64,000 bases of DNA, from the NCBI RefSeq assembly GCF_000423065.1, contig NZ_AUHG01000010.1, positions 682,001 through 746,000 of the forward strand, read 5' to 3'. This DNA is from Christiangramia echinicola DSM 19838. GTDB taxonomy: Bacteria > Bacteroidota > Bacteroidia > Flavobacteriales > Flavobacteriaceae. Within the stretch, counting starts at the first letter, position 1; every line of letters begins with the position of its first letter. The position numbers were made by a program, and so were the translations under genes. This document shows positions 1 to 64,000 of the stretch, piece after piece. The notes under the pieces are model-generated. The model made no database searches and was not told where the DNA came from. It saw only the letters and a program-made list of their open reading frames with translations.

Positions 1-2
1 CC

Positions 3-1610
3 CGTAACGGGATTAAACGTGGAGTAGATGCATTGGCCAATGCTGTAAAAGTAACTTTAGGACCAAAAGGGCGTAATGTTATTATTAGCAAATCATTTGG
101 AGCGCCAACAGTAACTAAAGATGGTGTTACTGTAGCAAAAGAGATCGAACTAGAAGATCCTCTTGAAAATATGGGGGCTCAGATGGTTAAAGAAGTGGCT
201 TCTAAAACCAATGATCTTGCTGGTGATGGTACTACTACTGCAACTGTTCTTGCTCAGGCTATCGTAAAAGAAGGTCTTAAGAATGTTGCTGCCGGTGCAA
301 ATCCAATGGATCTTAAAAGAGGTATCGATAAAGCGGTTACAGCTTTAACGGCAGATCTTGCTAAGCAAACAAAAGAAGTTGGAGATTCTTCAGAGAAAAT
401 TAAGCAGGTTGCTTCTATTTCAGCGAATAATGATGACATGATTGGTGATCTTATCGCTCAGGCTTTTGGAAAAGTAGGAAAAGAAGGAGTAATTACAGTT
501 GAAGAAGCAAAAGGAACTGAAACTCACGTAGACGTGGTTGAAGGGATGCAATTTGACCGAGGATATCTTTCTCCTTACTTCGTAACAAATTCAGAAAAGA
601 TGACTGCAGATCTTGAAGATCCGTATATTCTTCTTTTCGATAAAAAGATCTCTTCAATGAAAGATCTTCTTCCTGTACTTGAGCCAGTAGCTCAGTCTGG
701 AAAACCATTATTAATTATTGCTGAAGATGTAGACGGAGAAGCACTAGCAACTCTTGTTGTAAACAAACTTCGTGGATCACTTAAGATTGCAGCTGTAAAA
801 GCTCCAGGATTTGGTGACCGTAGAAAAGCAATGCTTGAAGATATCGCTATACTTACAGGTGGTACTGTAATTTCTGAAGAAAGAGGATTCTCTTTAGAAA
901 ATGCAACTATAGATATGTTAGGTACTGCAGAAAAAGTAGCTATTGACAAGGATAATACAACTATTGTAAATGGAGCTGGTGAAGATAAAGCTATCAAAGA
1001 AAGAGTAAACCAGATCAAAGCTCAGATCGAATCTACAACTTCAGATTACGATAGAGAAAAACTTCAGGAACGTCTTGCAAAACTTGCAGGTGGTGTAGCC
1101 GTACTTTATGTTGGTGCAGCTTCAGAAGTGGAAATGAAAGAAAAGAAAGACCGTGTAGATGATGCACTTCACGCAACCAGAGCGGCTGTAGAAGAAGGTA
1201 TTGTTGCTGGTGGTGGTGTTGCTTTAGTTCGAGCTCAGGCTGTATTAAGCAAGATCAAGACAGAAAATGCGGATGAAGCAACTGGAGTACAGATCGTTTC
1301 CAGAGCAATAGAGTCTCCATTAAGAACAATTGTTGAAAATGCAGGAGGAGAAGGTTCAGTTGTGATCAATAAAGTTCTTGAAGGTAAGAAGGACTTTGGT
1401 TACGATGCTAAGACCGATACCTATGTAGATATGATGAAAGCAGGTATTATAGATCCTAAGAAAGTAACCAGAGTAGCTCTTGAAAATGCTGCTTCTGTTG
1501 CTGGAATGATCCTAACTACTGAGTGTGCATTGATCGACCTTCCAGAAGATAACGCTGGTGGTGGTGGAATGCCTCAAGGTATGGGAGGCGGAATGCCAGG
1601 AATGATGTAA
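3..1610 (+). CDS. groEL: Chaperonin GroEL (60 kDa), 5' end cut by window edge
   Basis: ATP-driven protein-folding chaperonin that works in the cytoplasm as a tetradecamer with GroES. The reading frame is open to the window edge and begins with [15 protein letters not shown], so only about 11 N-terminal residues are missing. Family landmarks are visible: [10 protein letters not shown] and [11 protein letters not shown] (nucleotide binding), [16 protein letters not shown] with the catalytic Asp, and the flexible Gly/Met tail [16 protein letters not shown]. The 535 visible residues match the usual length of about 543. groES is expected just upstream, outside the window. A strong terminator follows 20 bases after the stop, so groEL ends its operon. 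Confidence 0.98.
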
Positions 1611-1630
1611 TATCTCATCACAGATAATAA

Positions 1631-1662
1631 AAAGAGCCCGACTGAAAAGTCGGGCTCTTTTT
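1631..1662 (+). terminator. Rho-independent terminator of groEL
   Basis: A perfect 13-bp stem (AAAGAGCCCGACT with AGTCGGGCTCTTT) closes a GAAA tetraloop and continues into a T-rich stretch. Its A-rich 5' side means it could also stop transcription of the convergent gene arriving from the right. Confidence 0.95.
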
Positions 1663-1688
1663 ATTTCTAGTTTAATGTAATTGAGATG

Positions 1689-2150
1689 TTATTCTGGTTT
1701 TTTCATGAAGTCAAAACCCCCTTCACGCAGATTGATTCCAAATTCCAGATAAGCTTTCATGCAGGCTAGAAAATTTGCCCAGCCTTCTGTATTTCTTCCC
1801 AGCCAGGTAATTCCTTCTTCATTTGGTTCCATTTTACCTTCGGTTAGTTTCACCAGGGTTTGATTGTTCGGTCTTTCCTCAAGTTCAATTTTCACCTCCA
1901 GATCGCGATCCTTACTTCCTTCCCATTCAAAAATAATCAGTTCTGGAATCTTTAGCTTTAAGATCTTTACATCTATTTTCATATCAGGAAATTCTGGAAA
2001 ACCCCAGATAACAGACTTGCCTTCTTCCATTTTATCAGCTCCCGGAGAAATGAAATAATTAGACATTTTTTCGGGATCTATGATAGCATCAAAAACTTCA
2101 TTTCTAGGTTTCGCTATTTGAAGTTTAGCGTTTATTTCCAGGTTCTTCAT
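1689..2150 (-). CDS. SRPBCC / AHSA1-domain protein
   Basis: A 153-residue protein of the START-like SRPBCC fold, AHSA1 branch. Typical elements are the N-terminal strand with KPRNEVFDAIIDPEKMSNYF, the central strand LIIFEWEG, and the C-terminal helix region GWANFLACMKAYLEFG. Members bind small hydrophobic ligands or act as cochaperone-like modules; the ligand here cannot be told from sequence. It is a monocistronic gene convergent with groEL. No signal peptide is seen, so it is cytoplasmic. Family assignment is firm and function is open. Confidence 0.85.
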   Translation of the reverse strand: MKNLEINAKLQIAKPRNEVFDAIIDPEKMSNYFISPGADKMEEGKSVIWGFPEFPDMKIDVKILKLKIPELIIFEWEGSKDRDLEVKIELEERPNNQTLVKLTEGKMEPNEEGITWLGRNTEGWANFLACMKAYLEFGINLREGGFDFMKKPE

Positions 2151-2258
2151 ATTATTATGATCTTTAGAAAATAAATATCGGAATTTCTTCAGAACGAACC
2201 TAGGAAGTAAAACTCATAAATGAATAGCAGAAAAATATATAGAAAAAGTAAAGAAGTC

Positions 2259-3305
2259 TTAATTCTGTTCTTCTTCTACCTCTTCGTTTTGAAGGTTCTT
2301 TTTGGTCCGTAAGAAGTACTTCGGGCTAACTCCGTATTTTTCCTTGAATATTTTTGAAAAATAACTTCGGTTATTAAGCCCAATGGAAGTAACGATCTCT
2401 GAAATATTCTTTTCAGAAAGCTTGAGCATTTCTTTCGCAGCTTCCAGCTTTACATGCTGCATATATTTGTTAACGGTAAGATTGTATACATATTTAAATC
2501 CTTCCTGAAGCTTATTTACATTGGTGCCCGCTTCTTTTGCTAGAGACTCTACAGTGAGGTTTGTACTTAGGTCTCCCTGTATTCTCTTGGCTACATAATC
2601 TACCTTTTCAATATCAGACTTTCTAAGGATCTTTGGGAGGTTTTCACCATTCTCATCATCTTCGTATTGTCCAATTTGAATTACTAACATTTCAAAAGCC
2701 TTGCCTTCCAGGAATAGGTTCCGAAGAAAACCGGTGTATTCTTTAGTGTTGATGTCGTCCATTAAATCTGCAGCCCTGATGCTATAATTTCCCTGGTAGA
2801 AAAATTGCTTTTTGGAGACCGCATCTTTGAACAACTCCTTTAAAGTTGGATCAAGATCTTTAAAGTCATAATTAGATCTATGGGCGAAAACAGATCTAAT
2901 AATTTCAAGACTTGAGACATGTGTGGCAACATCTTTTTTGAAGTATAGAATATGCCCCTCATATCCGTTACTACTCACAACAATATTCTGGTAAGTATCT
3001 ATCGTATGTATTTGATCACTTTTTTGAAAACAGTGACCAACGTTTCCTTCAGAACAAAAAATAAATTTAAGTGGATGAACAGTGTTTAATGAGAAGTGAA
3101 ATTCCACATCTTCGTAAAACTTACAATTATAAGTCAAAAACCCCATCCCTGAATCAAAACTTACTCCTCTTATATAACCTTCTCCAAGGTATTCAGGTAT
3201 CTCTACGGTTAGCTCCCCGCTTCTGTCCTGTAATTCTGTATCAAGTGTTTCAGCAATGTCCTCCAGGATTTCATTTACCGGTAGGGTTTTAACAACAATT
3301 CTCAT
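2259..3305 (-). CDS. AraC-family transcriptional regulator
   Basis: A 348-residue regulator with a C-terminal AraC/XylS double helix-turn-helix. The first HTH lies around VESLAKEAGTNVNKLQEGF and the second around ISEIVTSIGLNNRSYFSKIF, followed by the family signature FKEKYGVSPKYF. The N-terminal 230 residues look like a sensing or dimerisation domain and resemble no named ligand domain I recognise. The protein ends in an acidic tail (EVEEEQ). It stands alone with about 280 bp of non-coding DNA upstream, and no target can be inferred from neighbours. Confidence 0.88.
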   Translation of the reverse strand: MRIVVKTLPVNEILEDIAETLDTELQDRSGELTVEIPEYLGEGYIRGVSFDSGMGFLTYNCKFYEDVEFHFSLNTVHPLKFIFCSEGNVGHCFQKSDQIHTIDTYQNIVVSSNGYEGHILYFKKDVATHVSSLEIIRSVFAHRSNYDFKDLDPTLKELFKDAVSKKQFFYQGNYSIRAADLMDDINTKEYTGFLRNLFLEGKAFEMLVIQIGQYEDDENGENLPKILRKSDIEKVDYVAKRIQGDLSTNLTVESLAKEAGTNVNKLQEGFKYVYNLTVNKYMQHVKLEAAKEMLKLSEKNISEIVTSIGLNNRSYFSKIFKEKYGVSPKYFLRTKKNLQNEEVEEEQN

Positions 3306-3474
3306 TTGTAAGTTTCTTACATTTCACGCTTAATAAAGTTAAGCGTTTTTTAACTAATAATTTAGAAATAATGCCGGCGTAAAATTATCATTTGCCTGAA
3401 AAAATTAAGAATTCACAGGAAACATATCTTTCTTTGAGGTAATTGTAATGCGAAAAACGTTATTTAAAATTTTA

Positions 3475-3501
3475 TTTCTCTGATTTCTCTGATTTCTCTG
3501 A
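3475..3501. repeat. Three tandem copies of a 9-bp unit
   Basis: TTTCTCTGA is repeated three times head to tail without a mismatch, in the non-coding DNA between the AraC gene and the small membrane protein. It could be a slippage-prone spacer or bind a protein; nothing else supports either role. Confidence 0.8.
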
Positions 3502-3589
3502 AGTATTGTTACTTTTTAGAGATTCTGAATTATATGTTAAAACCTTTTATAGCTCTTTTAAAGGTCTTAATTTCAAGAAAAACTTCATT

Positions 3590-3772
3590 ATGAGCGCAGA
3601 TAAAGATAGATCTTCACCTGTACCCACAGATCACAAAGAATCTGAAACAGGCAGAAATCAGTCAACCGAAACAAGGACCAATAATTCAGGATCCAAATTA
3701 TGGATTGTTATACTTATCGTTATCGTTTTTTTGCTTATCATTCTTTCTGTAACCGGAGTGGTAAATCTTTAA
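3590..3772 (+). CDS. Small single-pass membrane protein
   Basis: A 60-residue protein starting at MSADKDRSS. The first 35 residues are polar and rich in Ser, Thr, Glu and Asn. The rest is one hydrophobic helix (LWIVILIVIVFLLIILSV) ending almost at the C-terminus, so it is probably tail-anchored with the N-terminus in the cytoplasm. An upstream in-frame start at 3506 would add 28 residues of low-quality sequence; the ATG at 3590 is preferred. No family is recognised. It lies just before the arsenosugar genes but need not belong to them. Confidence 0.6.
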   Translation: MSADKDRSSPVPTDHKESETGRNQSTETRTNNSGSKLWIVILIVIVFLLIILSVTGVVNL

Positions 3773-3832
3773 AAACTATACCGGCCTATTTATCGTAGAT
3801 ATTATAAATACCATAAGTATAAAAATTGAATT

Positions 3833-4168
3833 ATGTCTAAAAATTATTATGATCCGGCCGACTTACGAAAATTCGGTGAAATAACAGAATGGAGCGAGGA
3901 ACTTGGTTCTAAATTCTTTGATTATTACGGAAAGGTATTCGAAGAAGGTGCACTATCTGCCCGGGAGAAATCTCTAATTGCCCTGGCTGTTTCACATGTA
4001 GTAAAATGTCCTTATTGTATAGACGCGTACACCAAAGATGGTTTGCAAAGAGGTATCACCAAAGAAGAAATGATGGAAGCTGTTCATGCCGGAGCTGCTA
4101 TAGAAAGTGGTGCGACATTAGTGCATGGTGTGCAAATGATGAATAAGTACAAAAAGCTGAGTATGTAA
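3833..4168 (+). CDS. Arsenosugar-cluster AhpD-like (CMD) protein
   Basis: A 111-residue carboxymuconolactone-decarboxylase/AhpD-fold protein with the redox pair CPYC followed by IDAYTKDGLQRG. Proteins of this subfamily recur beside arsS and arsM and are described as arsenosugar-biosynthesis-associated peroxidase-like. A thiol-redox role, such as reducing arsenic or peroxide, is inferred from the CxxC motif and context. It is the first gene of a co-oriented run that continues with arsS 49 bases downstream. Confidence 0.88.
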   Translation: MSKNYYDPADLRKFGEITEWSEELGSKFFDYYGKVFEEGALSAREKSLIALAVSHVVKCPYCIDAYTKDGLQRGITKEEMMEAVHAGAAIESGATLVHGVQMMNKYKKLSM

Positions 4169-4217
4169 GTATTTTCGTTTAACGAGTACTAATTAATACA
4201 AAGCAAGAATATATTTT

Positions 4218-5273
4218 ATGCCAATAAAGTCCCTGAAAGCTAGAAAGGATGACCTTTCCAGTCCTGAAAATCAATTAAAATTCCTGAGTAACGGTATTTT
4301 TCGAAAAGGAGATTTACCAACCTTTAAAGAGAAAATTGCTGAAACCGGTAATTTTCCACTTAAACCTAAAAAACTTGAAATTCTTCAGTTGAATCTTGGT
4401 TATATGTGTAACCAGGTTTGCTCTCATTGCCATGTAGATGCCGGTCCCGACAGGAAGGAGATCATGACGGTTGAAACTATGAAGCAGTGTCTGGAAGTGA
4501 TTAAAAACACAGGCGCTCATACCCTGGATCTTACCGGTGGAGCTCCAGAAATGAATCCTAATTTCAGGTGGTTTGTAGAAGAAGCTTCCAAAGCTGGGAT
4601 CAAGGATTTTATAGTTCGTTCAAATCTCACCATTATTCTGGCAAATAAGAAGTATCACGATCTGCCAGAATTTTTCAAAAAGCACAATGTGCACGTTGCA
4701 TCATCCCTTCCTTTCTATAAAAGGGAAAAAACAGATAAGCAACGTGGAAGCGGAGTTTTTGATAAGTCTATCAAAGCTTTGCAAATGCTGAATGCTGTAG
4801 GTTATGCCCAGGAAGGAACAGGTCTGAAACTTGATCTGGTTTACAATCCTTCAGGTGCATTTTTACCTACAGATCAGGAAGCGATGGAAAATGATTTCAA
4901 AGTTGCTTTAAAAGAAGATTTCAATATAGATTTTAATAATTTGTTTGCGATCACTAACCTGCCTATCAGTCGTTTTCTGGAATATCTTATTGCGTCAGAG
5001 AATTATGAGGATTATATGTATGCCCTGGTAGACGCCTACAATCCCACTGCAGTTGAGAATGTAATGTGTACCAATACAATTTCAATAAGTTGGGATGGTT
5101 GGTTATACGATTGTGATTTCAATCAAATGCTCGATTTAAAAGTAAATAGCAAAGTGCAGCACATTAGTGAATATAACGAAGATCTCCTTAATGATAGGGA
5201 TATCATTATTTCTCAGCATTGCTATGGTTGTACTGCAGGTGCAGGTAGTAGTTGCCAGGGAAGTGTAGCTTGA
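4218..5273 (+). CDS. arsS: Arsenosugar biosynthesis radical SAM protein ArsS
   Basis: A 351-residue radical S-adenosylmethionine enzyme. The [4Fe-4S] motif CNQVCSHC is at residues 64-71, followed by DLTGGAPEMNP, typical of the radical SAM barrel. The C-terminus has extra cysteines (CDFNQM, HCYGCTAGAGSSC), as in the ArsS family. Characterised ArsS proteins transfer the 5'-deoxyadenosyl group of SAM to dimethylarsenite. Here arsM and a purine nucleoside phosphorylase lie in the same cluster, which fits. The frame ends in TGA and the rhodanese gene starts 3 bases later. Confidence 0.93.
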   Translation: MPIKSLKARKDDLSSPENQLKFLSNGIFRKGDLPTFKEKIAETGNFPLKPKKLEILQLNLGYMCNQVCSHCHVDAGPDRKEIMTVETMKQCLEVIKNTGAHTLDLTGGAPEMNPNFRWFVEEASKAGIKDFIVRSNLTIILANKKYHDLPEFFKKHNVHVASSLPFYKREKTDKQRGSGVFDKSIKALQMLNAVGYAQEGTGLKLDLVYNPSGAFLPTDQEAMENDFKVALKEDFNIDFNNLFAITNLPISRFLEYLIASENYEDYMYALVDAYNPTAVENVMCTNTISISWDGWLYDCDFNQMLDLKVNSKVQHISEYNEDLLNDRDIIISQHCYGCTAGAGSSCQGSVA

Positions 5274-5275
5274 TC

Positions 5276-5773
5276 ATGAAAGCCCGATATCTAATAATCC
5301 TATTTTCAGTATTCATTTTAAATGGGATGAATGCTCAGGATTCGCTGGAAAGTCTTCTGAAAAAATACAATTCGGGAAAGATTTCCTATACCTCAGTGGA
5401 AGAACTAAGAATGGATCAACTCAATAATGAAGTGTTGATATTAGATGCTCGGGAACCCGAGGAATTCAAGGTTAGTCATATTGAAGGAGCGCTAGAAGTG
5501 GGGTTCAATGATTTTGATATTTCAATATTAGATAGTTTTTCGAGGGAGAAGAAGATCGTAGTCTATTGTTCTATAGGAATAAGGTCTGAGAATATTGGAA
5601 TAAAATTGGAGAAATCAGGTTTTGAAAATGTTGAAAATCTGTATGGCGGAATTTTCGAATGGAAAAATAAAGATTATCCTTTAGTTGATGAGAAAGGCGA
5701 GGCTACAAACAAAGTGCATGCATTTTCAAAAAGCTGGTCTAAATGGCTGAAAAAAGGCAAAAAAATATATTAA
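5276..5773 (+). CDS. Exported rhodanese-domain protein
   Basis: A 165-residue protein starting at MKARYLIILF, three bases after the arsS stop. Residues 1-20 form a signal peptide ending NAQ. The rest is a rhodanese domain with LDAREPEEF, the active-site loop CSIGIRS (Cys near residue 98) and NLYGGIFEW. Rhodaneses move sulfane sulfur. In this cluster a role in arsenic-thiol chemistry is possible but unproven. Its stop codon directly abuts the GTG start of the next glycosyltransferase, so the genes are almost certainly co-translated. Confidence 0.88.
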   Translation: MKARYLIILFSVFILNGMNAQDSLESLLKKYNSGKISYTSVEELRMDQLNNEVLILDAREPEEFKVSHIEGALEVGFNDFDISILDSFSREKKIVVYCSIGIRSENIGIKLEKSGFENVENLYGGIFEWKNKDYPLVDEKGEATNKVHAFSKSWSKWLKKGKKIY

Positions 5774-6391
5774 GTGAATAAAGAATATAAAGATAGATTA
5801 TTACTCATCTTCACTAAAAATCCAGTCGCGGGAAGAGTTAAAACCAGGTTAGCGAAAGACCTGGGCGACGACAGAGCTCTCAGGATATATAAATTTTTGC
5901 TGGACCATTCAGTAGAATTTACTTCAGGTGTAAATGCTGAAAAGATCGTGTATTATTCAGATTCTGTTAAAGAAAAAGATATTTGGAGTTCAGATATCTA
6001 TCAAAAAAGGAAGCAATTAGGAGAAGATCTTGGACAAAGAATGTTTAATGCATTTCAGGATGGTTTTAAAGAAGGATATCAAAAGATCATAATTATAGGT
6101 AGTGATATGTACGATATCGAAACTTCAGATATAGAACTGGCATTTTCAGAATTAGAAAAGCATGAATATGTGATTGGCCCTGCTTTAGATGGGGGTTATT
6201 ATTTATTTGGAATGAAAAGCCTTAATTCGAATGTCTTTGTTAATAAAGATTGGGGAACTTCCAGTGTTCGTAAAGATACTCTGAACGATCTGAAAGGTGA
6301 AGACGTGAAATTATTAGAAACTAAAAACGATGTAGATCTGCTCGATGATATAAAAGATCACCCTGCATTTCAGAAATTTATAAAAATATGA
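5774..6391 (+). CDS. Arsenosugar-type glycosyltransferase (TIGR04282 family)
   Basis: A 205-residue nucleotidyl/glycosyl-transferase-like protein of the DUF2064 type, described as arsenosugar biosynthesis glycosyltransferase. Key stretches are IFTKNPVAGRVKTRLAK (nucleotide-sugar binding), IIGSDMYDI and IGPALDGGYYLFG. The start is GTG at 5774, directly after the previous stop. It overlaps the phosphorylase gene by four bases (ATGA). It probably acts with the second glycosyltransferase at 9.0-9.7 kb to attach or process the sugar on the arsenoriboside. Confidence 0.9.
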   Translation: MNKEYKDRLLLIFTKNPVAGRVKTRLAKDLGDDRALRIYKFLLDHSVEFTSGVNAEKIVYYSDSVKEKDIWSSDIYQKRKQLGEDLGQRMFNAFQDGFKEGYQKIIIIGSDMYDIETSDIELAFSELEKHEYVIGPALDGGYYLFGMKSLNSNVFVNKDWGTSSVRKDTLNDLKGEDVKLLETKNDVDLLDDIKDHPAFQKFIKI

Positions 6392-7200
6392 CTGAAAGAA
6401 TTAATGAAGCTGTAGAATATCTTCAATCTAAAGGTTTTGGTGAACCAGAGGTGGGGATCATTCTTGGTACCGGTTTAGGTAAATTACTAGATGAGGTTGA
6501 GATTGAAAAGGAAGCGAGTTATAATCATATCCCGTATTTCCCTACAGCGACTGTAGAATTTCATAAAGGTAAACTTATCTATGGAACCTTACAGGGTAAG
6601 AAAGTGGTTATCATGCAGGGTAGATTCCATTTGTATGAAGGCTATAGCTTGTTTGATGTGACTTTTCCGGTAAGGGTTATGAAACGCCTTGGTATGAAGA
6701 AACTTCTAGTTTCAAATGCATCTGGAGCGATCAATCTTAATTTTAAGAAAGCAGAATTAATGCTTATTGATGATCATATAAATCTCCAGGGGGGATCACC
6801 TTTGGCTTTCCATGGAGTAGATCAACTAGGCGAGCGATTTGTTGATATGAGTGAGCCATATGACTCCAAAATGAATTCAATTTTCGAAGAGGCTGCTAAA
6901 AAATTTAATATTACCCTGCATAAGGGAGTGTATGCTTCTGTACTGGGGCCTCAACTCGAGACCAGGGCAGAATACCGTTATTTAAAGATCATTGGTGCAG
7001 ATGCTGTGGGAATGAGTACAGTTCCGGAAGTTATTGTGGCTAATCATCTAGGTATTCCTACTGCGGCTATTTCAGTAATTACAGATCAGGGAGATCCTGA
7101 AAATCTTGAAAAAGTCGATATTCAGGACATCCTGGCTAATGCTGCAAAGGCAGAACCTAACATGGTGAAATTATTTAAAGAATTACTTCAGAAAATATAA
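6388..7200 (+). CDS. punA: Purine-nucleoside phosphorylase
   Basis: A 270-residue trimeric-type purine nucleoside phosphorylase that splits purine nucleosides with phosphate into base and ribose-1-phosphate. Landmarks are GIILGTGLGKL, MQGRFHLYEGY (phosphate site), VSNASGAINL, and SVLGPQLETRAE with GADAVGMSTVPE. It overlaps the preceding gene by ATGA and is followed after one base by arsM. That context suggests it removes adenine from the arsenic-substituted deoxyadenosine made by ArsS, a step needed to reach arsenoribosides. This substrate is inference; general purine salvage is equally compatible with the sequence. Confidence 0.93.
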   Translation: MTERINEAVEYLQSKGFGEPEVGIILGTGLGKLLDEVEIEKEASYNHIPYFPTATVEFHKGKLIYGTLQGKKVVIMQGRFHLYEGYSLFDVTFPVRVMKRLGMKKLLVSNASGAINLNFKKAELMLIDDHINLQGGSPLAFHGVDQLGERFVDMSEPYDSKMNSIFEEAAKKFNITLHKGVYASVLGPQLETRAEYRYLKIIGADAVGMSTVPEVIVANHLGIPTAAISVITDQGDPENLEKVDIQDILANAAKAEPNMVKLFKELLQKI

Positions 7201-7201
7201 G

Positions 7202-8170
7202 ATGAGTTATTTAGAAACTACAAAAGATGTTTACAGAGATGCAGCGCTAACACCAGATGTTGGACTGTGTTGTACTACGAACCCAATTTGGGAATTACCG
7301 GGTCTTAAGATCCCTAAGATCATGCAGGAAATGAATTATGGTTGCGGAAGCACCGTTCATGCCCGTGATCTTACAAATAATCCCAGGACACTTTATGTAG
7401 GTGTTGGAGGTGGAATGGAATTATTGCAATTCGCTTATTTCTCAAGGCAAAAATCTGGAGTTGTAGGGGTAGATGTAGTGGATGAAATGTTGGAAGCATC
7501 CCGAAAGAATTTTAAGGTTGCTGAAGAAATGAATCCCTGGTTTAAATCTGAATTTGTTGATCTTAAAAGAGGAGATGCCACAGATCTTCCAGTTGAAGAT
7601 AATTCTATAGATGTAGCAGCTCAAAACTGTCTCTTCAATATTTTCAAGACAGAAGAGCTTACAAAAGCTTTAAAGGAAATGTATCGTGTTTTGAAACCTC
7701 ATGGCCGTCTGGTAATGAGTGATCCAACCTGCGAACAGGAAATGAACGATGAGCTGAGAAATGATGAGCGTTTACGTGCATTATGTCTAAGCGGAAGTCT
7801 GACAATTAAAGATTACGTAAAAGCTTTGACAGATGTTGGTTTCGGAACGATTGAAATAAGGGCTAGAAAACCATATAGGATTCTTGATCCTAAGAACTAC
7901 CCAACAGATGAGCTTATTTATATAGAATCTATCGAGGTTGCAGCGATAAAAGATCCAATGCCAGAAGACGGACCGTGCATCTTTACCGGGAAAGCTGCCA
8001 TTTATTATGGAGATCTGGATCATTTTGATGATGGGAAGGGGCATATTTTATTAAAGAATCAGCCCATTGCGGTCTGTGATAAAACCGCCGGAGCTCTGGC
8101 CGATCTGGGTAGAGATGATATTTATATAAGTGAGTCAACTTACCATTACGATGGTGGGGGTTGTTGCTAA
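7202..8170 (+). CDS. arsM: Arsenite S-adenosylmethionine methyltransferase ArsM
   Basis: A 322-residue class I methyltransferase that methylates arsenite. The SAM motif is LYVGVGGGMELL, followed by GVDVVDEMLEASRKN and VAAQNCLFNIF. Candidate arsenic-binding cysteines are the pair in GLCCTTN (residues 23-24), Cys48 in NYGCGS and the C-terminal GGGCC. The protein lacks the long C-terminal extension of some ArsM forms and matches the arsenosugar-cluster subfamily. One base separates it from the phosphorylase gene. It probably supplies dimethylarsenite to ArsS. Confidence 0.93.
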   Translation: MSYLETTKDVYRDAALTPDVGLCCTTNPIWELPGLKIPKIMQEMNYGCGSTVHARDLTNNPRTLYVGVGGGMELLQFAYFSRQKSGVVGVDVVDEMLEASRKNFKVAEEMNPWFKSEFVDLKRGDATDLPVEDNSIDVAAQNCLFNIFKTEELTKALKEMYRVLKPHGRLVMSDPTCEQEMNDELRNDERLRALCLSGSLTIKDYVKALTDVGFGTIEIRARKPYRILDPKNYPTDELIYIESIEVAAIKDPMPEDGPCIFTGKAAIYYGDLDHFDDGKGHILLKNQPIAVCDKTAGALADLGRDDIYISESTYHYDGGGCC

Positions 8171-8227
8171 TATTAGTTGTGTCGGTCTTAGCGCGATCTT
8201 AAGATGTAGAATTCAAAAAGAGAGATT

Positions 8228-9019
8228 ATGAAAAAGTTGATTTTAAGTTTTATCATATTAATATCAGGAGTATGTATGTTCGCTTCCTGTAATCTAATTT
8301 CCAGCGCAGGCCTTAATAGTAAAGGTTTGCCAACTCCAGATGTTTCTGAAGGAAGTTCAGCAAATGCTGAACAGATTCTGGATCACGGTACCTGGGATAA
8401 TTTGCTGAAAAAGCATGTGAGGAAAAGCGGAATGGTAGATTATAAAGGTTTTAAAAATGATCGTGCGAAACTCGATGAATATTTAAAGATGCTTTCTTCT
8501 CAGGAACCTACGGAACAATGGAGTAATAACGAATTGTTAGCATACTATATCAACCTTTATAACGCCTATACAGTTGATCTCATTTTGAATAATTATCCAA
8601 CTAAAAGTATCAAGGATATCGATAGTCCGTGGACGAAGGAGTTCGTAAAGGTTGGAGATACTGAAATCTCACTAGGTGGAATTGAAAATAGTGTACTTAG
8701 AAAAATGAATGAGCCCAGAATTCATTTCGCGATCAACTGCGCGTCTATTTCTTGTCCTAAATTATTGAATGAAGCGTATACGGCTGATAAAGTTGAAGAA
8801 CAATTGGAAAGAGTGACCAGAGAATTTGTCAATTCAGATAAGAACGAGATCACTGAAAATTCAGTTAAGCTATCTTCGATCTTCGATTGGTATAAAAAAG
8901 ATTTCAAAGAGAATGGAACGCTAATCGATTATGTAAACCAGTATTCTGAAACCAGAATTAATTCCGGAGCTTCTGTTTCTTATAAAGAATATGATTGGAA
9001 CTTGAATGAAGCAAAATAA
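8228..9019 (+). CDS. DUF547 lipoprotein of the arsenosugar cluster
   Basis: A 263-residue lipoprotein. The signal peptide ends in the lipobox MFASC with the lipidated Cys at residue 21. The mature part is a DUF547 domain with the markers LLAYYINLYNAYTV, HFAINCASISCPKL and YDWNLN near the end. DUF547 proteins often accompany arsenosugar genes in flavobacteria; their reaction is unknown. It is probably held at the membrane facing the periplasm. Eight bases separate it from the next glycosyltransferase, so it is likely co-transcribed with it. Confidence 0.88.
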   Translation: MKKLILSFIILISGVCMFASCNLISSAGLNSKGLPTPDVSEGSSANAEQILDHGTWDNLLKKHVRKSGMVDYKGFKNDRAKLDEYLKMLSSQEPTEQWSNNELLAYYINLYNAYTVDLILNNYPTKSIKDIDSPWTKEFVKVGDTEISLGGIENSVLRKMNEPRIHFAINCASISCPKLLNEAYTADKVEEQLERVTREFVNSDKNEITENSVKLSSIFDWYKKDFKENGTLIDYVNQYSETRINSGASVSYKEYDWNLNEAK

Positions 9020-9027
9020 AGATACCA

Positions 9028-9714
9028 ATGATAAGTATAATCATTCCGGTATATAATGAAGAAGATCAGCTTCCAAAGCTTTTAATGCATCTGGAAGCTT
9101 CGTCTTCCGGGAAAATCTCAGAATTAATTGTTGTGGATGGAGGGAGTACAGATAATACTGCCGTAATCGCTAAAGATCATCCAAAAGTATTATATATCTC
9201 TTCGGAAAAAGGTCGGGCGGTACAAATGAATACCGGCGCCAAGATTGCCAGTTCTGAGATCTTATATTTCCTGCATGCCGATAGTATACCTCCTGAAAAT
9301 TTTGATTCACTTATTGTTGAAGAGGTCCAAAATGGAAATAAAGCAGGATGTTTTCAAATGAAATTTGATAAGGATCACTGGTGGCTTAATTTAATGGGGT
9401 ATTTTACTAAGGTTAACCATATTTCCTGTCGCGGAGGAGATCAGTCCCTATTTGTAAACAGGGAACTTTTTAATGAATTGAAAGGTTTTGATGAAAACTA
9501 CAGGGTTTATGAAGATAATGAGTTTATCAAACGGCTTTATGATACTGGTAATTTTATAGTTATTAAAAGTTGGATCACAACTTCAGCCCGCCTCTACGAT
9601 AAAATGGGGGTTTGGAATACGCAGCGCCTTTTTCTGGAGATATATTGGAAAAAAAGAAGAGGAGCATCTGCTAAAGAACTCTACAACCACTACTACAAAA
9701 GAGTTAATTCCTGA
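9028..9714 (+). CDS. Arsenosugar-type GT2 glycosyltransferase (TIGR04283 family)
   Basis: A 228-residue family 2 glycosyltransferase. The GT-A motifs are SIIIPVYNEEDQL, VVDGGSTDNT, the DxD-like LHADSIPP and RGGDQSLFV. It matches the second glycosyltransferase type seen in arsenosugar clusters. There are no membrane segments, so it is a cytoplasmic or peripheral enzyme. Its last 11 bases overlap the 3' end of the convergent GH113-like gene, so this is the natural end of the arsenosugar operon. Confidence 0.9.
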   Translation: MISIIIPVYNEEDQLPKLLMHLEASSSGKISELIVVDGGSTDNTAVIAKDHPKVLYISSEKGRAVQMNTGAKIASSEILYFLHADSIPPENFDSLIVEEVQNGNKAGCFQMKFDKDHWWLNLMGYFTKVNHISCRGGDQSLFVNRELFNELKGFDENYRVYEDNEFIKRLYDTGNFIVIKSWITTSARLYDKMGVWNTQRLFLEIYWKKRRGASAKELYNHYYKRVNS

Positions 9715-10735
9715 ATTTTCTATAATATTCTCTAACCGTATTTTCTGCAGGTTTATTTTGAGGAGTAAATCGGTCATTTTTAAGTCCACCGGAATCTATA
9801 GGCTGATGCCATTTCCATAGAAATCCTCCTCCAAACCAATTCTCGGTCCAGAATTCTTCATAGATACTTTCCAGTGCCTTCGCCTGTAGATTATGATTAA
9901 TATTAGAAATTTCCCTGCCTGAATTCCATGGCTCTTTTAATGCATGATCCTTACTTCTATAGCCATACTCTGTAAAAAGTACTGGCTTCTGGTATTTATT
10001 AGATAACTCCTTCAGCATTGCTTTGTGATCTATCCATCCCTTATTAATCTCCTCTTTAGTTGGGGAAGCTGAATCATGTAAAGGGAAATAGGCATCTGCA
10101 CCAATATAATCCAGTTTCTGCCAGATCTCTGTCTGGTCTACTTTATCCCAATTTTCAGCATATACCAACTTGCCATTATATTTCTTTCGAATTTCAGCAA
10201 TTAGATCATTCCAGAAATCTGGCCTTAGTTTTACGAAATTGTATAATTCTGTCCCGATGCAGAAAAGATCCAGGTTATATTTTTCGGCGATTTTCACATA
10301 GAGTAGAATATACTGCCGGTATGAATCCTCAAATTTTTTCCAGTCAGCTTCTCTCTTGAATTCAAGATCACCTGTAAAATCGCCATTACGCAGCCAGATA
10401 TGCGGTTTCATCATGATCTGAAGGTCTTTCTCCTTCAGTAGTTGAATGCTATGCTCTATACCTTTGACCCGTTCCCCGAACCATTGTCTTTCAATATTAT
10501 AGATGAGCTCAGGATTTTCATTATCTCTTATAAAAGCATAAGGCATTAGCGCTATAGAATTTGCATTTAGTTTAATGATCGGTTCTAAATGTTCCTTTCT
10601 TAGACTGTCTCTAGAAGCTACTAAACTAATTCCGTTAAGTTTTCTGATAGGTATTTCTGCCTGGCACGACCATAGTATGACAACGATCGGAATTACGATC
10701 ATCGTGAGTTTCAGAATGGAAGATTTATAGAGCAT
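9704..10735 (-). CDS. GH113-like glycoside hydrolase lipoprotein
   Basis: A 343-residue protein with an N-terminal membrane/lipoprotein signal (ILWSC, Cys 24) and a TIM-barrel hydrolase domain resembling GH113 beta-mannanases. Likely catalytic glutamates sit in FCIGTEL (acid/base) and FTEYGYRS (nucleophile). GADAYFPL and GGFLWKWHQP line the expected substrate cleft. It is probably anchored on the periplasmic or outer membrane and acts on beta-linked glycans; the true substrate is unknown. It overlaps the convergent glycosyltransferase at its 3' end. Confidence 0.75.
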   Translation of the reverse strand: MLYKSSILKLTMIVIPIVVILWSCQAEIPIRKLNGISLVASRDSLRKEHLEPIIKLNANSIALMPYAFIRDNENPELIYNIERQWFGERVKGIEHSIQLLKEKDLQIMMKPHIWLRNGDFTGDLEFKREADWKKFEDSYRQYILLYVKIAEKYNLDLFCIGTELYNFVKLRPDFWNDLIAEIRKKYNGKLVYAENWDKVDQTEIWQKLDYIGADAYFPLHDSASPTKEEINKGWIDHKAMLKELSNKYQKPVLFTEYGYRSKDHALKEPWNSGREISNINHNLQAKALESIYEEFWTENWFGGGFLWKWHQPIDSGGLKNDRFTPQNKPAENTVREYYRKFRN

Positions 10736-10836
10736 TTATTTATGGTATATAATCCTTAACGTACTTGGGATTCTGGCTATTTTCAGCGTACTTTACTAAA
10801 CTGCCATCTGGCTTTCAGCCAAATTATAAAAAATTA

Positions 10837-12123
10837 ATGGAGCATATTGTAATTATTGGGAATGGAATTTCAGGGATCACTGCCGCCAGGCATATCCGCA
10901 AAAATTCTGACCATAAGATCACTGTTATCTCCGGTGAATCTGATTATTTCTTTTCCCGTACCGCTTTGATGTATGTTTACATGGGGCATATGAAGTGGAA
11001 TCATTTAGAACCATATGAAGATTGGTTCTGGGAAAAGAATAGAATCGATCTTAAAAAAGCTTGGGTTGAAGCTATTGATTTTAATAAGAAAAAATTGCGT
11101 TTCTCTTCAGGAGAACCTTTGGAATATGACAAACTGGTTATAGCAACCGGTTCTGTATATAATAAATTTGGTTGGGAAGGCGAAGAATTAAAAGGAGTTC
11201 AGGGGTTGGTTTCCAAACAAGATCTCATTGAACTTGAAGAAAATACTCCTTACACTAAAAAAGCTGTCATTATTGGTGGTGGCTTGATAGGAGTAGAGCT
11301 TGCAGAAATGCTAAGAACAAGAAAAATCGAGGTGACTTTCCTGGTGCGCGAACAGGCTTTCTGGAACAATGTTTTACCGTTCCCTGAAGCGAAAATGATC
11401 TCTGAACATATTGCCTCACATGGGGTTGATCTCAGGCATAATGCTGAATTAGATAAGATCCTCTCAGATGATAATGGAAGAGTGAAGGCCGTGCTTACCA
11501 AAGATGGCGAACAAATAGATTGCCAGTTGGTGGGACTTTGCGCCGGAGTAAGGCCGAATATAGATTTTCTGAAAGATTCAGAATTGGAAACCGAAAGAGG
11601 TATACTCGTGAATGAGTACCTGGAAACGAATATCCCTGATGTTTACGCGATGGGAGATTGTGCCCAGCAGAGAAACCCGATCGGATTAAGAAAACCAGTC
11701 GAAGCGGTTTGGTATACAGGGAGGATCATGGGTGAAACCATTGCTCAGACCTTAACTGGAAACAAAACTGCTTATGAACCAGGAAACTGGTTTAATTCAG
11801 CCAAATTCTTTGATATAGAATATCAAACCTATGGGTGGGTCTGGCCTAAGCCAAAGGCTAATGAGCAACATTTTCACTGGAAACACAAGACAGAGGATAA
11901 AGCGATCACAATCTCTTTTAATTCTGAAACCAATGAGTTTCTAGGCATTAATACATTCGGAATTAGAATGAGGCAGGAGATCTTTGATCTTTGGTTGAAT
12001 GAGAACCGGAAAATAGATCATATTCTGGCTAATCTGAAATTAGCCAATTTCGATCCTGAATTTTATAAAAGCCACGAAAAAGAGATCTTTAAAAGTTTTA
12101 AAAATAACCTACAGCAAGTATAG
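10837..12123 (+). CDS. NAD(P)/FAD-dependent oxidoreductase
   Basis: A 428-residue pyridine-nucleotide-disulfide-type oxidoreductase starting at MEHIVIIGNG. It has an N-terminal FAD Rossmann motif (GNGISGITAARHI), a second NAD(P) motif (VIIGGGLIGVELAEM) and the FAD-closing motif YAMGDCAQ. A further start 72 bases upstream is possible but the ATG at 10837 puts the Rossmann fold at the N-terminus. The next gene, a membrane iron-sulfur protein, begins three bases after the stop. The pair probably passes electrons between NAD(P)H and a membrane ferredoxin. Confidence 0.9.
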   Translation: MEHIVIIGNGISGITAARHIRKNSDHKITVISGESDYFFSRTALMYVYMGHMKWNHLEPYEDWFWEKNRIDLKKAWVEAIDFNKKKLRFSSGEPLEYDKLVIATGSVYNKFGWEGEELKGVQGLVSKQDLIELEENTPYTKKAVIIGGGLIGVELAEMLRTRKIEVTFLVREQAFWNNVLPFPEAKMISEHIASHGVDLRHNAELDKILSDDNGRVKAVLTKDGEQIDCQLVGLCAGVRPNIDFLKDSELETERGILVNEYLETNIPDVYAMGDCAQQRNPIGLRKPVEAVWYTGRIMGETIAQTLTGNKTAYEPGNWFNSAKFFDIEYQTYGWVWPKPKANEQHFHWKHKTEDKAITISFNSETNEFLGINTFGIRMRQEIFDLWLNENRKIDHILANLKLANFDPEFYKSHEKEIFKSFKNNLQQV

Positions 12124-12125
12124 TT

Positions 12126-13721
12126 ATGAGCAGAATAGAACATAATATGTCACTAACCGGAGATGCTCCTGCATCTATCAATGTTCAGCAGAAGTTGGCA
12201 ACGCTCCTGGGAATGTCTGGACTTTTCATTCTCTTACTTGCAGCGCTAAATATCAATTTTCCGAATAAAATTCTATGGCTAAGTATTTCTCTCCTTTCCA
12301 TTTTTGCCGGAATTGTGTGGTTTGCGAAGGCGGCTTATACGGGGAAACATCCCGGAATTAAGAACGACGGAGTCTGGTTTAAATTAATGTCGAGCAGGGG
12401 TTACCTGGCATGGCTTGCCGGGATTTCACTCACCGGATTTTACGTTATACTTTATTTCTATCCGGAATATATAGGCCTTCGAGCTGAAGGGGATAATGTT
12501 GGATTAATAGCGCTATTTGATCCTTTTAGTAAATTGCTTAGTGGTAATCCCGCGAGCCAGTGGTTCGTATACGGAACACTTTATACTATTGCCATTGCTG
12601 CATTCGGGATAAAGTTCATGTGGAAATATCGCCATAATCGCTACGAAAAATTAAGGACGGTTTCGGTAATATTCTTTCAAACTGCTTTCGCTTTTCTAAT
12701 TCCTGAATTTATGGCGAGGCTCAATGGTAAAGGTTTTAGTTTACCTTACTATGATCTTAAAAATATCTGGCCGCTTAATTATTACAATTTTGAACAATAT
12801 CGGGTAGATGATTTTATCTCTGCAGGAAACATAGGACTGGCTTTATTACTTTTTGGAATTGCATCGATATTTATCATCACTCCTATTCTGACTTATAAGT
12901 ATGGAAAACGCTGGTATTGCAGCTGGGTTTGTGGTTGCGGTGGCCTGGCAGAAACTGCCGGAGATCCCTACAGACATCTATCAGATAAAAGTCTTTTTGC
13001 CTGGAAGGTAGAAAGATGGGTGGTGCATAGTGTGGTTGTATTTGTGGTGGTTATGACTACGGCGGTTATATATTCTTATCTGGGTGATGATGCTTCAAAA
13101 TACTGGTTAACCAGAGATACATTCCTTATTGGTGTGGGTGTTTTTCTCACCTTGCTTTTTGCCGCAATCTGGTATTTTAAAAGAGAGGAGCTGGAAAAGG
13201 ATGCACGCTACGGTGCTATAGGATATTTAGCGATTGTACTTTCATTAATAGGTTTTCATTATATGAGCGGGCAGAATTTATTTCTGTTTAATGCTGAAAC
13301 CTTAAGACAGGCCTATGGTTTTCTAATTGGAGCTATTTTTAGTGGGGTTATTGGTACAGGATTCTATCCAATTTTCGGAAATCGGGTTTGGTGTAGATTT
13401 GGTTGTCCTATGGCAGCGATCTTAGGAATGCAGCAACGACTTTTTTCAAAATTCAGAATTACAACTAATGGCGGTCAGTGTATTTCCTGCGGAAACTGTT
13501 CTACTTATTGCGAGATGGGAATAGATGTTAGGGCTTATGCTCAAAAAGGTCAGAATATTGTTAGATCAAGCTGTGTGGGATGCGGAATCTGTTCCGCAGT
13601 TTGCCCAAGAGGAGTTTTAAAACTTGAGAACGGCTCTCAAAATAATCGTATAAATTCTGATGAGGCAGTAATGGGTGATAATATAGATCTTCTAGACCTG
13701 ATCAACCAAAAGAGCAAATAA
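12126..13721 (+). CDS. Membrane-bound 4Fe-4S polyferredoxin (NapH/CcoG-like)
   Basis: A 531-residue inner-membrane protein with about seven to nine hydrophobic helices. It has two CxxxC-type loop motifs (RWYCSWVCGCG and VWCRFGCPM). The C-terminal double ferredoxin has two full 4Fe-4S sets: CISCGNCSTYCEMG and CVGCGICSAVCPRG. This resembles NapH, NosR or CcoG-type electron carriers. It follows the FAD oxidoreductase by two bases and is surely in its operon. The pair looks like a small electron-transfer module of unknown end use. Confidence 0.88.
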   Translation: MSRIEHNMSLTGDAPASINVQQKLATLLGMSGLFILLLAALNINFPNKILWLSISLLSIFAGIVWFAKAAYTGKHPGIKNDGVWFKLMSSRGYLAWLAGISLTGFYVILYFYPEYIGLRAEGDNVGLIALFDPFSKLLSGNPASQWFVYGTLYTIAIAAFGIKFMWKYRHNRYEKLRTVSVIFFQTAFAFLIPEFMARLNGKGFSLPYYDLKNIWPLNYYNFEQYRVDDFISAGNIGLALLLFGIASIFIITPILTYKYGKRWYCSWVCGCGGLAETAGDPYRHLSDKSLFAWKVERWVVHSVVVFVVVMTTAVIYSYLGDDASKYWLTRDTFLIGVGVFLTLLFAAIWYFKREELEKDARYGAIGYLAIVLSLIGFHYMSGQNLFLFNAETLRQAYGFLIGAIFSGVIGTGFYPIFGNRVWCRFGCPMAAILGMQQRLFSKFRITTNGGQCISCGNCSTYCEMGIDVRAYAQKGQNIVRSSCVGCGICSAVCPRGVLKLENGSQNNRINSDEAVMGDNIDLLDLINQKSK

Positions 13722-13738
13722 TTTGTAAGGAAATAGCG

Positions 13739-13746
13739 TACTTTTG
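13739..13746 (+). promoter_or_regulatory. Bacteroidota -7 promoter element
   Basis: TACTTTTG matches the Bacteroidota -7 consensus TAnnTTTG and lies about 24 bases before the TTG start of the next gene. The nearest TTTG upstream (13722-13725) is only 13 bases away, shorter than the usual -33 spacing, so the promoter may be weak or need an activator. Confidence 0.5.
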
Positions 13747-13769
13747 CACTTCCTACTAAACTAAGAATT

Positions 13770-14474
13770 TTGCAGACCCCGGTACCACCTGTTATCAAGG
13801 TAATTATTCCCGCATTTAACGAAGCCGATTCCATTTTTCATGTGATCGCCGATATTCCGGAATTTGTTGATGAGGTGATCGTGGTTAGTAATAATTCTAC
13901 AGATAACACTGAGCTGAATGCCGAAAACGCCGGTGCTACGGTGCTATTAGAATCTCAAAAAGGATATGGTTATGCCTGTTTAAAAGGCATGGACTATGTT
14001 TCAAAGCAAGAGAACAAACCCGATATCATTGTCTTTCTTGATGGAGATTATTCAGATTATCCTGAAGAAATGTCGAAGATCGTGAATCCAATAATTCACG
14101 AAAATATAGATTTCGTAGTTGGCGGCAGGGTGAGCAAATGGAGGGAAAAAGGCTCAATGACCCTTCCGCAGATATTCGGAAATAAACTGGCTACAACCTT
14201 AATGACTCTGTTTTTCAATTCCAGGTTTACAGATCTGGGACCATTTCGAGCGATAAAGTATGAAAAACTGCTTCAGCTCAAGATGGAAGATAAAACTTAT
14301 GGCTGGACGGTTGAAATGCAACTGAAGGCTTTACGACAAAACTTTAGCTACGCTGAGGTTCCTGTGCATTACAAGAACAGGATAGGCGTGTCAAAAGTTT
14401 CTGGAACGATCAAAGGTGCTATCTTTGCGGGCGTGAAGATTCTTGGTTGGATTTTTAAATATAGTTTTAAATGA
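13770..14474 (+). CDS. GT2 glycosyltransferase (dolichyl-phosphate-mannose synthase-like)
   Basis: A 234-residue family 2 glycosyltransferase. The motifs are VIIPAFNEADSI, VVSNNSTDNT, FLDGDYSDYPEE (DxD) and VGGRVSKW, with FTDLGPFRAI as in DPM1-like enzymes that charge polyprenyl phosphate. The start appears to be TTG at 13770, since no ATG precedes the first motif. It overlaps the next glycosyltransferase by ATGA, which marks a translationally coupled glycan operon. It probably makes a lipid-linked sugar donor for the GT-C enzyme downstream. Confidence 0.88.
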   Translation: MQTPVPPVIKVIIPAFNEADSIFHVIADIPEFVDEVIVVSNNSTDNTELNAENAGATVLLESQKGYGYACLKGMDYVSKQENKPDIIVFLDGDYSDYPEEMSKIVNPIIHENIDFVVGGRVSKWREKGSMTLPQIFGNKLATTLMTLFFNSRFTDLGPFRAIKYEKLLQLKMEDKTYGWTVEMQLKALRQNFSYAEVPVHYKNRIGVSKVSGTIKGAIFAGVKILGWIFKYSFK

Positions 14475-15937
14475 TAGATGTCGCGGTAATAATACTCTAC
14501 ACCCTTGCCTTACTCGTTATTTTCATCTACAGCCTTTCCCAGCTTCATTTACTAATAAACTATTTAAAGGCTACTAAGAGCACTGATGAGGTTCAAAAAT
14601 TCGATTTTTCTACCGAAGGATTACCGCAGGTTACTATCCAACTTCCGTTATATAATGAATATTATGTAGTTGAAAGACTACTAAAGAATATCGCCAGGAT
14701 CAACTACCCGAAAGATAAGTTGGAGATCCAGGTTCTGGATGATTCTACAGACCATTCTATTGAAAAGACCTCTGGAATTATTGAAGAACTGCAGAAAACG
14801 GGACTTGATATACAGCACATCCAACGAGAAAACCGAACAGGATTTAAAGCAGGTGCCCTGAAAGAAGGACTTAAGATCGCTAAAGGAGAATTCATTGCGG
14901 TATTTGATTCAGATTTCGTTCCGGGCGAGAATTGGTTAATGGAGACCTTGCCTTATTTCAAGAACCCTAAGATTGGAGTGGTGCAAACCCGTTGGGGCCA
15001 TTTGAATAGAGATTATTCTTTGCTAACCCGAATTCAGGCATTTGCACTTGATTTTCATTTTATACTGGAACAAACCGGAAGAAACTTCGGTAGGAACTTT
15101 ATCAATTTTAATGGTACGGCTGGAATCTGGCGAAAGGAATGTATTCTCGATGCCGGGAACTGGAGTGGAGATACGTTGACTGAAGATCTCGACCTGAGTT
15201 ACCGTGCCCAGATGAAAAAATGGGAATTTAAATACCTCGAAAATGTAGAAACTCCGGCGGAATTACCGGTAGTGATCAGTGCGGCCAGGAGTCAGCAATT
15301 TAGATGGAATAAAGGAGCGGCAGAGAATTTCAGGAAGAACTACGGTAAATTATTAAGGGATAGATCGGTTTCTATTGCTACGAAATTCCATGGATTCTTT
15401 CATTTATTGAATTCCAGTATGTTTCTCATCGTGCTTTTATTGGCGGTTTTGAGTGTTCCGGTTCTTTATATAAAACATAACAATCCCACATTTTCTGGCT
15501 ATTTCAATGTGATGGCAGGATTTGCCATTAGCACATTTATTTTCTTTGCCTGTTATTATGTGGCCTATTCTAAAATTCACGGTAAAGGGATCAAGAGTTT
15601 TTTCAAATTCGTAGGAATGTTTATCACATTCTTTTCTATCGCAATGGGATTTTCAGTTCACAATACTCTGGCGGTTTTAGAAGGACATTTTGGTAAAAGG
15701 TCAGAATTTATCAGAACGCCGAAGTTCAATATCAATTCTGGTAAGGATTCCTGGAAGGGAAATACATATTTAACCAATAGATTTTCGAAAAATGTTATAA
15801 TTGAAGGCCTGCTCTTCCTTTATTTTGGCTTTGCAATCTGGAGCGCGTTTAAGCTAAATGATTTTGGACTTCTTATTTTTCATTTGATGTTATTCACTGG
15901 ATTCGGCTTTGTATTCTTTAAAAGTCTGAGAGCTTAA
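14471..15937 (+). CDS. Membrane GT2 glycosyltransferase (cellulose-synthase-like)
   Basis: A 488-residue processive-type glycosyltransferase. An N-terminal helix is followed by a cytoplasmic GT-A domain with QLPLYNEYYVVERL, LDDSTDHS, FDSDFVPG, TEDLDLSYR and the QQFRW acceptor motif. At least four C-terminal membrane helices follow. This arrangement is typical of glycosyltransferases that make glycolipids or polymer chains at the inner membrane. It is translationally coupled to the preceding GT2. The donor and acceptor are not evident. Confidence 0.9.
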   Translation: MIDVAVIILYTLALLVIFIYSLSQLHLLINYLKATKSTDEVQKFDFSTEGLPQVTIQLPLYNEYYVVERLLKNIARINYPKDKLEIQVLDDSTDHSIEKTSGIIEELQKTGLDIQHIQRENRTGFKAGALKEGLKIAKGEFIAVFDSDFVPGENWLMETLPYFKNPKIGVVQTRWGHLNRDYSLLTRIQAFALDFHFILEQTGRNFGRNFINFNGTAGIWRKECILDAGNWSGDTLTEDLDLSYRAQMKKWEFKYLENVETPAELPVVISAARSQQFRWNKGAAENFRKNYGKLLRDRSVSIATKFHGFFHLLNSSMFLIVLLLAVLSVPVLYIKHNNPTFSGYFNVMAGFAISTFIFFACYYVAYSKIHGKGIKSFFKFVGMFITFFSIAMGFSVHNTLAVLEGHFGKRSEFIRTPKFNINSGKDSWKGNTYLTNRFSKNVIIEGLLFLYFGFAIWSAFKLNDFGLLIFHLMLFTGFGFVFFKSLRA

Positions 15938-15973
15938 ATTTTTATATTTTAGCTGGAAACCTACTTTTCTTCC

Positions 15974-17329
15974 ATGGATGTCAGATTTCTGCAGCTTTAC
16001 AAGATCCCTATTTTAATGGCACTTTCCTCTGCCGCTTTCTATTTTTCATTCGGATATGGATTGGACCGGTCAGATTTTCCAAAGTTGATATTGCTTTATG
16101 CAGCCTTATGTTTTCTAAGTTTTAAGCTGGTAAATATGCTTAAGACAGACTTAAAGCTTTTGATAGGTCTGGCAGTATTATTCCGACTCGTTTTCTTGTT
16201 TTCCTTACCTAATCTCTCCCAGGATTATTTCAGATTTATCTGGGATGGGAGACTTGTTGCGGAAGGCTGGAATCCATATCTATACATTCCGAATGAATTG
16301 ATCGAGCGCCAAAATTTCAGTATTGCTCAAGCTAAAGAATTGATCAACGGAATGGGAAGTTTAAGTGCTGGCCATTTTTCAAATTATCCGCCATTAAATC
16401 AGCTGATCTTTGCAATTTCAGGATGGATTTCTTCTTCCAGTATTTTAGGTTCGGTGATCGTTTTTAGATTGATAATCATCCTGGCAGATATTGGGACTTT
16501 TATTTTTGGTAGAAAGTTATTAAAGTCAATGGGAATGGATGAGCACAGGATCTTCTTGTATATCCTGAATCCTTTTATCATTATTGAAATGACCGGAAAC
16601 CTGCATTTTGAATCGGTCATGGTGTTTTTCCTGGTGCTTTCTCTCTATTTATTACATAAAGGAAAGTGGTTCTTAAGCGCAATTATTCTTGGTTTATCAA
16701 TTTCCATCAAATTACTGCCATTGCTGTTATTGCCATTGCTTTTTAAGTATTTTACTAATTCCAAAAAGCTTTCCGGCTTCGGGAAATTATTTTTGTTCTA
16801 CTTTGTTTGTCTTCTAACTGTGGTATTAACTTTTCTGCCGTTTTATTCAGCTGAAGTTTTCTCAAATTTTATGGCCAGTATAGGTTTATGGTTTGGGAAA
16901 TTCGAATTTAATGCAAGTATATACTATCTCGTCCGCTGGATTGGTTTCGAGGTGAAGGGGTATAATATCATCGAGACTGCGGGGAAAGTTCTACCATTTA
17001 TCACAATTTTGATTATTCTTGGATTGACTTTTTTCAGAAACTTTCGAGACACAAAGCAATTAGTTACAAATATGTTATTCGCGATGACAGCTTATTTACT
17101 GCTTTCAACCACTGTACATCCATGGTACTTGGCAATCCCGTTACTTCTAAGCGTCTTTACCGATTTTAAATATGTGTTGATATGGACAGGTGTGATCATG
17201 TTCAGTTATTACGCTTATTCCAATCCTGAGTACCAGGAGAGCTTTTGGTTAATCGCGATAGAATATCTGGTGGTGCTTTATTTTCTAATATTGGGAATAT
17301 TCAGAAAAAAGAAAACTGCTATTGGTTAA
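15974..17329 (+). CDS. GT-C type polyprenyl-phosphate-sugar transferase
   Basis: A 451-residue polytopic membrane protein with roughly 11 to 12 hydrophobic helices. The first loop contains QDYFRFIWDGRL followed by WNPYLYIP, the acidic motif typical of GT-C mannosyltransferases that use polyprenyl-phosphate sugars. SIKLLPLLLLPL resembles the family's later helix. It lies 36 bases after the membrane GT2 and ends four bases into the convergent LAB_N gene. With its neighbours it likely builds a glycolipid or surface glycan. Confidence 0.75.
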   Translation: MDVRFLQLYKIPILMALSSAAFYFSFGYGLDRSDFPKLILLYAALCFLSFKLVNMLKTDLKLLIGLAVLFRLVFLFSLPNLSQDYFRFIWDGRLVAEGWNPYLYIPNELIERQNFSIAQAKELINGMGSLSAGHFSNYPPLNQLIFAISGWISSSSILGSVIVFRLIIILADIGTFIFGRKLLKSMGMDEHRIFLYILNPFIIIEMTGNLHFESVMVFFLVLSLYLLHKGKWFLSAIILGLSISIKLLPLLLLPLLFKYFTNSKKLSGFGKLFLFYFVCLLTVVLTFLPFYSAEVFSNFMASIGLWFGKFEFNASIYYLVRWIGFEVKGYNIIETAGKVLPFITILIILGLTFFRNFRDTKQLVTNMLFAMTAYLLLSTTVHPWYLAIPLLLSVFTDFKYVLIWTGVIMFSYYAYSNPEYQESFWLIAIEYLVVLYFLILGIFRKKKTAIG

Positions 17330-17973
17330 GCTTCAAACTTTTCACCTACTTCAGCATCAGTTTTTTTCAATAGGTACATATCTCGCATATAAATGATCGC
17401 ACCGAAGAAATGTGCTGCTATAAGCACCGGATCCTGTCTGAATATTCCGTAAGTGAATAATAGGGCAGAACCAATTAGACTAAGAATCCAGAATCCCATG
17501 GGTAATGATGATTCCTGAGTTTTTTCAGAATGATACCACTGGTAAAAGAATCTTGAGGTATAAATGATCTGGGCTAGTATTCCTAAACCTATAAGCCAGC
17601 CCGAGATATTTTCGGTCTTGAATAGATCACTCCAGCTTAGACTTCCAAGAAACCATATATAGGCCGTTATTCCAATTGGAAAAACGATAATAAGGATCTT
17701 GAAAAGTATATTCCTGTTGTGCCATTCTCCCATTAAATTGAGATTACGCCAGTAAATACCGTATATTAGAAATTGACCCAGCATAATGGCGAGGTCTTCA
17801 CGTAAATATCCGTAAGTAAAAAGAAGGATAGAAGCTAATAAACTCAGCTTCCAGAATAGAACCGGAGTTTCAACTTTCTTTGATTTTTCAGATAGGAACC
17901 ATTGAGAGATCAATCTAGCCGAAAATAGAAGTTGGGCTAAAAAACCGATTGCGAAAATGGGCCAGTCTTGCAT
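17326..17973 (-). CDS. Duplicated LAB_N-domain membrane protein
   Basis: A 215-residue membrane protein made of two copies of the domain otherwise found at the N-terminus of lipid-A-disaccharide synthase (LAB_N). Copy one contains LLFSARLISQWFLSEK, LFWKLSLLASILLFTYG and GQFLIYGIYWRNL. Copy two (from about residue 125) repeats this as YTSRFFYQWYHSEK, GFWILSLIGSALLFTYG and AHFFGAIIYMRDM. Six to seven membrane helices are seen. Single-domain relatives sit near lipid A or undecaprenyl-sugar genes. Convergent with the GT-C gene, it fits a role in lipid-linked sugar handling. Confidence 0.8.
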   Translation of the reverse strand: MQDWPIFAIGFLAQLLFSARLISQWFLSEKSKKVETPVLFWKLSLLASILLFTYGYLREDLAIMLGQFLIYGIYWRNLNLMGEWHNRNILFKILIIVFPIGITAYIWFLGSLSWSDLFKTENISGWLIGLGILAQIIYTSRFFYQWYHSEKTQESSLPMGFWILSLIGSALLFTYGIFRQDPVLIAAHFFGAIIYMRDMYLLKKTDAEVGEKFEA

Positions 17974-17989
17974 AAATTCAATAAATAAT

Positions 17990-18031
17990 AAAGCTGTTCA
18001 ATATTAATCATTATGATACATTGAACAGCCT
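17990..18031 (-). terminator. Hairpin after the polyamine operon
   Basis: A 12-bp near-perfect inverted repeat (AAGCTGTTCAAT with ATTGAACAGCcTT) encloses 17 bases. Read on the minus strand, it lies about 25 bases after the stop of the deoxyhypusine-synthase-like gene and continues into TTTATTATTT, so it probably ends that operon. The long loop makes an operator for the next gene an alternative. Confidence 0.55.
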
Positions 18032-18055
18032 TAATTTCCTGTAATTATTTGTTAA

Positions 18056-19027
18056 TTACATATCCAGTAAATATGCAAAAACCAGGGGAGCAACTATAGT
18101 TGCATCACTTTCTATAATATGTTTTGGAGTATTTATATCCAATTTACCCCAGGTGATCTTTTCATTTGGAACCGCTCCAGAATATGATCCGTAGCTAGTT
18201 GTAGAATCTGATATCTGGCAGAAATAGCTCCAGAAAGGAGTATCTGTTCTTTCCATATCCTGGTATAACATTGGTACGACACAAATTGGGAAATCTCCCG
18301 CGATACCTCCACCTATCTGGAAAAACCCGATTCCGTTTTGAGAATTATCGGTATACCAGTCGGCAAGGAAGGTCATGTATTCTATCCCAGACTTCATTGT
18401 GCTGGCCTTCAATTCGCCTTTTAAAACGTAAGATGCGAAAATGTTTCCTAGGGTACTGTCTTCCCATCCCGGAACTACCATAGGTAGGTTCTTTTCGGCA
18501 GCGGCATACATCCATGAATCCTTAAGATCTATTTCGTAATGCTCTTCCATCACCCCGCTTAAAAGCAGTTTGTGAAGGAATTCATGTGGGAAATAGCGTT
18601 CTCCGGCTTCTTCAGCATCTTTCCAGATCTTGAATATATGATCCTGAATTCTACGGAATGCTTCTTCTTCAGGAATACAGGTGTCGGTTACACGATTAAG
18701 GCCCTTTTCCAGGAGATCCCACTCATCCTGAGCGGTAAGATCCCGGTAATTGGGAACTCTTTTGTAATGTGAATGCGCTACCAGGTTCATCACGTCCTCT
18801 TCCAGATTTGCTCCGGTACATGAAACAATATGAACTTTATCCTGACGGATCATTTCAGCGAAAATTTTACCAATTTCTGCCGTACTCATCGCACCTGCAA
18901 GGGAAACAAGCATTTTAGAACCGCCTTGAAGCTGTTTTTCGTAGTCTTTAGCTGCATCTACTAATGCAGCTGAATTAAAGTGTAAATAATACTTCTCAAT
19001 GAATTGAGATATCTGTCCTTTACTCAT
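18056..19027 (-). CDS. Deoxyhypusine-synthase-like protein
   Basis: A 323-residue NAD-dependent protein of the deoxyhypusine synthase family. Motifs include VSCTGANLEEDV, GIGFFQIGGGIAGDF, SYGSYSGAVPNEK and WGKL, where the Lys matches the catalytic lysine of true DHS. Bacteria lack eIF5A, so the family likely transfers the butylamine part of spermidine to a small amine. The gene overlaps agmatinase by eight bases and follows arginine decarboxylase, so it is the third step of a polyamine operon. The product, for example a spermidine or homospermidine analogue, is uncertain. Confidence 0.88.
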   Translation of the reverse strand: MSKGQISQFIEKYYLHFNSAALVDAAKDYEKQLQGGSKMLVSLAGAMSTAEIGKIFAEMIRQDKVHIVSCTGANLEEDVMNLVAHSHYKRVPNYRDLTAQDEWDLLEKGLNRVTDTCIPEEEAFRRIQDHIFKIWKDAEEAGERYFPHEFLHKLLLSGVMEEHYEIDLKDSWMYAAAEKNLPMVVPGWEDSTLGNIFASYVLKGELKASTMKSGIEYMTFLADWYTDNSQNGIGFFQIGGGIAGDFPICVVPMLYQDMERTDTPFWSYFCQISDSTTSYGSYSGAVPNEKITWGKLDINTPKHIIESDATIVAPLVFAYLLDM

Positions 19028-19895
19028 CGTCGTCTTCTTCGTTATAATCTTGATATTTGAATTTGTAGCTCAACATCTTATAGTAAAGCTTCGCCGCTAG
19101 AAAATCTGAAGATTTCTCATCTTTATTCGGGCAAAGTTCTACGATATCGAATCCTACAACATTTTTCTTTTTGAACATCATTTTCAGGAAATCCAGGGTT
19201 TCATACCAGAATAATCCTCCTGGTTCCGGAGTTCCTGTAGAAGGCATAATGCTTGGGTCAAATGCATCCAGATCTATCGTAATAAATACGTTAGGCGTCA
19301 TTTGTCCAATAGCATCTTCCTGCCAGTCTTCATATAGGTCATGAGCAAAATATACCTGGTTTTCATCCATATGGTCTTTCTCTGAAATATCCATAGAACG
19401 AATTCCAACCTGTAGAAGGTTAGTGGTTTTGCTAGCTTCATGCAATGCACATGCGTGGTTACATTTAGAGCCTTCATATTCCGGTCTAAGATCGGCATGG
19501 GCATCTAACTGCACTACAGTAAGGTCTTCAAAAGACTCGTTAAATGCTCTGATGCTTCCAATAGATACCGAATGCTCGCCGCCAAATAAAGTGACAAACT
19601 TATCCTGTTTAATATAGTTCTTGGTGGTCTTGTAAACCGCTTCGACCATTTTTTCAGGAGAAGAATCTTCGGTAACCGGAGGTGCAAGGTAAATACCTTT
19701 TCTGTAAACCTCGGTTTGGGTCTCAATGTCGTAAAGCTCCATATTCTCGGAGGCATTTAAAAATGCATCAGGGCCTTTGTCAGCGCCTTTTTGCCAGGTA
19801 CTGGTACCATCATAGGGCACAGGAATCAATACCACTTTCGCTTCGTCAATACGAGCGTATTTTTCGGGTATCCCGGCATAATTCTTTTTGCTCAT
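19020..19895 (-). CDS. speB: Agmatinase
   Basis: A 291-residue ureohydrolase that splits agmatine into putrescine and urea using two Mn ions. The metal-binding motifs are complete: GGEHSVSIG, QLDAHADLRPEYEG and TIDLDAFDPSIMPSTGTPEPGG. The loop around NHACALHE fits agmatinase rather than arginase, and its position directly after an arginine decarboxylase supports this. The C-terminus is acidic and overlaps the start of the deoxyhypusine-synthase-like gene. Confidence 0.93.
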   Translation of the reverse strand: MSKKNYAGIPEKYARIDEAKVVLIPVPYDGTSTWQKGADKGPDAFLNASENMELYDIETQTEVYRKGIYLAPPVTEDSSPEKMVEAVYKTTKNYIKQDKFVTLFGGEHSVSIGSIRAFNESFEDLTVVQLDAHADLRPEYEGSKCNHACALHEASKTTNLLQVGIRSMDISEKDHMDENQVYFAHDLYEDWQEDAIGQMTPNVFITIDLDAFDPSIMPSTGTPEPGGLFWYETLDFLKMMFKKKNVVGFDIVELCPNKDEKSSDFLAAKLYYKMLSYKFKYQDYNEEDDDE

Positions 19896-19941
19896 GGCTA
19901 ATTGAATTGATTAGTTAGTTGATTATTAAAGTTATAAGATA

Positions 19942-21345
19942 TTAATTGTTTTTGTCGTAGCCCAGAATACTCAACATATCTTCATGATTCTGTTGCTCAC
20001 TGAACAAACGAGTGGTTAATTCTCCATTTTCGTCTCTGTCTATCAGGATATGTTTTGGCTGCGGGATCAAGCAGTGTTGTAATCCGCCAAATCCACCAAT
20101 AGTATCCTGGTATGCTCCCGTATTAAAGAAACCTATATAAAGAGGTTTTTCCTTTTTGAACTTGGGAAGATATATAGCATTCGTATGTTGTTCAGAGTTG
20201 TAATAATCATCACTATCGCAAGTTAGCCCTCCTAATAATACTCTTTCGTATTCATCATTCCAGCGATTCACCGCCAGCATCACAAATTTCTTGCTTATAG
20301 CCCAGGTGTCTGGCAATGTTGTAATGAAAGATGAATTGATCATATTCCATTTCTCACGGTCATTCTGTTGTTTTTGGTAAAGTACTTCATAGATAGCACC
20401 ACCGCTTTCACCAACCGTAAAACTTCCAAATTCAGTAAATATATTCGGCACATCCACCCCGGCTTCTTCGCAGGTCATTTTGATCTGATTAACGATCTCA
20501 TCGACCATGTAAGCATAATCATATTCAAAGTGCAGTGAATTCTTGATAGGGAAACCTCCGCCAATATTAAGACTATCCAGGTGTGGCGCTACTTTTTTAA
20601 GCGCGATATATACTTTTAAACATTTATTCAATTCGTTCCAGTAATAAGCCGTGTCACGAATCCCGGTATTAATGAAAAAGTGAAGCATTTTCAATTCTAC
20701 CTGGTCGTTTTCCTTTATCTGCTTGTTGTAAAATGGAACTATATTCTTATAGCCAATCCCCAGCCTGGAGGTATAGAATTCAAATTTCGGTTCTTCTTCA
20801 GAAGCTATACGTATCCCTACCTGGAATTTGTCATTTATTCTTTCTGAAAGAAGGTCTAATTCCTCGTAATTATCGATGATAGGAAGACAGTTCTTATGTC
20901 CGCCATTCAACAACCGGCTTATGTTTTCTATGTATTGATCCCTTTTAAAACCATTACAGATCACCCAGCGGTCATCAGAAATTTTCCCTGCTTTCTTTAG
21001 TTTTTCTACAATATTGATATCGAAGGCAGATGAAGTCTCAATATGGATATCATTCTTAAGAGCTTCGTTTAGTACATGCTCAAAATGAGAGCTTTTAGTA
21101 CAATAACAATAATTATAAGTTCCTTTATAATCATGGTTATCAATCGCCGATTTAAACCAGCCCTTGGCTCGATTTATATTCTGAGATATCTTTGGTAAAT
21201 AGGTGAATTTGAGCGGAGCCCCATATTTTTTCACCAATTCCATAAGGTCTATATCGTGAAATTTTAATTCTGCTCCTTCCAGAGAAAATTCTTCCTGTGG
21301 GAAGTAATAAGTTTGGTCAATTAGATCGCTGTACTTAGTATTCAA
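19942..21345 (-). CDS. speA: PLP-dependent arginine decarboxylase (fold III)
   Basis: A 467-residue decarboxylase of the alanine-racemase (fold III) type that makes agmatine from arginine. The PLP lysine is in YCYCTKSSHF near residue 84, with NIGGGFPIKNS and FGSFTVGESGG forming the phosphate and substrate sites. It is much shorter than E. coli SpeA (about 660 residues) but has the usual length for Bacteroidota. It is the first gene of the polyamine operon, followed by agmatinase 46 bases on. Confidence 0.88.
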   Translation of the reverse strand: MNTKYSDLIDQTYYFPQEEFSLEGAELKFHDIDLMELVKKYGAPLKFTYLPKISQNINRAKGWFKSAIDNHDYKGTYNYCYCTKSSHFEHVLNEALKNDIHIETSSAFDINIVEKLKKAGKISDDRWVICNGFKRDQYIENISRLLNGGHKNCLPIIDNYEELDLLSERINDKFQVGIRIASEEEPKFEFYTSRLGIGYKNIVPFYNKQIKENDQVELKMLHFFINTGIRDTAYYWNELNKCLKVYIALKKVAPHLDSLNIGGGFPIKNSLHFEYDYAYMVDEIVNQIKMTCEEAGVDVPNIFTEFGSFTVGESGGAIYEVLYQKQQNDREKWNMINSSFITTLPDTWAISKKFVMLAVNRWNDEYERVLLGGLTCDSDDYYNSEQHTNAIYLPKFKKEKPLYIGFFNTGAYQDTIGGFGGLQHCLIPQPKHILIDRDENGELTTRLFSEQQNHEDMLSILGYDKNN

Positions 21346-21617
21346 TTTTTGAAAAAGATTTAAGGCTAAAAATTAGAGAATAATTTATAGGGTCAAAAGA
21401 ATCGACTAATAAATTAATGTTAAGAATGTTTTCCGGGGATTCCGGGGCCGTGAATAAATTCTGCTGGCCCGTTGGATAGATTGCTGAAATTAATTCAGAC
21501 TGAAAAAAAGAAAATCTGTTCAATTACATAAAAATCGAAGGGAGACAGATTGATACGCCTCGCTTTTTTGACGTGGTAAATGTATTAAAAAAATAGTATG
21601 AAAAAATAAAAATTTTA

Positions 21618-22502
21618 TTAGAGCATTCCCAGGTTAATCACCTCTTGCTCAGTAAGATTTCTTGATCTTCCGCGAGAAAGATCTTTCTTGGTAAGACCAC
21701 CAAAAACAACTCTATCCAGGCTTTCTACTTCGTAACCTAAACTTTTGAAGATACGGGTTACAATATGTTCCTTGATACTTTTAAGTTCGATTCCTATTTC
21801 GTTATGAGGCCTGTCATCTATAAAGCTAACATTGGTAATAATTACCTTAGATCCTTCAAGGTATACTCCGTTAGAGATATTTTCAAGATCTTCTTTACTC
21901 AAATTCTTGTTAAGAGTAACGTGGTAGATCTGCCTGATACCATTTTTAGGCTTGGCTAGTTTCTTAGCCAGGGTACCGTCATTAGTAAAAAGTAGTAAAC
22001 CTTTGGCCTGGTTATCCAGTTTTCCCACAGGGCTCACTTTAGAAGTAGTAACCTTGGAGATCAATTCCATCACAGTTCTACCTCCTTTATCAGGATTTCC
22101 GGTCACAAAGAATCCAGCTGGTTTATTCAACAGGATATATTCTGGTTTTTCCGGATTCAATCTTCTTCCATCAAAACGTACATCATCCTCCAGCTTTACG
22201 CGGTATCCCATTTCGGTAATAGATTTACCGTTTACGGTTACATTACCGGCAGCTATATACATATCGGCATCACGACGGGAACAAACTCCCGAGTTGGCGA
22301 TGTATTTATTAAGTCGAATTCCTTCGGTATTAGACAATGGACTTTTCTCCATTTTTGGTTTTATTGGCGCATTTCCGCGAGCATGTGACTTTTTCATTGT
22401 TCCACCGCCTTGTCTTCCGCTTTGTTTTCCACCTGAAGTTTTACTACCTCTGCTACCAGATGGTCTATTGTTTTTGCCTGAAGATCTGTCGTTCCTGCTC
22501 AT
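21618..22502 (-). CDS. RsuA/RluB-type pseudouridine synthase
   Basis: A 294-residue RNA pseudouridine synthase. The first 60 residues are a disordered basic tail rich in Gly, Ser, Lys and Arg. An S4 RNA-binding domain follows (IRLNKYIANSGVCSRRDAD), then the catalytic domain with VGKLDNQAKGLLLFTNDG, where Asp is the nucleophile. It probably modifies 23S or 16S rRNA; the exact site cannot be told. It is 80 bases downstream of the UbiA gene on the same strand and may be its operon's last member. Confidence 0.9.
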   Translation of the reverse strand: MSRNDRSSGKNNRPSGSRGSKTSGGKQSGRQGGGTMKKSHARGNAPIKPKMEKSPLSNTEGIRLNKYIANSGVCSRRDADMYIAAGNVTVNGKSITEMGYRVKLEDDVRFDGRRLNPEKPEYILLNKPAGFFVTGNPDKGGRTVMELISKVTTSKVSPVGKLDNQAKGLLLFTNDGTLAKKLAKPKNGIRQIYHVTLNKNLSKEDLENISNGVYLEGSKVIITNVSFIDDRPHNEIGIELKSIKEHIVTRIFKSLGYEVESLDRVVFGGLTKKDLSRGRSRNLTEQEVINLGML

Positions 22503-22582
22503 TGCTAAATTTTTTGCAAAGATACATTATCCGCAATGAGGAAGCCAAGTATTTGAGAAAAGTTTTAGAATGAGCGATTTAC

Positions 22583-23488
22583 CTAGAAAATTCTTTGTAG
22601 AACCTCATCAAGGTCAATTAGAAGAATACTAAAAACACCTACCACAATGATCAGTTTCAGGATATTGTGCAATAATAGGTATTGCCATTTTGCTTTACTG
22701 AAATAAAGCATCAGCATGAATATAAAAAGAAGTATGAGGGAGACATAGAAGTAATAATTCATGTGTCCAGTTTCAAATCTTGTAATAAGCAGATAAATGG
22801 GGATAATGGCTATAACGGCACAAACCGCCAGAAAGAATTTACTCCATTTTTCACCATAGACCAATGGGATAGTGTGGTAATTCTGAACCAGGTCTCCCTG
22901 CATGTTTTCCAGATCTTTCACTAATTCTCGCATAACGATCATTAAATACAGGAAGGTAGCGTGAATAAAGATCACCGTTTCAAAATTCTTATAATACACG
23001 AAGACTACGAAGAACGGAGTGATGGTAAGAATGGAAGCGACGAGGTTTCCCAGGAAAAGGATCTTCTTAAGCCTGTGTGAGTATAACCAGATAACGAATA
23101 TATAAATTGAAAAGAAAACTACTGCCCTAAAGCTTACGTAACTGGCAAAAAAGATAGATGCGAAATTCAGTATAAAATAAACAGATAATTTAGTGCGCTG
23201 GCTCACGATCCTGTCCAGCATAGTTTTCTTAGGTCGGTTTATAAGGTCTTTTTCGCTGTCGTAAAAGTTATTAATGATATAGCCTGAAGCGATGACACTT
23301 GAAGATGCAAGGATCAGGAAGAACAGGTTAGGATCAAAAAAAACTTCCCGGAGGGATTTGGTGCGGGCTAATATAAAGGCTGAGGTAAGGTACTGGGCAA
23401 TTACAACAACCAGAATATTATAACCTCTTACTACTGAGAAAAGACTGAATATCTTCAGTAATAAGCGCTTGTTAGCTGAAGCCGCCAT
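22583..23488 (-). CDS. UbiA-family prenyltransferase (GGGP-type)
   Basis: A 301-residue polytopic membrane prenyltransferase with about eight helices. The two Asp-rich prenyl-diphosphate/Mg motifs are NNFYDSEKDLINRPKKT and the second-site DLENMQGD. In flavobacteria such proteins next to mevalonate genes are usually called geranylgeranylglycerol-phosphate geranylgeranyltransferase. The acceptor here (glycerol phosphate, quinone precursor or other) is not proven. It starts nine bases after mevalonate kinase on the same strand, so it uses the isoprenoids that operon makes. Confidence 0.85.
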   Translation of the reverse strand: MAASANKRLLLKIFSLFSVVRGYNILVVVIAQYLTSAFILARTKSLREVFFDPNLFFLILASSSVIASGYIINNFYDSEKDLINRPKKTMLDRIVSQRTKLSVYFILNFASIFFASYVSFRAVVFFSIYIFVIWLYSHRLKKILFLGNLVASILTITPFFVVFVYYKNFETVIFIHATFLYLMIVMRELVKDLENMQGDLVQNYHTIPLVYGEKWSKFFLAVCAVIAIIPIYLLITRFETGHMNYYFYVSLILLFIFMLMLYFSKAKWQYLLLHNILKLIIVVGVFSILLIDLDEVLQRIF

Positions 23489-23497
23489 AAAATTGAT

Positions 23498-24436
23498 TTA
23501 GAAGTTATAAACCACCTCTAAATTATAATCTTTCAGGGCTTTTCGAGCTTTATCTATATCTTCTGTAAATCCAAGGATATAACCACCGCCACCAGAACCA
23601 CAAAGTTTCAGGTAGTAATCGTTGGTTTCGATGCCTTTCTTCCAGAGTTTATGGAATTGAGCCGGGATCATTGGTTTGAAATTATCCAGAACGGTATGCG
23701 AAAGTTTCTTCACGTTAGAGAATAAAGATTTCACATCACCTTTCAAAAAATCATCAACGCAGGCATCGGTTTGTTTTACGAACTGATCTTTCAGCATTTT
23801 TCTAAAAGGTTCCTGTTTCATGTTTTCCATAAAGATACTCACCATAGGCGCTGTATCTCCCGTGATACCACTATCGAGTAAAAAAACTGCTCCGGTTCCA
23901 TTCTCAGTTTGAGAAGGAATACCAGCAGGTTCTATATTCTCCTTAGAATTAATAAGGATAGGAATACTTAAATATGAGTTTAATGGATCCAGTCCTGAAG
24001 ATTTTCCATGGAAGAAAGATTCCATTTCGCCAAAGATCTTTTTGAGCTTCAGTAGTTTATCCCTGGTTAAGTTTTCTAGAACAGTGATCTTATCTTTTGC
24101 GTATTTATCGTAAATAGCCGCCACTAAAGCACCACTACTTCCAACTCCGTAACCTTGCGGGATACTGGAATCAAAATACATTCCCTTAGTAATGTCCTCA
24201 CGGAGATCATCAAGATCGAACTGAACCAGGTCAGGATTATTTTTCTGAAGAGCTTCTAAATATGATGCGAATTTTCTAAGATTTTCATTAGACTTCTTAG
24301 ACACCTCGCCCAGATCCTCATCCAGTTTAAGAGCGCCATTGTAGAAGTTATAAGGAATAGATAAACCCTTGGAATCCTTAATGATTCCGTACTCTCCAAA
24401 GAGAAGGATTTTCGAATAAAATAGAGGTCCTTTCAT
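23498..24436 (-). CDS. mvk: Mevalonate kinase-like GHMP kinase
   Basis: A 312-residue GHMP-superfamily kinase. The ATP loop is PQGYGVGSSGALVAAI, preceded by the lid start GEYGIIKDSKG. SGLDPLNSYLSIP carries the catalytic Asp, and CGSGGGGYILGF is motif 3. Because diphosphomevalonate decarboxylase lies in the same operon, mevalonate or phosphomevalonate is the expected substrate. The start lies only 40 bases after the inserted four-helix-bundle gene, whose right-hand repeat occupies most of that gap. Confidence 0.85.
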   Translation of the reverse strand: MKGPLFYSKILLFGEYGIIKDSKGLSIPYNFYNGALKLDEDLGEVSKKSNENLRKFASYLEALQKNNPDLVQFDLDDLREDITKGMYFDSSIPQGYGVGSSGALVAAIYDKYAKDKITVLENLTRDKLLKLKKIFGEMESFFHGKSSGLDPLNSYLSIPILINSKENIEPAGIPSQTENGTGAVFLLDSGITGDTAPMVSIFMENMKQEPFRKMLKDQFVKQTDACVDDFLKGDVKSLFSNVKKLSHTVLDNFKPMIPAQFHKLWKKGIETNDYYLKLCGSGGGGYILGFTEDIDKARKALKDYNLEVVYNF

Positions 24437-24444
24437 AGTATTTT

Positions 24445-24480
24445 CAAATTGACAATGGATAATTGAAAATTGACAATTAT
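24445..24480. repeat. AATTGACAAT repeats flanking the inserted gene (mvk side)
   Basis: Two copies of AATTGACAAT (one around 24448, one around 24468) flank AATTGAAA. Together with 24829-24862 they form imperfect terminal inverted repeats around the four-helix-bundle gene. Confidence 0.7.
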
Positions 24481-24827
24481 TGGGATTTTGAGGTCTTAAT
24501 AATCTTCGTCAGCAATTTTAAAATTTCACCTATGTCTTCTTTCACTTCATTGTATTCCAGATCACTAATATAGTCAGATTCTTTTAAAAGGTCTAACCAA
24601 TAGTCAGTTTCATTAGCTTCCTTAAGCGCTATTGAGAGTTTATGAATAAAATCTGCTCTGCTCTCAGCCTGCTCAGACTCCCTGACCATGGCACCTATAG
24701 AAGTTCCGGAACGTATTAATTGGCGCGAAAGTACAAACTCTTTCTTTTCGGCAACAATCGATTTGTAAAGCTTAACAATTTTTACGGAGAAGTTGAATCT
24801 CTTAGTTCTTATTATATTCTCCTTCAT
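24477..24827 (-). CDS. Four-helix-bundle protein of the S23 / intervening-sequence type
   Basis: A 116-residue all-helical protein with the family core FVLSRQLIRSGTSIGAMVRESEQAES and ALKEANETDYWLDLL. Relatives are encoded in 23S rRNA intervening sequences and at many chromosomal sites, and they share their fold with the Avd proteins of diversity-generating retroelements. Its function is unknown; nucleic-acid binding is inferred from the family. Here it interrupts the mevalonate operon between mvaD and mvk. It is flanked by AATTGACAAT-type repeats, so it looks like an insertion rather than a pathway member. Confidence 0.9.
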   Translation of the reverse strand: MKENIIRTKRFNFSVKIVKLYKSIVAEKKEFVLSRQLIRSGTSIGAMVRESEQAESRADFIHKLSIALKEANETDYWLDLLKESDYISDLEYNEVKEDIGEILKLLTKIIKTSKSQ

Positions 24828-24828
24828 A

Positions 24829-24862
24829 TTGTCAATTATGCATTTTCAATTGTCAATTTTTG
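24829..24862. repeat. AATTGACAAT repeats flanking the inserted gene (mvaD side)
   Basis: Two ATTGTCAATT copies (reverse complement of AATTGACAAT) surround TGCATTTTC. The repeat supplies the last codons and stop of mvaD, so insertion appears to have rewritten its extreme C-terminus (KIDN). Confidence 0.7.
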
Positions 24863-25934
24863 TAGCTCCAATGCCAACCTGGTCGCAAATATAATGCCCG
24901 TTTTGACAATATACAACTAACTCATTATTAATGAATTCTAAAATTTTAGATTCGTGAATCTCAGGGTATAATACATGCACGTTTGCACCTGCATCTAGCG
25001 TGAAACAAACCGGAATTTCAGTTTTTTCTCTGTACTCCCATATTTTATTGATGATCTCCAGAGTATTTGGTTTCATCAGGATAAAATAAGGCAGGCTACT
25101 CATCATCATCGCGTGTAGCGTCAAAGCTTCGCTTTCCACGATCTTAATGAAATCCTGAGTGTTGCCAGATTTTAGAACTGAAATCAATTTATCAAGGTTA
25201 TCATGCGCCTGGGCAAAACGGTTTTCAGCAAATGGATGTCCATGCATTAGGTCATGCCCAACAGTACTGCTTACCTGTTTTTCCCCCTTATCAACCAGCA
25301 GAATGGTATCCTTGTAAGTCTTGAATATTTCATGAACATCGTATGGGAACTTCACTCCATATTCATCTGAAGAGCCTTCGATATTTTTATGTTCTCCCCA
25401 AACTACCAGTCCGCCTTCCAGGCTTCTGGAAGCACTACCAGAACCAAGTCTGGCCAGAAATGAAGATTTCTGAATAAAATATTCTTCTTCGATCTCCGGG
25501 AACAATTGTCTTTCCAGGTCCATAAGACAAACGGCAATGGCACTCATTCCACTGGCAGAAGAAGCAATCCCGCTACTATGCGGAAATGAATTCTCGCTAT
25601 GGATCTCAAATTTATAATCTTTTAAATATGGACAGTATTCCTCGATTCTCTGGAAGAATTTCTGGATCTTAGGCTTAAAATCCTCCTTAGGTTGTCCTTC
25701 AAAAAAGAAGTCGAATTCAAAGGTATTATCTGATGTTTCTTTTTCAGTAAATTTCAGGGTAGTGGTACTCCGGCAATTACCCAGAGTAAAACTGATAGAT
25801 GGATTTGCCGGAATTTGATTTTCCTTTTTACCCCAGTATTTAACTAAAGCTATATTGCTGGGTGACTGCCAGGTTACTTCACCTGACTTTATTTTTTTAG
25901 GCTCTTGTTTAGGGATTAAATCCTTTTGGGTCAT
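24846..25934 (-). CDS. mvaD: Diphosphomevalonate decarboxylase
   Basis: A 362-residue GHMP-fold enzyme that turns mevalonate diphosphate into isopentenyl diphosphate. Diagnostic motifs are SPSNIALVKYWGK near the N-terminus, SSGIASSASGMSAIAVC (ATP loop) and GSGSASRSLEGG. CFTLDAGANVHVLYP carries the Asp at the active site. It is the first gene of the mevalonate/prenyl operon. The last few residues are encoded by the flanking repeat of the inserted four-helix-bundle gene. Confidence 0.95.
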   Translation of the reverse strand: MTQKDLIPKQEPKKIKSGEVTWQSPSNIALVKYWGKKENQIPANPSISFTLGNCRSTTTLKFTEKETSDNTFEFDFFFEGQPKEDFKPKIQKFFQRIEEYCPYLKDYKFEIHSENSFPHSSGIASSASGMSAIAVCLMDLERQLFPEIEEEYFIQKSSFLARLGSGSASRSLEGGLVVWGEHKNIEGSSDEYGVKFPYDVHEIFKTYKDTILLVDKGEKQVSSTVGHDLMHGHPFAENRFAQAHDNLDKLISVLKSGNTQDFIKIVESEALTLHAMMMSSLPYFILMKPNTLEIINKIWEYREKTEIPVCFTLDAGANVHVLYPEIHESKILEFINNELVVYCQNGHYICDQVGIGATKIDN

Positions 25935-26031
25935 CCTCGAAAATTTTTGCCAAAGTTAAACTTTTATAGAAAGGATTCCTGCCCAAACAATCTAAATAAA
26001 TTCCTATTTTAGTGAATTCAACCGGCCAGTT

Positions 26032-26511
26032 ATGACTAGTAAATTATTCATAAGGAGTTCTTTTGCAGTGGTCATCTGTCTCATTTTCGGTTTTATGGGA
26101 ACAGTAGCTACACAAACCGGTATTGCCAACTGGTATCCAAACCTCCAAAAGCCCTGGTTTCATATTGAAGAAGATCTATTTAGTTTTATCTGGATCCTGA
26201 TGTATGTATTAATGGGGGTTGCTGCAGGAATTGTCTGGAGCAAAGGTTTTTACCATAAATGGGTTAAAACCGCTTTATATCATTTTGGATTTCAACTTTT
26301 TCTAAACGGATTCTGGTTCCTGCTTTTTTTCGCCCTGGAACAGCCTATGATCGCTTTGCTGGACCTGTTGGTTTTATTTATCGTGATTCTATTTACAATC
26401 AGGTGGTTCAGGATCGTGAGCAATACTGCAGCTTATCTGCTGGTTCCATATGCGGTCTGGGTTCTATTCGCCATCGCTCTAAATTTTGAGATCTGGAGGC
26501 TTAACTCATAG
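26032..26511 (+). CDS. tspO: TspO/MBR-family membrane protein
   Basis: A 159-residue protein with five membrane helices of the tryptophan-rich sensory protein family. The typical loop WYPNLQKPWFHIEEDLFSFIW follows helix 1, and WFLLFFALEQPMIALLDLL matches the later conserved region. TspO binds porphyrins and influences tetrapyrrole or stress responses; the role here is not defined. It is monocistronic and overlaps the convergent flavoprotein gene by 11 bases. Confidence 0.9.
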   Translation: MTSKLFIRSSFAVVICLIFGFMGTVATQTGIANWYPNLQKPWFHIEEDLFSFIWILMYVLMGVAAGIVWSKGFYHKWVKTALYHFGFQLFLNGFWFLLFFALEQPMIALLDLLVLFIVILFTIRWFRIVSNTAAYLLVPYAVWVLFAIALNFEIWRLNS

Positions 26512-27709
26512 CTTTTGCTGCTAAGAAGCCACCCGTCCAGGCATTCTGAAAATTAAATCCCCCGGTGATCGCATCTATATCCAGGATCTCTCCGGCAAAA
26601 TAAAGGTTCTTATGAAGCTTGCTTTCAAAGGTTTTAAAATCCACTTCTTTGAGATCAATCCCGCCAGCTGTTACAAATTCTTCTTTAAAAGTGCTTTTTC
26701 CTTTTATTTCAAAAACTGCGGAAGTTAATTGTTGTGATAATTGTATTAACTGTTCTTTATTAAGATCGGCCCATTTAGAATCGGGTTTTATTTTTGACGC
26801 TGAAACATTACTTTGCCATAGTCGTTTTGGCAGGTCTAATTGTGCTCTTTTTGCAACTAACTGTTTAGAATTTGAGAATTTCATCTCCTTTAAAACTTCC
26901 AGGATCTCCATCTCTGAATAGCCGGGTAGCCAGTTAACACCTATCTTAAAATTATAATTGAGTTCATTTAACTCTCGTGCTCCCCAGGCTGATAATTTTA
27001 ATATTGCCGGGCCGCTCATTCCCCAATGAGTGATCAATAAAGGGCCGGAACTCTCCAGGTTTTCATTTAAGATCTTTACTTCGGCATCTGAAGCGATCCC
27101 AGCAAGGTCTTTAATCCTTTCATCTTTAATGTTGAAAGTGAAAAGGGATGGTACTGCCGGCACTATGGAGTGTCCCATTTTTTCCAGCAGGTTCCATATT
27201 TTGGTATTGCTGCCGGTAGCCAGCATTAAATTCCTGGCCTGGAAGCTTCCTGAATTTGTCTCTAAAACCCATAAATCGTCAGGCCTTTTGAATTTCTTTA
27301 AACTATGACCTGTCTGAACTTTAATATTCAGTCTTTTACATTCCCGGGTAAAGCAATCGATGATGGTATGGGAGCTATCGGTTACAGGGAACATTCTCCC
27401 GTCTTCTTCGGTTTTCAACTCTATGCCTCGCTCTCCGAACCAGGCAATGGTATCACCGGTCATGAACTTATGAAATGGACCACGTAGTTCCTTCTCTCCT
27501 CGAGGATATTTTTTAACCAGTTCCGCAGGAATAAACTCGGCGTGAGTGACATTGCAGCGACCACCACCAGAAACACGGACTTTAGTAAGCACTTCTTTCC
27601 CGCGTTCAAGAATAAGGATCTTTAGATCTGGATTATTTTCAGCAGCATTAATGGCTGTAAAAAATCCTGCAGCGCCGCCACCAACTATTATAATATCATA
27701 AAAATCCAA
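26501..27709 (-). CDS. HI0933/YhiN-type FAD flavoprotein
   Basis: A 402-residue NAD(P)/FAD-dependent oxidoreductase of the HI0933-like family. It begins with IIVGGGAAGFFTAINAA (FAD Rossmann) and KVRVSGGGRCNVTHAE, a family signature. TAGGIDLKEVDFKTFES and FAGEILDIDAITGGFNFQNAWTGG close the FAD site. The reaction is unknown for most members. It overlaps convergent tspO by 11 bases, with no operon partner. Confidence 0.9.
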   Translation of the reverse strand: MDFYDIIIVGGGAAGFFTAINAAENNPDLKILILERGKEVLTKVRVSGGGRCNVTHAEFIPAELVKKYPRGEKELRGPFHKFMTGDTIAWFGERGIELKTEEDGRMFPVTDSSHTIIDCFTRECKRLNIKVQTGHSLKKFKRPDDLWVLETNSGSFQARNLMLATGSNTKIWNLLEKMGHSIVPAVPSLFTFNIKDERIKDLAGIASDAEVKILNENLESSGPLLITHWGMSGPAILKLSAWGARELNELNYNFKIGVNWLPGYSEMEILEVLKEMKFSNSKQLVAKRAQLDLPKRLWQSNVSASKIKPDSKWADLNKEQLIQLSQQLTSAVFEIKGKSTFKEEFVTAGGIDLKEVDFKTFESKLHKNLYFAGEILDIDAITGGFNFQNAWTGGFLAAKAMS

Positions 27710-27769
27710 ATCCTGCTTATTTATTGAAAAGCAAAAATAGGTAGATATTATGGGCTGAAGAAAATTAGT

Positions 27770-28489
27770 TTAAGGCTTAAGGTTCAGGATAGGATTATGC
27801 AGTCTGTTTGGGTAGTCAGAAATAATCCCGTCTACACCAAAATCTATCATTCGCCTAATATCCTCACGTTCATTAACTGTCCAGACATTTACCTTAAATC
27901 CGTTATCCTGGCTTAATTTGGTATTGTCCCGGGTGATAATTCCCAATGAAGGGTGGATTGCCACAGCATTGAGTCTTTTACCAATTTCAATAGCTTCAGG
28001 TATACTGGCTTTGCTCAGTACAGCAATAGGGACTTCGGAATCTAAACTTCGGGTCTCAAATAGTTCATTTTTTTGAAAACTGGAAACGATGAAATCTGAA
28101 TAGGTCCATTTTCCACTTTCTATTCTCTGTTTGATGATCTTGCTAACCGGCGCTGCCGTATTTAAACCTTTCAGTTCTATATTGATCATGCACTTACCTT
28201 CAATAAGATCCAGAACTTCTGTGAGTAAAGGGATTTTGAAGTAACCTTCCACTTTAAGTTTGCTTAATACCTCAGCCGTTCTTTTTGCTATTTCGCCACT
28301 GCCATCGGTAGTCCTGTCTAACGTGAAATCATGAATAACCCACAGTTCGCCGCTGGCACATTTATGTACATCAACTTCTATAGCATCCACACCAATTTCT
28401 AAAGCTTTCTGAATACTTTCCAGGGTATTCTCGGCTAGATGTCCTTTTGCTCCCCTATGCCCAATTTTTAAAAAATCGCTCATGTTCAA
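27770..28489 (-). CDS. Glycerophosphodiester phosphodiesterase
   Basis: A 239-residue GDPD enzyme that releases sn-glycerol-3-phosphate from glycerophosphodiesters. The catalytic set is GHRGAKGHLAENT, DAIEVDVHKCASG and VIHDFTLDRTTDGSG. The later motif NVWTVNERED and GVDGIISDYPN complete the TIM barrel. No signal peptide is seen, so it is cytoplasmic. The start may be at the Met two codons downstream. It is a single gene 60 bases upstream of the flavoprotein on the same strand. Confidence 0.93.
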   Translation of the reverse strand: MNMSDFLKIGHRGAKGHLAENTLESIQKALEIGVDAIEVDVHKCASGELWVIHDFTLDRTTDGSGEIAKRTAEVLSKLKVEGYFKIPLLTEVLDLIEGKCMINIELKGLNTAAPVSKIIKQRIESGKWTYSDFIVSSFQKNELFETRSLDSEVPIAVLSKASIPEAIEIGKRLNAVAIHPSLGIITRDNTKLSQDNGFKVNVWTVNEREDIRRMIDFGVDGIISDYPNRLHNPILNLKP

Positions 28490-28690
28490 ATTTATATAAT
28501 TAATTCAATTGATCTGTTTTATTAACGCAATCAATCTATAAACGCAATATTGACAAAGGATTATGAATGCTTAACATTTATTTAAATACACAGAGTCGTA
28601 AATTAGAATTCTAATCAACCTAAAAACTATGAAACAGTATAATTATTGGTTTATTTCTATTAAAATCAATCATCTTAAAATTCATTAGGA

Positions 28691-29212
28691 ATGGAGAAAT
28701 GGTTTCAGTTTAAAGAATTAGATCTATTGGCAATAATTATTACTGCTACAGGAATCTATTTAGCGGTAATAATTTTCACCCGAATCGCGGGTAAAAGAAG
28801 TTTCTCAAAGATGTCTAGTTTTGATTTTGCCATGACGGTAGCTGTGGGTTCTATGATAGCTACAACCGTGCTGTCTAAAAGCGTGAGTTTATGGAATGGA
28901 ATTATTGGTCTTGGTGCAGTTTATATTCTACAAATTAGTGTTGCCTTACTACGCCGGTATAAGGTGGTAAAGAAAGTGGTAGATAACTCGCCATTATTAC
29001 TCATGGATGGTAGAAAAATTCTTCATGAAAACCTTAAAAAAGCCAGGGTTAGCGAAGAAGACTTACGCTCTAAATTGCGGGAAGCGAACGTTATCAGGCT
29101 AAAGGAAGTAAGGGCAGTGATATTTGAAGCTACGGGAGATATATCTGTAATGCATACCGAAGATGAAAACGAAGAACTGGAAAACTGGTTAATGGAAGAT
29201 GTAGATCGTTAA
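28691..29212 (+). CDS. DUF421 (YetF-like) membrane protein
   Basis: A 173-residue protein with three N-terminal membrane helices and a small cytoplasmic C-terminal domain. FTRIAGKRSFSKMSSFDFAM is the hallmark of DUF421, followed by NSPLLLMDGRKI and LRSKLREANV. YetF-type proteins are linked to envelope stress or spore features in Bacillus, but no reaction is known. Six bases after its stop, a SemiSWEET gene begins on the same strand, so the two are likely co-transcribed. Confidence 0.88.
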   Translation: MEKWFQFKELDLLAIIITATGIYLAVIIFTRIAGKRSFSKMSSFDFAMTVAVGSMIATTVLSKSVSLWNGIIGLGAVYILQISVALLRRYKVVKKVVDNSPLLLMDGRKILHENLKKARVSEEDLRSKLREANVIRLKEVRAVIFEATGDISVMHTEDENEELENWLMEDVDR

Positions 29213-29217
29213 GTGAT

Positions 29218-29487
29218 ATGGAGTTTGGATGGGAGCAAATAATAGGTTTAATAGCTGGGATTTGTACTACCATTGCGGTAATTCCACAAATCATTAAATC
29301 ATGGAAAACTAAAAAAGTGAAAGATGTATCACCTTTTATGTTCACTATTTTATTAATAGGTGTCTTTTTATGGGTGGTTTACGGCATTACTCAAAATGAC
29401 TTGCCCATTATTGCTACGAATGGGGTTTCCCTGGGATTAAATTCATTCATGATGTATTTAATGCTGAAATACAGGACAAAAAACTAA
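29218..29487 (+). CDS. SemiSWEET sugar transporter
   Basis: An 89-residue PQ-loop protein with three membrane helices. The sequence IAVIPQIIKSWKTKKV contains the PQ motif and basic loop, and LWVVYGI plus TNGVSLGLNSFMMYLML complete the three-helix bundle. SemiSWEETs dimerise to form a sugar uniporter. The substrate is unknown. It sits six bases after the DUF421 gene and overlaps the next convergent gene by four bases. Confidence 0.9.
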   Translation: MEFGWEQIIGLIAGICTTIAVIPQIIKSWKTKKVKDVSPFMFTILLIGVFLWVVYGITQNDLPIIATNGVSLGLNSFMMYLMLKYRTKN

Positions 29488-29912
29488 TAAATTAAAATGA
29501 ATGCACCAAGGGCGAATAGCATGTGTGCGAAGAGTAGTTGAATATAATATTCTTTAAGGGCGATATCTGGAGAATTAGGAGTAAGCATGAACATTAGGTG
29601 CCAGCAAATAATAGAAAGTATACCTGCAGAAATTCCATATATAAGAATAGAAGTAAGCGAAATATTAAAGGAGAACGTGATATGGAAAATATAAAATAAG
29701 GTCATAAGTATTACGCCAATGGAGAAATGCACAACCCAGCCTAGAATCGAATTATTTGAAGGGTTCATTTCGTAGGTAGACCTGCGAAGGATCATATTCA
29801 AGAGCTTTGGTTCTCTGAACTGCTGGGATCTAACTCTTGAAACGATATAACTGAAAGCCGTCATAAGAATAGTGCCCAGAATTGCGGCGAAAATAACCTT
29901 AAGTAGTTCCAT
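29484..29912 (-). CDS. Four-helix membrane protein of unknown function
   Basis: A 142-residue hydrophobic protein with four predicted membrane helices (around residues 3-22, 58-78, 84-108 and 123-142). A cytoplasmic basic loop RVRSQQFREPKLLNMIL lies between helix 1 and 2. No family is recognised with confidence. It is convergent with SemiSWEET, overlapping by four bases, and divergent from the YqcI-type gene. It has no evident partner. Confidence 0.7.
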   Translation of the reverse strand: MELLKVIFAAILGTILMTAFSYIVSRVRSQQFREPKLLNMILRRSTYEMNPSNNSILGWVVHFSIGVILMTLFYIFHITFSFNISLTSILIYGISAGILSIICWHLMFMLTPNSPDIALKEYYIQLLFAHMLFALGAFILIY

Positions 29913-29960
29913 TTAACAAGTATAGAAGTAAAGTCTAAAGTACTGAAAAAATCAATTATT

Positions 29961-30659
29961 ATGAAAGTGAAATTTAAAGACGCCAAAAAGGCAAGCAGGC
30001 AGGGCGTTACGAAGAATGCTAAAATCAGGAAAGATTTTGAAAAGTTTATTTTAAATGAAGATCATCCCTGCATCATGGCTAAAACGGTATTTAGCATGGA
30101 TCAGGTAGAGTTGAAGTCATATAATGATCTAGGCTCTGAGGCAACCGCAAAAAAGATCATCAGTGATCTGCAGGATTATATTGCATCCTACGATTTTGAA
30201 TCTAATGATTTTAAAACTTTTTTAGCTGTATTTCCAGATTCCCCTGAATATTCCGAAATTGGTTTTGAAAAAATTTTGTGGAAGCAACTGGAAAATTTGC
30301 ATAAAGTGGATGAGGTAGCGTGGGATCCCGAGGTGAGTCCAGATCCAGAAAGTGAACATTTTAGCTTTAGTATCGCCGGGAAAGCTTTTTATATTGTAGG
30401 TATGCATGCCGGAGCTTCAAGAAAGGCCAGGCAAAGCCCCTACACTGCTATAGCTTTTAATTTACACTGGCAATTTGAAAAACTGCGTGAGATGGGAAGC
30501 TATGAAACTGTGCGAAATAGAATTCGAGATCGGGATAAAGAATTACAGGGATCAATTAATCCTGTACTGCAAGATTTTGGAGCAAGCAGTGAAGCAAGAC
30601 AATATAGTGGGCGAAATGTAGAAAAAGAGTGGAAATGCCCTTTTCATAACCCTAATTAA
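29961..30659 (+). CDS. YqcI/YcgG family heme-type hydroxylase (GntA-like)
   Basis: A 232-residue YqcI/YcgG-family protein. Markers are FILNEDHPCIMAKTVFSMDQ near the N-terminus, HAGASRKARQSP in the middle and the tail EWKCPFHN. One member, GntA, is a heme-dependent enzyme that N-hydroxylates a guanidino group. Here the next two genes (FMN-binding PaiB-like, DUF1989) are tightly spaced on the same strand. The three may act on an arginine- or guanidine-like compound. Family is firm, substrate is inference. Confidence 0.85.
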   Translation: MKVKFKDAKKASRQGVTKNAKIRKDFEKFILNEDHPCIMAKTVFSMDQVELKSYNDLGSEATAKKIISDLQDYIASYDFESNDFKTFLAVFPDSPEYSEIGFEKILWKQLENLHKVDEVAWDPEVSPDPESEHFSFSIAGKAFYIVGMHAGASRKARQSPYTAIAFNLHWQFEKLREMGSYETVRNRIRDRDKELQGSINPVLQDFGASSEARQYSGRNVEKEWKCPFHNPN

Positions 30660-30664
30660 ATTGA

Positions 30665-31279
30665 ATGTACAGACCCAGGAAATATATAAAAGACGATAAG
30701 AAGTTCATCTTATCATTTATTGAGGAAAATCCCTTTGCAACCGTAGTGATGAACGGTGAAAGATTACTGGCAACGCATCTACCTGTTCTAATCAAGGGAG
30801 ATGAGAAAGAATGGATCCTTTATACACATCTAGCGAACCATAATGAACAGGCTGAATTAATAAAAGATGGAGCAGAAGCTCTAATTATTTTTCACGGGGC
30901 ACATAGTTATGTTTCCTCCTCCTGGTACAGGGAAAAAGATATTAGCACCTGGGATTATTCGGCGGTGCATGTAAACGCAAAGGTAAGGGTGCAAACTCGT
31001 GAAGAACTGGAAATATCGCTAGAGAAACTGGTTAAATATTTTGAAAAGGATCAGCAGGAACCACTTTATTACAAAGAAATCCCGAAAAAAATGGTTGATG
31101 AGCATTTACCATTAATTACCGGCTTCTGGCTGGAACCTTTTCAGGTTGAAGGTGTGGCCAAGCTGCATCAGGAGCATCCGGAACAGGATGTGAAAACAGT
31201 TACAGATAAACTTGAAAATTCAGGGGATTGTATAAAGCAGAAGCTGGCACATGATATTAAAAAGGAACATAAAATTTAA
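30665..31279 (+). CDS. PaiB-like FMN-binding protein
   Basis: A 204-residue protein of the PaiB family (FMN-binding negative transcriptional regulator, split beta-barrel flavin fold). It opens with MYRPRKYIKDDKKFILSFIEENPFATV-like sequence, continues to THLPVLI, and contains HGAHSYVSSSWY and ISTWDYSAVHV, all typical of the family. The gene starts five bases after the YqcI-type gene. Despite its name the family has no obvious DNA-binding domain, and a flavin-reductase partner role is plausible. Confidence 0.9.
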   Translation: MYRPRKYIKDDKKFILSFIEENPFATVVMNGERLLATHLPVLIKGDEKEWILYTHLANHNEQAELIKDGAEALIIFHGAHSYVSSSWYREKDISTWDYSAVHVNAKVRVQTREELEISLEKLVKYFEKDQQEPLYYKEIPKKMVDEHLPLITGFWLEPFQVEGVAKLHQEHPEQDVKTVTDKLENSGDCIKQKLAHDIKKEHKI

Positions 31280-31292
31280 GAATAGATAGTAG

Positions 31293-31871
31293 ATGAACGT
31301 TATAGAAAAGCAGAGCGGAGCTGCCTTCAAATTAAAGAATGGGCAGAAGTTAAAAGTAATAGATCCTCAGGGCGAACAGGTGAGTGATATGGTACTTTTC
31401 AATGCCGAAGATACCCGGGAAAAGATCTCCAGCGGGAAGACCCTGGATTTTGAAGAGAATATTCTTATTACCAGGGGTGATCATCTATGGAGCAACCGCA
31501 GTAACAAAATGATGGAGATTCTGGAAGATACCAATGGCAGGAATGATTTTCTGCTGGCACCATGTAGTCCGGAAACCTTTAAGATCATGTACGGGAATTC
31601 AGATTACCATCCCAGTTGTTTTGAAAACCTGTATACGAATCTGGCGAAATTCGATATAGAGCCAGACGATATCCCAACGGCCTTCAATATATTCATGAAT
31701 GTACAATTCCAGCCAGACGGAAAATTAAGTGTAGATCCACCAATGAGCAAAGCAGGAGATCATGTAATTTTTAAAGCGAAAATGGATCTTATCGTTGGTC
31801 TAACGGCCTGTTCCGCTGAAGATAGCAACGGAGGAAGTTTTAAACCAATTCACTATGAGATATTAGATTGA
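31293..31871 (+). CDS. DUF1989 / urea-carboxylase-associated protein
   Basis: A 192-residue DUF1989 protein. Typical stretches are GQKLKVIDPQGEQVSDMVLF, SSGKTLDF, CSPETFKIMYG, HPSCFENLY and FNIFMNVQ, followed by a GDHVIFKAKMDLIVGLTAC end. Proteins of this family often lie with urea or guanidine carboxylase genes. It follows the PaiB-like gene by 13 bases. Together with the YqcI/GntA-like gene it suggests a small pathway for a guanidino or urea-type compound. The enzymatic role is not established. Confidence 0.88.
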   Translation: MNVIEKQSGAAFKLKNGQKLKVIDPQGEQVSDMVLFNAEDTREKISSGKTLDFEENILITRGDHLWSNRSNKMMEILEDTNGRNDFLLAPCSPETFKIMYGNSDYHPSCFENLYTNLAKFDIEPDDIPTAFNIFMNVQFQPDGKLSVDPPMSKAGDHVIFKAKMDLIVGLTACSAEDSNGGSFKPIHYEILD

Positions 31872-32585
31872 TCAATTTTTCTTCCGGTACCTCATATTCA
31901 GCATTTCTATAGCTAAAGAGAAGAATACCGCGAAATAGATATATCCTTTTGGTACATGATAATGTGCGCCTTCAACGATAAGCATAACGCCTATAAGTAT
32001 CAAAAATGAAAGGGCCAGGATCTGTATGGTAGGATGCTTGTTCACGAATTCTCCTACTGGTTTAGCAAAGATCATCATGACAATTATTGCAATTACCACA
32101 GCGATAATCATTAGAATGATCTCATCTGTAAGTCCTACAGCTGTTAAAATTGAATCAAAAGAGAAAACCAGATCCAGTAAAACGATCTGAATAATTGCCT
32201 TTGTAAAACTAATAGTTTTAGACTTTTTGCCATTTTCAGCATCACCTTCCTGACCTTCAACTTTATGATGAATTTCCAAAGTACTTTTTACCAGGAGAAA
32301 GACACCACCGGCGATAAGAATAATATCCCGCCAGCTAAGCTCAAAATCCAGCAAAGTGATAATAGGTTCTTTCAGGCCAATGATCCAGGCGATACTAAGC
32401 AATAATAGAACTCTCATGACCAATGCAATGGTCAATCCTCCCAGACGTGCTCTTTTCTGATTTTCTTCAGGAACTCTCCCGGCCACCAGGGAAATAAAAA
32501 TAATGTTGTCTATTCCCAGGACTATTTCCAGAAATGTTAAAGTCAACAAGGCGACCCAGGTATCGGGCTGTAAAAATAATTCCAT
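31872..32585 (-). CDS. TerC-family membrane protein
   Basis: A 237-residue polytopic membrane protein with about seven helices. LEIVLGIDNIIFISLV and DLVFSFDSILTAVGL are the paired Asp-containing motifs of TerC proteins, which are linked to manganese export and metal homeostasis. The stop abuts the stop of the convergent DUF1989 gene. A cytoplasmic basic loop (GDAENGKKSKT) separates the two halves. Confidence 0.92.
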   Translation of the reverse strand: MELFLQPDTWVALLTLTFLEIVLGIDNIIFISLVAGRVPEENQKRARLGGLTIALVMRVLLLLSIAWIIGLKEPIITLLDFELSWRDIILIAGGVFLLVKSTLEIHHKVEGQEGDAENGKKSKTISFTKAIIQIVLLDLVFSFDSILTAVGLTDEIILMIIAVVIAIIVMMIFAKPVGEFVNKHPTIQILALSFLILIGVMLIVEGAHYHVPKGYIYFAVFFSLAIEMLNMRYRKKN

Positions 32586-32679
32586 AATAAAGAGCTTGGC
32601 AAAGGATCAAAATTATAGAAAAATTGTTTGCTTCTAGTTAAATTTAATACAAAGAGAAGGTTGAGAAATTGAAGAAAAT

Positions 32680-33165
32680 TTAATCAAATCCGAATTTTAT
32701 GCAGATGCCTCCATAGACAGATATCTGGTAAAAATCATAATCTGTGCGCCAGCGGTTTTCCCCGCGCAAATAAACAAAGAACCGGTCGAAATGATATTCT
32801 AATCTTGCATTGAATGCCAGCGAAGGATAAGTTTTCCACGGTCTCCTGATGAAGGAAAGTGAAATATCCCCGGCGGGAATTAATCTTTTACCCGGTCTAA
32901 GTACAAATCCGGGATTTATCCCCATAGACTCATATTCTATCGCCTGAAAGGTTTCATAATAGGCAAGGATACTAAACCCAACATTTCTATATCCAATACT
33001 AAAAGTCCCGTCATAAGAAGCATCATTCACGGTACCGCCAATGGTAGCATTACGCAGGTCTACACCTGTACCGGCAAACCAGTATGTGTCCTCGCGGGTT
33101 AGCCAGGACTGTGAGAAAATATGAATGGGAAGCAGCAGAACCGCAATAAGAATTAACCTTTTCAT
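32680..33165 (-). CDS. Exported outer-membrane beta-barrel-like protein
   Basis: A 161-residue protein with a signal peptide (RLILIAVLLLPIHIFSQS) and alternating hydrophobic strands ending in aromatic residues, such as SIGYRNVGFSILAYYE and LEYHFDRFFVYLRGENRW. It ends in ...GGICIKFGFD, which fits a small outer-membrane beta-barrel. No specific family is recognised. It is monocistronic and on the same strand as terC. Confidence 0.65.
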   Translation of the reverse strand: MKRLILIAVLLLPIHIFSQSWLTREDTYWFAGTGVDLRNATIGGTVNDASYDGTFSIGYRNVGFSILAYYETFQAIEYESMGINPGFVLRPGKRLIPAGDISLSFIRRPWKTYPSLAFNARLEYHFDRFFVYLRGENRWRTDYDFYQISVYGGICIKFGFD

Positions 33166-33338
33166 CCAATATAGCGTAATGAGTATTCATTAAGAATACC
33201 AACTGCCTTTATTTGAAATTAATCTATGTAAGTGTTTGATCTAAGGTTGCTTATGAAGATACTATTTATCTTTTAAAAAAAAGAATCTCATTAATGTATA
33301 TTGTATATATTTATTTTACTTCTAAGATTATATGAATT

Positions 33339-35093
33339 ATGGAAATAGCGCTTGTTTTAGGCTTGCTGGTAATAGCCATAGTTCTTTTTGCTAGCGAAAA
33401 AATTTCTGTAGATATCATCACCATAGGTTTATTAGTGGTGCTTAGTATCTCCGGAATTCTTACTCCGTCTGAAGCTTTTGCGGGTTTTAGTAGTGATTTT
33501 ATGATCATACTGGCCTCCATATTTGTAATATCTGGCGCTTTATCTGAAACAGGTTTACTGGATAAACTGGGTTCGAAACTTATAAAAGGTATAAAGAGTA
33601 GATCACTTTTTATCGCCTATACTATGCTCATTACGGGTTCATTTTCAGCATTCATGAATAACACTACGGTTACTGCCCTGGTTACGGGTCCTGTGGTAGG
33701 GATGAGTAGAAAGTTAAAGATAAGTCCTTCCAAGGTTCTTATCCCGGTGGCCTATTCATCTATCCTGGGAGGCACCTGCACGCTTATTGGGACTTCTACA
33801 AATGTCGCGGTAAGCGGATATATTGCCAGTGTGGGTTTAGAACCTCTGCATTTTTTTGAGATCTTCTGGATTGGTTTGATCCTATCTGTAATTGGGATCA
33901 TTTTTATGCTCATCTTCTGGAAAAGATTGCTTCCAGATCGTGCAGAAGGTGCTTTTATTGAAGAGTATAAGATCAAACAATACCTCTCTGAAGTTATAAT
34001 TTCAGAAAAATCGAATCTTATCGGGGAATATGCCTTTAAATCTCAACTCGCAAAATGGAACGTAAAGATCATTAAGATCATCAGGAATAAGGAAGAGATA
34101 ATTCCAGGTAATCTAACCAAGCTGCAGGCAAAGGATCTTTTATTGGTAGAATGTAAAGTAGACGACCTTATTAAGGTCAAGGAATATACCGGGTTGGAGG
34201 TGCATGCAGATACCATTACCAACAAAGAAATACAAAGCGACAAGATAAGGTTGATGGAAGTGCTTATTACCCCGGGATCACCTCTTTTAAATCGAAGCCT
34301 TCAGGATACACGTTTCCGGCAGAATTATGATCTCGTCGTTCTGGCTATCCATAGATTTAATGGCATGGTATCTCAAAAAATTGGAAGTCTTAATCTAAAA
34401 ATAGGGGACGTTCTGTTGGTACAGGGAACCGAGGAGGCAACCAATGCGATAAGGAATTCTACAGAATTTTCGGTGATGGGAGATTTCAGGGTGAATATGT
34501 TCAAGGAGAGAAAAGGGATCTTTGCGGCAGGTATTTTTCTGCTGGCGATCATCGCGGGTTCTCTGGAATGGGTTCCGCTTTCTATCGCTTTTCTTACGGC
34601 TGCGCTGGTTACGGTGATCGTGGGAGCATTGAGTGTAGAGCGGGCTTATGAGACCATGAACTGGAAACTGCTTATTCTTATTGGAGGGATGAGTGCATTT
34701 GGTACGGCCATGCATAACTCCGGCGCTTCAGAATTCCTGGCTAATAGTATCATAGGTATACTTGGCGGTTTGGGAACTACCTGGGTGCTCACAGGTTTCG
34801 TTATCCTGGTGATCCTGCTAACTCAACCCATGTCTAACGCTGCAGCAGCACTGGTAATCTTACCGGTGGCTATGGATGCTGCGGAAATATTACAGGCAGA
34901 CCCCCGCAGTTTTGCCATCGCCATTATGCTGGGTGCCTCAGTTTCCCTTATTACCCCTTTTGAACCTTCCTGTATTCTGGTTTACGGGCCTGGGAAGTAT
35001 AAATTCATGGATTTTATAAAAGCGGGTGTTCCTCTAACGATCATTCTTTTGGTGATCATAATGATATTAGTGCCAATTTTCTGGCCTTTATAA
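33339..35093 (+). CDS. SLC13-family permease with TrkA-C domains
   Basis: A 584-residue transporter. The N-terminal helices include SGALSETGLLDKLG and AFMNNTTVTALVTGPV, the SLC13 ion/anion signature. Two regulatory TrkA-C domains occupy about residues 205-390 (QAKDLLLVECKVDDL and GDVLLVQGTEEA). A second set of helices follows with TQPMSNAAAALVILPVAM. Members carry dicarboxylates, sulfate or other anions with sodium; the substrate cannot be assigned. It is a single gene. Confidence 0.9.
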   Translation: MEIALVLGLLVIAIVLFASEKISVDIITIGLLVVLSISGILTPSEAFAGFSSDFMIILASIFVISGALSETGLLDKLGSKLIKGIKSRSLFIAYTMLITGSFSAFMNNTTVTALVTGPVVGMSRKLKISPSKVLIPVAYSSILGGTCTLIGTSTNVAVSGYIASVGLEPLHFFEIFWIGLILSVIGIIFMLIFWKRLLPDRAEGAFIEEYKIKQYLSEVIISEKSNLIGEYAFKSQLAKWNVKIIKIIRNKEEIIPGNLTKLQAKDLLLVECKVDDLIKVKEYTGLEVHADTITNKEIQSDKIRLMEVLITPGSPLLNRSLQDTRFRQNYDLVVLAIHRFNGMVSQKIGSLNLKIGDVLLVQGTEEATNAIRNSTEFSVMGDFRVNMFKERKGIFAAGIFLLAIIAGSLEWVPLSIAFLTAALVTVIVGALSVERAYETMNWKLLILIGGMSAFGTAMHNSGASEFLANSIIGILGGLGTTWVLTGFVILVILLTQPMSNAAAALVILPVAMDAAEILQADPRSFAIAIMLGASVSLITPFEPSCILVYGPGKYKFMDFIKAGVPLTIILLVIIMILVPIFWPL

Positions 35094-35607
35094 TATATGC
35101 GTTTCTATGAAGGAACTTAAGGATCGCGAAAATTTGAGGGACTTCAAAAATTTTATGGGTAACAGTGAACTATCCTGAAGGACTATATTTTAAATTTTAA
35201 TAATTGAAAATTCATTTATTATCAGGATTTATTCTAGTAATCAGGAATTTGGAAATAATTATTATTTTCCGATAAAAGCATTCATGCCCTATACTAAATT
35301 TATCAACCATATTATTTACGATAGATTATGGATTCATAGATAAGTCTATTTTAAAATAATTTATCCTTCAAGCCTTTAAAGCCAACCTACCATACTAATG
35401 AGCTATTTTTAAGATTGTTAATCATAATAATTCGTTTTACTAGCATTACAACAAATTCCCCAACCAAGGGTGCTAATAAGAATGAAAGAAATTTTAACCC
35501 AGACTCTTAATCCATTGAATAATTCTTAATAAAAACTAAAAATTTTAAACTAAATCGTTCATTTTTAGAAAATAATAAAATATTTTAGCTGTCTAACCAG
35601 CATTTCT
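35094..35607. other. 514-base intergenic stretch with no recognised gene
   Basis: AT-rich DNA between the SLC13 gene and the DUF3857 pair. A 23-codon open frame at 35107-35178 has no family resemblance. No hairpin terminator, tRNA or attC-like repeat is visible. It probably contains the promoter of the DUF3857 genes, but no clear TAnnTTTG box was found close to the start. Confidence 0.6.
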
Positions 35608-37530
35608 ATGAAATACTTTTTTTGGAGCTTCTTCGCTCTTTCTCTCATTTGGAGCAGGGATATTTATGCTCAAAAACATAAGACCCCTCCTGCCGAAGAT
35701 GTACAGCTTGCCAAAGAATTGAGTGAACTTTTTCCCGATGAATCAGTCGCATATGTTGAAAATTATGACAGGATCAGTTTTGATCTGGATAGGGGAAATG
35801 ATAAGGTAACGGTTAATCAGGAGACCACTATTTATCTTTTGAACCTTGATAGTCGTGCAGATATTCATCATGCCAGCTTTTATGATGGGGAATCAGAGAT
35901 CACCAAATTCGAAGTGGAGAGCAAGAATCAGAAAAGAACAGATTACCGTATAAAAGACGAGGCTTATACAAGTGATGAGCTTTTTCATAATGATGTACGG
36001 GTTAAGCACGTTTATCTTGATTTTCCGGTAAATGCATTTACCTACGATATAGAGATCGAAAAGGAGATCAGGGATATTAAGTATTTCACCAATATGTATT
36101 TTATCGAAGAGTATCCGGCGGCCCAAAGAAAGATCGAGATCGAGATCCCTTCCTGGCTTTACCTTGAACTTCGGGAATTGAACTTTGAGAACTACGATAT
36201 TAGTAAAACCGTAATTGAAGGTAAGAACGGGACTAAAATTCATACATACGTAATGAAAATGGCAAAGGCGCACCACGAGGATGAAAATGCTCCTGGGCCA
36301 AGTCATATCTATCCGCATATAATGATCCTGCCGCAGTCATATACAGATAATGGTGAAGAGAAAAAAATTTTCAAGACGACACAGGATCTATATAACTGGT
36401 ACAAATCACTGGTAGATGAACTGGAAAATGATAATTCAGATATCATAGATAAGGTTCAGCAATTAACCCGGGATGCGGCTACAGACGAAGATAAGATCAG
36501 GAGTATTTATTACTGGATCCAGGATAATATCCGGTATATCGCGTTTGAAGATGGGATTGCCGGTTTTAAACCAGATGAAGCTTCAAACGTATACAATAAG
36601 CGCTATGGAGACTGTAAAGGGATGGCGAATCTAACCAAGCAAATGCTGCAAATAGCAGGTTTTGATGCCAGGTTGACCTGGATTGGTACAAAGCGTATCG
36701 CTTATGATTATTCCACCCCAAATCTTTCTGTAGATAATCACATGATCTGTACGGTCTATCTTAATGATAAACCGCTTTTTCTAGATGGTACAGAGCACTT
36801 CAATTCTATGGGAGAGTTTGCTGATAGAATTCAGGGAAAGCAGGTTCTAATAGAGAATGGCGACCAATTTATCCTTGAAAACATTCCGGTATCGCAGGCA
36901 GATTTTAATGCTGAAGAAATTCAGTATGACCTAGAACTTATCGGCGGAAGTCTGCAAGGCGAAGTGAGTAAAAATTTCCAGGGAGAGAGCAGGTCTAGCC
37001 TTCTGTCCTATTTCCATTCTTTGAAGAATGACCGTAAAGATGAATTTCTGGAATACTATTTATCTAACGGAAATGGAAACATCAATGTCACTTCTATTGA
37101 AACTTCTAACCTGGAAGACCGGGATCTGGATTTAAATGTGAATTATGAGATCACGGTACAAAATGCCGTTTCAGAATTTGATAATGAGATCTATATAGAT
37201 CTGGATATAGATAAGGAACTGGCGAATTATCATATGAAAGAAAGGGAGACCGATTTTATTTTCAATTTTAAAAAAGATCTGCATTCCACTTTTAAACTGA
37301 AAATACCCGATGGCTACAAAGTGAGTCATATTCCGGAGAGCATTTCACTAAAGAATGATGATTTTCAATTATCGGTAAAGTTTGAACAGGAAGAAGGAGC
37401 AATAGTTTATAAAAAGGATTTCAGGATCGAAAATGCGAAGGTAGAAACCAAAGATTTTGCTGAATGGAACGGATTCATTGAAAAACTGAACAATGTATAT
37501 AGCGAACAAATAATCTTAACCAAAGGCTAA
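35608..37530 (+). CDS. DUF3857 and transglutaminase-domain protein
   Basis: A 640-residue exported protein: signal peptide ending YAQ, an N-terminal DUF3857 beta domain (residues ~45-240), and a transglutaminase-like domain. The catalytic Cys is in RYGDCKGMANL and the His in DNHMICTVY, followed by the Asp in FLDGTE. A C-terminal DUF3858-like region follows. Such proteins are periplasmic and of unknown substrate, possibly peptide crosslinking or cleavage. The partner gene starts five bases downstream. Confidence 0.9.
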   Translation: MKYFFWSFFALSLIWSRDIYAQKHKTPPAEDVQLAKELSELFPDESVAYVENYDRISFDLDRGNDKVTVNQETTIYLLNLDSRADIHHASFYDGESEITKFEVESKNQKRTDYRIKDEAYTSDELFHNDVRVKHVYLDFPVNAFTYDIEIEKEIRDIKYFTNMYFIEEYPAAQRKIEIEIPSWLYLELRELNFENYDISKTVIEGKNGTKIHTYVMKMAKAHHEDENAPGPSHIYPHIMILPQSYTDNGEEKKIFKTTQDLYNWYKSLVDELENDNSDIIDKVQQLTRDAATDEDKIRSIYYWIQDNIRYIAFEDGIAGFKPDEASNVYNKRYGDCKGMANLTKQMLQIAGFDARLTWIGTKRIAYDYSTPNLSVDNHMICTVYLNDKPLFLDGTEHFNSMGEFADRIQGKQVLIENGDQFILENIPVSQADFNAEEIQYDLELIGGSLQGEVSKNFQGESRSSLLSYFHSLKNDRKDEFLEYYLSNGNGNINVTSIETSNLEDRDLDLNVNYEITVQNAVSEFDNEIYIDLDIDKELANYHMKERETDFIFNFKKDLHSTFKLKIPDGYKVSHIPESISLKNDDFQLSVKFEQEEGAIVYKKDFRIENAKVETKDFAEWNGFIEKLNNVYSEQIILTKG

Positions 37531-37535
37531 TAACT

Positions 37536-39707
37536 ATGAATACAAGGCTACTAACCGTTTTCGTTCTGGTATTGTCTAATGCCATCTTTGCCCAAAAAAA
37601 GGATGCAGAAGAAGTAAGGGAGTTTTTCTGGGGAGCGAATGATGCTTACAAAAATGTCACCGAAGTTCCGGATAAATGGAAAAATGAATCGGCGGTGATC
37701 CTTTACAAAAATGTAAATCATGACTACCATAAATTTCTAAAGAATGTCACTTATGGCAGGTCTACCCGGGAACGTATCAAGTTACTGGACAAGGCGGCTG
37801 TTGAGCAATATTCAGAATTTACTTTTAATACTGAACTTAGATCCAGGCAGGGCTGGTCTCTATGGAATCTTGATGAAGGTGGTTTTGTAGGTCTTAAGAT
37901 TATCAAACCTGATGGGACTGAAAGAGAAGTAGATGTGGAAGGTGAGCTGGTGGTGACAGACGGCGTTCAGAAGTTAGCAATTTCTAACCTGGAAGTCGGG
38001 GACATCCTTGATTACTATTCATATCACGAGAAACCTTATACCTGGTATTCTTCCATTAATTTCGATGCGGTAGAAGTTGTGCTGGCAGATGAATATCCCG
38101 TTGTAGATTATAAGTTCTACCTGGAAACTGAAAATGATTTTTTCGTCAAGTTCAATTCTTTGAATGGTGCACCGGAACTGGAAAAAGTAGACACCGGGAA
38201 GAAAAATTTCAGAAAGTATCAGCTGGTGGCCAAAGATCTGCCTACCTATGATTTCCCGCGCTGGTTCTATCCTATGGCAGAAAAACCGGCCTATAAGTTC
38301 CATGTTTATTTTGCAACGAACAGGAAGTATGAAAAACATGCGAAAGCCTTTCTTCCGGAACAGGAAGATATCATACTTGAAAAAGTAGATATGGATATGG
38401 CTTTCGATTACTTTTCAGATAGACTCGAACCGGGTACGTATTATGGAGGTTTAAAGGAATTTTTAAAGGAAAATAGTTTTATGACCGACCGTGAAAAGGC
38501 AGCAGCTATGTATTATTATCTTAGACATGCGACTTTCACTAAATATGTGGAAGCGGCTTATGTTGATGAAGCTAATATTGCCGATTATCCTTTTTCACCT
38601 TATGGAATACCTATGATTTTGGATGATGATCAATCTTTTGTGAGATCATATGCGGCTGCTTTGAAGAAAGAAGATATAGATTTTGAAGTAGTTCTGGGAA
38701 CTAATCGATATGATGGTACGCTTTCAGAAATATTGCTGAAAGAGAATATAAAGTTCTTTTTAAAGGTTAATACAGAGCCGGTACTCTATGCTTCATTTTT
38801 TAGTTCACACGGCGATATAGATCTGTTTCCGGTAGGGATGGAAGGAACCGAAGTATATCTTTTGCAACCGGATAAAAAAGGCAGACTAAAGGAGATAAAG
38901 AAAGGAAAGCTCCCGGTTTCGAAAAGCCATGATAACGAAGATTATTCAGAAGTAACTTTAAATATCAATGAAGATTTTAACGGCGTACATCTTAGTAACA
39001 TTCATAAGTTCAAGGGACATCAAAAAGTGGCTGAACAGGACGAGAGAATGTATTATGCCGATTTTGTAAATGAAGATTATGAACGCTATGATACCGAGAA
39101 TTTCCTGGGGCATGTGAAAAAGAAGAAACACCGGGAACGTTATGCCAAGGAAATGGAAGCCCTTGCTCAAAAGATCGAAAAAAGGAGAGCCGAGAAATTC
39201 GAGAATACTGCCGCAGCAACTTTAGACCTTCCTGAAATTGAAAATTATAAGTTCAATATTGAAAAAACCGGAAGATTTGGGAAGGATCAATATTTCGAGT
39301 ATAAAGAAGAGTTTGATGCTCCAAATGCATTTGTGAAAAAGGCAGGACCAAATTATATACTGGAGATAGGGAAATTCATCGGTGGCCAGGTAGAGATCAA
39401 GGAAAAGGAAAAAGATCGTAAGGAGAATATATATATGAATTATCCTCGCGTTTACCGGAGTAAGATCGTATTTGAAATTCCTGAAGGCTATTCTGTTAGC
39501 GGATACGAAAATCTAAATGCCAGTGTGGAGAATGAGACCGGCGGCTTTACAAGTACCGCAACTCTGGAAGGAAGCAACCTTATTATTGAAACCTTTAAAG
39601 AATATAAGCACAATTTTGAACCAAATGAAAACTGGCCAAAAATGATCGAATTTCTTAACCAGGCGAATCAATTTACCAATGAAAAAATACTATTGAAGAA
39701 GACTTAG
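37536..39707 (+). CDS. DUF3857 protein with a degenerate transglutaminase domain
   Basis: A 723-residue exported paralog of the preceding protein: signal peptide ending FAQ, DUF3857 region (residues ~60-260) and a transglutaminase-like fold. At the place where the neighbour has YGDCKGM, this protein has DDDQSFVRSYAAAL. The catalytic Cys is therefore absent and the domain is probably inactive as an enzyme. The C-terminal beta region GYSVSGYENL matches the neighbour's GYKVSHIPES. The two are very likely co-expressed and may form an active/inactive pair. Confidence 0.85.
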   Translation: MNTRLLTVFVLVLSNAIFAQKKDAEEVREFFWGANDAYKNVTEVPDKWKNESAVILYKNVNHDYHKFLKNVTYGRSTRERIKLLDKAAVEQYSEFTFNTELRSRQGWSLWNLDEGGFVGLKIIKPDGTEREVDVEGELVVTDGVQKLAISNLEVGDILDYYSYHEKPYTWYSSINFDAVEVVLADEYPVVDYKFYLETENDFFVKFNSLNGAPELEKVDTGKKNFRKYQLVAKDLPTYDFPRWFYPMAEKPAYKFHVYFATNRKYEKHAKAFLPEQEDIILEKVDMDMAFDYFSDRLEPGTYYGGLKEFLKENSFMTDREKAAAMYYYLRHATFTKYVEAAYVDEANIADYPFSPYGIPMILDDDQSFVRSYAAALKKEDIDFEVVLGTNRYDGTLSEILLKENIKFFLKVNTEPVLYASFFSSHGDIDLFPVGMEGTEVYLLQPDKKGRLKEIKKGKLPVSKSHDNEDYSEVTLNINEDFNGVHLSNIHKFKGHQKVAEQDERMYYADFVNEDYERYDTENFLGHVKKKKHRERYAKEMEALAQKIEKRRAEKFENTAAATLDLPEIENYKFNIEKTGRFGKDQYFEYKEEFDAPNAFVKKAGPNYILEIGKFIGGQVEIKEKEKDRKENIYMNYPRVYRSKIVFEIPEGYSVSGYENLNASVENETGGFTSTATLEGSNLIIETFKEYKHNFEPNENWPKMIEFLNQANQFTNEKILLKKT

Positions 39708-39878
39708 TGAGATCCACATTTCAGTTTAAATATCACCATATCAGCGGATAGTTTTTAATTTTGTGTTTCTTTTAATGAAATATTCTTAAATTCTATCTCG
39801 AAAATAAATAATCCGGGATCATACCCAGATTATTTTGGTCTAAACTTCACGTACGACCAGCTATTTAAACTGAAGAAT

Positions 39879-41198
39879 ATGAACAAAATTCTTATCTGGT
39901 CTATAAGTGCTGCCCTGGCCGGTTTTCTTTTTGGGTTTGATACTGTGGTGATCTCCGGTGCAGATAAACAACTGCAGGCATTATGGCAAACTTCAGATGC
40001 TTATCATGGTTCAATAGTTATGGCCATGGCGCTCTGGGGAACTGTGGTGGGAGCCATTTTTGGCGGAATTCCCACCAATAAGTTCGGGAGAAAGAACACC
40101 CTGCTTATTATTGGAGTTCTATATTTTGTTTCGGCAATTGGTTCTGCCTTTGCCAACGATCCAATCACCTTTGCAGTATTCAGATTCCTGGGCGGGCTGG
40201 GAGTTGGGGCTTCTACTATCGCCGCACCCGCATTTGTGTCTGAGATCGCCCCGGCGAATCAGCGGGGGAAACTGGTTTCTTTATACCAGTTCAATATCGT
40301 GCTGGGGATCCTAATCGCATTTTTATCTAATTACTTATTACGAAATACAGGGGCAGAACCCTGGAGATGGATGGTTGGGGTGGAAGCTATTCCGGCATTT
40401 TTATATATAGTTTTTGTATTCTTTATTCCGAGGAGTCCGCGTTGGCTGGTTTCTAAAGGCAGGTTGGCGGAAGCCGAAAAAGTGCTCGCTATCATCAATC
40501 CAGGAATAGATACAAAAGCTAAAGTTCAGGAAATAAAAGCGCTTGATGAGCAGGAAATTCTCGGGGAGAGCATCTTTATGAAAAAATATCGATTCCCTTT
40601 GATGCTGGCATTTTTGATCGCCTTCTTTAACCAGCTTTCTGGGATCAACGCTTTTCTTTACTATGCGCCACGGATATTTGAATCGGCCGGCCTTGGGGAA
40701 AGCACCGCTTTACTAAGTAGCATCGGGATTGGTGTGGTAAACCTGCTTTTCACCTTATTAGGTGTTTTTCTTATAGACAAACTGGGAAGAAAGCAACTCC
40801 TGCTTTACGGTTCCATTGGTTATATAATTTCATTATCACTTGTAGCGGCGGCTTTCTTCTTTAATTGGGGTGGAATGTCTGTGCCTATCTTTCTATTCCT
40901 GTTTATCGCCTCGCATGCCATAGGACAGGGAGCGGTGATCTGGGTCTTTATTTCAGAAATATTCCCGAATAGATTACGCGCTTCGGGACAGGCTTTCGGA
41001 TCTTCCACGCACTGGGTGCTGGCGGCGATCATCCCTTCAACCATTCCGTATCTATTCACCACCATAGGCCCGGGATATGTATTTGCTTTTTTCGCCTTTA
41101 TGATGGTATTACAGCTGATTTTCGTAATATTTATGATGCCAGAAACCAAGGGGAAATCACTGGAGGAACTAAGTGCGGAATTGTCTATTATCAAGTAG
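39879..41198 (+). CDS. Sugar-porter family MFS transporter
   Basis: A 439-residue 12-helix transporter of the sugar porter family. Signatures are [11 protein letters not shown] after helix 2, [36 protein letters not shown], and the ending [27 protein letters not shown] is the typical sugar-binding helix 7 motif. It heads a run with GH32, GNAT and fructokinase, so fructose or sucrose is the likely cargo. The terminal bases lie close to the GH32 start (41215). Confidence 0.92.
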
Positions 41199-41214
41199 TT
41201 TTAAAATGATCAAT

Positions 41215-42847
41215 ATGAAAAAAATCATCGGTGTTATATGCTTAGCTGTATGTGTGTCAGCTAGCCTTTCCTGTAAAAAGGATAAAAAGAAAGAAGAAGA
41301 TATTACCAAAGCTGAGGTGCAAAAGAACGAGGATTTTCGGCCTAATTTTCATTTCACGCCAAAAGCGAACTGGATGAACGATCCTAATGGTATGTTCTAT
41401 TTAAACGGCACTTACCATCTGTATTTTCAGTATTACCCAGACGATAATGTATGGGGGCCAATGCACTGGGGGCATGCTACCAGTAAGGATATGGTCACCT
41501 GGGAGGAGCAGGACATCGCGTTGTATCCAGATGAAAAAGGATATATTTTCTCGGGTAGCGCCGTGGTAGAAAAAAAATTATACTTCCGGTTTTGGCGAGG
41601 AAGGAAAGACTCCGGTGGTGGCGATCTATACATATCATGATGCAGAAGCTGCCGAAAGAAAGGAAGATCATCAAACCCAGGCGATCGCTTATAGTCTGGA
41701 CGAGGGGATGACCTGGACCAAATTTGAAGGCAATCCCGTGATCCCTAATCCCGGACTTATAGATTTTAGAGATCCCAAGGTGGTATGGGACGATATAAAC
41801 GATCAATGGTTAATGGCACTGGCTACCCGTGAGAAAACCCTGTTTTATACTTCACAGGATCTTAAGGAATGGAAGAAACTTTCAGAATTTGGAGAGAATA
41901 CGGGTGCGCATGACGGAGTTTGGGAATGTCCAGATATATTCCCGATGCAGGTGGAAGGTAGTGATGAGACCAAATGGGTATTGATACAAAGTCTTAATCC
42001 CGGTGGTTATAATGGTGGATCGGGGACCCAGTATTTTGTGGGTGATTTTGACGGCTCCACTTTTACGCCTGATAAGAATATGCAAGCGCTGGAAGAGAAA
42101 CATCCATTCTGGATAGACTTTGGCCGGGATAATTATGCCGGGGTTACCTGGTCTAATATCCCTGATGAGGATGGTAGAAAATTGTTCCTGGGCTGGATGT
42201 CTAACTGGCTTTATGGAGAGAAAGTGCCTACCACCACGTGGAGAAGTTCCATGACCGTGGCCAGGGAGCTGAAACTTGTTAAGGATGAGGACCGCTATCT
42301 GGTAACTTCAGAGCCGGTAGAAGAACTTCAGAAATATCGCAGTACAGATCATATAAAAAAGGAGCTCAATGTAAACGGAAATTCTATCGCGCTTACTTCT
42401 GAAGATCTGGACCTGGCTAGAGCCGAGATACGATTTACGATCTCAGATCTCAAGGATGCCACCTATAATTTCAGGCTGGCGAATTCAGAAGGGGAGGAGT
42501 ACATCATTTCCTATAACCATGCCCAGAAACAATTTAGTATGAACAGGTCTCATGCCGGGCAAACAGGATTTTCAGATAAATTCGCTACAGAGAATGCTAC
42601 CGCACCGCGTATCTCCAATTCAGATAGCTTAAATGCGATCATTATCCTGGATAAGACGTCTATAGAGATGTTCTTTGACAATGGGAAAACAGTGATCACA
42701 GAGATCTTTTTCCCTAATTATCCATGGGATGAGTTTAGTTTTGCAGGGCTGGAAGAATTTACCGTTAGTGAACTTCAGGCTTATGAGCTGGAATTTCCGG
42801 GCAAGAAAGCGAAGCAACAACAGGAAGCTGAAAAGGAGAAAATGTAG
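41215..42847 (+). pseudogene. GH32 fructan/sucrose hydrolase with a frameshift
   Basis: A GH32 glycosidase for beta-fructans or sucrose. Frame 1 encodes lipobox ASLSC, the nucleophile motif WMNDPNG and [10 protein letters not shown]. The correct frame then shifts within the eight-A run at 41570-41577. Without one A the sequence reads [21 protein letters not shown] and continues without a stop. The second frame (from 41615) holds FRDPKVV and the acid/base WECPDIF. Each part is well conserved, so the break is recent, a sequencing error or a phase-variable slip. All catalytic residues are otherwise intact. Confidence 0.9.
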
Positions 42848-42900
42848 GGACAGCACCAGGAATAAGAATAGGATTTTAAGCTAGAAAAAGATGAATATAA

Positions 42901-43311
42901 ATGAATATAAAGATAGAACACCGCAATCCCAGTGTTGCCGAATATCAATTATTAAGAGGTTCCACAAACTGGGAGGAACTTAGCGATGCCACGGTAGAGA
43001 AAGGATTAGAGGGTTCGCTGTTTTCGGTCTGTTTTATGGTAGGCGGCGAGATGGCCGGCGCCGGCAGGATCATAGGAGATGGCGCGATATATTTCTATAT
43101 CCAGGATGTGATCGTCCTCCCGGAATACCAGAAGACCGGGCTTGGGGATATGATCATGCAAGAGCTGGAAAGCTGGCTGAAGGACAATGCGCAAAAACAT
43201 TCTTTTATCGGACTAATGGCTTCGGAAGGGGTCAAGGATTTCTATACCAGGTATGGTTATTCTGAACGTGGAGGACGTAAACCTGGAATGTTCAAGATGA
43301 TGGAAAAATAG
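42901..43311 (+). CDS. GNAT-family N-acetyltransferase
   Basis: A 136-residue acetyltransferase. The acetyl-CoA motif A is around DVIVLPEYQKTGLGDMIMQ (compare the Q-x-x-G-x-G/A pattern), followed by GLMASEGVKDFYTRYGY. The small molecule or protein it acetylates cannot be told. It lies between GH32 and fructokinase on the same strand, but gene order alone does not link it to sugar use. Its start is ATG at 42901; an ATG ten bases upstream is out of frame. Confidence 0.88.
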   Translation: MNIKIEHRNPSVAEYQLLRGSTNWEELSDATVEKGLEGSLFSVCFMVGGEMAGAGRIIGDGAIYFYIQDVIVLPEYQKTGLGDMIMQELESWLKDNAQKHSFIGLMASEGVKDFYTRYGYSERGGRKPGMFKMMEK

Positions 43312-43368
43312 GTGGAGGCTGAAAAAATGATAATTTAGCGGCGCTACGAAAATGAATAAATTAAGCAG

Positions 43369-44262
43369 ATGAGTAAAAAGATAAAGGCAGTATGTTTTGG
43401 AGAGGTTTTGTTCGATGTGTTCCCGGATAAGGAACGTATTGGCGGTGCACCGCTGAATGTAGCCAGCAGGCTAAGCAGTATGGGAGTGGAAACCGAAATG
43501 ATAAGCAGGGTAGGCGACGACGAAAAAGGTCAGCAATTGCTGGATTACCTGCAATCCCGGAATATTAAAATAGCCAGTATCCATAAAGACAGTCACCATC
43601 CCACAGGTGCGGTGCAGGTCACGCTTTCTGCCAGTGGCTCGGCTACTTACGAGATCACCCATCCTTCTGCCTGGGATAAGATCACTATTTCTGAAGCTAT
43701 GCTGAAATCTGTTAAGGAAGCTGATGCTTTTATCTTTGGGAGCCTGGTGGCCCGGGATGAGGTGAGCAGGAAGACTCTTTTTGAATTGATCCCGAAAGCG
43801 AAATACCGTGTGCTGGATTTTAATCTGCGTCCGCCGCATTATTCTGAAGACCTGCTGAAAGAATTAATACAACATGCCGAATTCATTAAATTTAATGATG
43901 ACGAGCTTTTTGAGATCGCGGCGATGATGGGTTCCAAATACAATTCGCTGGAGCAGAACCTGCTTTTTATGGCGGTAAAGTCTAATGCAAAAACTATTTG
44001 TGTGACCAAAGGCAGGCATGGAGCAGTTTTGATGCACGATAAAAAACTGTATTACAATTCCGGTTATAAGATCAGGGTAAAAGATACGGTAGGTGCCGGT
44101 GATTCTTTCCTGGGAACTTTACTGGCCAGGTTACTTCAGGGTGAAGAACCTCAAACTGCCCTGGAAACTGCCTGTGCGGTGGGTGCTTTAGTAGCCGGGC
44201 AGGAGGGTGCTAATCCTGAGATCTCCCCGGAAACTATCCAGGCATTTATTGAACCTTATTAA
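43369..44262 (+). CDS. PfkB-family carbohydrate kinase (fructokinase-like)
   Basis: A 297-residue ribokinase-fold sugar kinase. The N-terminal signature is ERIGGAPLNVASRLSSMG, and the C-terminal one DTVGAGDSFLGTLLARLL carries the catalytic Asp. It is the expected fructokinase of the locus: GH32 releases fructose, the sugar porter imports it and this enzyme phosphorylates it. The PfkB family also contains ribokinases, so substrate identity rests on context. Confidence 0.88.
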   Translation: MSKKIKAVCFGEVLFDVFPDKERIGGAPLNVASRLSSMGVETEMISRVGDDEKGQQLLDYLQSRNIKIASIHKDSHHPTGAVQVTLSASGSATYEITHPSAWDKITISEAMLKSVKEADAFIFGSLVARDEVSRKTLFELIPKAKYRVLDFNLRPPHYSEDLLKELIQHAEFIKFNDDELFEIAAMMGSKYNSLEQNLLFMAVKSNAKTICVTKGRHGAVLMHDKKLYYNSGYKIRVKDTVGAGDSFLGTLLARLLQGEEPQTALETACAVGALVAGQEGANPEISPETIQAFIEPY

Positions 44263-44314
44263 AAAAAGCCTGTTTTCTGAATAATTGAAGATAGACTTAA
44301 AATTAGTTGAGGGA

Positions 44315-45367
44315 ATGAATGCAAAAGAAAATTTTTTAATAGTTGGTGGCGGTTTAAGTGGTTTATCCCTGGCTTACGAATTATCTAAAAAAGGTATAAA
44401 AGCTACTATCCTGGAAGCTTCTTCCCGCCTTGGCGGACGTATACAAACCGAAAAAGGTGAAAAAGGAACGCCTTTGGAGTTGGGCGCCACTTGGTTTGGA
44501 GAGATGCATTCCAATCTTATAGATCTTATTAAGGAATTAGGATTAAAGAAATATCCGCAATATTCAGAAGGGATCTCGCTTTTTGAAACTAAATCTTTTG
44601 AGCCACCTCAAAAGTTCTTTGTGCCGGAATCTGAAGCTCCATCCTATAGAATTGCCGGTGGAACCCAAATGCTTACCGATACACTGGCGGAAAAGTTAAG
44701 CGGGAATGATATTCACCTCGATACCAAAGTGAAGGCCATAAAGCTCAACCAAGAGGAGCTGGAATTGCATACTGATAAAGATATTTTTAAAGCAGATAAG
44801 GTCATCCTTTGCCTGCCCCCGGAACTAACTTCGGGAATTGCATTTAGCCCGGGACTTCCTGCCGATCTGCAAGCCTTATTGCCCGGTGTGCAAACCTGGA
44901 TGGCAGGATCTATCAAGTTTGCCCTGGAATTTGAGGAGCCTTTCTGGAGAAATGAAGGTTACTCGGGGATGCTGTTTAGTCATGCCGGTATCGTTACAGA
45001 AATGTATGATCATACCAACTACGAAAAGTCGAAATTTGGATTTACCGGCTTTCTTAATCCCGGTACCGCCGCGTATTCACAAGAAGTACGCAGGGAAAAT
45101 GTGCTGAAACAACTACATAAGCTCCTGGGAGAGAAGGCTACGCAGCCTGTTTCTTATCATGATAAGATCTGGACAGATGAATTTATTACTACTGGAGGCC
45201 AGGATATACAAAGGCCGCATCAAAACAACGGGCATCCTCTGTTAAAAAAGGAATATATGAATGGCAAACTTTTTTTTAGCAATACTGAAACCGTTACCGA
45301 ATATGCCGGTTATATGGAAGGAGCGGTGCTATCTTCCAGGGAGCTGCTCAAAAGATTAAGTTTATAG
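44315..45367 (+). CDS. FAD-dependent amine-oxidase-like protein
   Basis: A 350-residue flavin amine oxidase family protein. FLIVGGGLSGLSLAYELSKKG is the FAD site, SRLGGRIQTEKG the second FAD-contact motif and FFSNTETVTEYAGYMEGAVLSS the C-terminal FAD motif. The ATG at 44315 is preferred to an upstream TTG. Substrate is unknown. It is the last gene before the cassette array; its stop lies about 126 bases from the first array boundary. Confidence 0.85.
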   Translation: MNAKENFLIVGGGLSGLSLAYELSKKGIKATILEASSRLGGRIQTEKGEKGTPLELGATWFGEMHSNLIDLIKELGLKKYPQYSEGISLFETKSFEPPQKFFVPESEAPSYRIAGGTQMLTDTLAEKLSGNDIHLDTKVKAIKLNQEELELHTDKDIFKADKVILCLPPELTSGIAFSPGLPADLQALLPGVQTWMAGSIKFALEFEEPFWRNEGYSGMLFSHAGIVTEMYDHTNYEKSKFGFTGFLNPGTAAYSQEVRRENVLKQLHKLLGEKATQPVSYHDKIWTDEFITTGGQDIQRPHQNNGHPLLKKEYMNGKLFFSNTETVTEYAGYMEGAVLSSRELLKRLSL

Positions 45368-45530
45368 CAAGCTGCGTTGATAAGTCTTAAGAGTTAATTT
45401 TAGGTGCAAGGGTTAGTTTTCATAAATTAGCGTTTTCCTCATATCATCCTGTAACAAATATGAACGAATGATAAGGTTTTTGAGGATATAAAGTTGTACG
45501 CAAGCTAAAAAATCACAAAAATTGAACTAT

Positions 45531-45947
45531 ATGAGAACAAAAATGATTTGGGCAAATTTTGGTGTAGACGATATTGACAGAACACAGAAATTTTATCAGG
45601 AATTAGGGTTTGAGTTAAATGGACAACCCAGTAAAGAATTAGTAAGCTTTCTTTTTAGTGACAACGACTTTGTTATTCATTTTTTTAAAAAAGAGAAATT
45701 AAAAGAAAGCTTAGAAGGAGAATTGTCCGACTTATCTAAAGGAAACGAAATAATGTTTTCATTGTCAGCGGAAACCAAAAACGAATATGACGAGTGGGTA
45801 GAACTTATCAAAAACGCAGGTGGAAAAATCCACTTTGACTCTAATAATGACCGAAAAGAGTTTTATGATGAGAATGGTTTTTTTGTTTGTGTTTTTGCTG
45901 ACCCAGACGGACACAAATTCAACCTACTATATAATGAAAACAAATAA
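45531..45947 (+). CDS. VOC (glyoxalase/bleomycin-resistance) protein, cassette 1
   Basis: A 138-residue vicinal-oxygen-chelate protein starting near MIWANFGVDDIDRTQKFYQELGF-type sequence. The C-terminal metal-side strand FVCVFADPDGHKFNLLY is typical. The family includes antibiotic-binding and detoxifying members. The ATG at 45531 is chosen; Met at 45543 would start directly at the domain. Cassette limits are 45493 to about 46082. The gene is alone in its cassette. Confidence 0.85.
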   Translation: MRTKMIWANFGVDDIDRTQKFYQELGFELNGQPSKELVSFLFSDNDFVIHFFKKEKLKESLEGELSDLSKGNEIMFSLSAETKNEYDEWVELIKNAGGKIHFDSNNDRKEFYDENGFFVCVFADPDGHKFNLLYNENK

Positions 45948-45952
45948 AAGCC

Positions 45953-46090
45953 TGCGTACAACAACGATTCATCGCAAATAGCCGGCAGCCTTAGTAAGAA
46001 AACAATTAAATTTACTAACAAACCAGGTCTAAACCGACAACGCTGTGTGTCTTATACCGCCAACTGGTTATGATCTAGGCCGTTGTGCTT
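45953..46090 (+). repeat. attC-like repeat 1
   Basis: Begins TGCGTACAAC (45953-45962), the perfect reverse complement of the cassette's 5' start GTTGTACGCA (45493-45502). Continues AACGATTCATCGCAAATAG and ends GGCC GTTGTGCTT. An inner pair AACCAG / CTGGTT is present. Its 3' half is almost the same as that of repeat 3. Confidence 0.85.
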
Positions 46091-46144
46091 CATTATTTTA
46101 TAAAGCTATTTGTTAAAAATCATATCTTTAAAGAAAGTATCAAC

Positions 46145-46885
46145 ATGATAAATTTCTTTAGAAAGATCCGTCAACAATTACTTGAAAAAAATAGGTTTAA
46201 AAAATATATAATTTATGCCTTTGGAGAAATTGTACTTGTAGTATTGGGAATATTGATCGCACTTCAAATAAATAATTGGAACCAAAACAGACTTAATGCA
46301 ATTCACGAGAATAAAATTTTAAAAAATCTTAAAAAGGAATTAGTAAGAAATAACGAATTGAATGAATCATTGGTGATTAATAGGTTAGACAAGAAAATAG
46401 AAAGTCTAAAATTAGCAAAGAAATTCTGTGAAAATGAAATGATAGTGAAGGATACCCTAGAATTTTTAAATACCGTTTCCTACGGCGGCGTTTTTTCAGG
46501 TGGTCATATTTTTGGAGAGAGAAATTCCTATGATGAACTTATAAATACAGGAAATATACAGCTCATTAATAATGATTCTATAAAAAATTCTATTGCAAAT
46601 TATTATGGTTATTTAAATGCAGTTAAGGACCGAGCGCAAGTACATTCAGGTCGTTTTTCAAGCTACACTTCAGAATTACGACCATTTGATACAGAAAATC
46701 CGAATTATATATCCAAATTTGACCAATTTGAAATGTTACAATCATTCAATTCTCCAGAATTCAGAAAATTGGTCGATCTTGAACTTTCCTACGCTTTTAA
46801 AGTAAGAGATTATATCAAAAATGTTAGAACGCAAGGTGATCAGACAATAAATCTTATAGAGAAAAAACTAAAAAATGAACTGTAA
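46145..46885 (+). CDS. DUF6090 single-pass membrane protein, cassette 2
   Basis: A 246-residue protein starting MINFFRKIRQ. An N-terminal basic stretch is followed by one membrane helix (AFGEIVLVVLGILIALQI) and NNWNQNR, the hallmark of DUF6090. The rest is helical, probably periplasmic, and mostly coiled. Function is unknown. It has a paralog in cassette 4 whose 5' flank is nearly identical. The preferred start is ATG 46145 because the sequence before it belongs to the array repeat. Confidence 0.88.
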   Translation: MINFFRKIRQQLLEKNRFKKYIIYAFGEIVLVVLGILIALQINNWNQNRLNAIHENKILKNLKKELVRNNELNESLVINRLDKKIESLKLAKKFCENEMIVKDTLEFLNTVSYGGVFSGGHIFGERNSYDELINTGNIQLINNDSIKNSIANYYGYLNAVKDRAQVHSGRFSSYTSELRPFDTENPNYISKFDQFEMLQSFNSPEFRKLVDLELSYAFKVRDYIKNVRTQGDQTINLIEKKLKNEL

Positions 46886-46894
46886 AAATAACGC

Positions 46895-47036
46895 AAGCAC
46901 AACAACGATTCACCGCAAATAGACGGTACCGTTAGTAAGAAAATAATTTAATTCCTCAACAAACCAGTTCTAAACCGAAAAGTCCGCGTTCCCTACTCCG
47001 TCAACTGGCGATAACCTAGACCGGTGGCTGTAATTT
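46895..47036 (+). repeat. attC-like repeat 2
   Basis: AAGCACAAC (46895-46903) is the perfect reverse complement of GTTGTGCTT at 46082-46090, the start of this cassette. The body has the CCAGTT / AACTGG inner stem. It ends GACCG GTGGCTGTAATTT. Confidence 0.85.
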
Positions 47037-47042
47037 TCAAAC

Positions 47043-47639
47043 ATGAACATAGAACAAATCTTCCAAGACCTAAAATTTGACCTGCAATCAATAAGTATAA
47101 AAGCAAATGAAAGACTACTTAAAGAAGAGCAAATTAGATCAAGTATTTATTGCTCTTTAAGAAACCAAGGTTATATAGTTGCTGCAGAAAGGAATTATGA
47201 AAAGAATTCAGAGGTTGAATGTGATTTAGTCTTTTGGAGAAATTCCAAACCAGAATCCGAATCCTGGATGGAAATAAAAACGGCTAGATATTCAAAAGCT
47301 AAAGATGATGTACGGAAATTAGATAAATTTGGAAAGAACAGCTGGAATAATGGAGAAAAGGGGCAATTTAATAGTTGGAAAAAAGATATTCAGAAATTTA
47401 ATTTATTGAATAATATTGAGGTTGAAAAATATTTTGTACTTGTAGAACAATGCTTTGACGATTCACTTTTTGATAAAATGAATTCACAAAATTTATATGA
47501 GATAAAACAGCTTTTCGGAGAACTGAAATACAATAAAATAGAATTTGAGTTAAAATGGAACAAAGCCCCAGTAAATAAATGTATTGTAAGAATTTTTGAA
47601 CTAAAAAACTACAGTAAACAACCGTTAATCGCCCACTAG
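47043..47639 (+). CDS. PD-(D/E)XK-like protein of unknown function, cassette 3
   Basis: A 198-residue soluble protein. EVECDLVFW followed by SWMEIKTARY has the D...ExK spacing of PD-(D/E)XK nucleases, so a DNA- or RNA-processing or restriction-like role is possible. Remaining sequence is Lys/Asn-rich with no named family. The C-terminus runs into the attC-like repeat, which contributes its stop codon. It is the only gene of its cassette; no methyltransferase or partner is present. Confidence 0.6.
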   Translation: MNIEQIFQDLKFDLQSISIKANERLLKEEQIRSSIYCSLRNQGYIVAAERNYEKNSEVECDLVFWRNSKPESESWMEIKTARYSKAKDDVRKLDKFGKNSWNNGEKGQFNSWKKDIQKFNLLNNIEVEKYFVLVEQCFDDSLFDKMNSQNLYEIKQLFGELKYNKIEFELKWNKAPVNKCIVRIFELKNYSKQPLIAH

Positions 47640-47748
47640 CCGGCAGCCTTAGAAAGAAAATAATTAAATTCCTCAACAAACCAGGTCTAAACCGAGAACG
47701 CTGTGTGTCTTATACCGCCAACTGGTTATGATCTAGGCCGTTGTGCTT
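47606..47748 (+). repeat. attC-like repeat 3
   Basis: Its start AAACTACAGTAAAC (47606-47619) matches, as reverse complement, 47023-47036 at 10 of 14 positions. It overlaps the last codons of the cassette 3 gene, including the stop. The last ~55 bases are identical to repeat 1. Confidence 0.8.
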
Positions 47749-47804
47749 CATTTCATCAAGTTTCCTGGATAAAAATCATATATTAGAGAAACCAATCTCT
47801 AAGG

Positions 47805-48554
47805 ATGAAATTCTTCAGAAAATTTCGACAATTGCTACTATCTGAAAATAAGATCAGCAAATATTTACTGTATGCGGTTGGAGAAATCATTCTTGTTGTT
47901 GTTGGAATTTTAATTGCGCTGCAAATTGGTCAATGGACCCGGGAAAGTGAAAACAGGGAACTTGAATTGACTATCCTAAAGGAAATTGAGAGCAACTTAA
48001 ATGATGACCTGATTCAAATTCAAGGAGATATTTCGCTGATGCAGGAAATGGATAGAGCTTGCGTTAAATTAGAGAATGATATCGAAAATAAATCAACTCT
48101 CACTTCAGATTTTTCTGATAATGCAAGTTTATTAAGAGTGATGCCACACTATCAACCTAACCGCAGCGGATATGACCTCTTAGTATCTAAAGGTATATCT
48201 ATGGTCTCCAATGATAATTTAAGAAATTCTATATCTACGCATTATGAAAACCTCCTCACTTATTATAAACGATATGAAGACGAAAGGTTTATGTTTCACA
48301 TTAATATTAGCGAACCCAGATTACTGGAATATTTTAGTTTTGAATTCGACTTAAATAATAAATATTACTGGGTAGCGAATATATCTTTAGATGATTATGA
48401 TAAAATGCTTGGCGATGAATCATTTGCTAAGGTTTTAAAGGCAATAGAATCTGAAAACAAACAAGTTCTTTCCCGCGCAAATAGGGTTGCCAACAGTATT
48501 GAAAAACAATTAAACATTTTAAGTATTGAAATTCAAAGCCTGGAAAATAAATAA
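47805..48554 (+). CDS. DUF6090 single-pass membrane protein, cassette 4
   Basis: A 249-residue DUF6090 protein, MKFFRKFRQLLLSENK followed by the helix AVGEIILVVVGILIALQIGQW. It is a paralog of the cassette 2 protein: same start and helix, with a diverged helical C-terminal domain. Its 5' flank (47690-47755) matches cassette 2's flank. No matching 3' repeat is present after its stop, so the original cassette end has been lost or replaced. Function unknown. Confidence 0.88.
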   Translation: MKFFRKFRQLLLSENKISKYLLYAVGEIILVVVGILIALQIGQWTRESENRELELTILKEIESNLNDDLIQIQGDISLMQEMDRACVKLENDIENKSTLTSDFSDNASLLRVMPHYQPNRSGYDLLVSKGISMVSNDNLRNSISTHYENLLTYYKRYEDERFMFHINISEPRLLEYFSFEFDLNNKYYWVANISLDDYDKMLGDESFAKVLKAIESENKQVLSRANRVANSIEKQLNILSIEIQSLENK

Positions 48555-48603
48555 CGAAAGTATAATACCGTATAAAATTAATTGCCTGTTTTAGCCAATT
48601 TCC

Positions 48604-48700
48604 GAAAGTCCTCGCAGACTTTCTATCTGTGATTTATTTGCGAAGGTTAGTGATTAAAATACCCAACTAATCTAATACAGAACCGTGGTAAATAATTTTT
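48604..48700 (+). repeat. Remnant of an attC-like repeat, with a hairpin
   Basis: A GAAAGTC / GACTTTC hairpin (48604-48623) is followed by the 3'-half signature ACCCAACTAATCTAATACAG then AACCG. The rest of the consensus is missing. Its end GTGGTAAATAATTTTT (48685-48700) is the start of cassette 5 and matches the beginning of repeat 5 (49233-49248) as reverse complement at 14 of 16 positions. Confidence 0.65.
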
Positions 48701-48749
48701 ACGCAACCATTTCGATTACATCGCATCTTCTATATAAAGCAATCAAATT

Positions 48750-49226
48750 ATGAAAAAAATTATTCAAGTTTTAGTACTGTTGGTAGCCACATCTTATGGA
48801 ATTATATCATGTGAAAAGGATGATGATATTGAAGAGACTGACTATATAACTGCTTCTATAAACAATAAGAATTGGGAAGGAACTCCTGAAATTTATATTG
48901 ATACTAATGATAGTTTAACTTTACTGGGATACGGTAATGAGCAGCATATTTTTATTAAACTAAAATTTAAAGGAGAAGGAACTTACAACTTGGAAAATTC
49001 TCGAACTAATTACTACACTACAATAGGGGGAGATGTAATCACTAGTATTTACGTATTTGATGCAAATTCAACCTCACAATTAAAAATTACCAATTACGAT
49101 TCAGAACTTAATATCTTAAAAGGAGAATTTGAAGTTTCTCTCGTGAAAGAGTGGAGTAATCCAGAAAACGATATTGAAAAAACAATTTTCAAGAATGGTA
49201 AATTAAGAGGTGCTATTCGTGATTGA
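48750..49226 (+). CDS. Lipoprotein, cassette 5
   Basis: A 158-residue lipoprotein: signal peptide ending GIISC (Cys 21). The mature part is beta-rich and begins with an acidic linker EKDDDIEETD, then ASINNKNWEGTP, reminiscent of DUF6252-type lipoproteins of flavobacteria (a resemblance, not an assignment). Probably anchored to the outer or inner membrane. Function unknown. Single gene of its cassette. Confidence 0.8.
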   Translation: MKKIIQVLVLLVATSYGIISCEKDDDIEETDYITASINNKNWEGTPEIYIDTNDSLTLLGYGNEQHIFIKLKFKGEGTYNLENSRTNYYTTIGGDVITSIYVFDANSTSQLKITNYDSELNILKGEFEVSLVKEWSNPENDIEKTIFKNGKLRGAIRD

Positions 49227-49232
49227 GGAAGT

Positions 49233-49376
49233 AAAAACTATTTACAACAACTGTTCATCACCAATAGACGGTCGTGTTAAATAGAAAATAATTAATCTGA
49301 CCAATAAACCAATAATAAGCCGGCAAATCTACTCCCTTACTCGGCCAACTGAGTTTAACCGAGACTGTTGTTCGCC
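49233..49376 (+). repeat. attC-like repeat 5
   Basis: AAAAACTATTTACAAC (49233-49248) is the reverse complement of the cassette's start (48685-48700), 14 of 16. It has the consensus body CTGTTCATCACCAATAGACGG and AATAATTAATCTGACC. It ends CCGAGACT GTTGTTCGCC. Confidence 0.85.
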
Positions 49377-49448
49377 ATATATTAGAAAGCCTTGACTTAC
49401 TTAGTTTTGTGACATCAAACTAAGAAACATGATACGGTTTTTATATTT

Positions 49449-50726
49449 TTGAAAAAAAAAGTGAGTTTCAAGCCTAAAAGAAAGTTAATAACCTATTTAA
49501 ATATTTTAGATCAGCCTATAAAATTTAATCCATTCGTATTTAATAGAAATTTTTGGTTATGGGCTATTTTAGGATTAATTGGAGGTCTAATTGCAGGTTT
49601 ATATTGGATAATTTTAGAATTATTAACACACCAGCTTGCATATTTTGAAGGATGGTTAGTTATCCCAACTATGGCTATTTGTGGGTTTCTAGCTGGAATT
49701 ATTATTCATTTTATTGGAGATCCTGGAGAAATACATCTTATAGTAGATAATATTAGATTCAACAAAGGAAAGCTGGATCCTAAGAACAACCCTTCAATGA
49801 TTTTGTCATCTCTACTTTGTGTTGGCTCTGGGGGAAGCCTCGGTCCTGAAGCACCTTTGGTTCAAGTCACAGGTTCTACAGGAACTTGGCTAGGAAAAAT
49901 ATTCAGACTTAAAGGGGAAGAATTGAGATCACTAAGTATAGCTGGTATGGCTTCCGGATTTACTGCTTTATTTGGTGCTCCTTTAGGAGGAAGTTTATTT
50001 TCTCTCGAAATTTTACACCACAAACATGCAGTTGAATATTATAAAGCAATTATTCCTGCGTTGGTAGCAAGTAGTTTCAGTTATGTTATTTTTGCCTTAA
50101 TCATTCATCTGGGGCTTGGTGCTGTTTGGGATTTACCAAATTATGAATATTCGGGAACATTTGATTTTGCCCTTGCAGTTTTCTTTGCCATAGCTGCTAC
50201 CGCTATTGGTTGGTGTTTTATTTATTGTACAAAAGTTTTTAAATTCCTATTTGAAAAGAAACCAATTCCTATTTATATCAAAACATTAATAGGTGGAATT
50301 TTATTGGGAGTAATATCTTATTACCTACCAATAACAAGATATTTTGGGCATCATGAAATCAATGAGTTATTAACTAGAAATTTTTCGGTTACGTTTTTAA
50401 TATTAATCCTTTTATTTAAAATAATTGCCATTTCAATTACCGTAACTTCAGGTTGGAGAGGAGGTTTTATAATCCCATTATTTTTTGTTGGTACTACATT
50501 GGGATTGCTTATACATCAATTGTTTCCAAGTACTAATCTCACTTTGGCTATTATTAGTTGTATGGCAGGAATAAATGCTTGTGTTACCAGAACTCCTATG
50601 AGTACAACAATCTTATTAGCGACACTTACCGGTTTTTCCTACTTTATACCAATTTTATTTGCAAGTCTAACTGGCTATTTCTTAGCTCCAAAAATTCCAT
50701 TTATTCGTTCTCAAATGGAGAATTGA
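49449..50726 (+). CDS. ClC-family chloride channel/transporter, cassette 6
   Basis: A 425-residue ClC membrane protein with about 10-12 helices. SGGSLGPEAPLVQ is the pore motif, with the Glu that serves as gate in exchangers. GWRGGFIIPLFF is the second pore motif, and RTPMST lies further on. It ends after the membrane part with no CBS domains. The start appears to be TTG at 49449. A TAGTTTTG box lies 40 bases upstream. It moves chloride, perhaps in exchange for protons or fluoride. It is the largest membrane cassette gene. Confidence 0.9.
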   Translation: MKKKVSFKPKRKLITYLNILDQPIKFNPFVFNRNFWLWAILGLIGGLIAGLYWIILELLTHQLAYFEGWLVIPTMAICGFLAGIIIHFIGDPGEIHLIVDNIRFNKGKLDPKNNPSMILSSLLCVGSGGSLGPEAPLVQVTGSTGTWLGKIFRLKGEELRSLSIAGMASGFTALFGAPLGGSLFSLEILHHKHAVEYYKAIIPALVASSFSYVIFALIIHLGLGAVWDLPNYEYSGTFDFALAVFFAIAATAIGWCFIYCTKVFKFLFEKKPIPIYIKTLIGGILLGVISYYLPITRYFGHHEINELLTRNFSVTFLILILLFKIIAISITVTSGWRGGFIIPLFFVGTTLGLLIHQLFPSTNLTLAIISCMAGINACVTRTPMSTTILLATLTGFSYFIPILFASLTGYFLAPKIPFIRSQMEN

Positions 50727-50736
50727 AAAAAGTACC

Positions 50737-50878
50737 GCACGTAGCAACGATTCATCGCCAATAGGCGGCAGTCTTAGTAAGACAATAATTAAATTCTCCA
50801 ACAAACCAGTTCCACGCCGGCAAGGTTGCGTTCCCTATTCCCACAACTGGCTATAAACGGAACCGTTGGCAAAAATTA
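50737..50878 (+). repeat. attC-like repeat 6
   Basis: Consensus body AACGATTCATCGCCAATAGG, AATAATTAAATTC, CCAGTT / AACTGG and end GGAACCG TTGGCAAAAATT. Its first bases GCACGTAGCAAC match the cassette 6 start weakly (about 5 of 9), so this cassette boundary is uncertain. Confidence 0.8.
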
Positions 50879-50906
50879 TTTAACTTAGAGCTGAAATAAA
50901 TTCAAA

Positions 50907-51836
50907 ATGAAAATACAATTCAGCTTTTTTCTCCTTTTAATATGTAGCTTAACTATTAATGCACAAGACCCTATCCCGAAAGCTAGTCAAGGAAAAATTG
51001 AACGAATTCAAAACTTTGAATCGAAATACGTCTCAAATAGGAATATTGACGTTTGGCTACCGGAAACGTATAATCCTAAATTCAAATACGCCGTTCTATA
51101 TATGCATGATGGGCAAATGTTGTATGATGCTAAGAGCACCTGGAACAAACAAGCGTGGGACGTCGATTCAGCAGCTTCTGAATTAATTGATTCAGGTTCT
51201 ATAAAGGATTTTATTATAGTGGGAATTTGGAATGGAGGAAGTACTAGACATTCTGAATACTTCCCACAAAAGCCTTATGAATCTTTGTCAGAAACCGAAC
51301 GAGATACCGTGTCTAAACAACTTCAAAATTCACATGTACCTGTAAATGATCTTTTTAAACCGCAATCTGATAATTATTTGAAATTTATAGTTGAAGAATT
51401 AAAACCTTTCATAGATCAGAAATATTCAGTTTTATCCGATCTGAATAATACTTTTATTGCCGGTAGTAGTATGGGAGGGTTAATATCTATGTATGCGATT
51501 TGTGAATATCCTAATATTTTTGGTGGTGCGGCCTGCCTATCTACACATTGGACAGGAACTTTTACTCTTTATAACAATCCTGTACCTCGATCATTTTTAG
51601 ATTACCTAGACCAAAATTTGCCCAACAGTAATAACCATAAAATCTATTTTGATACTGGGGATCAATCTTTAGATAGTTTATATCCAAATATTCAGAGAAA
51701 AGTGGACATTATATTGGAGAAAAATGGATTTTGTCACAACAACTGGATTACAGAATATTTTCCAGGAGAAAATCATAGTGAGAATGCCTGGTCAAAACGA
51801 ATTCACATTCCATTAGAATTTTTATTACACAAATAA
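50907..51836 (+). CDS. Exported alpha/beta-hydrolase (esterase), cassette 7
   Basis: A 309-residue esterase-type hydrolase with a signal peptide ending INAQ. The domain has VWLPETYNPKFKY (esterase D-type entry), LYMHDGQMLYD, and the nucleophile GSSMGG. The later WNGGSTRHSEYFPQ and FPGENHSENAWSKR, with the last His, complete the triad region. Substrates are probably acyl or carbohydrate esters in the periplasm. Confidence 0.85.
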   Translation: MKIQFSFFLLLICSLTINAQDPIPKASQGKIERIQNFESKYVSNRNIDVWLPETYNPKFKYAVLYMHDGQMLYDAKSTWNKQAWDVDSAASELIDSGSIKDFIIVGIWNGGSTRHSEYFPQKPYESLSETERDTVSKQLQNSHVPVNDLFKPQSDNYLKFIVEELKPFIDQKYSVLSDLNNTFIAGSSMGGLISMYAICEYPNIFGGAACLSTHWTGTFTLYNNPVPRSFLDYLDQNLPNSNNHKIYFDTGDQSLDSLYPNIQRKVDIILEKNGFCHNNWITEYFPGENHSENAWSKRIHIPLEFLLHK

Positions 51837-51843
51837 CTAGTTT

Positions 51844-51963
51844 GTGTATGATTTGTGCGATTGGAAACCGTAGATTTTCAATTGAAGCAAATCAGTTGTT
51901 TAAATATACTATTTTTAATTTGAAGTAGAATGTGAGCATTGATCATACACGTTGTTGGCATTA
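51844..51963 (+). repeat. Divergent array spacer with long inverted repeat (repeat 7a)
   Basis: Starts GTGTATGAT (51844-51852) and ends with its perfect complement ATCATACAC (51942-51950), followed by the core GTTGTTGGCATTA. The interior is unlike the standard consensus. The core is the start of the next cassette (51954-51963). Confidence 0.7.
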
Positions 51964-52851
51964 GTTTATTCCCCAAGTTTCGAATTGCTTTTTGAGGTCG
52001 TAAAAAATTTCTTTTATATTTTTATGATATTCTAAGTATAATACACCAGAAATATCAGAAGGTATTTCAATATCACCTTGTTTAATTATCGCAATCTTTC
52101 TGTTTTCCGAATCGTGAAATTTACCTAAAAAATATCCTAATTCAAGAATTACATTTTGCCTAGCTCTTAATTTACCATTAGCTTCATCATCAGGAGTGAA
52201 AAGAATTAAAGCAGAGGAGCAATCTTTCGCTAAACGTTCAAATTTCGATATTATAGTTTCAATTGAAACATTGGGTTCTTCTTGTAATATAATAGGTTCA
52301 AGACATAAATCATTTTTTATGATTTTTGCAAGTTCCATTCGAGCAGCGTCATCATGACCATGTACTATAAAAACTTTTTTATTATCTAAATTTAATTTTG
52401 GGGTTTTTTTGGTTTGGATATGGCTTTCTTCAATAAGATTAGGTTTAGAGTCTCTTATTTTTCTTACTTCTTTGGTGAAATCTAGTAAAACATTTTCATT
52501 TAATCCTATTAGTTTTAGGTTATGGTGCACTGATTTGAAATCTAACTTAGTAGAATGCCAAATTGAAAAATTAATAAGGATTCTAGTAATAAATTCACCG
52601 AATGAATTATATTCTTGTTCGTACCATAAAGTCATCAAATATCCAAATGCCTCCTCTTCATCTTCCGTATTATGATGGCCTGAAATGATTACTCTTTTTT
52701 TATTAATCACTTCTTTTTTACAATCTTTCCATATTTTATCAATATTATTCTCTATTGTAAAAAGTTCAAATTCTTTAGTATATAGGTATTTTCCAATTTG
52801 TAATCTTTTCAAGTTTGCATAAAGCGGTTTTAATTTTGATAGTATATCCAT
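51961..52851 (-). CDS. TIR/CAP-type nucleotide-binding protein, cassette 8
   Basis: A 296-residue protein encoded opposite to the array direction. The C-terminal ~135 residues are the TIR-like domain seen in predicted nucleotide-binding proteins (Pycsar/CAP-type). It contains VFIVHGHDDAARMELA at its start and NVILELGYFLGK with a candidate catalytic Glu. The N-terminal ~150 residues are of unknown type and may sense a signal. TIR domains with this motif typically degrade NAD in phage defence. Defence function is inference. Confidence 0.75.
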   Translation of the reverse strand: MDILSKLKPLYANLKRLQIGKYLYTKEFELFTIENNIDKIWKDCKKEVINKKRVIISGHHNTEDEEEAFGYLMTLWYEQEYNSFGEFITRILINFSIWHSTKLDFKSVHHNLKLIGLNENVLLDFTKEVRKIRDSKPNLIEESHIQTKKTPKLNLDNKKVFIVHGHDDAARMELAKIIKNDLCLEPIILQEEPNVSIETIISKFERLAKDCSSALILFTPDDEANGKLRARQNVILELGYFLGKFHDSENRKIAIIKQGDIEIPSDISGVLYLEYHKNIKEIFYDLKKQFETWGIN

Positions 52852-52865
52852 TTATGTTTTTAAAT

Positions 52866-52980
52866 TAATGCCAACATTTGCCAACAACGATTCATCGCAA
52901 ATAGACGGTACCGTTAGAAAGAAAATAATTAAATTCACCAACAAACCAGGTCTAAGTCTGCAGACCGTTGGCAGTAATGC
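52866..52980 (+). repeat. attC-like repeat 7b (short form)
   Basis: TAATGCCAAC (52866-52875) is the perfect reverse complement of GTTGGCATTA at 51954-51963. The body is AACAACGATTCATCGCAAATAGACGG and AAATTCACCAACAAACCAGG, but the CCCTACTCC/AACTGG part is missing. A local arm CATTTGCCAAC fits the end GTTGGCAGTAATG. Confidence 0.8.
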
Positions 52981-53017
52981 TTAGAGGAATTCAGTAAACA
53001 AAAAATAGAAAATAATT

Positions 53018-53218
53018 ATGACCTTATTAGCCATTGGCGCTCCGCAAATAATCCTGATACTATGCCTTTTCTTAACTCCTTTGATCGCATTAATCGATAT
53101 ACTTCGTAATGAATTCACCGGAAACAATAAACTTGTATGGATTTTAGTGATATTCTTTTTCAATTTTCTCGGTGTAATACTTTACTTTTTAATAGGTAGA
53201 AAACAAAGAATAAAATAA
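53018..53218 (+). CDS. PLDc_N-domain small membrane protein, cassette 9
   Basis: A 66-residue protein with two membrane helices around a short polar loop: PQIILILCLFLTPLIALIDILR and KLVWILVIFFFNFLGVILYFLIG. The spacing and FNFLGVILYFLIGRKQ match the PLDc_N (cardiolipin synthase N-terminal) domain. Function as a stand-alone protein is unknown. The start at 53018 is ATG. Confidence 0.85.
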   Translation: MTLLAIGAPQIILILCLFLTPLIALIDILRNEFTGNNKLVWILVIFFFNFLGVILYFLIGRKQRIK

Positions 53219-53243
53219 CTGGTCTTATTGACAATTAGAAATT

Positions 53244-53333
53244 ATGAGAAAAGTATTATTAGTAATAATAATAGTGTTTTCAAACTTTCTACTCTCTCAA
53301 AATCGAATAAGGAAAGAGAATTCAGAAAATTAA
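53244..53333 (+). pseudogene. Truncated signal-peptide remnant
   Basis: A 29-codon frame starting MRKVLLVIIIVFSNFLLSQ. It looks like the signal peptide of an exported protein whose mature part is gone; the following bases run into a partial attC-like repeat end. No family can be assigned. It marks a decayed cassette. Confidence 0.45.
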
Positions 53334-53334
53334 A

Positions 53335-53383
53335 ACTCCGCGCCACTTGTCGATATACGAGACAGTTGCAAATAATTTTATAA
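53335..53383 (+). repeat. Partial attC-like repeat (3' part only)
   Basis: Only the end CACTTGTCGATATACGAGACA plus core GTTGCAAATAATTTTATAA remains. The core (53365-53383) is the start of the histidine-kinase cassette and pairs with the beginning of repeat 8 (54605-54623), 17 of 19 positions. Confidence 0.7.
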
Positions 53384-53393
53384 AATAGTTTTG
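53366..53393 (+). promoter_or_regulatory. Promoter of the histidine-kinase cassette
   Basis: TTG (53366-53368), 17 bases, then TAGTTTTG (53386-53393), a full Bacteroidota promoter ending 29 bases before the ATG. The -33 TTG is part of the cassette's attC-like core sequence, so promoter and recombination end overlap. Confidence 0.7.
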
Positions 53394-53422
53394 TACTTTT
53401 AAGTAAAACTAACAACTATTAC

Positions 53423-54610
53423 ATGAACAACAATTTAAGCATTGATCTTCAGAAAGATATCAATACTATTTCTCAAATATCTTCTATTCCTTCAATGTTA
53501 AATGTGATTTGTCGAACCACAGGAATGAGGTTTGCCGCCGTTGCTAGAGTTACAGATAAAAAATGGGTAACATGTATATCGCAGGATGAAATTGATTTTG
53601 GTTTAAAACCAGGAGATGAATTAGAGTTACAAACAACCATATGCAATGAAATACGGCAACATACAAATCCAGTAGTGATTGATAATGTATCGGAAAATCG
53701 AGAGTATTGTAATCATCATACACCCGAAAAATATGGATTTCAAAGTTATATTTCATTTCCTATCTTTCGTAAAGATGGAAGATTCTTCGGTACCTTATGT
53801 GCAATAGATCCAGAACCAGCGAAACTTGAAAACCAACAAACCCATGAATTATTCCAATTATACACGGAACTAATTTCTTTTCATTTAGAATCAATTGAAG
53901 AATTAAATACGACAAATCAAATACTCCTAGAAGAAAAAAAGAATGCAAAACTAAGAGAAACTTTTATAGCTATTCTTGGTCATGATCTTCGAAATCCATT
54001 GACAACCACAAGGCTTTGCGCAGATATTCTACTGCAAATGGAATTGGATAAAAATGCTAAGAAATATGTTAGCACCATAAAGTCTACTTCTTTACGTATG
54101 CAAGAGTTAATTGATAATCTTTTAGACTTTGCTAAAGGGGAATTAGGGGAAGGTATTTCTTTAGTTATTAAAGCAGACAATAACAAGTTAAGAAAAGAAC
54201 TACAGCAAATAATAAAAGAGATTAAAACTACAGATTTAACTCATAAAATTATTTCAACAATAGATTTAAAACACCCTGTTAAATGCGATAGCAACAGAAT
54301 TGGTCAGTTATTTTCAAACTTGATTAGTAACGCTGTTAAACACGGTTATGATTCAACACCTATTTATGTCAATAGTCATACATCTGAAAAGCAGTTTATC
54401 CTTGAAGTGATTAATTCTTCCGATGTTATTCCCGTAGATATCATAAAAGATATTTTCAAACCATTCACCACAACCAGTACTGAAAACAATGAAAATGGAC
54501 TTGGATTAGGTCTATATATAGCTTCAGAAATAGCACAAGCACATAGTGGGACAATAGATGTTATATCCGAGAAAAATAAAACTAGTTTTAAATTCAGAAT
54601 GCCGTTATAA
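53423..54610 (+). CDS. GAF-domain sensor histidine kinase, cassette 10
   Basis: A 395-residue soluble kinase. A GAF domain spans about residues 20-155, with SYISFPIFRKDGRFFGTLCAID typical of the fold. The phospho-accepting His 187 sits in LGHDLRNPLTTT. The ATPase domain has NLISNAVKHGYD and GLGLGLYIASEIAQAHSG. No response regulator follows, so it is an orphan. The cassette's terminal complement overlaps the last codons and stop. Confidence 0.9.
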   Translation: MNNNLSIDLQKDINTISQISSIPSMLNVICRTTGMRFAAVARVTDKKWVTCISQDEIDFGLKPGDELELQTTICNEIRQHTNPVVIDNVSENREYCNHHTPEKYGFQSYISFPIFRKDGRFFGTLCAIDPEPAKLENQQTHELFQLYTELISFHLESIEELNTTNQILLEEKKNAKLRETFIAILGHDLRNPLTTTRLCADILLQMELDKNAKKYVSTIKSTSLRMQELIDNLLDFAKGELGEGISLVIKADNNKLRKELQQIIKEIKTTDLTHKIISTIDLKHPVKCDSNRIGQLFSNLISNAVKHGYDSTPIYVNSHTSEKQFILEVINSSDVIPVDIIKDIFKPFTTTSTENNENGLGLGLYIASEIAQAHSGTIDVISEKNKTSFKFRMPL

Positions 54611-54757
54611 AACTATTGGCAACAACTGTTCATCCCCAATAGACGGTCGTGTTAATTAGAAAGTAATTAATCTGACCAGTAAACCAATACTAAGCCGGCA
54701 AGATTGCGTTCCCTACTTCCACAACTGGCTATAAACGGAATCATTACCCACAGGTGC
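54605..54757 (+). repeat. attC-like repeat 8
   Basis: The first 19 bases TTATAAAACTATTGGCAAC match the reverse complement of the cassette start at 53365-53383 in 17 positions, the longest pair in the window. Body AACAACTGTTCATCCCCAATAGACGG resembles repeat 5. It ends TATAAACGGAAT then CATTACCCACAGGTGC. Confidence 0.85.
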
Positions 54758-54775
54758 CGCAAAAATTAAGGTGCA

Positions 54776-55084
54776 TTAGAAAGCAGACATTTCTTTTCCC
54801 CAGGTGTCTAAACTTTTTAGAATTGACTCTAAAGATTTACCTTTTTCAGTTAATTCATATTCAACTTTGGGCGGAACAACCGGAAAAACTTTTCTATTTA
54901 TAAGATTATCCTTTTCTAATTCTCGTACCGTTTGAGTAAACATTTTATTGGAAATATCCGGAATTTTATTCTGTAATTTCCCGGAACGAATAGGTCCTTC
55001 TAATAAATGGAACAAGACAAGAGGTTTCCATTTAGTTCCAATTAATTTCATCGTATAGTTAAGAGGACAATAAATTTTATTCAT
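54776..55084 (-). CDS. HxlR-type regulator, cassette 11
   Basis: A 102-residue winged-helix regulator of the HxlR family. CPLNYTMKLIGTKWKPLVLFHLLEG is the typical beginning and FTQTVRELEKDNLI the recognition helix, with EYELTEKGKSLE in the wing. These sense reactive or toxic compounds and often act on a neighbouring enzyme. It is divergent from the VOC gene, and the shared region holds a 9-bp palindrome. Both genes lie in the same cassette. Confidence 0.92.
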   Translation of the reverse strand: MNKIYCPLNYTMKLIGTKWKPLVLFHLLEGPIRSGKLQNKIPDISNKMFTQTVRELEKDNLINRKVFPVVPPKVEYELTEKGKSLESILKSLDTWGKEMSAF

Positions 55085-55126
55085 TTTAAAAACATAAATA
55101 ACTGATTAACAATAAATAACCCTTTT

Positions 55127-55153
55127 AGTTGCCTATATAACTTTTAGGTAACT
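55127..55153. promoter_or_regulatory. Palindromic operator between HxlR and VOC genes
   Basis: AGTTGCCTA (55127-55135) and TAGGTAACT (55145-55153) form an imperfect inverted repeat, 8 of 9 positions, nine bases apart. It lies between the two divergent genes. A minus-strand -7 candidate (TATATTTG) is at 55168-55175. This is a likely HxlR binding site. Confidence 0.6.
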
Positions 55154-55208
55154 TATTGTTAAACAGACAAATATATCTTTATTTTGTAGCCTGGAAAATA
55201 AATTAGAT

Positions 55209-55721
55209 ATGAAAAAAGAAGAAACTTACCCAAGATCATTTTCACACATTGGAATTACAGTCCCTAATATTAAAGAGGCAGTAAAATTTTACTCAGAAGT
55301 AATGGGATGGTATACAATTATGGAGCCTTCAGTAGTTAAAAAAGAAAGGGATACAGCTATAGGACAAATGTGTATAGATGTCTTTGGAGAAGATTGGGAA
55401 CAATTTGAAATAGCTCACATGTCAACATCAGACGGCATTGGAATTGAATTATTTTCTTTTCCGCATGGAATAAAAGAAGCTCCAGAATTTAATCCTTTCA
55501 ATACCGGTTTATTTCATTTTTGTGTGCAAGACCCGAATATTGAAAATTTGATTGAAAGAATTGTTTCAGCTGGTGGGAAACAAAGAATGCCAGTAAGAGA
55601 ATATTACCCTAATGATAAACCATTTAAAATGTGCTATGTAGAAGATCCTTTTGGAATCGTATTCGAAATATACACACATAGTTACGAACTTACATATTCA
55701 TCTGGTGCTTACGAAGACTAA
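55209..55721 (+). CDS. VOC (glyoxalase-like) enzyme, cassette 11
   Basis: A 170-residue VOC-fold protein. FSHIGITVPNIKEAVKFYSEVMGWY at the start and HFCVQDPNIENLIERI plus CYVEDPFGIVFEIYTHSYE near the end are the paired motifs. Conserved His and Glu fit metal binding. With an HxlR regulator divergently encoded in the same cassette, it is probably an inducible detoxification enzyme. Substrate unknown. Confidence 0.88.
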   Translation: MKKEETYPRSFSHIGITVPNIKEAVKFYSEVMGWYTIMEPSVVKKERDTAIGQMCIDVFGEDWEQFEIAHMSTSDGIGIELFSFPHGIKEAPEFNPFNTGLFHFCVQDPNIENLIERIVSAGGKQRMPVREYYPNDKPFKMCYVEDPFGIVFEIYTHSYELTYSSGAYED

Positions 55722-55874
55722 GCACCAGCGGGTGACAATGATTCAGCGCAAAGCACGGGTTTAATCGAAAAAATGTAATTTTAGAAACCAGAAGATAAAA
55801 TGGTTAACACGATAAGTCCGTGTCCAAACTCCGTCAACTTGCTAATGCCGGGGGCCATTGTGTGGAATTATAAA
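55722..55874 (+). repeat. attC-like repeat 9
   Basis: GCACCAGCGGGT (55722-55733) pairs with the cassette start ACCCACAGGTGC (54746-54757) at 10 of 12 positions. The body has ATTCAGCGCAAAGCACGGG and CCGTGTCCAAACTCC, and it ends GGGGGC CATTGTGTGG. It belongs to a second sub-family of the repeat (also 10 and 13). Confidence 0.8.
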
Positions 55875-55883
55875 AATCGATAT

Positions 55884-57239
55884 TTGAGAAAATTATTTTT
55901 CATCCTAACCCTACTATTAAACGTAGTCCTGGTATGCGCACAAGGGTCTAATTCAGAGAAAGTTTTTATTAAAAATATAAAACTGATTGATGGAACTGGA
56001 GGACCAATTCAAAATAACACTACTGTTTTAATTGAAGATGGGGTATTTAAGAAGGTTTTTAATTCTGCGGAATTCAAAATACCGAAAAATGTAAAGATTA
56101 TAGACGGCAAAGGAAAAACCATGATCCCTGGTTTAATTGGCGTTCATAATCATCTTCATATTCCCGGAAATCCTTTACTAGGAGAAATTGCAACTAAATT
56201 ATATTTAGCCTCTGGTGTTACAACAATTCAAACCTGTGGGGCAGCTTCACCCGAAAAGGAAATAGAAATAGCAAGAAAGATAGAAACAGGCGAAATTTCA
56301 GGACCAGAAATTATTCCTAGCGGACCTTATATTACTGGTATAGGTGGAAATATGAACATGATAATTCCTCAAAATGAAGATCAATTAAGAGATTTAATCA
56401 AGTTCTGGAAAGATAAAGGTGCCAGGTGGTTTAAAGTATATAGAAATATAGAACCTGAATTCCTTGAAATAGTAATCGACGAAGCTCACAAGAACAAATT
56501 AAAGGTTACGGGACATCTTTGTTCTATTACGTTTAAAGAAGCGTCAGAAATGGGTATAGATGCTATTGAACATGGTTTAAATAGTGTTTCAGACTTTAGA
56601 GGTAAAAAAAAAGCTGGTAAATGTTCTGGTTCGAGAGAATATATAGATGAATTAGATCTGGCTTCGGTAGAAGTTGAAGATCTACTCGATCTATTAGTAG
56701 AAAATGGAACTGTTCTAACTTCAACTCTGAGCATTTATGAAGCAAGTGTCCCTTCAAGAAAATTCATCGATGAGCGTAGTTTAGAAATAATGTCGGAATC
56801 ATTTCGGAATAACTTCAAAAATGTAAGTAATAGGTCAAATAAAGAGGTTAGTAAAACCAGGGAAAAGCGTTTAAAGCGAATAATGGAATTTGAGTATCGA
56901 TTCTATAAGAAGGGAGGAATACTTTCAGCAGGTGTAGACGCAGGCCGGCATGTTTTACCAGGCTTCGGGGACCAGAGAAATTTCATACTATTAAAAGAAG
57001 CTGGTTTTACAACGCAGGAAGTAATACATATAATGACTAAAAATGGAGCTGTAAAATTAGGAAGGACAGATATTGGAACAATAGAAACTGGTAAAAGAGC
57101 CGATTTTATAATCCTGGATGGAGATCTGGAGTTTGACGAAAAAGCGATTAGAAGAATCTACAAGATTTATAAAAATGGTTTTAGCTACAATCCAGATTCA
57201 TTACTTAAAGGTTTGAAGGGAAAATACGGAAATTTATAA
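55884..57239 (+). CDS. Exported amidohydrolase, cassette 12
   Basis: A 451-residue metal-dependent amidohydrolase. Starting at the TTG codon (55884), it has a signal peptide LRKLFFILTLLLNVVLVCAQ. Metal motifs are GVHNHLHIPG, VTGHLCS, AIEHGLNS and SAGVDAGRH (Asp). Longer frames starting at 55800 run through the repeat and are not real. Homologs hydrolyse cyclic amides or dipeptides; the substrate is unknown. Confidence 0.85.
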   Translation: MRKLFFILTLLLNVVLVCAQGSNSEKVFIKNIKLIDGTGGPIQNNTTVLIEDGVFKKVFNSAEFKIPKNVKIIDGKGKTMIPGLIGVHNHLHIPGNPLLGEIATKLYLASGVTTIQTCGAASPEKEIEIARKIETGEISGPEIIPSGPYITGIGGNMNMIIPQNEDQLRDLIKFWKDKGARWFKVYRNIEPEFLEIVIDEAHKNKLKVTGHLCSITFKEASEMGIDAIEHGLNSVSDFRGKKKAGKCSGSREYIDELDLASVEVEDLLDLLVENGTVLTSTLSIYEASVPSRKFIDERSLEIMSESFRNNFKNVSNRSNKEVSKTREKRLKRIMEFEYRFYKKGGILSAGVDAGRHVLPGFGDQRNFILLKEAGFTTQEVIHIMTKNGAVKLGRTDIGTIETGKRADFIILDGDLEFDEKAIRRIYKIYKNGFSYNPDSLLKGLKGKYGNL

Positions 57240-57379
57240 CTGCATAAAACAAGGGTTAATCGCCAAAAACAGGTTTTGTCGAAAAAGTGTAATTTTAGAA
57301 AACAATAACTAAATCGTACACATCTGTATCTTCACTACCACTACTAACGAATATACGGGACCTTTGTACACAATTTTAG
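57233..57379 (+). repeat. attC-like repeat 10
   Basis: Start TTTATAACTGCATAAAA (57233-57249) matches the cassette start at 55858-55874 as reverse complement in 13 of 17 positions and overlaps the stop of the amidohydrolase. End GGGACC TTTGTACACAATTTTAG forms the next cassette's core. Middle part diverged. Confidence 0.75.
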
Positions 57380-57382
57380 AAG

Positions 57383-57964
57383 ATGAAAATTCTTATGTTT
57401 TTCCTGATATTATTATCATTTGGATGCAAAAGTGATCCTGGTTTTTTGACTGTTTCGAACCAGGAAACTTTAGATTTAAATGATTTTAAAAAAATAGAAA
57501 GTATTAGTAGATCTACTATAACTAAAGAAGATGAGCCAGGTGAGAAACTTTTGCTTTGCTTGAAATATATAGATAAAGAAAACAAAAAACCACTTTTAAA
57601 TCAGGAAGTGAAATTCTATCATACTTCAGATCTGGGAGAATATGATCCGGCAGATCCAGAAGATGAATCGACGGCAAGATTAAAAGGAACCGCGGTCACA
57701 AGTAAACGTGGACGGATATACATAGAGACAATTCTACCAGGAGATTATGGAAGCTCAGATGATAATAGACATATTCATTCAATAGTTAAAGGAGCTAAGC
57801 CAGAGACCTACGATATTCATTTCCTCCAATACACTGGTTTTATGGGAAAAAGATTTATTGAAAATAGCGACCAACATTTTCTGGCAGAATTAAAATATAA
57901 TAAAGACTCTACTTTAGTGGCATTTTTAACGATAGAAGTCAAGCAACCAGTTTTGAAGAACTAA
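57383..57964 (+). CDS. Intradiol-dioxygenase-like lipoprotein, cassette 13
   Basis: A 193-residue protein with a lipobox (LLSFGC, Cys about 15). The core NQEVKFYHTSDLGEYDPAD, SKRGRIYIETILPGDYGS and RHIHSIVKG resembles the intradiol-type dioxygenase fold, with a possible His pair in RHIH. A catalytic role is not demonstrated. Single gene in the cassette. It could be a periplasmic or surface enzyme. Confidence 0.6.
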   Translation: MKILMFFLILLSFGCKSDPGFLTVSNQETLDLNDFKKIESISRSTITKEDEPGEKLLLCLKYIDKENKKPLLNQEVKFYHTSDLGEYDPADPEDESTARLKGTAVTSKRGRIYIETILPGDYGSSDDNRHIHSIVKGAKPETYDIHFLQYTGFMGKRFIENSDQHFLAELKYNKDSTLVAFLTIEVKQPVLKN

Positions 57965-58105
57965 AACAGTGTAAAACGACAATTCATCGCCAATAAAAGG
58001 TACTTCACTGAAAATATTTATTTTAGAGACTAATTAATAAACCACTAAGCCGATAGATCTGCGTTCCTACTCCCAACTGGCGATAATCTAGACCGTAGCC
58101 AATTA
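57961..58105 (+). repeat. attC-like repeat 11
   Basis: CTAAAACAGTGTAAAA (57961-57976) is the reverse complement of the cassette start at 57364-57379 in 13 of 16 positions. The next segment contains ATCGCCA and later TGGCGAT, a perfect 7-bp inner pair. It ends CTAGACC GTAGCCAATTATC. Confidence 0.85.
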
Positions 58106-58179
58106 TCTATAACAAAAACTTCCATACGCAAATTCAAAAAATTAGATTAAAATTAATCAATAAAGGTTAAAACATTTTA

Positions 58180-58206
58180 TTGATTCTAACCGATTGTTTA
58201 GTTTTG
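58180..58206 (+). promoter_or_regulatory. Promoter of the TetR gene
   Basis: TTG (58180-58182), 16 bases, TAGTTTTG (58199-58206), then the ATG at 58224. The TetR operator (58186-58201) covers the spacer and the start of the -7 box, so the regulator would repress its own gene. Confidence 0.75.
58186..58201. promoter_or_regulatory. TetR operator A
   Basis: CTAACC-GATT-GTTTAG, an imperfect palindrome with four-base centre. It has the same half-sites as operator B at 58808-58823 before the next gene. Confidence 0.7.
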
Positions 58207-58223
58207 TATTGTAATTAGATCGA

Positions 58224-58787
58224 ATGGCCAGGAATAAAAAATATAGTGAAACTGTAGTTGTAGAAAAAGCAATGCGTCTTTTCTGGCGAAATGGCTATGC
58301 AAACACTTCAATGCAAATGCTTGAAAAAGAAATGGGCATTAATAAGTTTTCTATCTATTCTAGTTTTGGCAACAAACAAGGTTTATTTTTAGAGAGCCTG
58401 AAAACGTACAAAGGCAAAATAGGTAGCATTTTCAAGGAGTTCAAAAATTCAAACAATGGTATTGAAGATATTAAAACCTTTTTCTACAATTCAGTAAAGA
58501 TCTGTAGGGTGGATGGAAATGAAAAAGGCTGCTTAGTAACCAACACTTACAATGAGTTTTCAGAAAAAGAAGATGAAATTATAAACGAACAGATGACGTC
58601 TTTTATGACCGATCTGAAACAGCTATTTATTGAAAAATTAAGTATCAATTCTAATAAAGATGAAGAAGTCATTTTAAAACAAGCGAACTATTTATTGTTG
58701 GCGAAACATGGCTTGGCTGCAGCATCCCGAGTTAATACAGAAAAGGAAATAGAAGATTATATTGAAATGACCTTCAAAAATTTGTAA
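58224..58787 (+). CDS. TetR-family regulator, cassette 14
   Basis: A 187-residue TetR/AcrR-type repressor. The N-terminal HTH is AMRLFWRNGYANTSMQMLEKEMGINKFSIYSSFGNKQGLF, and a helical ligand domain with VDGNEKGCLVTNTYNEF follows. It is the first gene of a two-gene cassette. Two matching operators suggest it controls itself and the CMD gene downstream. Confidence 0.92.
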   Translation: MARNKKYSETVVVEKAMRLFWRNGYANTSMQMLEKEMGINKFSIYSSFGNKQGLFLESLKTYKGKIGSIFKEFKNSNNGIEDIKTFFYNSVKICRVDGNEKGCLVTNTYNEFSEKEDEIINEQMTSFMTDLKQLFIEKLSINSNKDEEVILKQANYLLLAKHGLAAASRVNTEKEIEDYIEMTFKNL

Positions 58788-58807
58788 GCATTTTTTTTAA
58801 ACTATAA

Positions 58808-58823
58808 CTAACCATTCGTTTAG
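58808..58823. promoter_or_regulatory. TetR operator B
   Basis: CTAACC-ATTC-GTTTAG, the same half-sites and spacing as operator A, in the gap between the TetR gene and the CMD gene. Confidence 0.7.
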
Positions 58824-58861
58824 TTATTTAATAATTATTTAAACAATAAAAAAATACAATT

Positions 58862-59410
58862 ATGACAACGTTAAAAATTCACAGCATTGAATCTGCACCA
58901 GAAAACAGTAAATCCCTGCTGGAGGAATCCTTAAAATCGAACGGAATGATACCCGGTTTACATGGTGTTTTAGCAGGTTCACCTAATCTATTAGAGGCCT
59001 ACCAAAACCTACATAAATTATTTTCGCAGTCATCGTTTAACAAAGAAGAATTAACGGTTGTCTGGCAAACCATTAATGTAGAACACGAATGTCATTACTG
59101 TGTTCCTGCCCATACCGGGATTGCGCATATGATGAAAGTTGATCCGTCTTTAACTGAAGCTTTAAGAAATGGAACCGCAATGCCAAATGAAAAATTACAA
59201 GCCCTTCAGGACATGACTTTAAAACTAGTTAAAAATCGTGGACAGGTGTCCCAGGAGGACCTAAACACTTTTTACGATGTTGGTTATGGAGAACAGCAAG
59301 TTTTAGACATCATTTTAGGATTGGCTCAAAAAACAATCAGCAACTATACAAACCATATTGCAAATACCCCTGTTGATGAACCTTTTCAGAAATTTGCCTG
59401 GTCAAAATAA
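58862..59410 (+). CDS. AhpD/CMD-family protein, cassette 14
   Basis: A 182-residue carboxymuconolactone-decarboxylase-like protein with a redox pair CHYC (EHECHYCVPAHTGIAHM), as in AhpD peroxidases. The body has helical ALRNGTAMPNEKLQALQ and VLDIILGLAQKTISNYTNH. It is probably induced through the TetR protein encoded upstream in the same cassette. Likely role is removing a peroxide or other reactive compound. Confidence 0.9.
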   Translation: MTTLKIHSIESAPENSKSLLEESLKSNGMIPGLHGVLAGSPNLLEAYQNLHKLFSQSSFNKEELTVVWQTINVEHECHYCVPAHTGIAHMMKVDPSLTEALRNGTAMPNEKLQALQDMTLKLVKNRGQVSQEDLNTFYDVGYGEQQVLDIILGLAQKTISNYTNHIANTPVDEPFQKFAWSK

Positions 59411-59442
59411 GTAGTAAAAGTCTACTACGTTAATAAGCCTTA

Positions 59443-59468
59443 AACCTCCCGTTTAATCGGGGGGTTAT
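59443..59468 (+). terminator. Terminator after the TetR/CMD cassette genes
   Basis: AACCTCCCG (59443-59451) pairs with CGGGGGGTT (59458-59466), one G-T pair, six-base loop, followed by ATAT. A second hairpin (GTAGTA / TACTAC, 59411-59428) lies just before it. Confidence 0.8.
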
Positions 59469-59628
59469 ATTAAGATCAAAAGTCAATATTGTATATAAGT
59501 TAATCCACAAAATGAAGTAAGAACCTGGAAGTTAAAAGTGTCTATTGAAATTATATAACGCTGATTTTAATTATACATACCGCCCTCTAGACCAAAATAG
59601 ATATTCATTTGGTAGAAAGAAATCACTG
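59469..59628. other. Non-coding stretch inside cassette 14
   Basis: About 160 AT-rich bases between the terminator and repeat 12. No gene or full repeat is seen. ACCGCCCTCTAGACC (59579-59593) faintly resembles the 3' part of the attC-like consensus and could be a decayed site. Confidence 0.4.
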
Positions 59629-59766
59629 AGTGTAACAAGGGTCGTCGCAAATAGACGGTAGCTTTAGTAAGAAAATAATTAATTTCTCCACTAACCGGGT
59701 CTAAGTCAACAATTCCACCTCCCCGCTCTCGTAACCGGGAATTACCGCAACCGTTGGCGGTAAGCT
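59629..59766 (+). repeat. attC-like repeat 12
   Basis: Body GGTCGTCGCAAATAGACGG, AATAATTAATTTCTCC, ACCGGGT / AACCGGG and end GCAACCG TTGGCGGTAAGC. The inner pair has changed on both sides to CCGG, a compensatory swap from CCAG/CTGG. The start does not match the preceding cassette start, so the boundary there is unclear. Confidence 0.8.
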
Positions 59767-59776
59767 AATGGAATGC

Positions 59777-60133
59777 TTATTTTGAATATTTTTCAACCAC
59801 AGAATCGCCCCAATCGGCGATAGATTGAATTAAAGGAATTAAAGTTTTACCGAAATCAGTTAATGAATATTCAACTTTTAAAGGCGGCTTGGAAGTATAG
59901 ACCTTTCTTTTAATCAAGCCATCTTCTTCTAAAGCTTTTAACTGTAGGCTCAGGGTTCTTTCGGTAACTGTTGGCATTTCTTTCCTCAGTTCATTATATC
60001 GTAATTTTTTCTCAATTAAATGATATAAGATCACCGTTTTCCATTTTCCACCAATTATTCCCATTGTTAAGCTTGCGCAGCAAGGGTACTCTTTACCCCT
60101 GAAATTCAGCATTTTTGGTTCACTATTTTCCAT
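59777..60133 (-). CDS. HxlR-type regulator, cassette 15
   Basis: A 118-residue HxlR winged-helix regulator: CCASLTMGIIGGKWKTVILYHLIEK, then ERTLSLQLKALEEDGLIKRK and VEYSLTDFGKTL. Cys in the first motif may sense electrophiles. It is divergent from an NADP-dependent oxidoreductase, and overlapping promoters fill the gap. Confidence 0.92.
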   Translation of the reverse strand: MENSEPKMLNFRGKEYPCCASLTMGIIGGKWKTVILYHLIEKKLRYNELRKEMPTVTERTLSLQLKALEEDGLIKRKVYTSKPPLKVEYSLTDFGKTLIPLIQSIADWGDSVVEKYSK

Positions 60134-60162
60134 ATAATTTATACTATCCTTTTTGACCGTTA

Positions 60163-60193
60163 TTGCAAAGATAGAACACTATACATATTTTTG
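60163..60193 (+). promoter_or_regulatory. Promoter of the oxidoreductase
   Basis: TTG (60163-60165), 20 bases, TATTTTTG (60186-60193), ATG at 60231. It overlaps the opposite promoter almost exactly. Confidence 0.7.
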
Positions 60194-60196
60194 CAA
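60166..60196 (-). promoter_or_regulatory. Promoter of the HxlR gene
   Basis: On the minus strand: TTG (60196-60194), 20 bases, TATCTTTG (60173-60166), 33 bases before the start codon. The two promoters are inverted copies of one another, so only one polymerase could bind at a time. Confidence 0.7.
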
Positions 60197-60230
60197 CTAT
60201 AAAAACTATAGTAACTAAAAATAATATAGA

Positions 60231-61217
60231 ATGAAAGCAATGACAATTAATGAATATGGAGAAAATGCAATCTTTAGATCAAGAGAAGTAGAAAATCCAA
60301 CGCTTAATAGCGGACAGGTATTGGTTAAAATTTCTGCATCAAGTATCAACACAGTAGATACCATGATTAGAAATATGGGAGAGGATTTACCATTTGCACC
60401 AGCAACGCCAGCAATATTAGGAATGGATTTCGCGGGAACAATTGTAGAGGTAGGTCCAGATGTTACCGGATTTTCGGTTGGAGATGAGGTTTATGGTTGC
60501 GCTGGTGGTCTTGCAGAATTACAGGGAACATTAGCTGAATATATTGCTGCTGATAGTAAACTGATTGCCCGAAAACCAAAAAACCTTACCATGAAAGAGG
60601 CAGCCTCTTTACCTTTAGTAGGTATAACTGCTTATGAAGGTCTAATTCGAGCTAATATTCAAAGCGGACAGAATGTTTTGGTGCACGGAGGAACTGGTGG
60701 AGTTGGACACGTTGCAGTGCAATTGGCTAAACATTTTGGAGCCAATGTGTTTTCTACAGTTAGCGGAGAAAAACAAATGAAAATTGTTGAAAATTTTGGA
60801 GCAAAAGCCATAAATTATAAATCGGAACAAGTTGAAGATTACGTCAATGAACATACAAACGGAATAGGCTTCGATGTTGTTTTTGATACTGTTGGTGGAG
60901 AAAATATGCTTAAATCTTTTGAAGCAGCAGCTCTTAATGGTCAGGTTGCAACTACAGTTTCTTTATGCGAACTCGATTTAACTACAATGCACTTTAAAGG
61001 ACTATCGCTCCACGTAGTATTTATGCTTATACCAATGTTACATAATTTCCGAAGAGAACAACACGGAAAAATTTTAAGCAACCTGGCAAAAATTGCCGAA
61101 GCAGGAGATTTGAATCCTTTATTAGATGAAAAACAGTTTTCATTAGAAAATGTAGGAGAGGCTTACGCAAGACTAGAGAGTAGAAATGCAATTGGAAAAG
61201 TAGTGGTTGTAAATTAA
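60231..61217 (+). CDS. NADP-dependent oxidoreductase (quinone-reductase-like), cassette 15
   Basis: A 328-residue medium-chain dehydrogenase of the quinone oxidoreductase type. [14 protein letters not shown] and [22 protein letters not shown] are the NADP-binding motifs. There are no zinc-binding cysteines of the classical kind. The family reduces quinones or alpha,beta-unsaturated carbonyls. A divergent HxlR regulator suggests induction by electrophiles. It is followed ten bases later by a cupin lipoprotein. Confidence 0.92.
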
Positions 61218-61227
61218 AAATCAGGTT

Positions 61228-62094
61228 ATGAATTTAAGAATAGAACACATAACGCTTATATTTTCATTTCTGTTTTTAGCCTCTTGTAAAAATGATAGGC
61301 CTGTAAAAAATGAAACTGAAAGCAATAGTATTGAACAGATAGAAAAACCAACAAATAAGGTGCTTTTAAGTTCTGAAATTGAATGGGAAAAATTAAATCC
61401 TGCAAGAGGAGACCAAAGTCCACAAGCTGGTACTATTTGGGGAGATAGGAATGGAGAAGTTGCAACTGGATTTCTGGCAAAGTTTGTTGACGGCTTTTCT
61501 TCACCACCTCATATTCATAATGCAACTTATAGAGCGGTTGTTATAAAAGGAAGTATTCATAATGACGACCCAGAGGCAGAAAATATGTGGATGAAACCAG
61601 TAGGTTTCTGGACACAACCGCAAGGAGAATCACATATCACTTCTGCTAAAGGTGAAGAAAATATTGCGTTAGTAGAAATAGATAAAGGGCCTTACTTAGT
61701 TAAATCTAGTGAGGAAGCATATGACAACGGTGAGCGACCAATCAACATTCATACTTCAAATGTAGTTTGGTTAAATAGTAAAGAATCAAATTGGCTAGAT
61801 CCTAATAGTGAAGCTGAAATAAGTTTTCTTTGGGATGATAATGGTTCAAGAGGGCTCTTTTTAAAACTTCCAGAATCATTTAATGGAACAATAAAAACTG
61901 ATGGCTCGGTTTTACATTCGGTTGTCATACAGGGTGAACTGAATTATACTCTTCCTCAAGATCAGAAGATAAAAGTTTTAAATACAGGCAGTTATTTTGG
62001 AGCTACCTCTAAAGCAGTTCATAACATTTCTAACAATTCAGAAAATGATATTATATTATATGTTAGAACCAACGGGAATATTAGAGTGGAATAG
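61228..62094 (+). CDS. DUF4437 cupin lipoprotein, cassette 15
   Basis: A 288-residue lipoprotein: lipobox FLASC (Cys about 20). Two cupin-type halves: the first contains [20 protein letters not shown] with metal-binding His residues and ESHITSAKG, the second is around [11 protein letters not shown] and [10 protein letters not shown]. This matches DUF4437. It is probably periplasmic; the reaction is unknown. It follows the oxidoreductase closely and should be co-transcribed. Confidence 0.85.
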
Positions 62095-62095
62095 A

Positions 62096-62238
62096 GGCAG
62101 TTGCCTACACTTATTCATCGTCAATAGCGGGTGTTGCCAGAAAAGCGTAATTTTAAAAATCAGGAACGCAAATATCTAATTCTACAAGTCCGCGTAAAAA
62201 TTTGAAACTTGCGATAACCGGGACCGTTTTACGCAAGC
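62096..62238 (+). repeat. attC-like repeat 13
   Basis: GGCAGTTGCCTACAC at the start loosely matches the cassette 15 start (59753-59765) as reverse complement (about 9 of 13 with gaps). Body TTATTCATCGTCAATAGCGGG; end GCGATAACCGGGACC GTTTTACGCAAGC. It is the same sub-family as repeats 9 and 10. Confidence 0.75.
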
Positions 62239-62274
62239 TGAAAAAAGCATCGTACAAAAGATAAAAATAGGCAA

Positions 62275-62820
62275 ATGAGAAAATTAAAGCTTCAAATTCA
62301 ACTATCCATTGACGGATTCATTTCGGGGCCTAATGGAGAAATGGACTGGATGATTTGGAATTGGGATGACCAACTAAAAGATTTCGTTGCAAAATTAACG
62401 GAGTCAACCGATACCATTATCCTGGGACGAAAGCTTGCGGAAGGTTTCATTCCTCATTGGAAATCTAACAAAGACCTGGAAGGTGCTGATAAAATTAATA
62501 ATTCAAAGAAAATAGTTTTTACAAAAACACTTGAAAGCACAGAATGGGAAAATACGATTTTAGAAAAGGGAGATTTAGCCAATAAGATACGGGAATTAAA
62601 ATCCTCAGCTGGAAATGACATCATAGCTTATGGTGGTGGCGAATTTGTTTCCTCTCTGATAAAAGAAAATTTAATTGATGAATATTATTTTTTCATTAAC
62701 CCTTCGATATTGGGCAGCGGAATGCCCATATTTCAGAAAGCTGATTATAAAAATGAATTGAAATTGAAAAAGGCTAAAGCATATGAGTGTGGAATAACCG
62801 TATTAAACTATTTAAGTTAA
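62275..62820 (+). CDS. Dihydrofolate-reductase-like (RibD C-terminal) protein, cassette 16
   Basis: A 181-residue protein of the RibD C-terminal/dihydrofolate-reductase superfamily. LQIQLSIDGFISGPNGEMDW, TIILGRKLAEGF and DIIAYGGGEFVSSLI are the family's NADPH-side motifs, and FINPSILGSGMPIF follows. It is not a classical trimethoprim-resistance DfrA. Single gene of its cassette; probably a small-molecule reductase. Confidence 0.9.
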   Translation: MRKLKLQIQLSIDGFISGPNGEMDWMIWNWDDQLKDFVAKLTESTDTIILGRKLAEGFIPHWKSNKDLEGADKINNSKKIVFTKTLESTEWENTILEKGDLANKIRELKSSAGNDIIAYGGGEFVSSLIKENLIDEYYFFINPSILGSGMPIFQKADYKNELKLKKAKAYECGITVLNYLS

Positions 62821-62830
62821 GAAAAAGGTG

Positions 62831-62915
62831 GCTTACGAAAAAGATTAATTACCAACAAATTCGCTACCCTTACTTTGCCAACTGGCGGTAACCGAAACCA
62901 TTGAATGCAATTAAG
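62831..62915 (+). repeat. attC-like repeat 14 (short form)
   Basis: GCTTACGAAAAAG (62831-62843) is the reverse complement of the cassette start 62226-62238 at 10 of 13 positions. Only about 85 bases: CTACCCTTAC, CCAACTGGCGGTAACCG and the core CATTGAATGCAATTAAG. The 5' half of the consensus is missing. Confidence 0.75.
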
Positions 62916-62925
62916 TTGAAAAATT

Positions 62926-63804
62926 ATGCGTAAAACTCTACATTTATTTATAATTTTTATAACTACTATATCTCTTGGGTATAGTCAAGGACGAGATTCT
63001 CATTTGATTAAAAAAGATTTTCTACAAGTAAAAGATAATCAAATCTATTATGAAGTTTCTGGGAGTGGAGTACCAGTAATATTGATTCACGGCGGATATC
63101 TAAATCATGAAATTTGGAAAAAACAAATCAATTTTCTAAATAAAAAAGGATTTAAAACAGTAGTGTATGATGATCTAGGTCACGGCAAAACCATAAACGG
63201 AAAAGAAGAAGTTTATGGATACCAAATTGTTGACGAAATAAGAAGGCAACTCAACCTTGAAAAAATAAATATAATTGGTCTCTCTTGGGGCTCTATGATA
63301 GCCTTGGATTATGCTTTAAATAATCCTAAAAACTTAGACAGATTGATTTTAATTTCTCCAGGTCTAAATGGATGGAACTATTTTCAAGATCCTAAAGCAG
63401 AAGAGAACTTTAATCAGAGGCAAATAGCAAAGATTAATAATGATAAAATTTCTTTTGTGGAATATTTTCAAAAAAATTGGACTGATGGTCCGGGCGAATC
63501 CACGGGAAGAGTAAAGGTAAAGTTACGCAATCATATTGGTGAAATATTACTAAATACAGTAAAGAATCATTGGGAAGAAAATTGGTCAAAATTATCTACT
63601 AAAACTAGATGGAATTCAATAGAAGCTAGAACTTTAATTATTACAGGTAATCTGGATGCGATTGATATTACAAAAATTGCAAAACAATACGACGAAGAAA
63701 TAAATCAATCGCAATGGATTGATATTGAAAATGTGGGGCATACTTTAATAGTTGAAAAACCAAAAAAAGTGAATCGTATAATTAATTTTTTTTTGAAATC
63801 TTAA
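62926..63804 (+). CDS. Exported alpha/beta-hydrolase, cassette 17
   Basis: A 292-residue alpha/beta hydrolase with a signal peptide ending YSQ. The oxyanion loop is VILIHGGYLNHEIW, the nucleophile LSWGSMIALDYAL and the last His is in NVGHTLIVEKP. TLIITGNLDAIDI marks the Asp-bearing strand. It is probably periplasmic and acts on a small ester or amide. Single gene of its cassette. Confidence 0.9.
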   Translation: MRKTLHLFIIFITTISLGYSQGRDSHLIKKDFLQVKDNQIYYEVSGSGVPVILIHGGYLNHEIWKKQINFLNKKGFKTVVYDDLGHGKTINGKEEVYGYQIVDEIRRQLNLEKINIIGLSWGSMIALDYALNNPKNLDRLILISPGLNGWNYFQDPKAEENFNQRQIAKINNDKISFVEYFQKNWTDGPGESTGRVKVKLRNHIGEILLNTVKNHWEENWSKLSTKTRWNSIEARTLIITGNLDAIDITKIAKQYDEEINQSQWIDIENVGHTLIVEKPKKVNRIINFFLKS

Positions 63805-63940
63805 CTGTACAAAAATGATTCATCGCAAATTGATGGCACCTTTATTAAGAAGATAGTGAATTAGCTTACAAACTGTGTGTAATTGGGCAATTTCATATCC
63901 CTACTCTCGCCATTTGTAATTATCGAGACTGTTTCCTAAG
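63800..63940 (+). repeat. attC-like repeat 15
   Basis: CTTAACTGTACAAAA (63800-63814) matches the reverse complement of the cassette 17 start (62901-62915) in 10 of 15 positions and overlaps its stop. Body ATTCATCGCAAATTGATGGC; end CGAGACT GTTTCCTAAG. A TACTTTTG -7-like box follows at 63950-63957. Confidence 0.8.
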
Positions 63941-64000
63941 ATTACTTGATACTTTTGTATTAAATAACTATAATAAATAGTTGAAACTAAAAATATTAAA

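Follow-up and report, generated by a model that had tools for sequence, protein, structure and literature searches.

A stretch of 64,000 nt from Christiangramia echinicola (the window) carries a row of cassettes whose first bases, according to the original prediction, are the reverse complement of the start of each cassette's own 3' repeat. This raises the question of what kind of element would keep such private pairs of arms, and which enzyme might act on them. From its sequence, the array is best described as a decayed gene-cassette array, the relic of a Bacteroidota integron: as in integron arrays, its cassettes each end in an attC, an imperfect palindrome with a GTT core, about 125 nt long in a profile search. 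The best explanation overall, which we regard as probable, is a decayed Bacteroidota array with arms that pair in the circle, served by a recombinase unlike IntI that would tell the strands apart by wobbles.

The features of the array, all on the forward strand, begin with an attI-like left edge (45440-45492), named for its resemblance to the attI beside the genome's integrase (locus L011, about 11095-11143), with which it aligns at a score of 26, under the 99% shuffle level of 28. This edge ends in ATATAAA directly before the first cassette and is possibly a remnant of the 3' end of an integrase gene. Cassette 1 opens with the start arm GTTGTACGCA (45493-45502), a 10/10 complement of its end arm, an extended R'' box at 45953-45962, and closes with attC 1 (45961-46085; 96.8 bits to the profile). 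The start arm of cassette 2 (46082-46090) matches 46895-46903 at 9/9, directly ahead of attC 2 (46902-47026; 107.4 bits), and is followed by a start arm at 47023-47036, its core decayed to GGT for GTT (10/14 with 47606-47619), and attC 3 (47618-47743; 82.4 bits). What is probably the remaining 3' half of a decayed attC, at approximately 48600-48684 and recognised by eye where the profile gave no match, precedes the start arm at 48685-48700 (14/16 with 49233-49248), after which come attC sites at 49247-49370 (86.8 bits) and 50745-50868 (98.6 bits). Two cassettes are then nested, the outer start arm (50865-50873) matching 52877-52885 at 9/9 and the inner (51954-51963) matching the directly adjoining 52866-52875 at 10/10, ahead of a shortened attC (52884-52967; profile columns 1-85 of 124, 66.6 bits). 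The longest of the originally listed pairs, 53365-53383 with 54605-54623 (17/19), leads to an attC at 54622-54745 (85.6 bits). Start arms with decayed cores follow at 54746-54757 (10/12 with 55722-55733; attC 55735-55855, 58.0 bits) and 55858-55874 (13/17 with 57233-57249; diverged attC 57249-57365, 39.6 bits), and then a start arm at 57364-57379 (13/16 with 57961-57976) and attC sites at 57977-58096 (70.6 bits), 59639-59756 (77.0 bits) and 62108-62228 (57.4 bits). The start arm at 62226-62238 (10/13 with 62831-62843) belongs with an attC whose 5' part is absent (62826-62903; profile columns 23-124, 33.7 bits), and a last start arm with decayed core (62901-62915; 10/15 with 63800-63814) with the attC at the right end of the window (63814-63933; 67.4 bits). 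A further attC-like match lies beyond the window (C1:749490; 69.0 bits). In the stretches of the genome that were searched, 56 profile matches fall at 55 places, one being counted twice.

All 11 pairs originally listed were recovered in position and match count, and the comparison of own with shuffled pairings that had been proposed as their check came out clearly in their favour. At a fixed register of 17 nt the 11 own pairs average 12.45 matches against 6.95 for permuted pairs (sd 0.84, maximum 11.64). When own and foreign pairs alike may shift by as much as 3 nt, the values are 11.73 and 8.50 of 15; in both cases none of 200,000 permutations reached the observed value. The permutation preserves base composition, and AT content is therefore no explanation for the excess. 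Across 50 cassettes of the whole genome, defined by the repeat profile apart from two first cassettes placed by hand, and scored at 11 positions (4-9 and 12-16), own pairs reach 8.32 matches against 4.27 when permuted (sd 0.24, maximum 5.5; 0/100,000), while the 14 profile-anchored cassettes of the window alone reach 6.0 against 3.96 of 11 (1/100,000). The arms are private to their cassettes, scoring 8.32 with their own partner, 4.60 with the neighbour's and 4.18 with all others. A circular intermediate would be the natural explanation of such matched arms, which would pair only in the circular cassette. The original prediction had drawn the same reading, which the own-arm match and the predicted stability of the circle fold support, but had overstated the contrast with the 7-base R box of classical sites. 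Our classical controls came from two orders, with 95 of 197 and 59 of 150 genomes above the cut-off of the integron model TIGR02249, and they also show private arms of at least 9 nt; among such arms perfect runs extend up to 14 nt in order A and up to 16, once 25, in order B. The text excerpted from Bouvier et al. (2009; PMC2727003) likewise states that self-pairing reaches 9-11 consecutive nt in most cassettes. Private R-box pairing in itself is classical integron biology and already known.

The arms also record the state of the array. Of the cassette starts in the window 8 of 15 keep GTT, compared with 34 of 35 in the rest of the genome, and both core and arms of the window array are decayed relative to the genome's other arrays, so that PCR for circles may well fail there. 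Weak cassettes tend to be long (the 11 of at least 1550 nt average 5.09 of 11, the 39 shorter ones 9.23), which fits a fusion of two cassettes after decay of the attC between them. The state of the arms may separate mobile from dead cassettes.

The layout of the arms is more particular than their length. A block of 9-10 bp is followed by a nearly invariant mismatch at position 11, A.C on the top strand and T.G on the bottom, and then by a second block. Among the 35 of 50 cassettes with stronger arms, the frequency of a match at positions 4-9 and 12-15 is 80-100%. At position 11 the start carries A in 47 of all 50 cassettes and the reverse-complemented end carries G in 43, the two agreeing in only 4. 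What the cassette starts have in common is mainly GTT(R) and this A. Among unique pairs matching at 9/9, the A/G combination occurs in 27 of 51 in the host genome, 93 of 166 in relatives and 50 of 110 in the named loci L106-L145 (36 of 40 labelled Bacteroidota), whereas the two classical orders have it in 10 of 201 and 12 of 161; chance pairs form part of every n, block shuffles giving an expected 19.0 of the 51, 81.4 of the 166 and 50.8 of the 110. Pairs matching at 4 of 5 of positions 12-16 number 15 of 161 in order B, none with the A/G combination. The rule recurs in the sampled Bacteroidota and in one Firmicutes MAG, and not in the two control orders. In the Firmicutes case interior wobbles are few, at 0.25 per site (n = 4), and the core domain of the integrase is preceded by about 21 residues; the arm rule can therefore depend neither on interior wobbles nor on an N-terminal domain. 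The break at position 11 and the resumption of pairing beyond it had gone unremarked in the original prediction. The rule offers a means of finding and orienting such cassettes from sequence only.

Could this be an ordinary integron lineage, in which a classical R box carries its known extension of 9-11 nt and position 11 and the wobbles are functionless habits? We consider this unlikely, but it is the alternative with most to recommend it. Shared with classical IntI integrons are the layout, with one attC per cassette, a GTT core and large arrays; the private R-box pairing that is rebuilt in the circle and can likewise exceed 9 nt; a somewhat more stable bottom strand; attI, whose classical form is AAC..GTT; and the bulged base in sites of the host's own genome. 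Such a lineage does not account for the frequency of the position-11 combination in relatives, for the recurrence of the arm rule in named Bacteroidota loci and a Firmicutes MAG, or for an integrase that lacks the IntI insertion. The array type further differs from classical integrons in its second arm block and many bottom-strand G.T pairs, in fewer bulged bases in most relatives, in an integrase with extra N-terminal residues, and in lying downstream of the integrase 3' end.

The integrase of this genome lies on a contig other than that of the window array and is followed by attI and then attC (L011: gene 9881-11116, attI about 11117-11143, first attC 12068). Many relatives have the same order, integrase beside attI at the start of an array; the window array does not. 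Near the latter no integrase was found, and the integron model matches its contig just once, weakly and about 530 kb off (C1:197053). In this the window array resembles a CALIN, a cluster of attC sites without an integrase, and differs from one in that its attC sites are of the kind found in the Bacteroidota system; it is this common attC type that would link integrase and window array. The catalytic residues of a tyrosine recombinase (R247, K272, H336, R339, H362, Y371) are invariant in 31 of 31 sequences, while the catalytic tyrosine falls on an alignment gap in one of 24 Bacteroidota rows (L129). The spacing between the catalytic lysine and the HxxR histidine is 65-66 residues in all 24, compared with 107-108 in eight of nine IntI rows (88 in the ninth) and 71-73 in four Xer-like rows. 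Five other rows (L147, L151, L152, L155, L171) share the short spacing; of these only L155, and weakly L151, have arms. The alignment to structure 2a3v breaks at chain residues 194-246, and by these alignments the Bacteroidota integrase is one without the IntI-specific insertion, the I2 helix. In the tree the nine IntI rows, five of which owe their label to the presence of the insertion, form a clade with 100/100 support; 22 Bacteroidota rows fall outside it, and the Bacteroidota clade is supported at 88/80, under the mark for strong support. The residues before the core domain number 74-119 in 21 of 24 Bacteroidota rows (three are longer, with uncertain starts) and 1-49 in 13 IntI and Xer-like rows. 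This N-terminal part has no significant Foldseek match (best E 0.3, to XPB; a HARP structure at rank 8, E 1.0), and Pfam gives HARP in one of 20 members (E 0.012) and DUF5710 in three (best E 0.00061). The HARP domain of SMARCAL1 and the damage-recognition domain of XPB read forks or mismatches, and the weak resemblance of fold is a lead only.

In both sequence and fold the catalytic part comes closest to XerA/Xer (5hxy, 4a8e; NF040815), from which the Bacteroidota integrases differ in their longer N-terminal part; Xer acts on double-stranded dif sites and has no arrays. The archaeal XerA model scores 218.6 bits (cut-off 220) and the integron model TIGR02249 201.8 (cut-off 265), as expected if the recombinase were a bystander and a classical IntI elsewhere moved the arrays. 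We think this very unlikely, since the genome has no match above the IntI cut-off and in relatives the integrase stop is followed by the first arm-rule start at 25-41 nt in 10 of 29 loci and at no more than 205 nt in 17. At 10 of the 29 the neighbourhood of the integrase yielded no arm-rule start; of the 19 starts found, two (L086 and L104, 314 and 368 nt off) are probably chance. An attI with TATAAC-NN-GTT follows the integrase stop in 19 of 29 loci, judged by eye. Neither arms nor an arm-rule start were found near the integrase at L106, the Mesonia locus that supplied the modelled enzyme.

How the strands might be told apart is suggested by the predicted folds, in which a single strand was folded by itself under DNA parameters permitting G.T pairs. 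These show an outer stem, a spacer and an inner stem. The circularised site is predicted to be more stable than the integrated one in all 32 own sites picked by arm score and, unselected, in 194 of 223 Bacteroidota and 290 of 366 classical sites. Pairing is predicted to be stronger on the bottom strand in 191 of 223 sites, and in 119 of 119 of a set picked by the A/G rule. The numbers of G.T pairs per site on bottom and top strands are 3.50 and 0.04 in the own genome (n = 26), 3.51 and 0.33 in relatives (11 loci, n = 138), 3.33 and 0.33 in named loci (9 loci, n = 43) and 1.30 and 0.53 in classical sites (40 array regions, some incomplete, n = 255), the excess in the last being on the bottom strand in 145 of 255 and on the top in 45. 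One-nucleotide bulges on the R''-L'' arm average 0.92 per site in the own genome, 0.20 in relatives, 0.37 in named loci and 1.42 in classical sites, and an extrahelical base on this arm of the bottom strand is present in 22 of 26, 25 of 138, 15 of 43 (named Bacteroidota) and 179 of 255, respectively. The Bacteroidota-type attC, at loci picked because arrays had been found there, is thus predicted to be richer than classical sites in G.T wobbles on the bottom strand and, for the most part, poorer in bulged bases. The trends in G.T pairs, in the gain from circularising and in positions 12-16 are each partly present in classical sites as well.

The same folds bear on the idea that the arms are RNA features, terminators or pairing mRNA ends, kept for expression. 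The arms do lie directly outside genes, and the ends of a whole-cassette RNA could pair, but the stronger predicted pairing is on the bottom strand, antisense for most array genes, each start arm opens with the GTT end of the attC before it, and the arms flank a reversed gene too (51961-52851); we find this reading more improbable still. Least probable of all are transposon-like units with the private arms as terminal inverted repeats: the arms are inverted and flank each unit, but the terminal repeats of one transposon family are common to its copies, whereas here the arms are private, what the units do share (attC) lies beyond one of the arms, and the genome has one matching integrase gene, beside attI, rather than one per unit.

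We return to the decayed Bacteroidota array with circle-paired arms. Each cassette spans GTT(R)NNNNN to its own attC. Excision would join the cassette start to that attC, and the two arms would pair into a bottom-strand hairpin with an outer stem of 9-10 bp, a mismatch or wobble at positions 10-11 and a second block of about 3-7 bp, followed by a spacer that stays unpaired, then an inner stem and a large terminal portion. A cassette inserted at attI or at a further attC would have its arms next to strangers and mostly unpaired. Selection on the folded, circular form would keep the arms matched, and they would decay once a cassette stops moving, as in the window. The presumed recombinase is of the tyrosine type, falls outside the IntI clade and lacks the insertion by which IntI reads bulges; in Bacteroidota it has an added N-terminal domain. 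It may distinguish bottom from top strand by hairpin stability, A.C mismatches of the top hairpin being G.T wobbles in the bottom one, with position 11 as the most constant case. The data themselves show the arms and their privacy, the rule at position 11, the order of integrase, attI and array, the absence of the insertion, and the asymmetry of wobbles in predicted folds. Circular intermediates, recombination of single strands and use of the wobble asymmetry by the integrase are what we infer from these patterns. Whether they amount to a separate class of Bacteroidota integron, recombining folded single-stranded attC without I2, its strand choice written in wobbles and read by stability or by an N-terminal domain sensing forks or mismatches, is a proposition to which we give even chances.

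Integrase homologues occur in 139 of 299 genomes of the host's family (E at most 1e-60) and in 10 of 296 of its phylum (E at most 1e-70), the host genome included in both, and families of at least three repeats, counted as repeats and in part checked as attC, lie downstream of the integrase at 12 of 19 sufficiently long loci (20 fetched). In the portion of a published account drawn on here (PMC7790495), gain of the I2 helix is held to have moved integrases from double- to single-strand recombination and the insertion is described as necessary for cassette capture; the same account adds that direct proof of I2 as the cause of single-strand recombination is lacking. Because integrases without the insertion adjoin cassette arrays in many genomes of the family, natural enzymes could be used to test directly whether I2 is needed. 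The occurrence of the arm rule in a Firmicutes MAG whose integrase is similarly compact would, if true, imply that recombination of hairpin cassettes originated or survived outside the IntI lineage. The excerpted text of the IntegronFinder 2.0 paper (PMC9024848) names one complete integron in Bacteroidetes proper, that of Salinibacter ruber M1. A reservoir of mobile genes may have escaped surveys based on the integrase.

The array at window positions 45493-63940 consists of cassettes whose starts were proposed, in the original prediction, to be the reverse complement of their own 3' ends. All 11 pairs of such arms that it named are present base for base, and in the comparison with shuffled pairings that it called for, own pairs scored 12.45 of 17, a value that none of 200,000 permutations equalled, and permuted pairs averaged 6.95. 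The same holds for a wider set of cassettes from this genome. A repeat profile seeded with 14 window copies and then iterated gave 56 attC-like matches at 55 distinct places in the searched stretches, and the intervals between adjacent matches, with two first cassettes placed by hand, make up 50 cassettes. In these the pairing is private to each cassette (8.32 of 11, against 4.27 for permuted pairs; 0 of 100,000 permutations as high). The neighbour's start, which is the sequence facing an end arm in the chromosome, scores 4.60 of 11 (43 pairs), and other pairings 4.18.

Numbered from the G of GTT, both arms of the 50 cassettes mostly read GTT at positions 1-3, positions 4-9 are private and matching, position 10 matches in about half, and private matching resumes at positions 12-15 and fades out by 18-19. 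Position 11 is A in 47/50 starts and G in 43/50 reverse-complemented ends, with a match in only 4/50, and thus places A opposite C on the top strand and T opposite G on the bottom strand. The 35 stronger cassettes used for position statistics and the 32 folded sites were picked by arm score, so that their rates are upper values. An outer GTT at end-arm positions 11-13 was considered as a second crossover site; since position 13 varies between cassettes and is private, this idea was abandoned.

The length of the arms had been taken as a departure from the 7-base R box of classical sites, and this reading is overstated, since classical cassettes also carry private arms of at least 9 nt, both in our control regions and in the cassettes treated in passages of Bouvier et al. 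2009 (PMC2727003). These controls, 20 regions from each of two orders and some of them ended by contig ends, adjoin genes for IntI, the classical integron integrase, whose cut-off was passed in 95/197 and 59/150 genomes. De novo scans for arms include many chance pairs, whose number was sized by block shuffles (68.4 expected in classical A, 44.6 in classical B, 19.0 in our genome, 81.4 in its relatives and 50.8 in the named loci L106-L145, 36/40 of them labelled Bacteroidota). What sets the classical integrons apart is position 11. Counting unique pairs, with the redundant pairs of repeated cassettes excluded, A in the start and G in the reverse-complemented end after a 9/9 match occurs in 10/201 pairs of classical A and 12/161 of classical B, none of them with 4/5 matches in the second block at positions 12-16, which 15/161 classical B pairs have without the A/G rule. 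The rule is followed by 27/51 pairs in our genome, 93/166 in relatives and 50/110 in the named loci, of which 19, 39 and 14 have the second block. Outside the array, window positions 1-44000 hold 13 pairs of 9/9, one of them with A/G at position 11.

The strand asymmetry recurs in predicted folds. In the 32 sites of our genome chosen by arm score, the circularised bottom strand folds at -27.0 kcal/mol, the top strand at -22.5 and the integrated bottom strand at -18.9. Because a strand count over sites chosen by the A/G rule is biased, the wider comparisons used sites picked without it: by prediction, the bottom strand is the more stable in 191/223 Bacteroidota and 221/366 classical sites (mean gap 3.32 vs 0.62), and the circle more stable than the integrated form in 194/223 vs 290/366. 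Sites with fewer than 18 bottom-strand pairs were left out of another fold comparison, which was likewise free of the A/G choice. Counts of G.T pairs and bulges, again from sites not picked by the rule, required at least 36 pairs summed over the two strands, which kept 255/366 classical sites and 164/223 of our genome and its relatives. G.T pairs per site on the bottom and top strands are predicted at 3.50/0.04 in our genome, 3.51/0.33 in relatives, 3.33/0.33 in named loci and 1.30/0.53 in classical sites, and these wobbles go with bottom-strand stability. Most wobbles lie inside the site rather than in the arms (2.69, 2.75 and 2.58 in the three Bacteroidota sets), and as such the asymmetry is more than a matter of position 11. 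Predicted one-nucleotide bulges on the R''-L'' arm number 0.92, 0.20, 0.37 and 1.42 per site in the same four groups.

Every protein of the genome scores below the cut-off for integron integrases. The top match, an open frame of 411 residues on contig C3, is followed by an attC-like repeat of the array's type; the sequence separating the two includes ATATAACAC^GTTG, and the first cassette at this locus has arms that match. Integrase gene, attI and array are linked in this way at many loci: by eye, TATAAC-NN-GTT follows the integrase stop at 19/29. A start obeying the arm rule was found near the integrase at 19/29; of these starts, 17 are no more than 205 nt away (10 of them at 25-41 nt), and the two at 314 and 368 nt are probably due to chance. 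The last codons of many integrase genes contain another motif, TTATCC[CG]G or a close variant of it; in L090, L100, L102 and L104 it is absent from these codons and present just past the stop, which by eye suggests that it is a site in the DNA and not a feature of the protein. Repeat families of at least three copies lie downstream at 12/19 long-enough loci, and at least one strict arm-rule pair at 17/20 relatives' loci (just one in four of those). Arm-rule arrays are also present at the loci of Zunongwangia mangrovi (L109) and Winogradskyella ursingii (L117), and the Mesonia locus yielded no arm-rule pair. Homologues occur in 139/299 genomes of the family at E<=1e-60 and in 10/296 genomes drawn from the phylum at E<=1e-70, our genome included in both, and the best 80 loci include Mesonia, Zunongwangia, Algibacter, Winogradskyella, Flavobacterium, Algoriphagus and Rufibacter.

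The catalytic residues of these enzymes are invariant (31/31). They lack the stretch that in IntI holds I2, the IntI-specific insertion helix: measured by alignment, the spacing there is 65-66 residues in 24/24 Bacteroidota rows, against 107-108 in 8/9 IntI rows and 88 in the other; it is 71-73 in four Xer-like rows, and 65-66 also in five further compact rows that belong to other phyla. According to passages of a published account (PMC7790495), extrahelical bases are docked by I2, which cassette capture requires and which prevents the second strand exchange, and the same account states that a causal role of I2 in single-strand recombination has no direct proof; part of another paper describes the insertion as essential for integron function, yet not fully conserved in an integron-like subgroup (PMC8138268). 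A tree of 50 enzymes recovered IntI at 100/100, the Bacteroidota at 88/80, and compact enzymes of Firmicutes and candidate phyla together at 83/80. The Mesonia enzyme was modelled at a mean pLDDT of 85.1, and XerA and VchIntIA are the structures nearest to this model. The added N-terminal domain (mean pLDDT 80.3) bears only a weak resemblance to fork- or mismatch-reading domains, those of XPB and SMARCAL1 HARP and, lower among the fold matches, MutS-beta. Identity with HARP was not established, the fold matches having E of 0.3 or worse, and against PDB sequences up to E 1 the sole match was an unrelated chain at 0.095.

The arm rule also occurs in a Firmicutes bacterium HGW-Firmicutes-8 MAG (L155), where an integron-like array at about 1-4740 has attC interiors of 270-347 nt. 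Four of the seven pairs listed there consist of 9 bp, AA/TG and 7 bp, and the four Firmicutes sites folded lack interior wobbles. By the arm rule this array diverges from its integrase, which is the classical layout; the enzyme itself is compact, with neither the IntI insertion nor the N-terminal domain. Candidate-phyla integrases (L151, L154, L164, L171) group with it in the tree, L151 and L171 being compact by alignment, and an arm-pair scan found a single pair in L151 and none in the others.

Among cassettes shorter than 1550 nt, arms score 10.10 of 11 outside the window array (n=30) and 6.33 within it (n=9), and GTT is retained at 8/15 starts there against 34/35 elsewhere, which marks the window's array as the decayed one. 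The attI-like sequence at the left edge of the window is not statistically established as an attI. Window positions 50865-52967 carry nested arms: the esterase cassette start at 50865 pairs with the R'' (end-arm) box adjoining the attC (52877-52885), and a second start at 51954 pairs with an R'' slightly upstream (52866-52875). This is the arrangement expected had one cassette, bearing a TIR-domain gene in reverse orientation, been inserted in another next to the latter's R'' box. Pfam domains were found in 9/10 scanned window proteins: two glyoxalases, two DUF6090, a chloride channel, an esterase, a TIR effector domain, a histidine kinase and a hydrolase. The reversed gene (51961-52851), with a TIR domain of the CAP12/Pycsar effector type, is presumably anti-phage. 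The two DUF6090 genes (46085-46885 and 47805-48554), not far from each other in the array, are perhaps a duplicated, diverged cassette. At L103, three cassettes at oriented positions 15177, 15542 and 16474 begin with the same start arm and measure about 250 nt from arm to arm; they are apparently repeats of one short cassette. The first cassettes on contigs C12 and C3 have near-identical starts, reflecting either a duplicated cassette or one long array split by an assembly break; by eye, the gene after the C3 start resembles one for a cation-efflux protein.

We found no earlier description of such integrons in the open-licence PMC literature, the scope of our search. For Bacteroidetes, IntegronFinder 2.0 gives Salinibacter ruber M1 as a complete integron (PMC9024848). 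In a survey of 2008, intI is recorded from the Bacteroidetes/Chlorobi group (PMC2426708); as that survey selected integrases by the additional domain or intI patch, the enzymes described here would probably have been passed over. The bottom strand of a cassette circle would fold into a complete hairpin, which the integrase would then recombine with attI at G^TT. The stability of the hairpin, or the N-terminal domain, may stand in for the recognition of bulged bases by I2, and since C. echinicola also retains a bulged base, it may use both.
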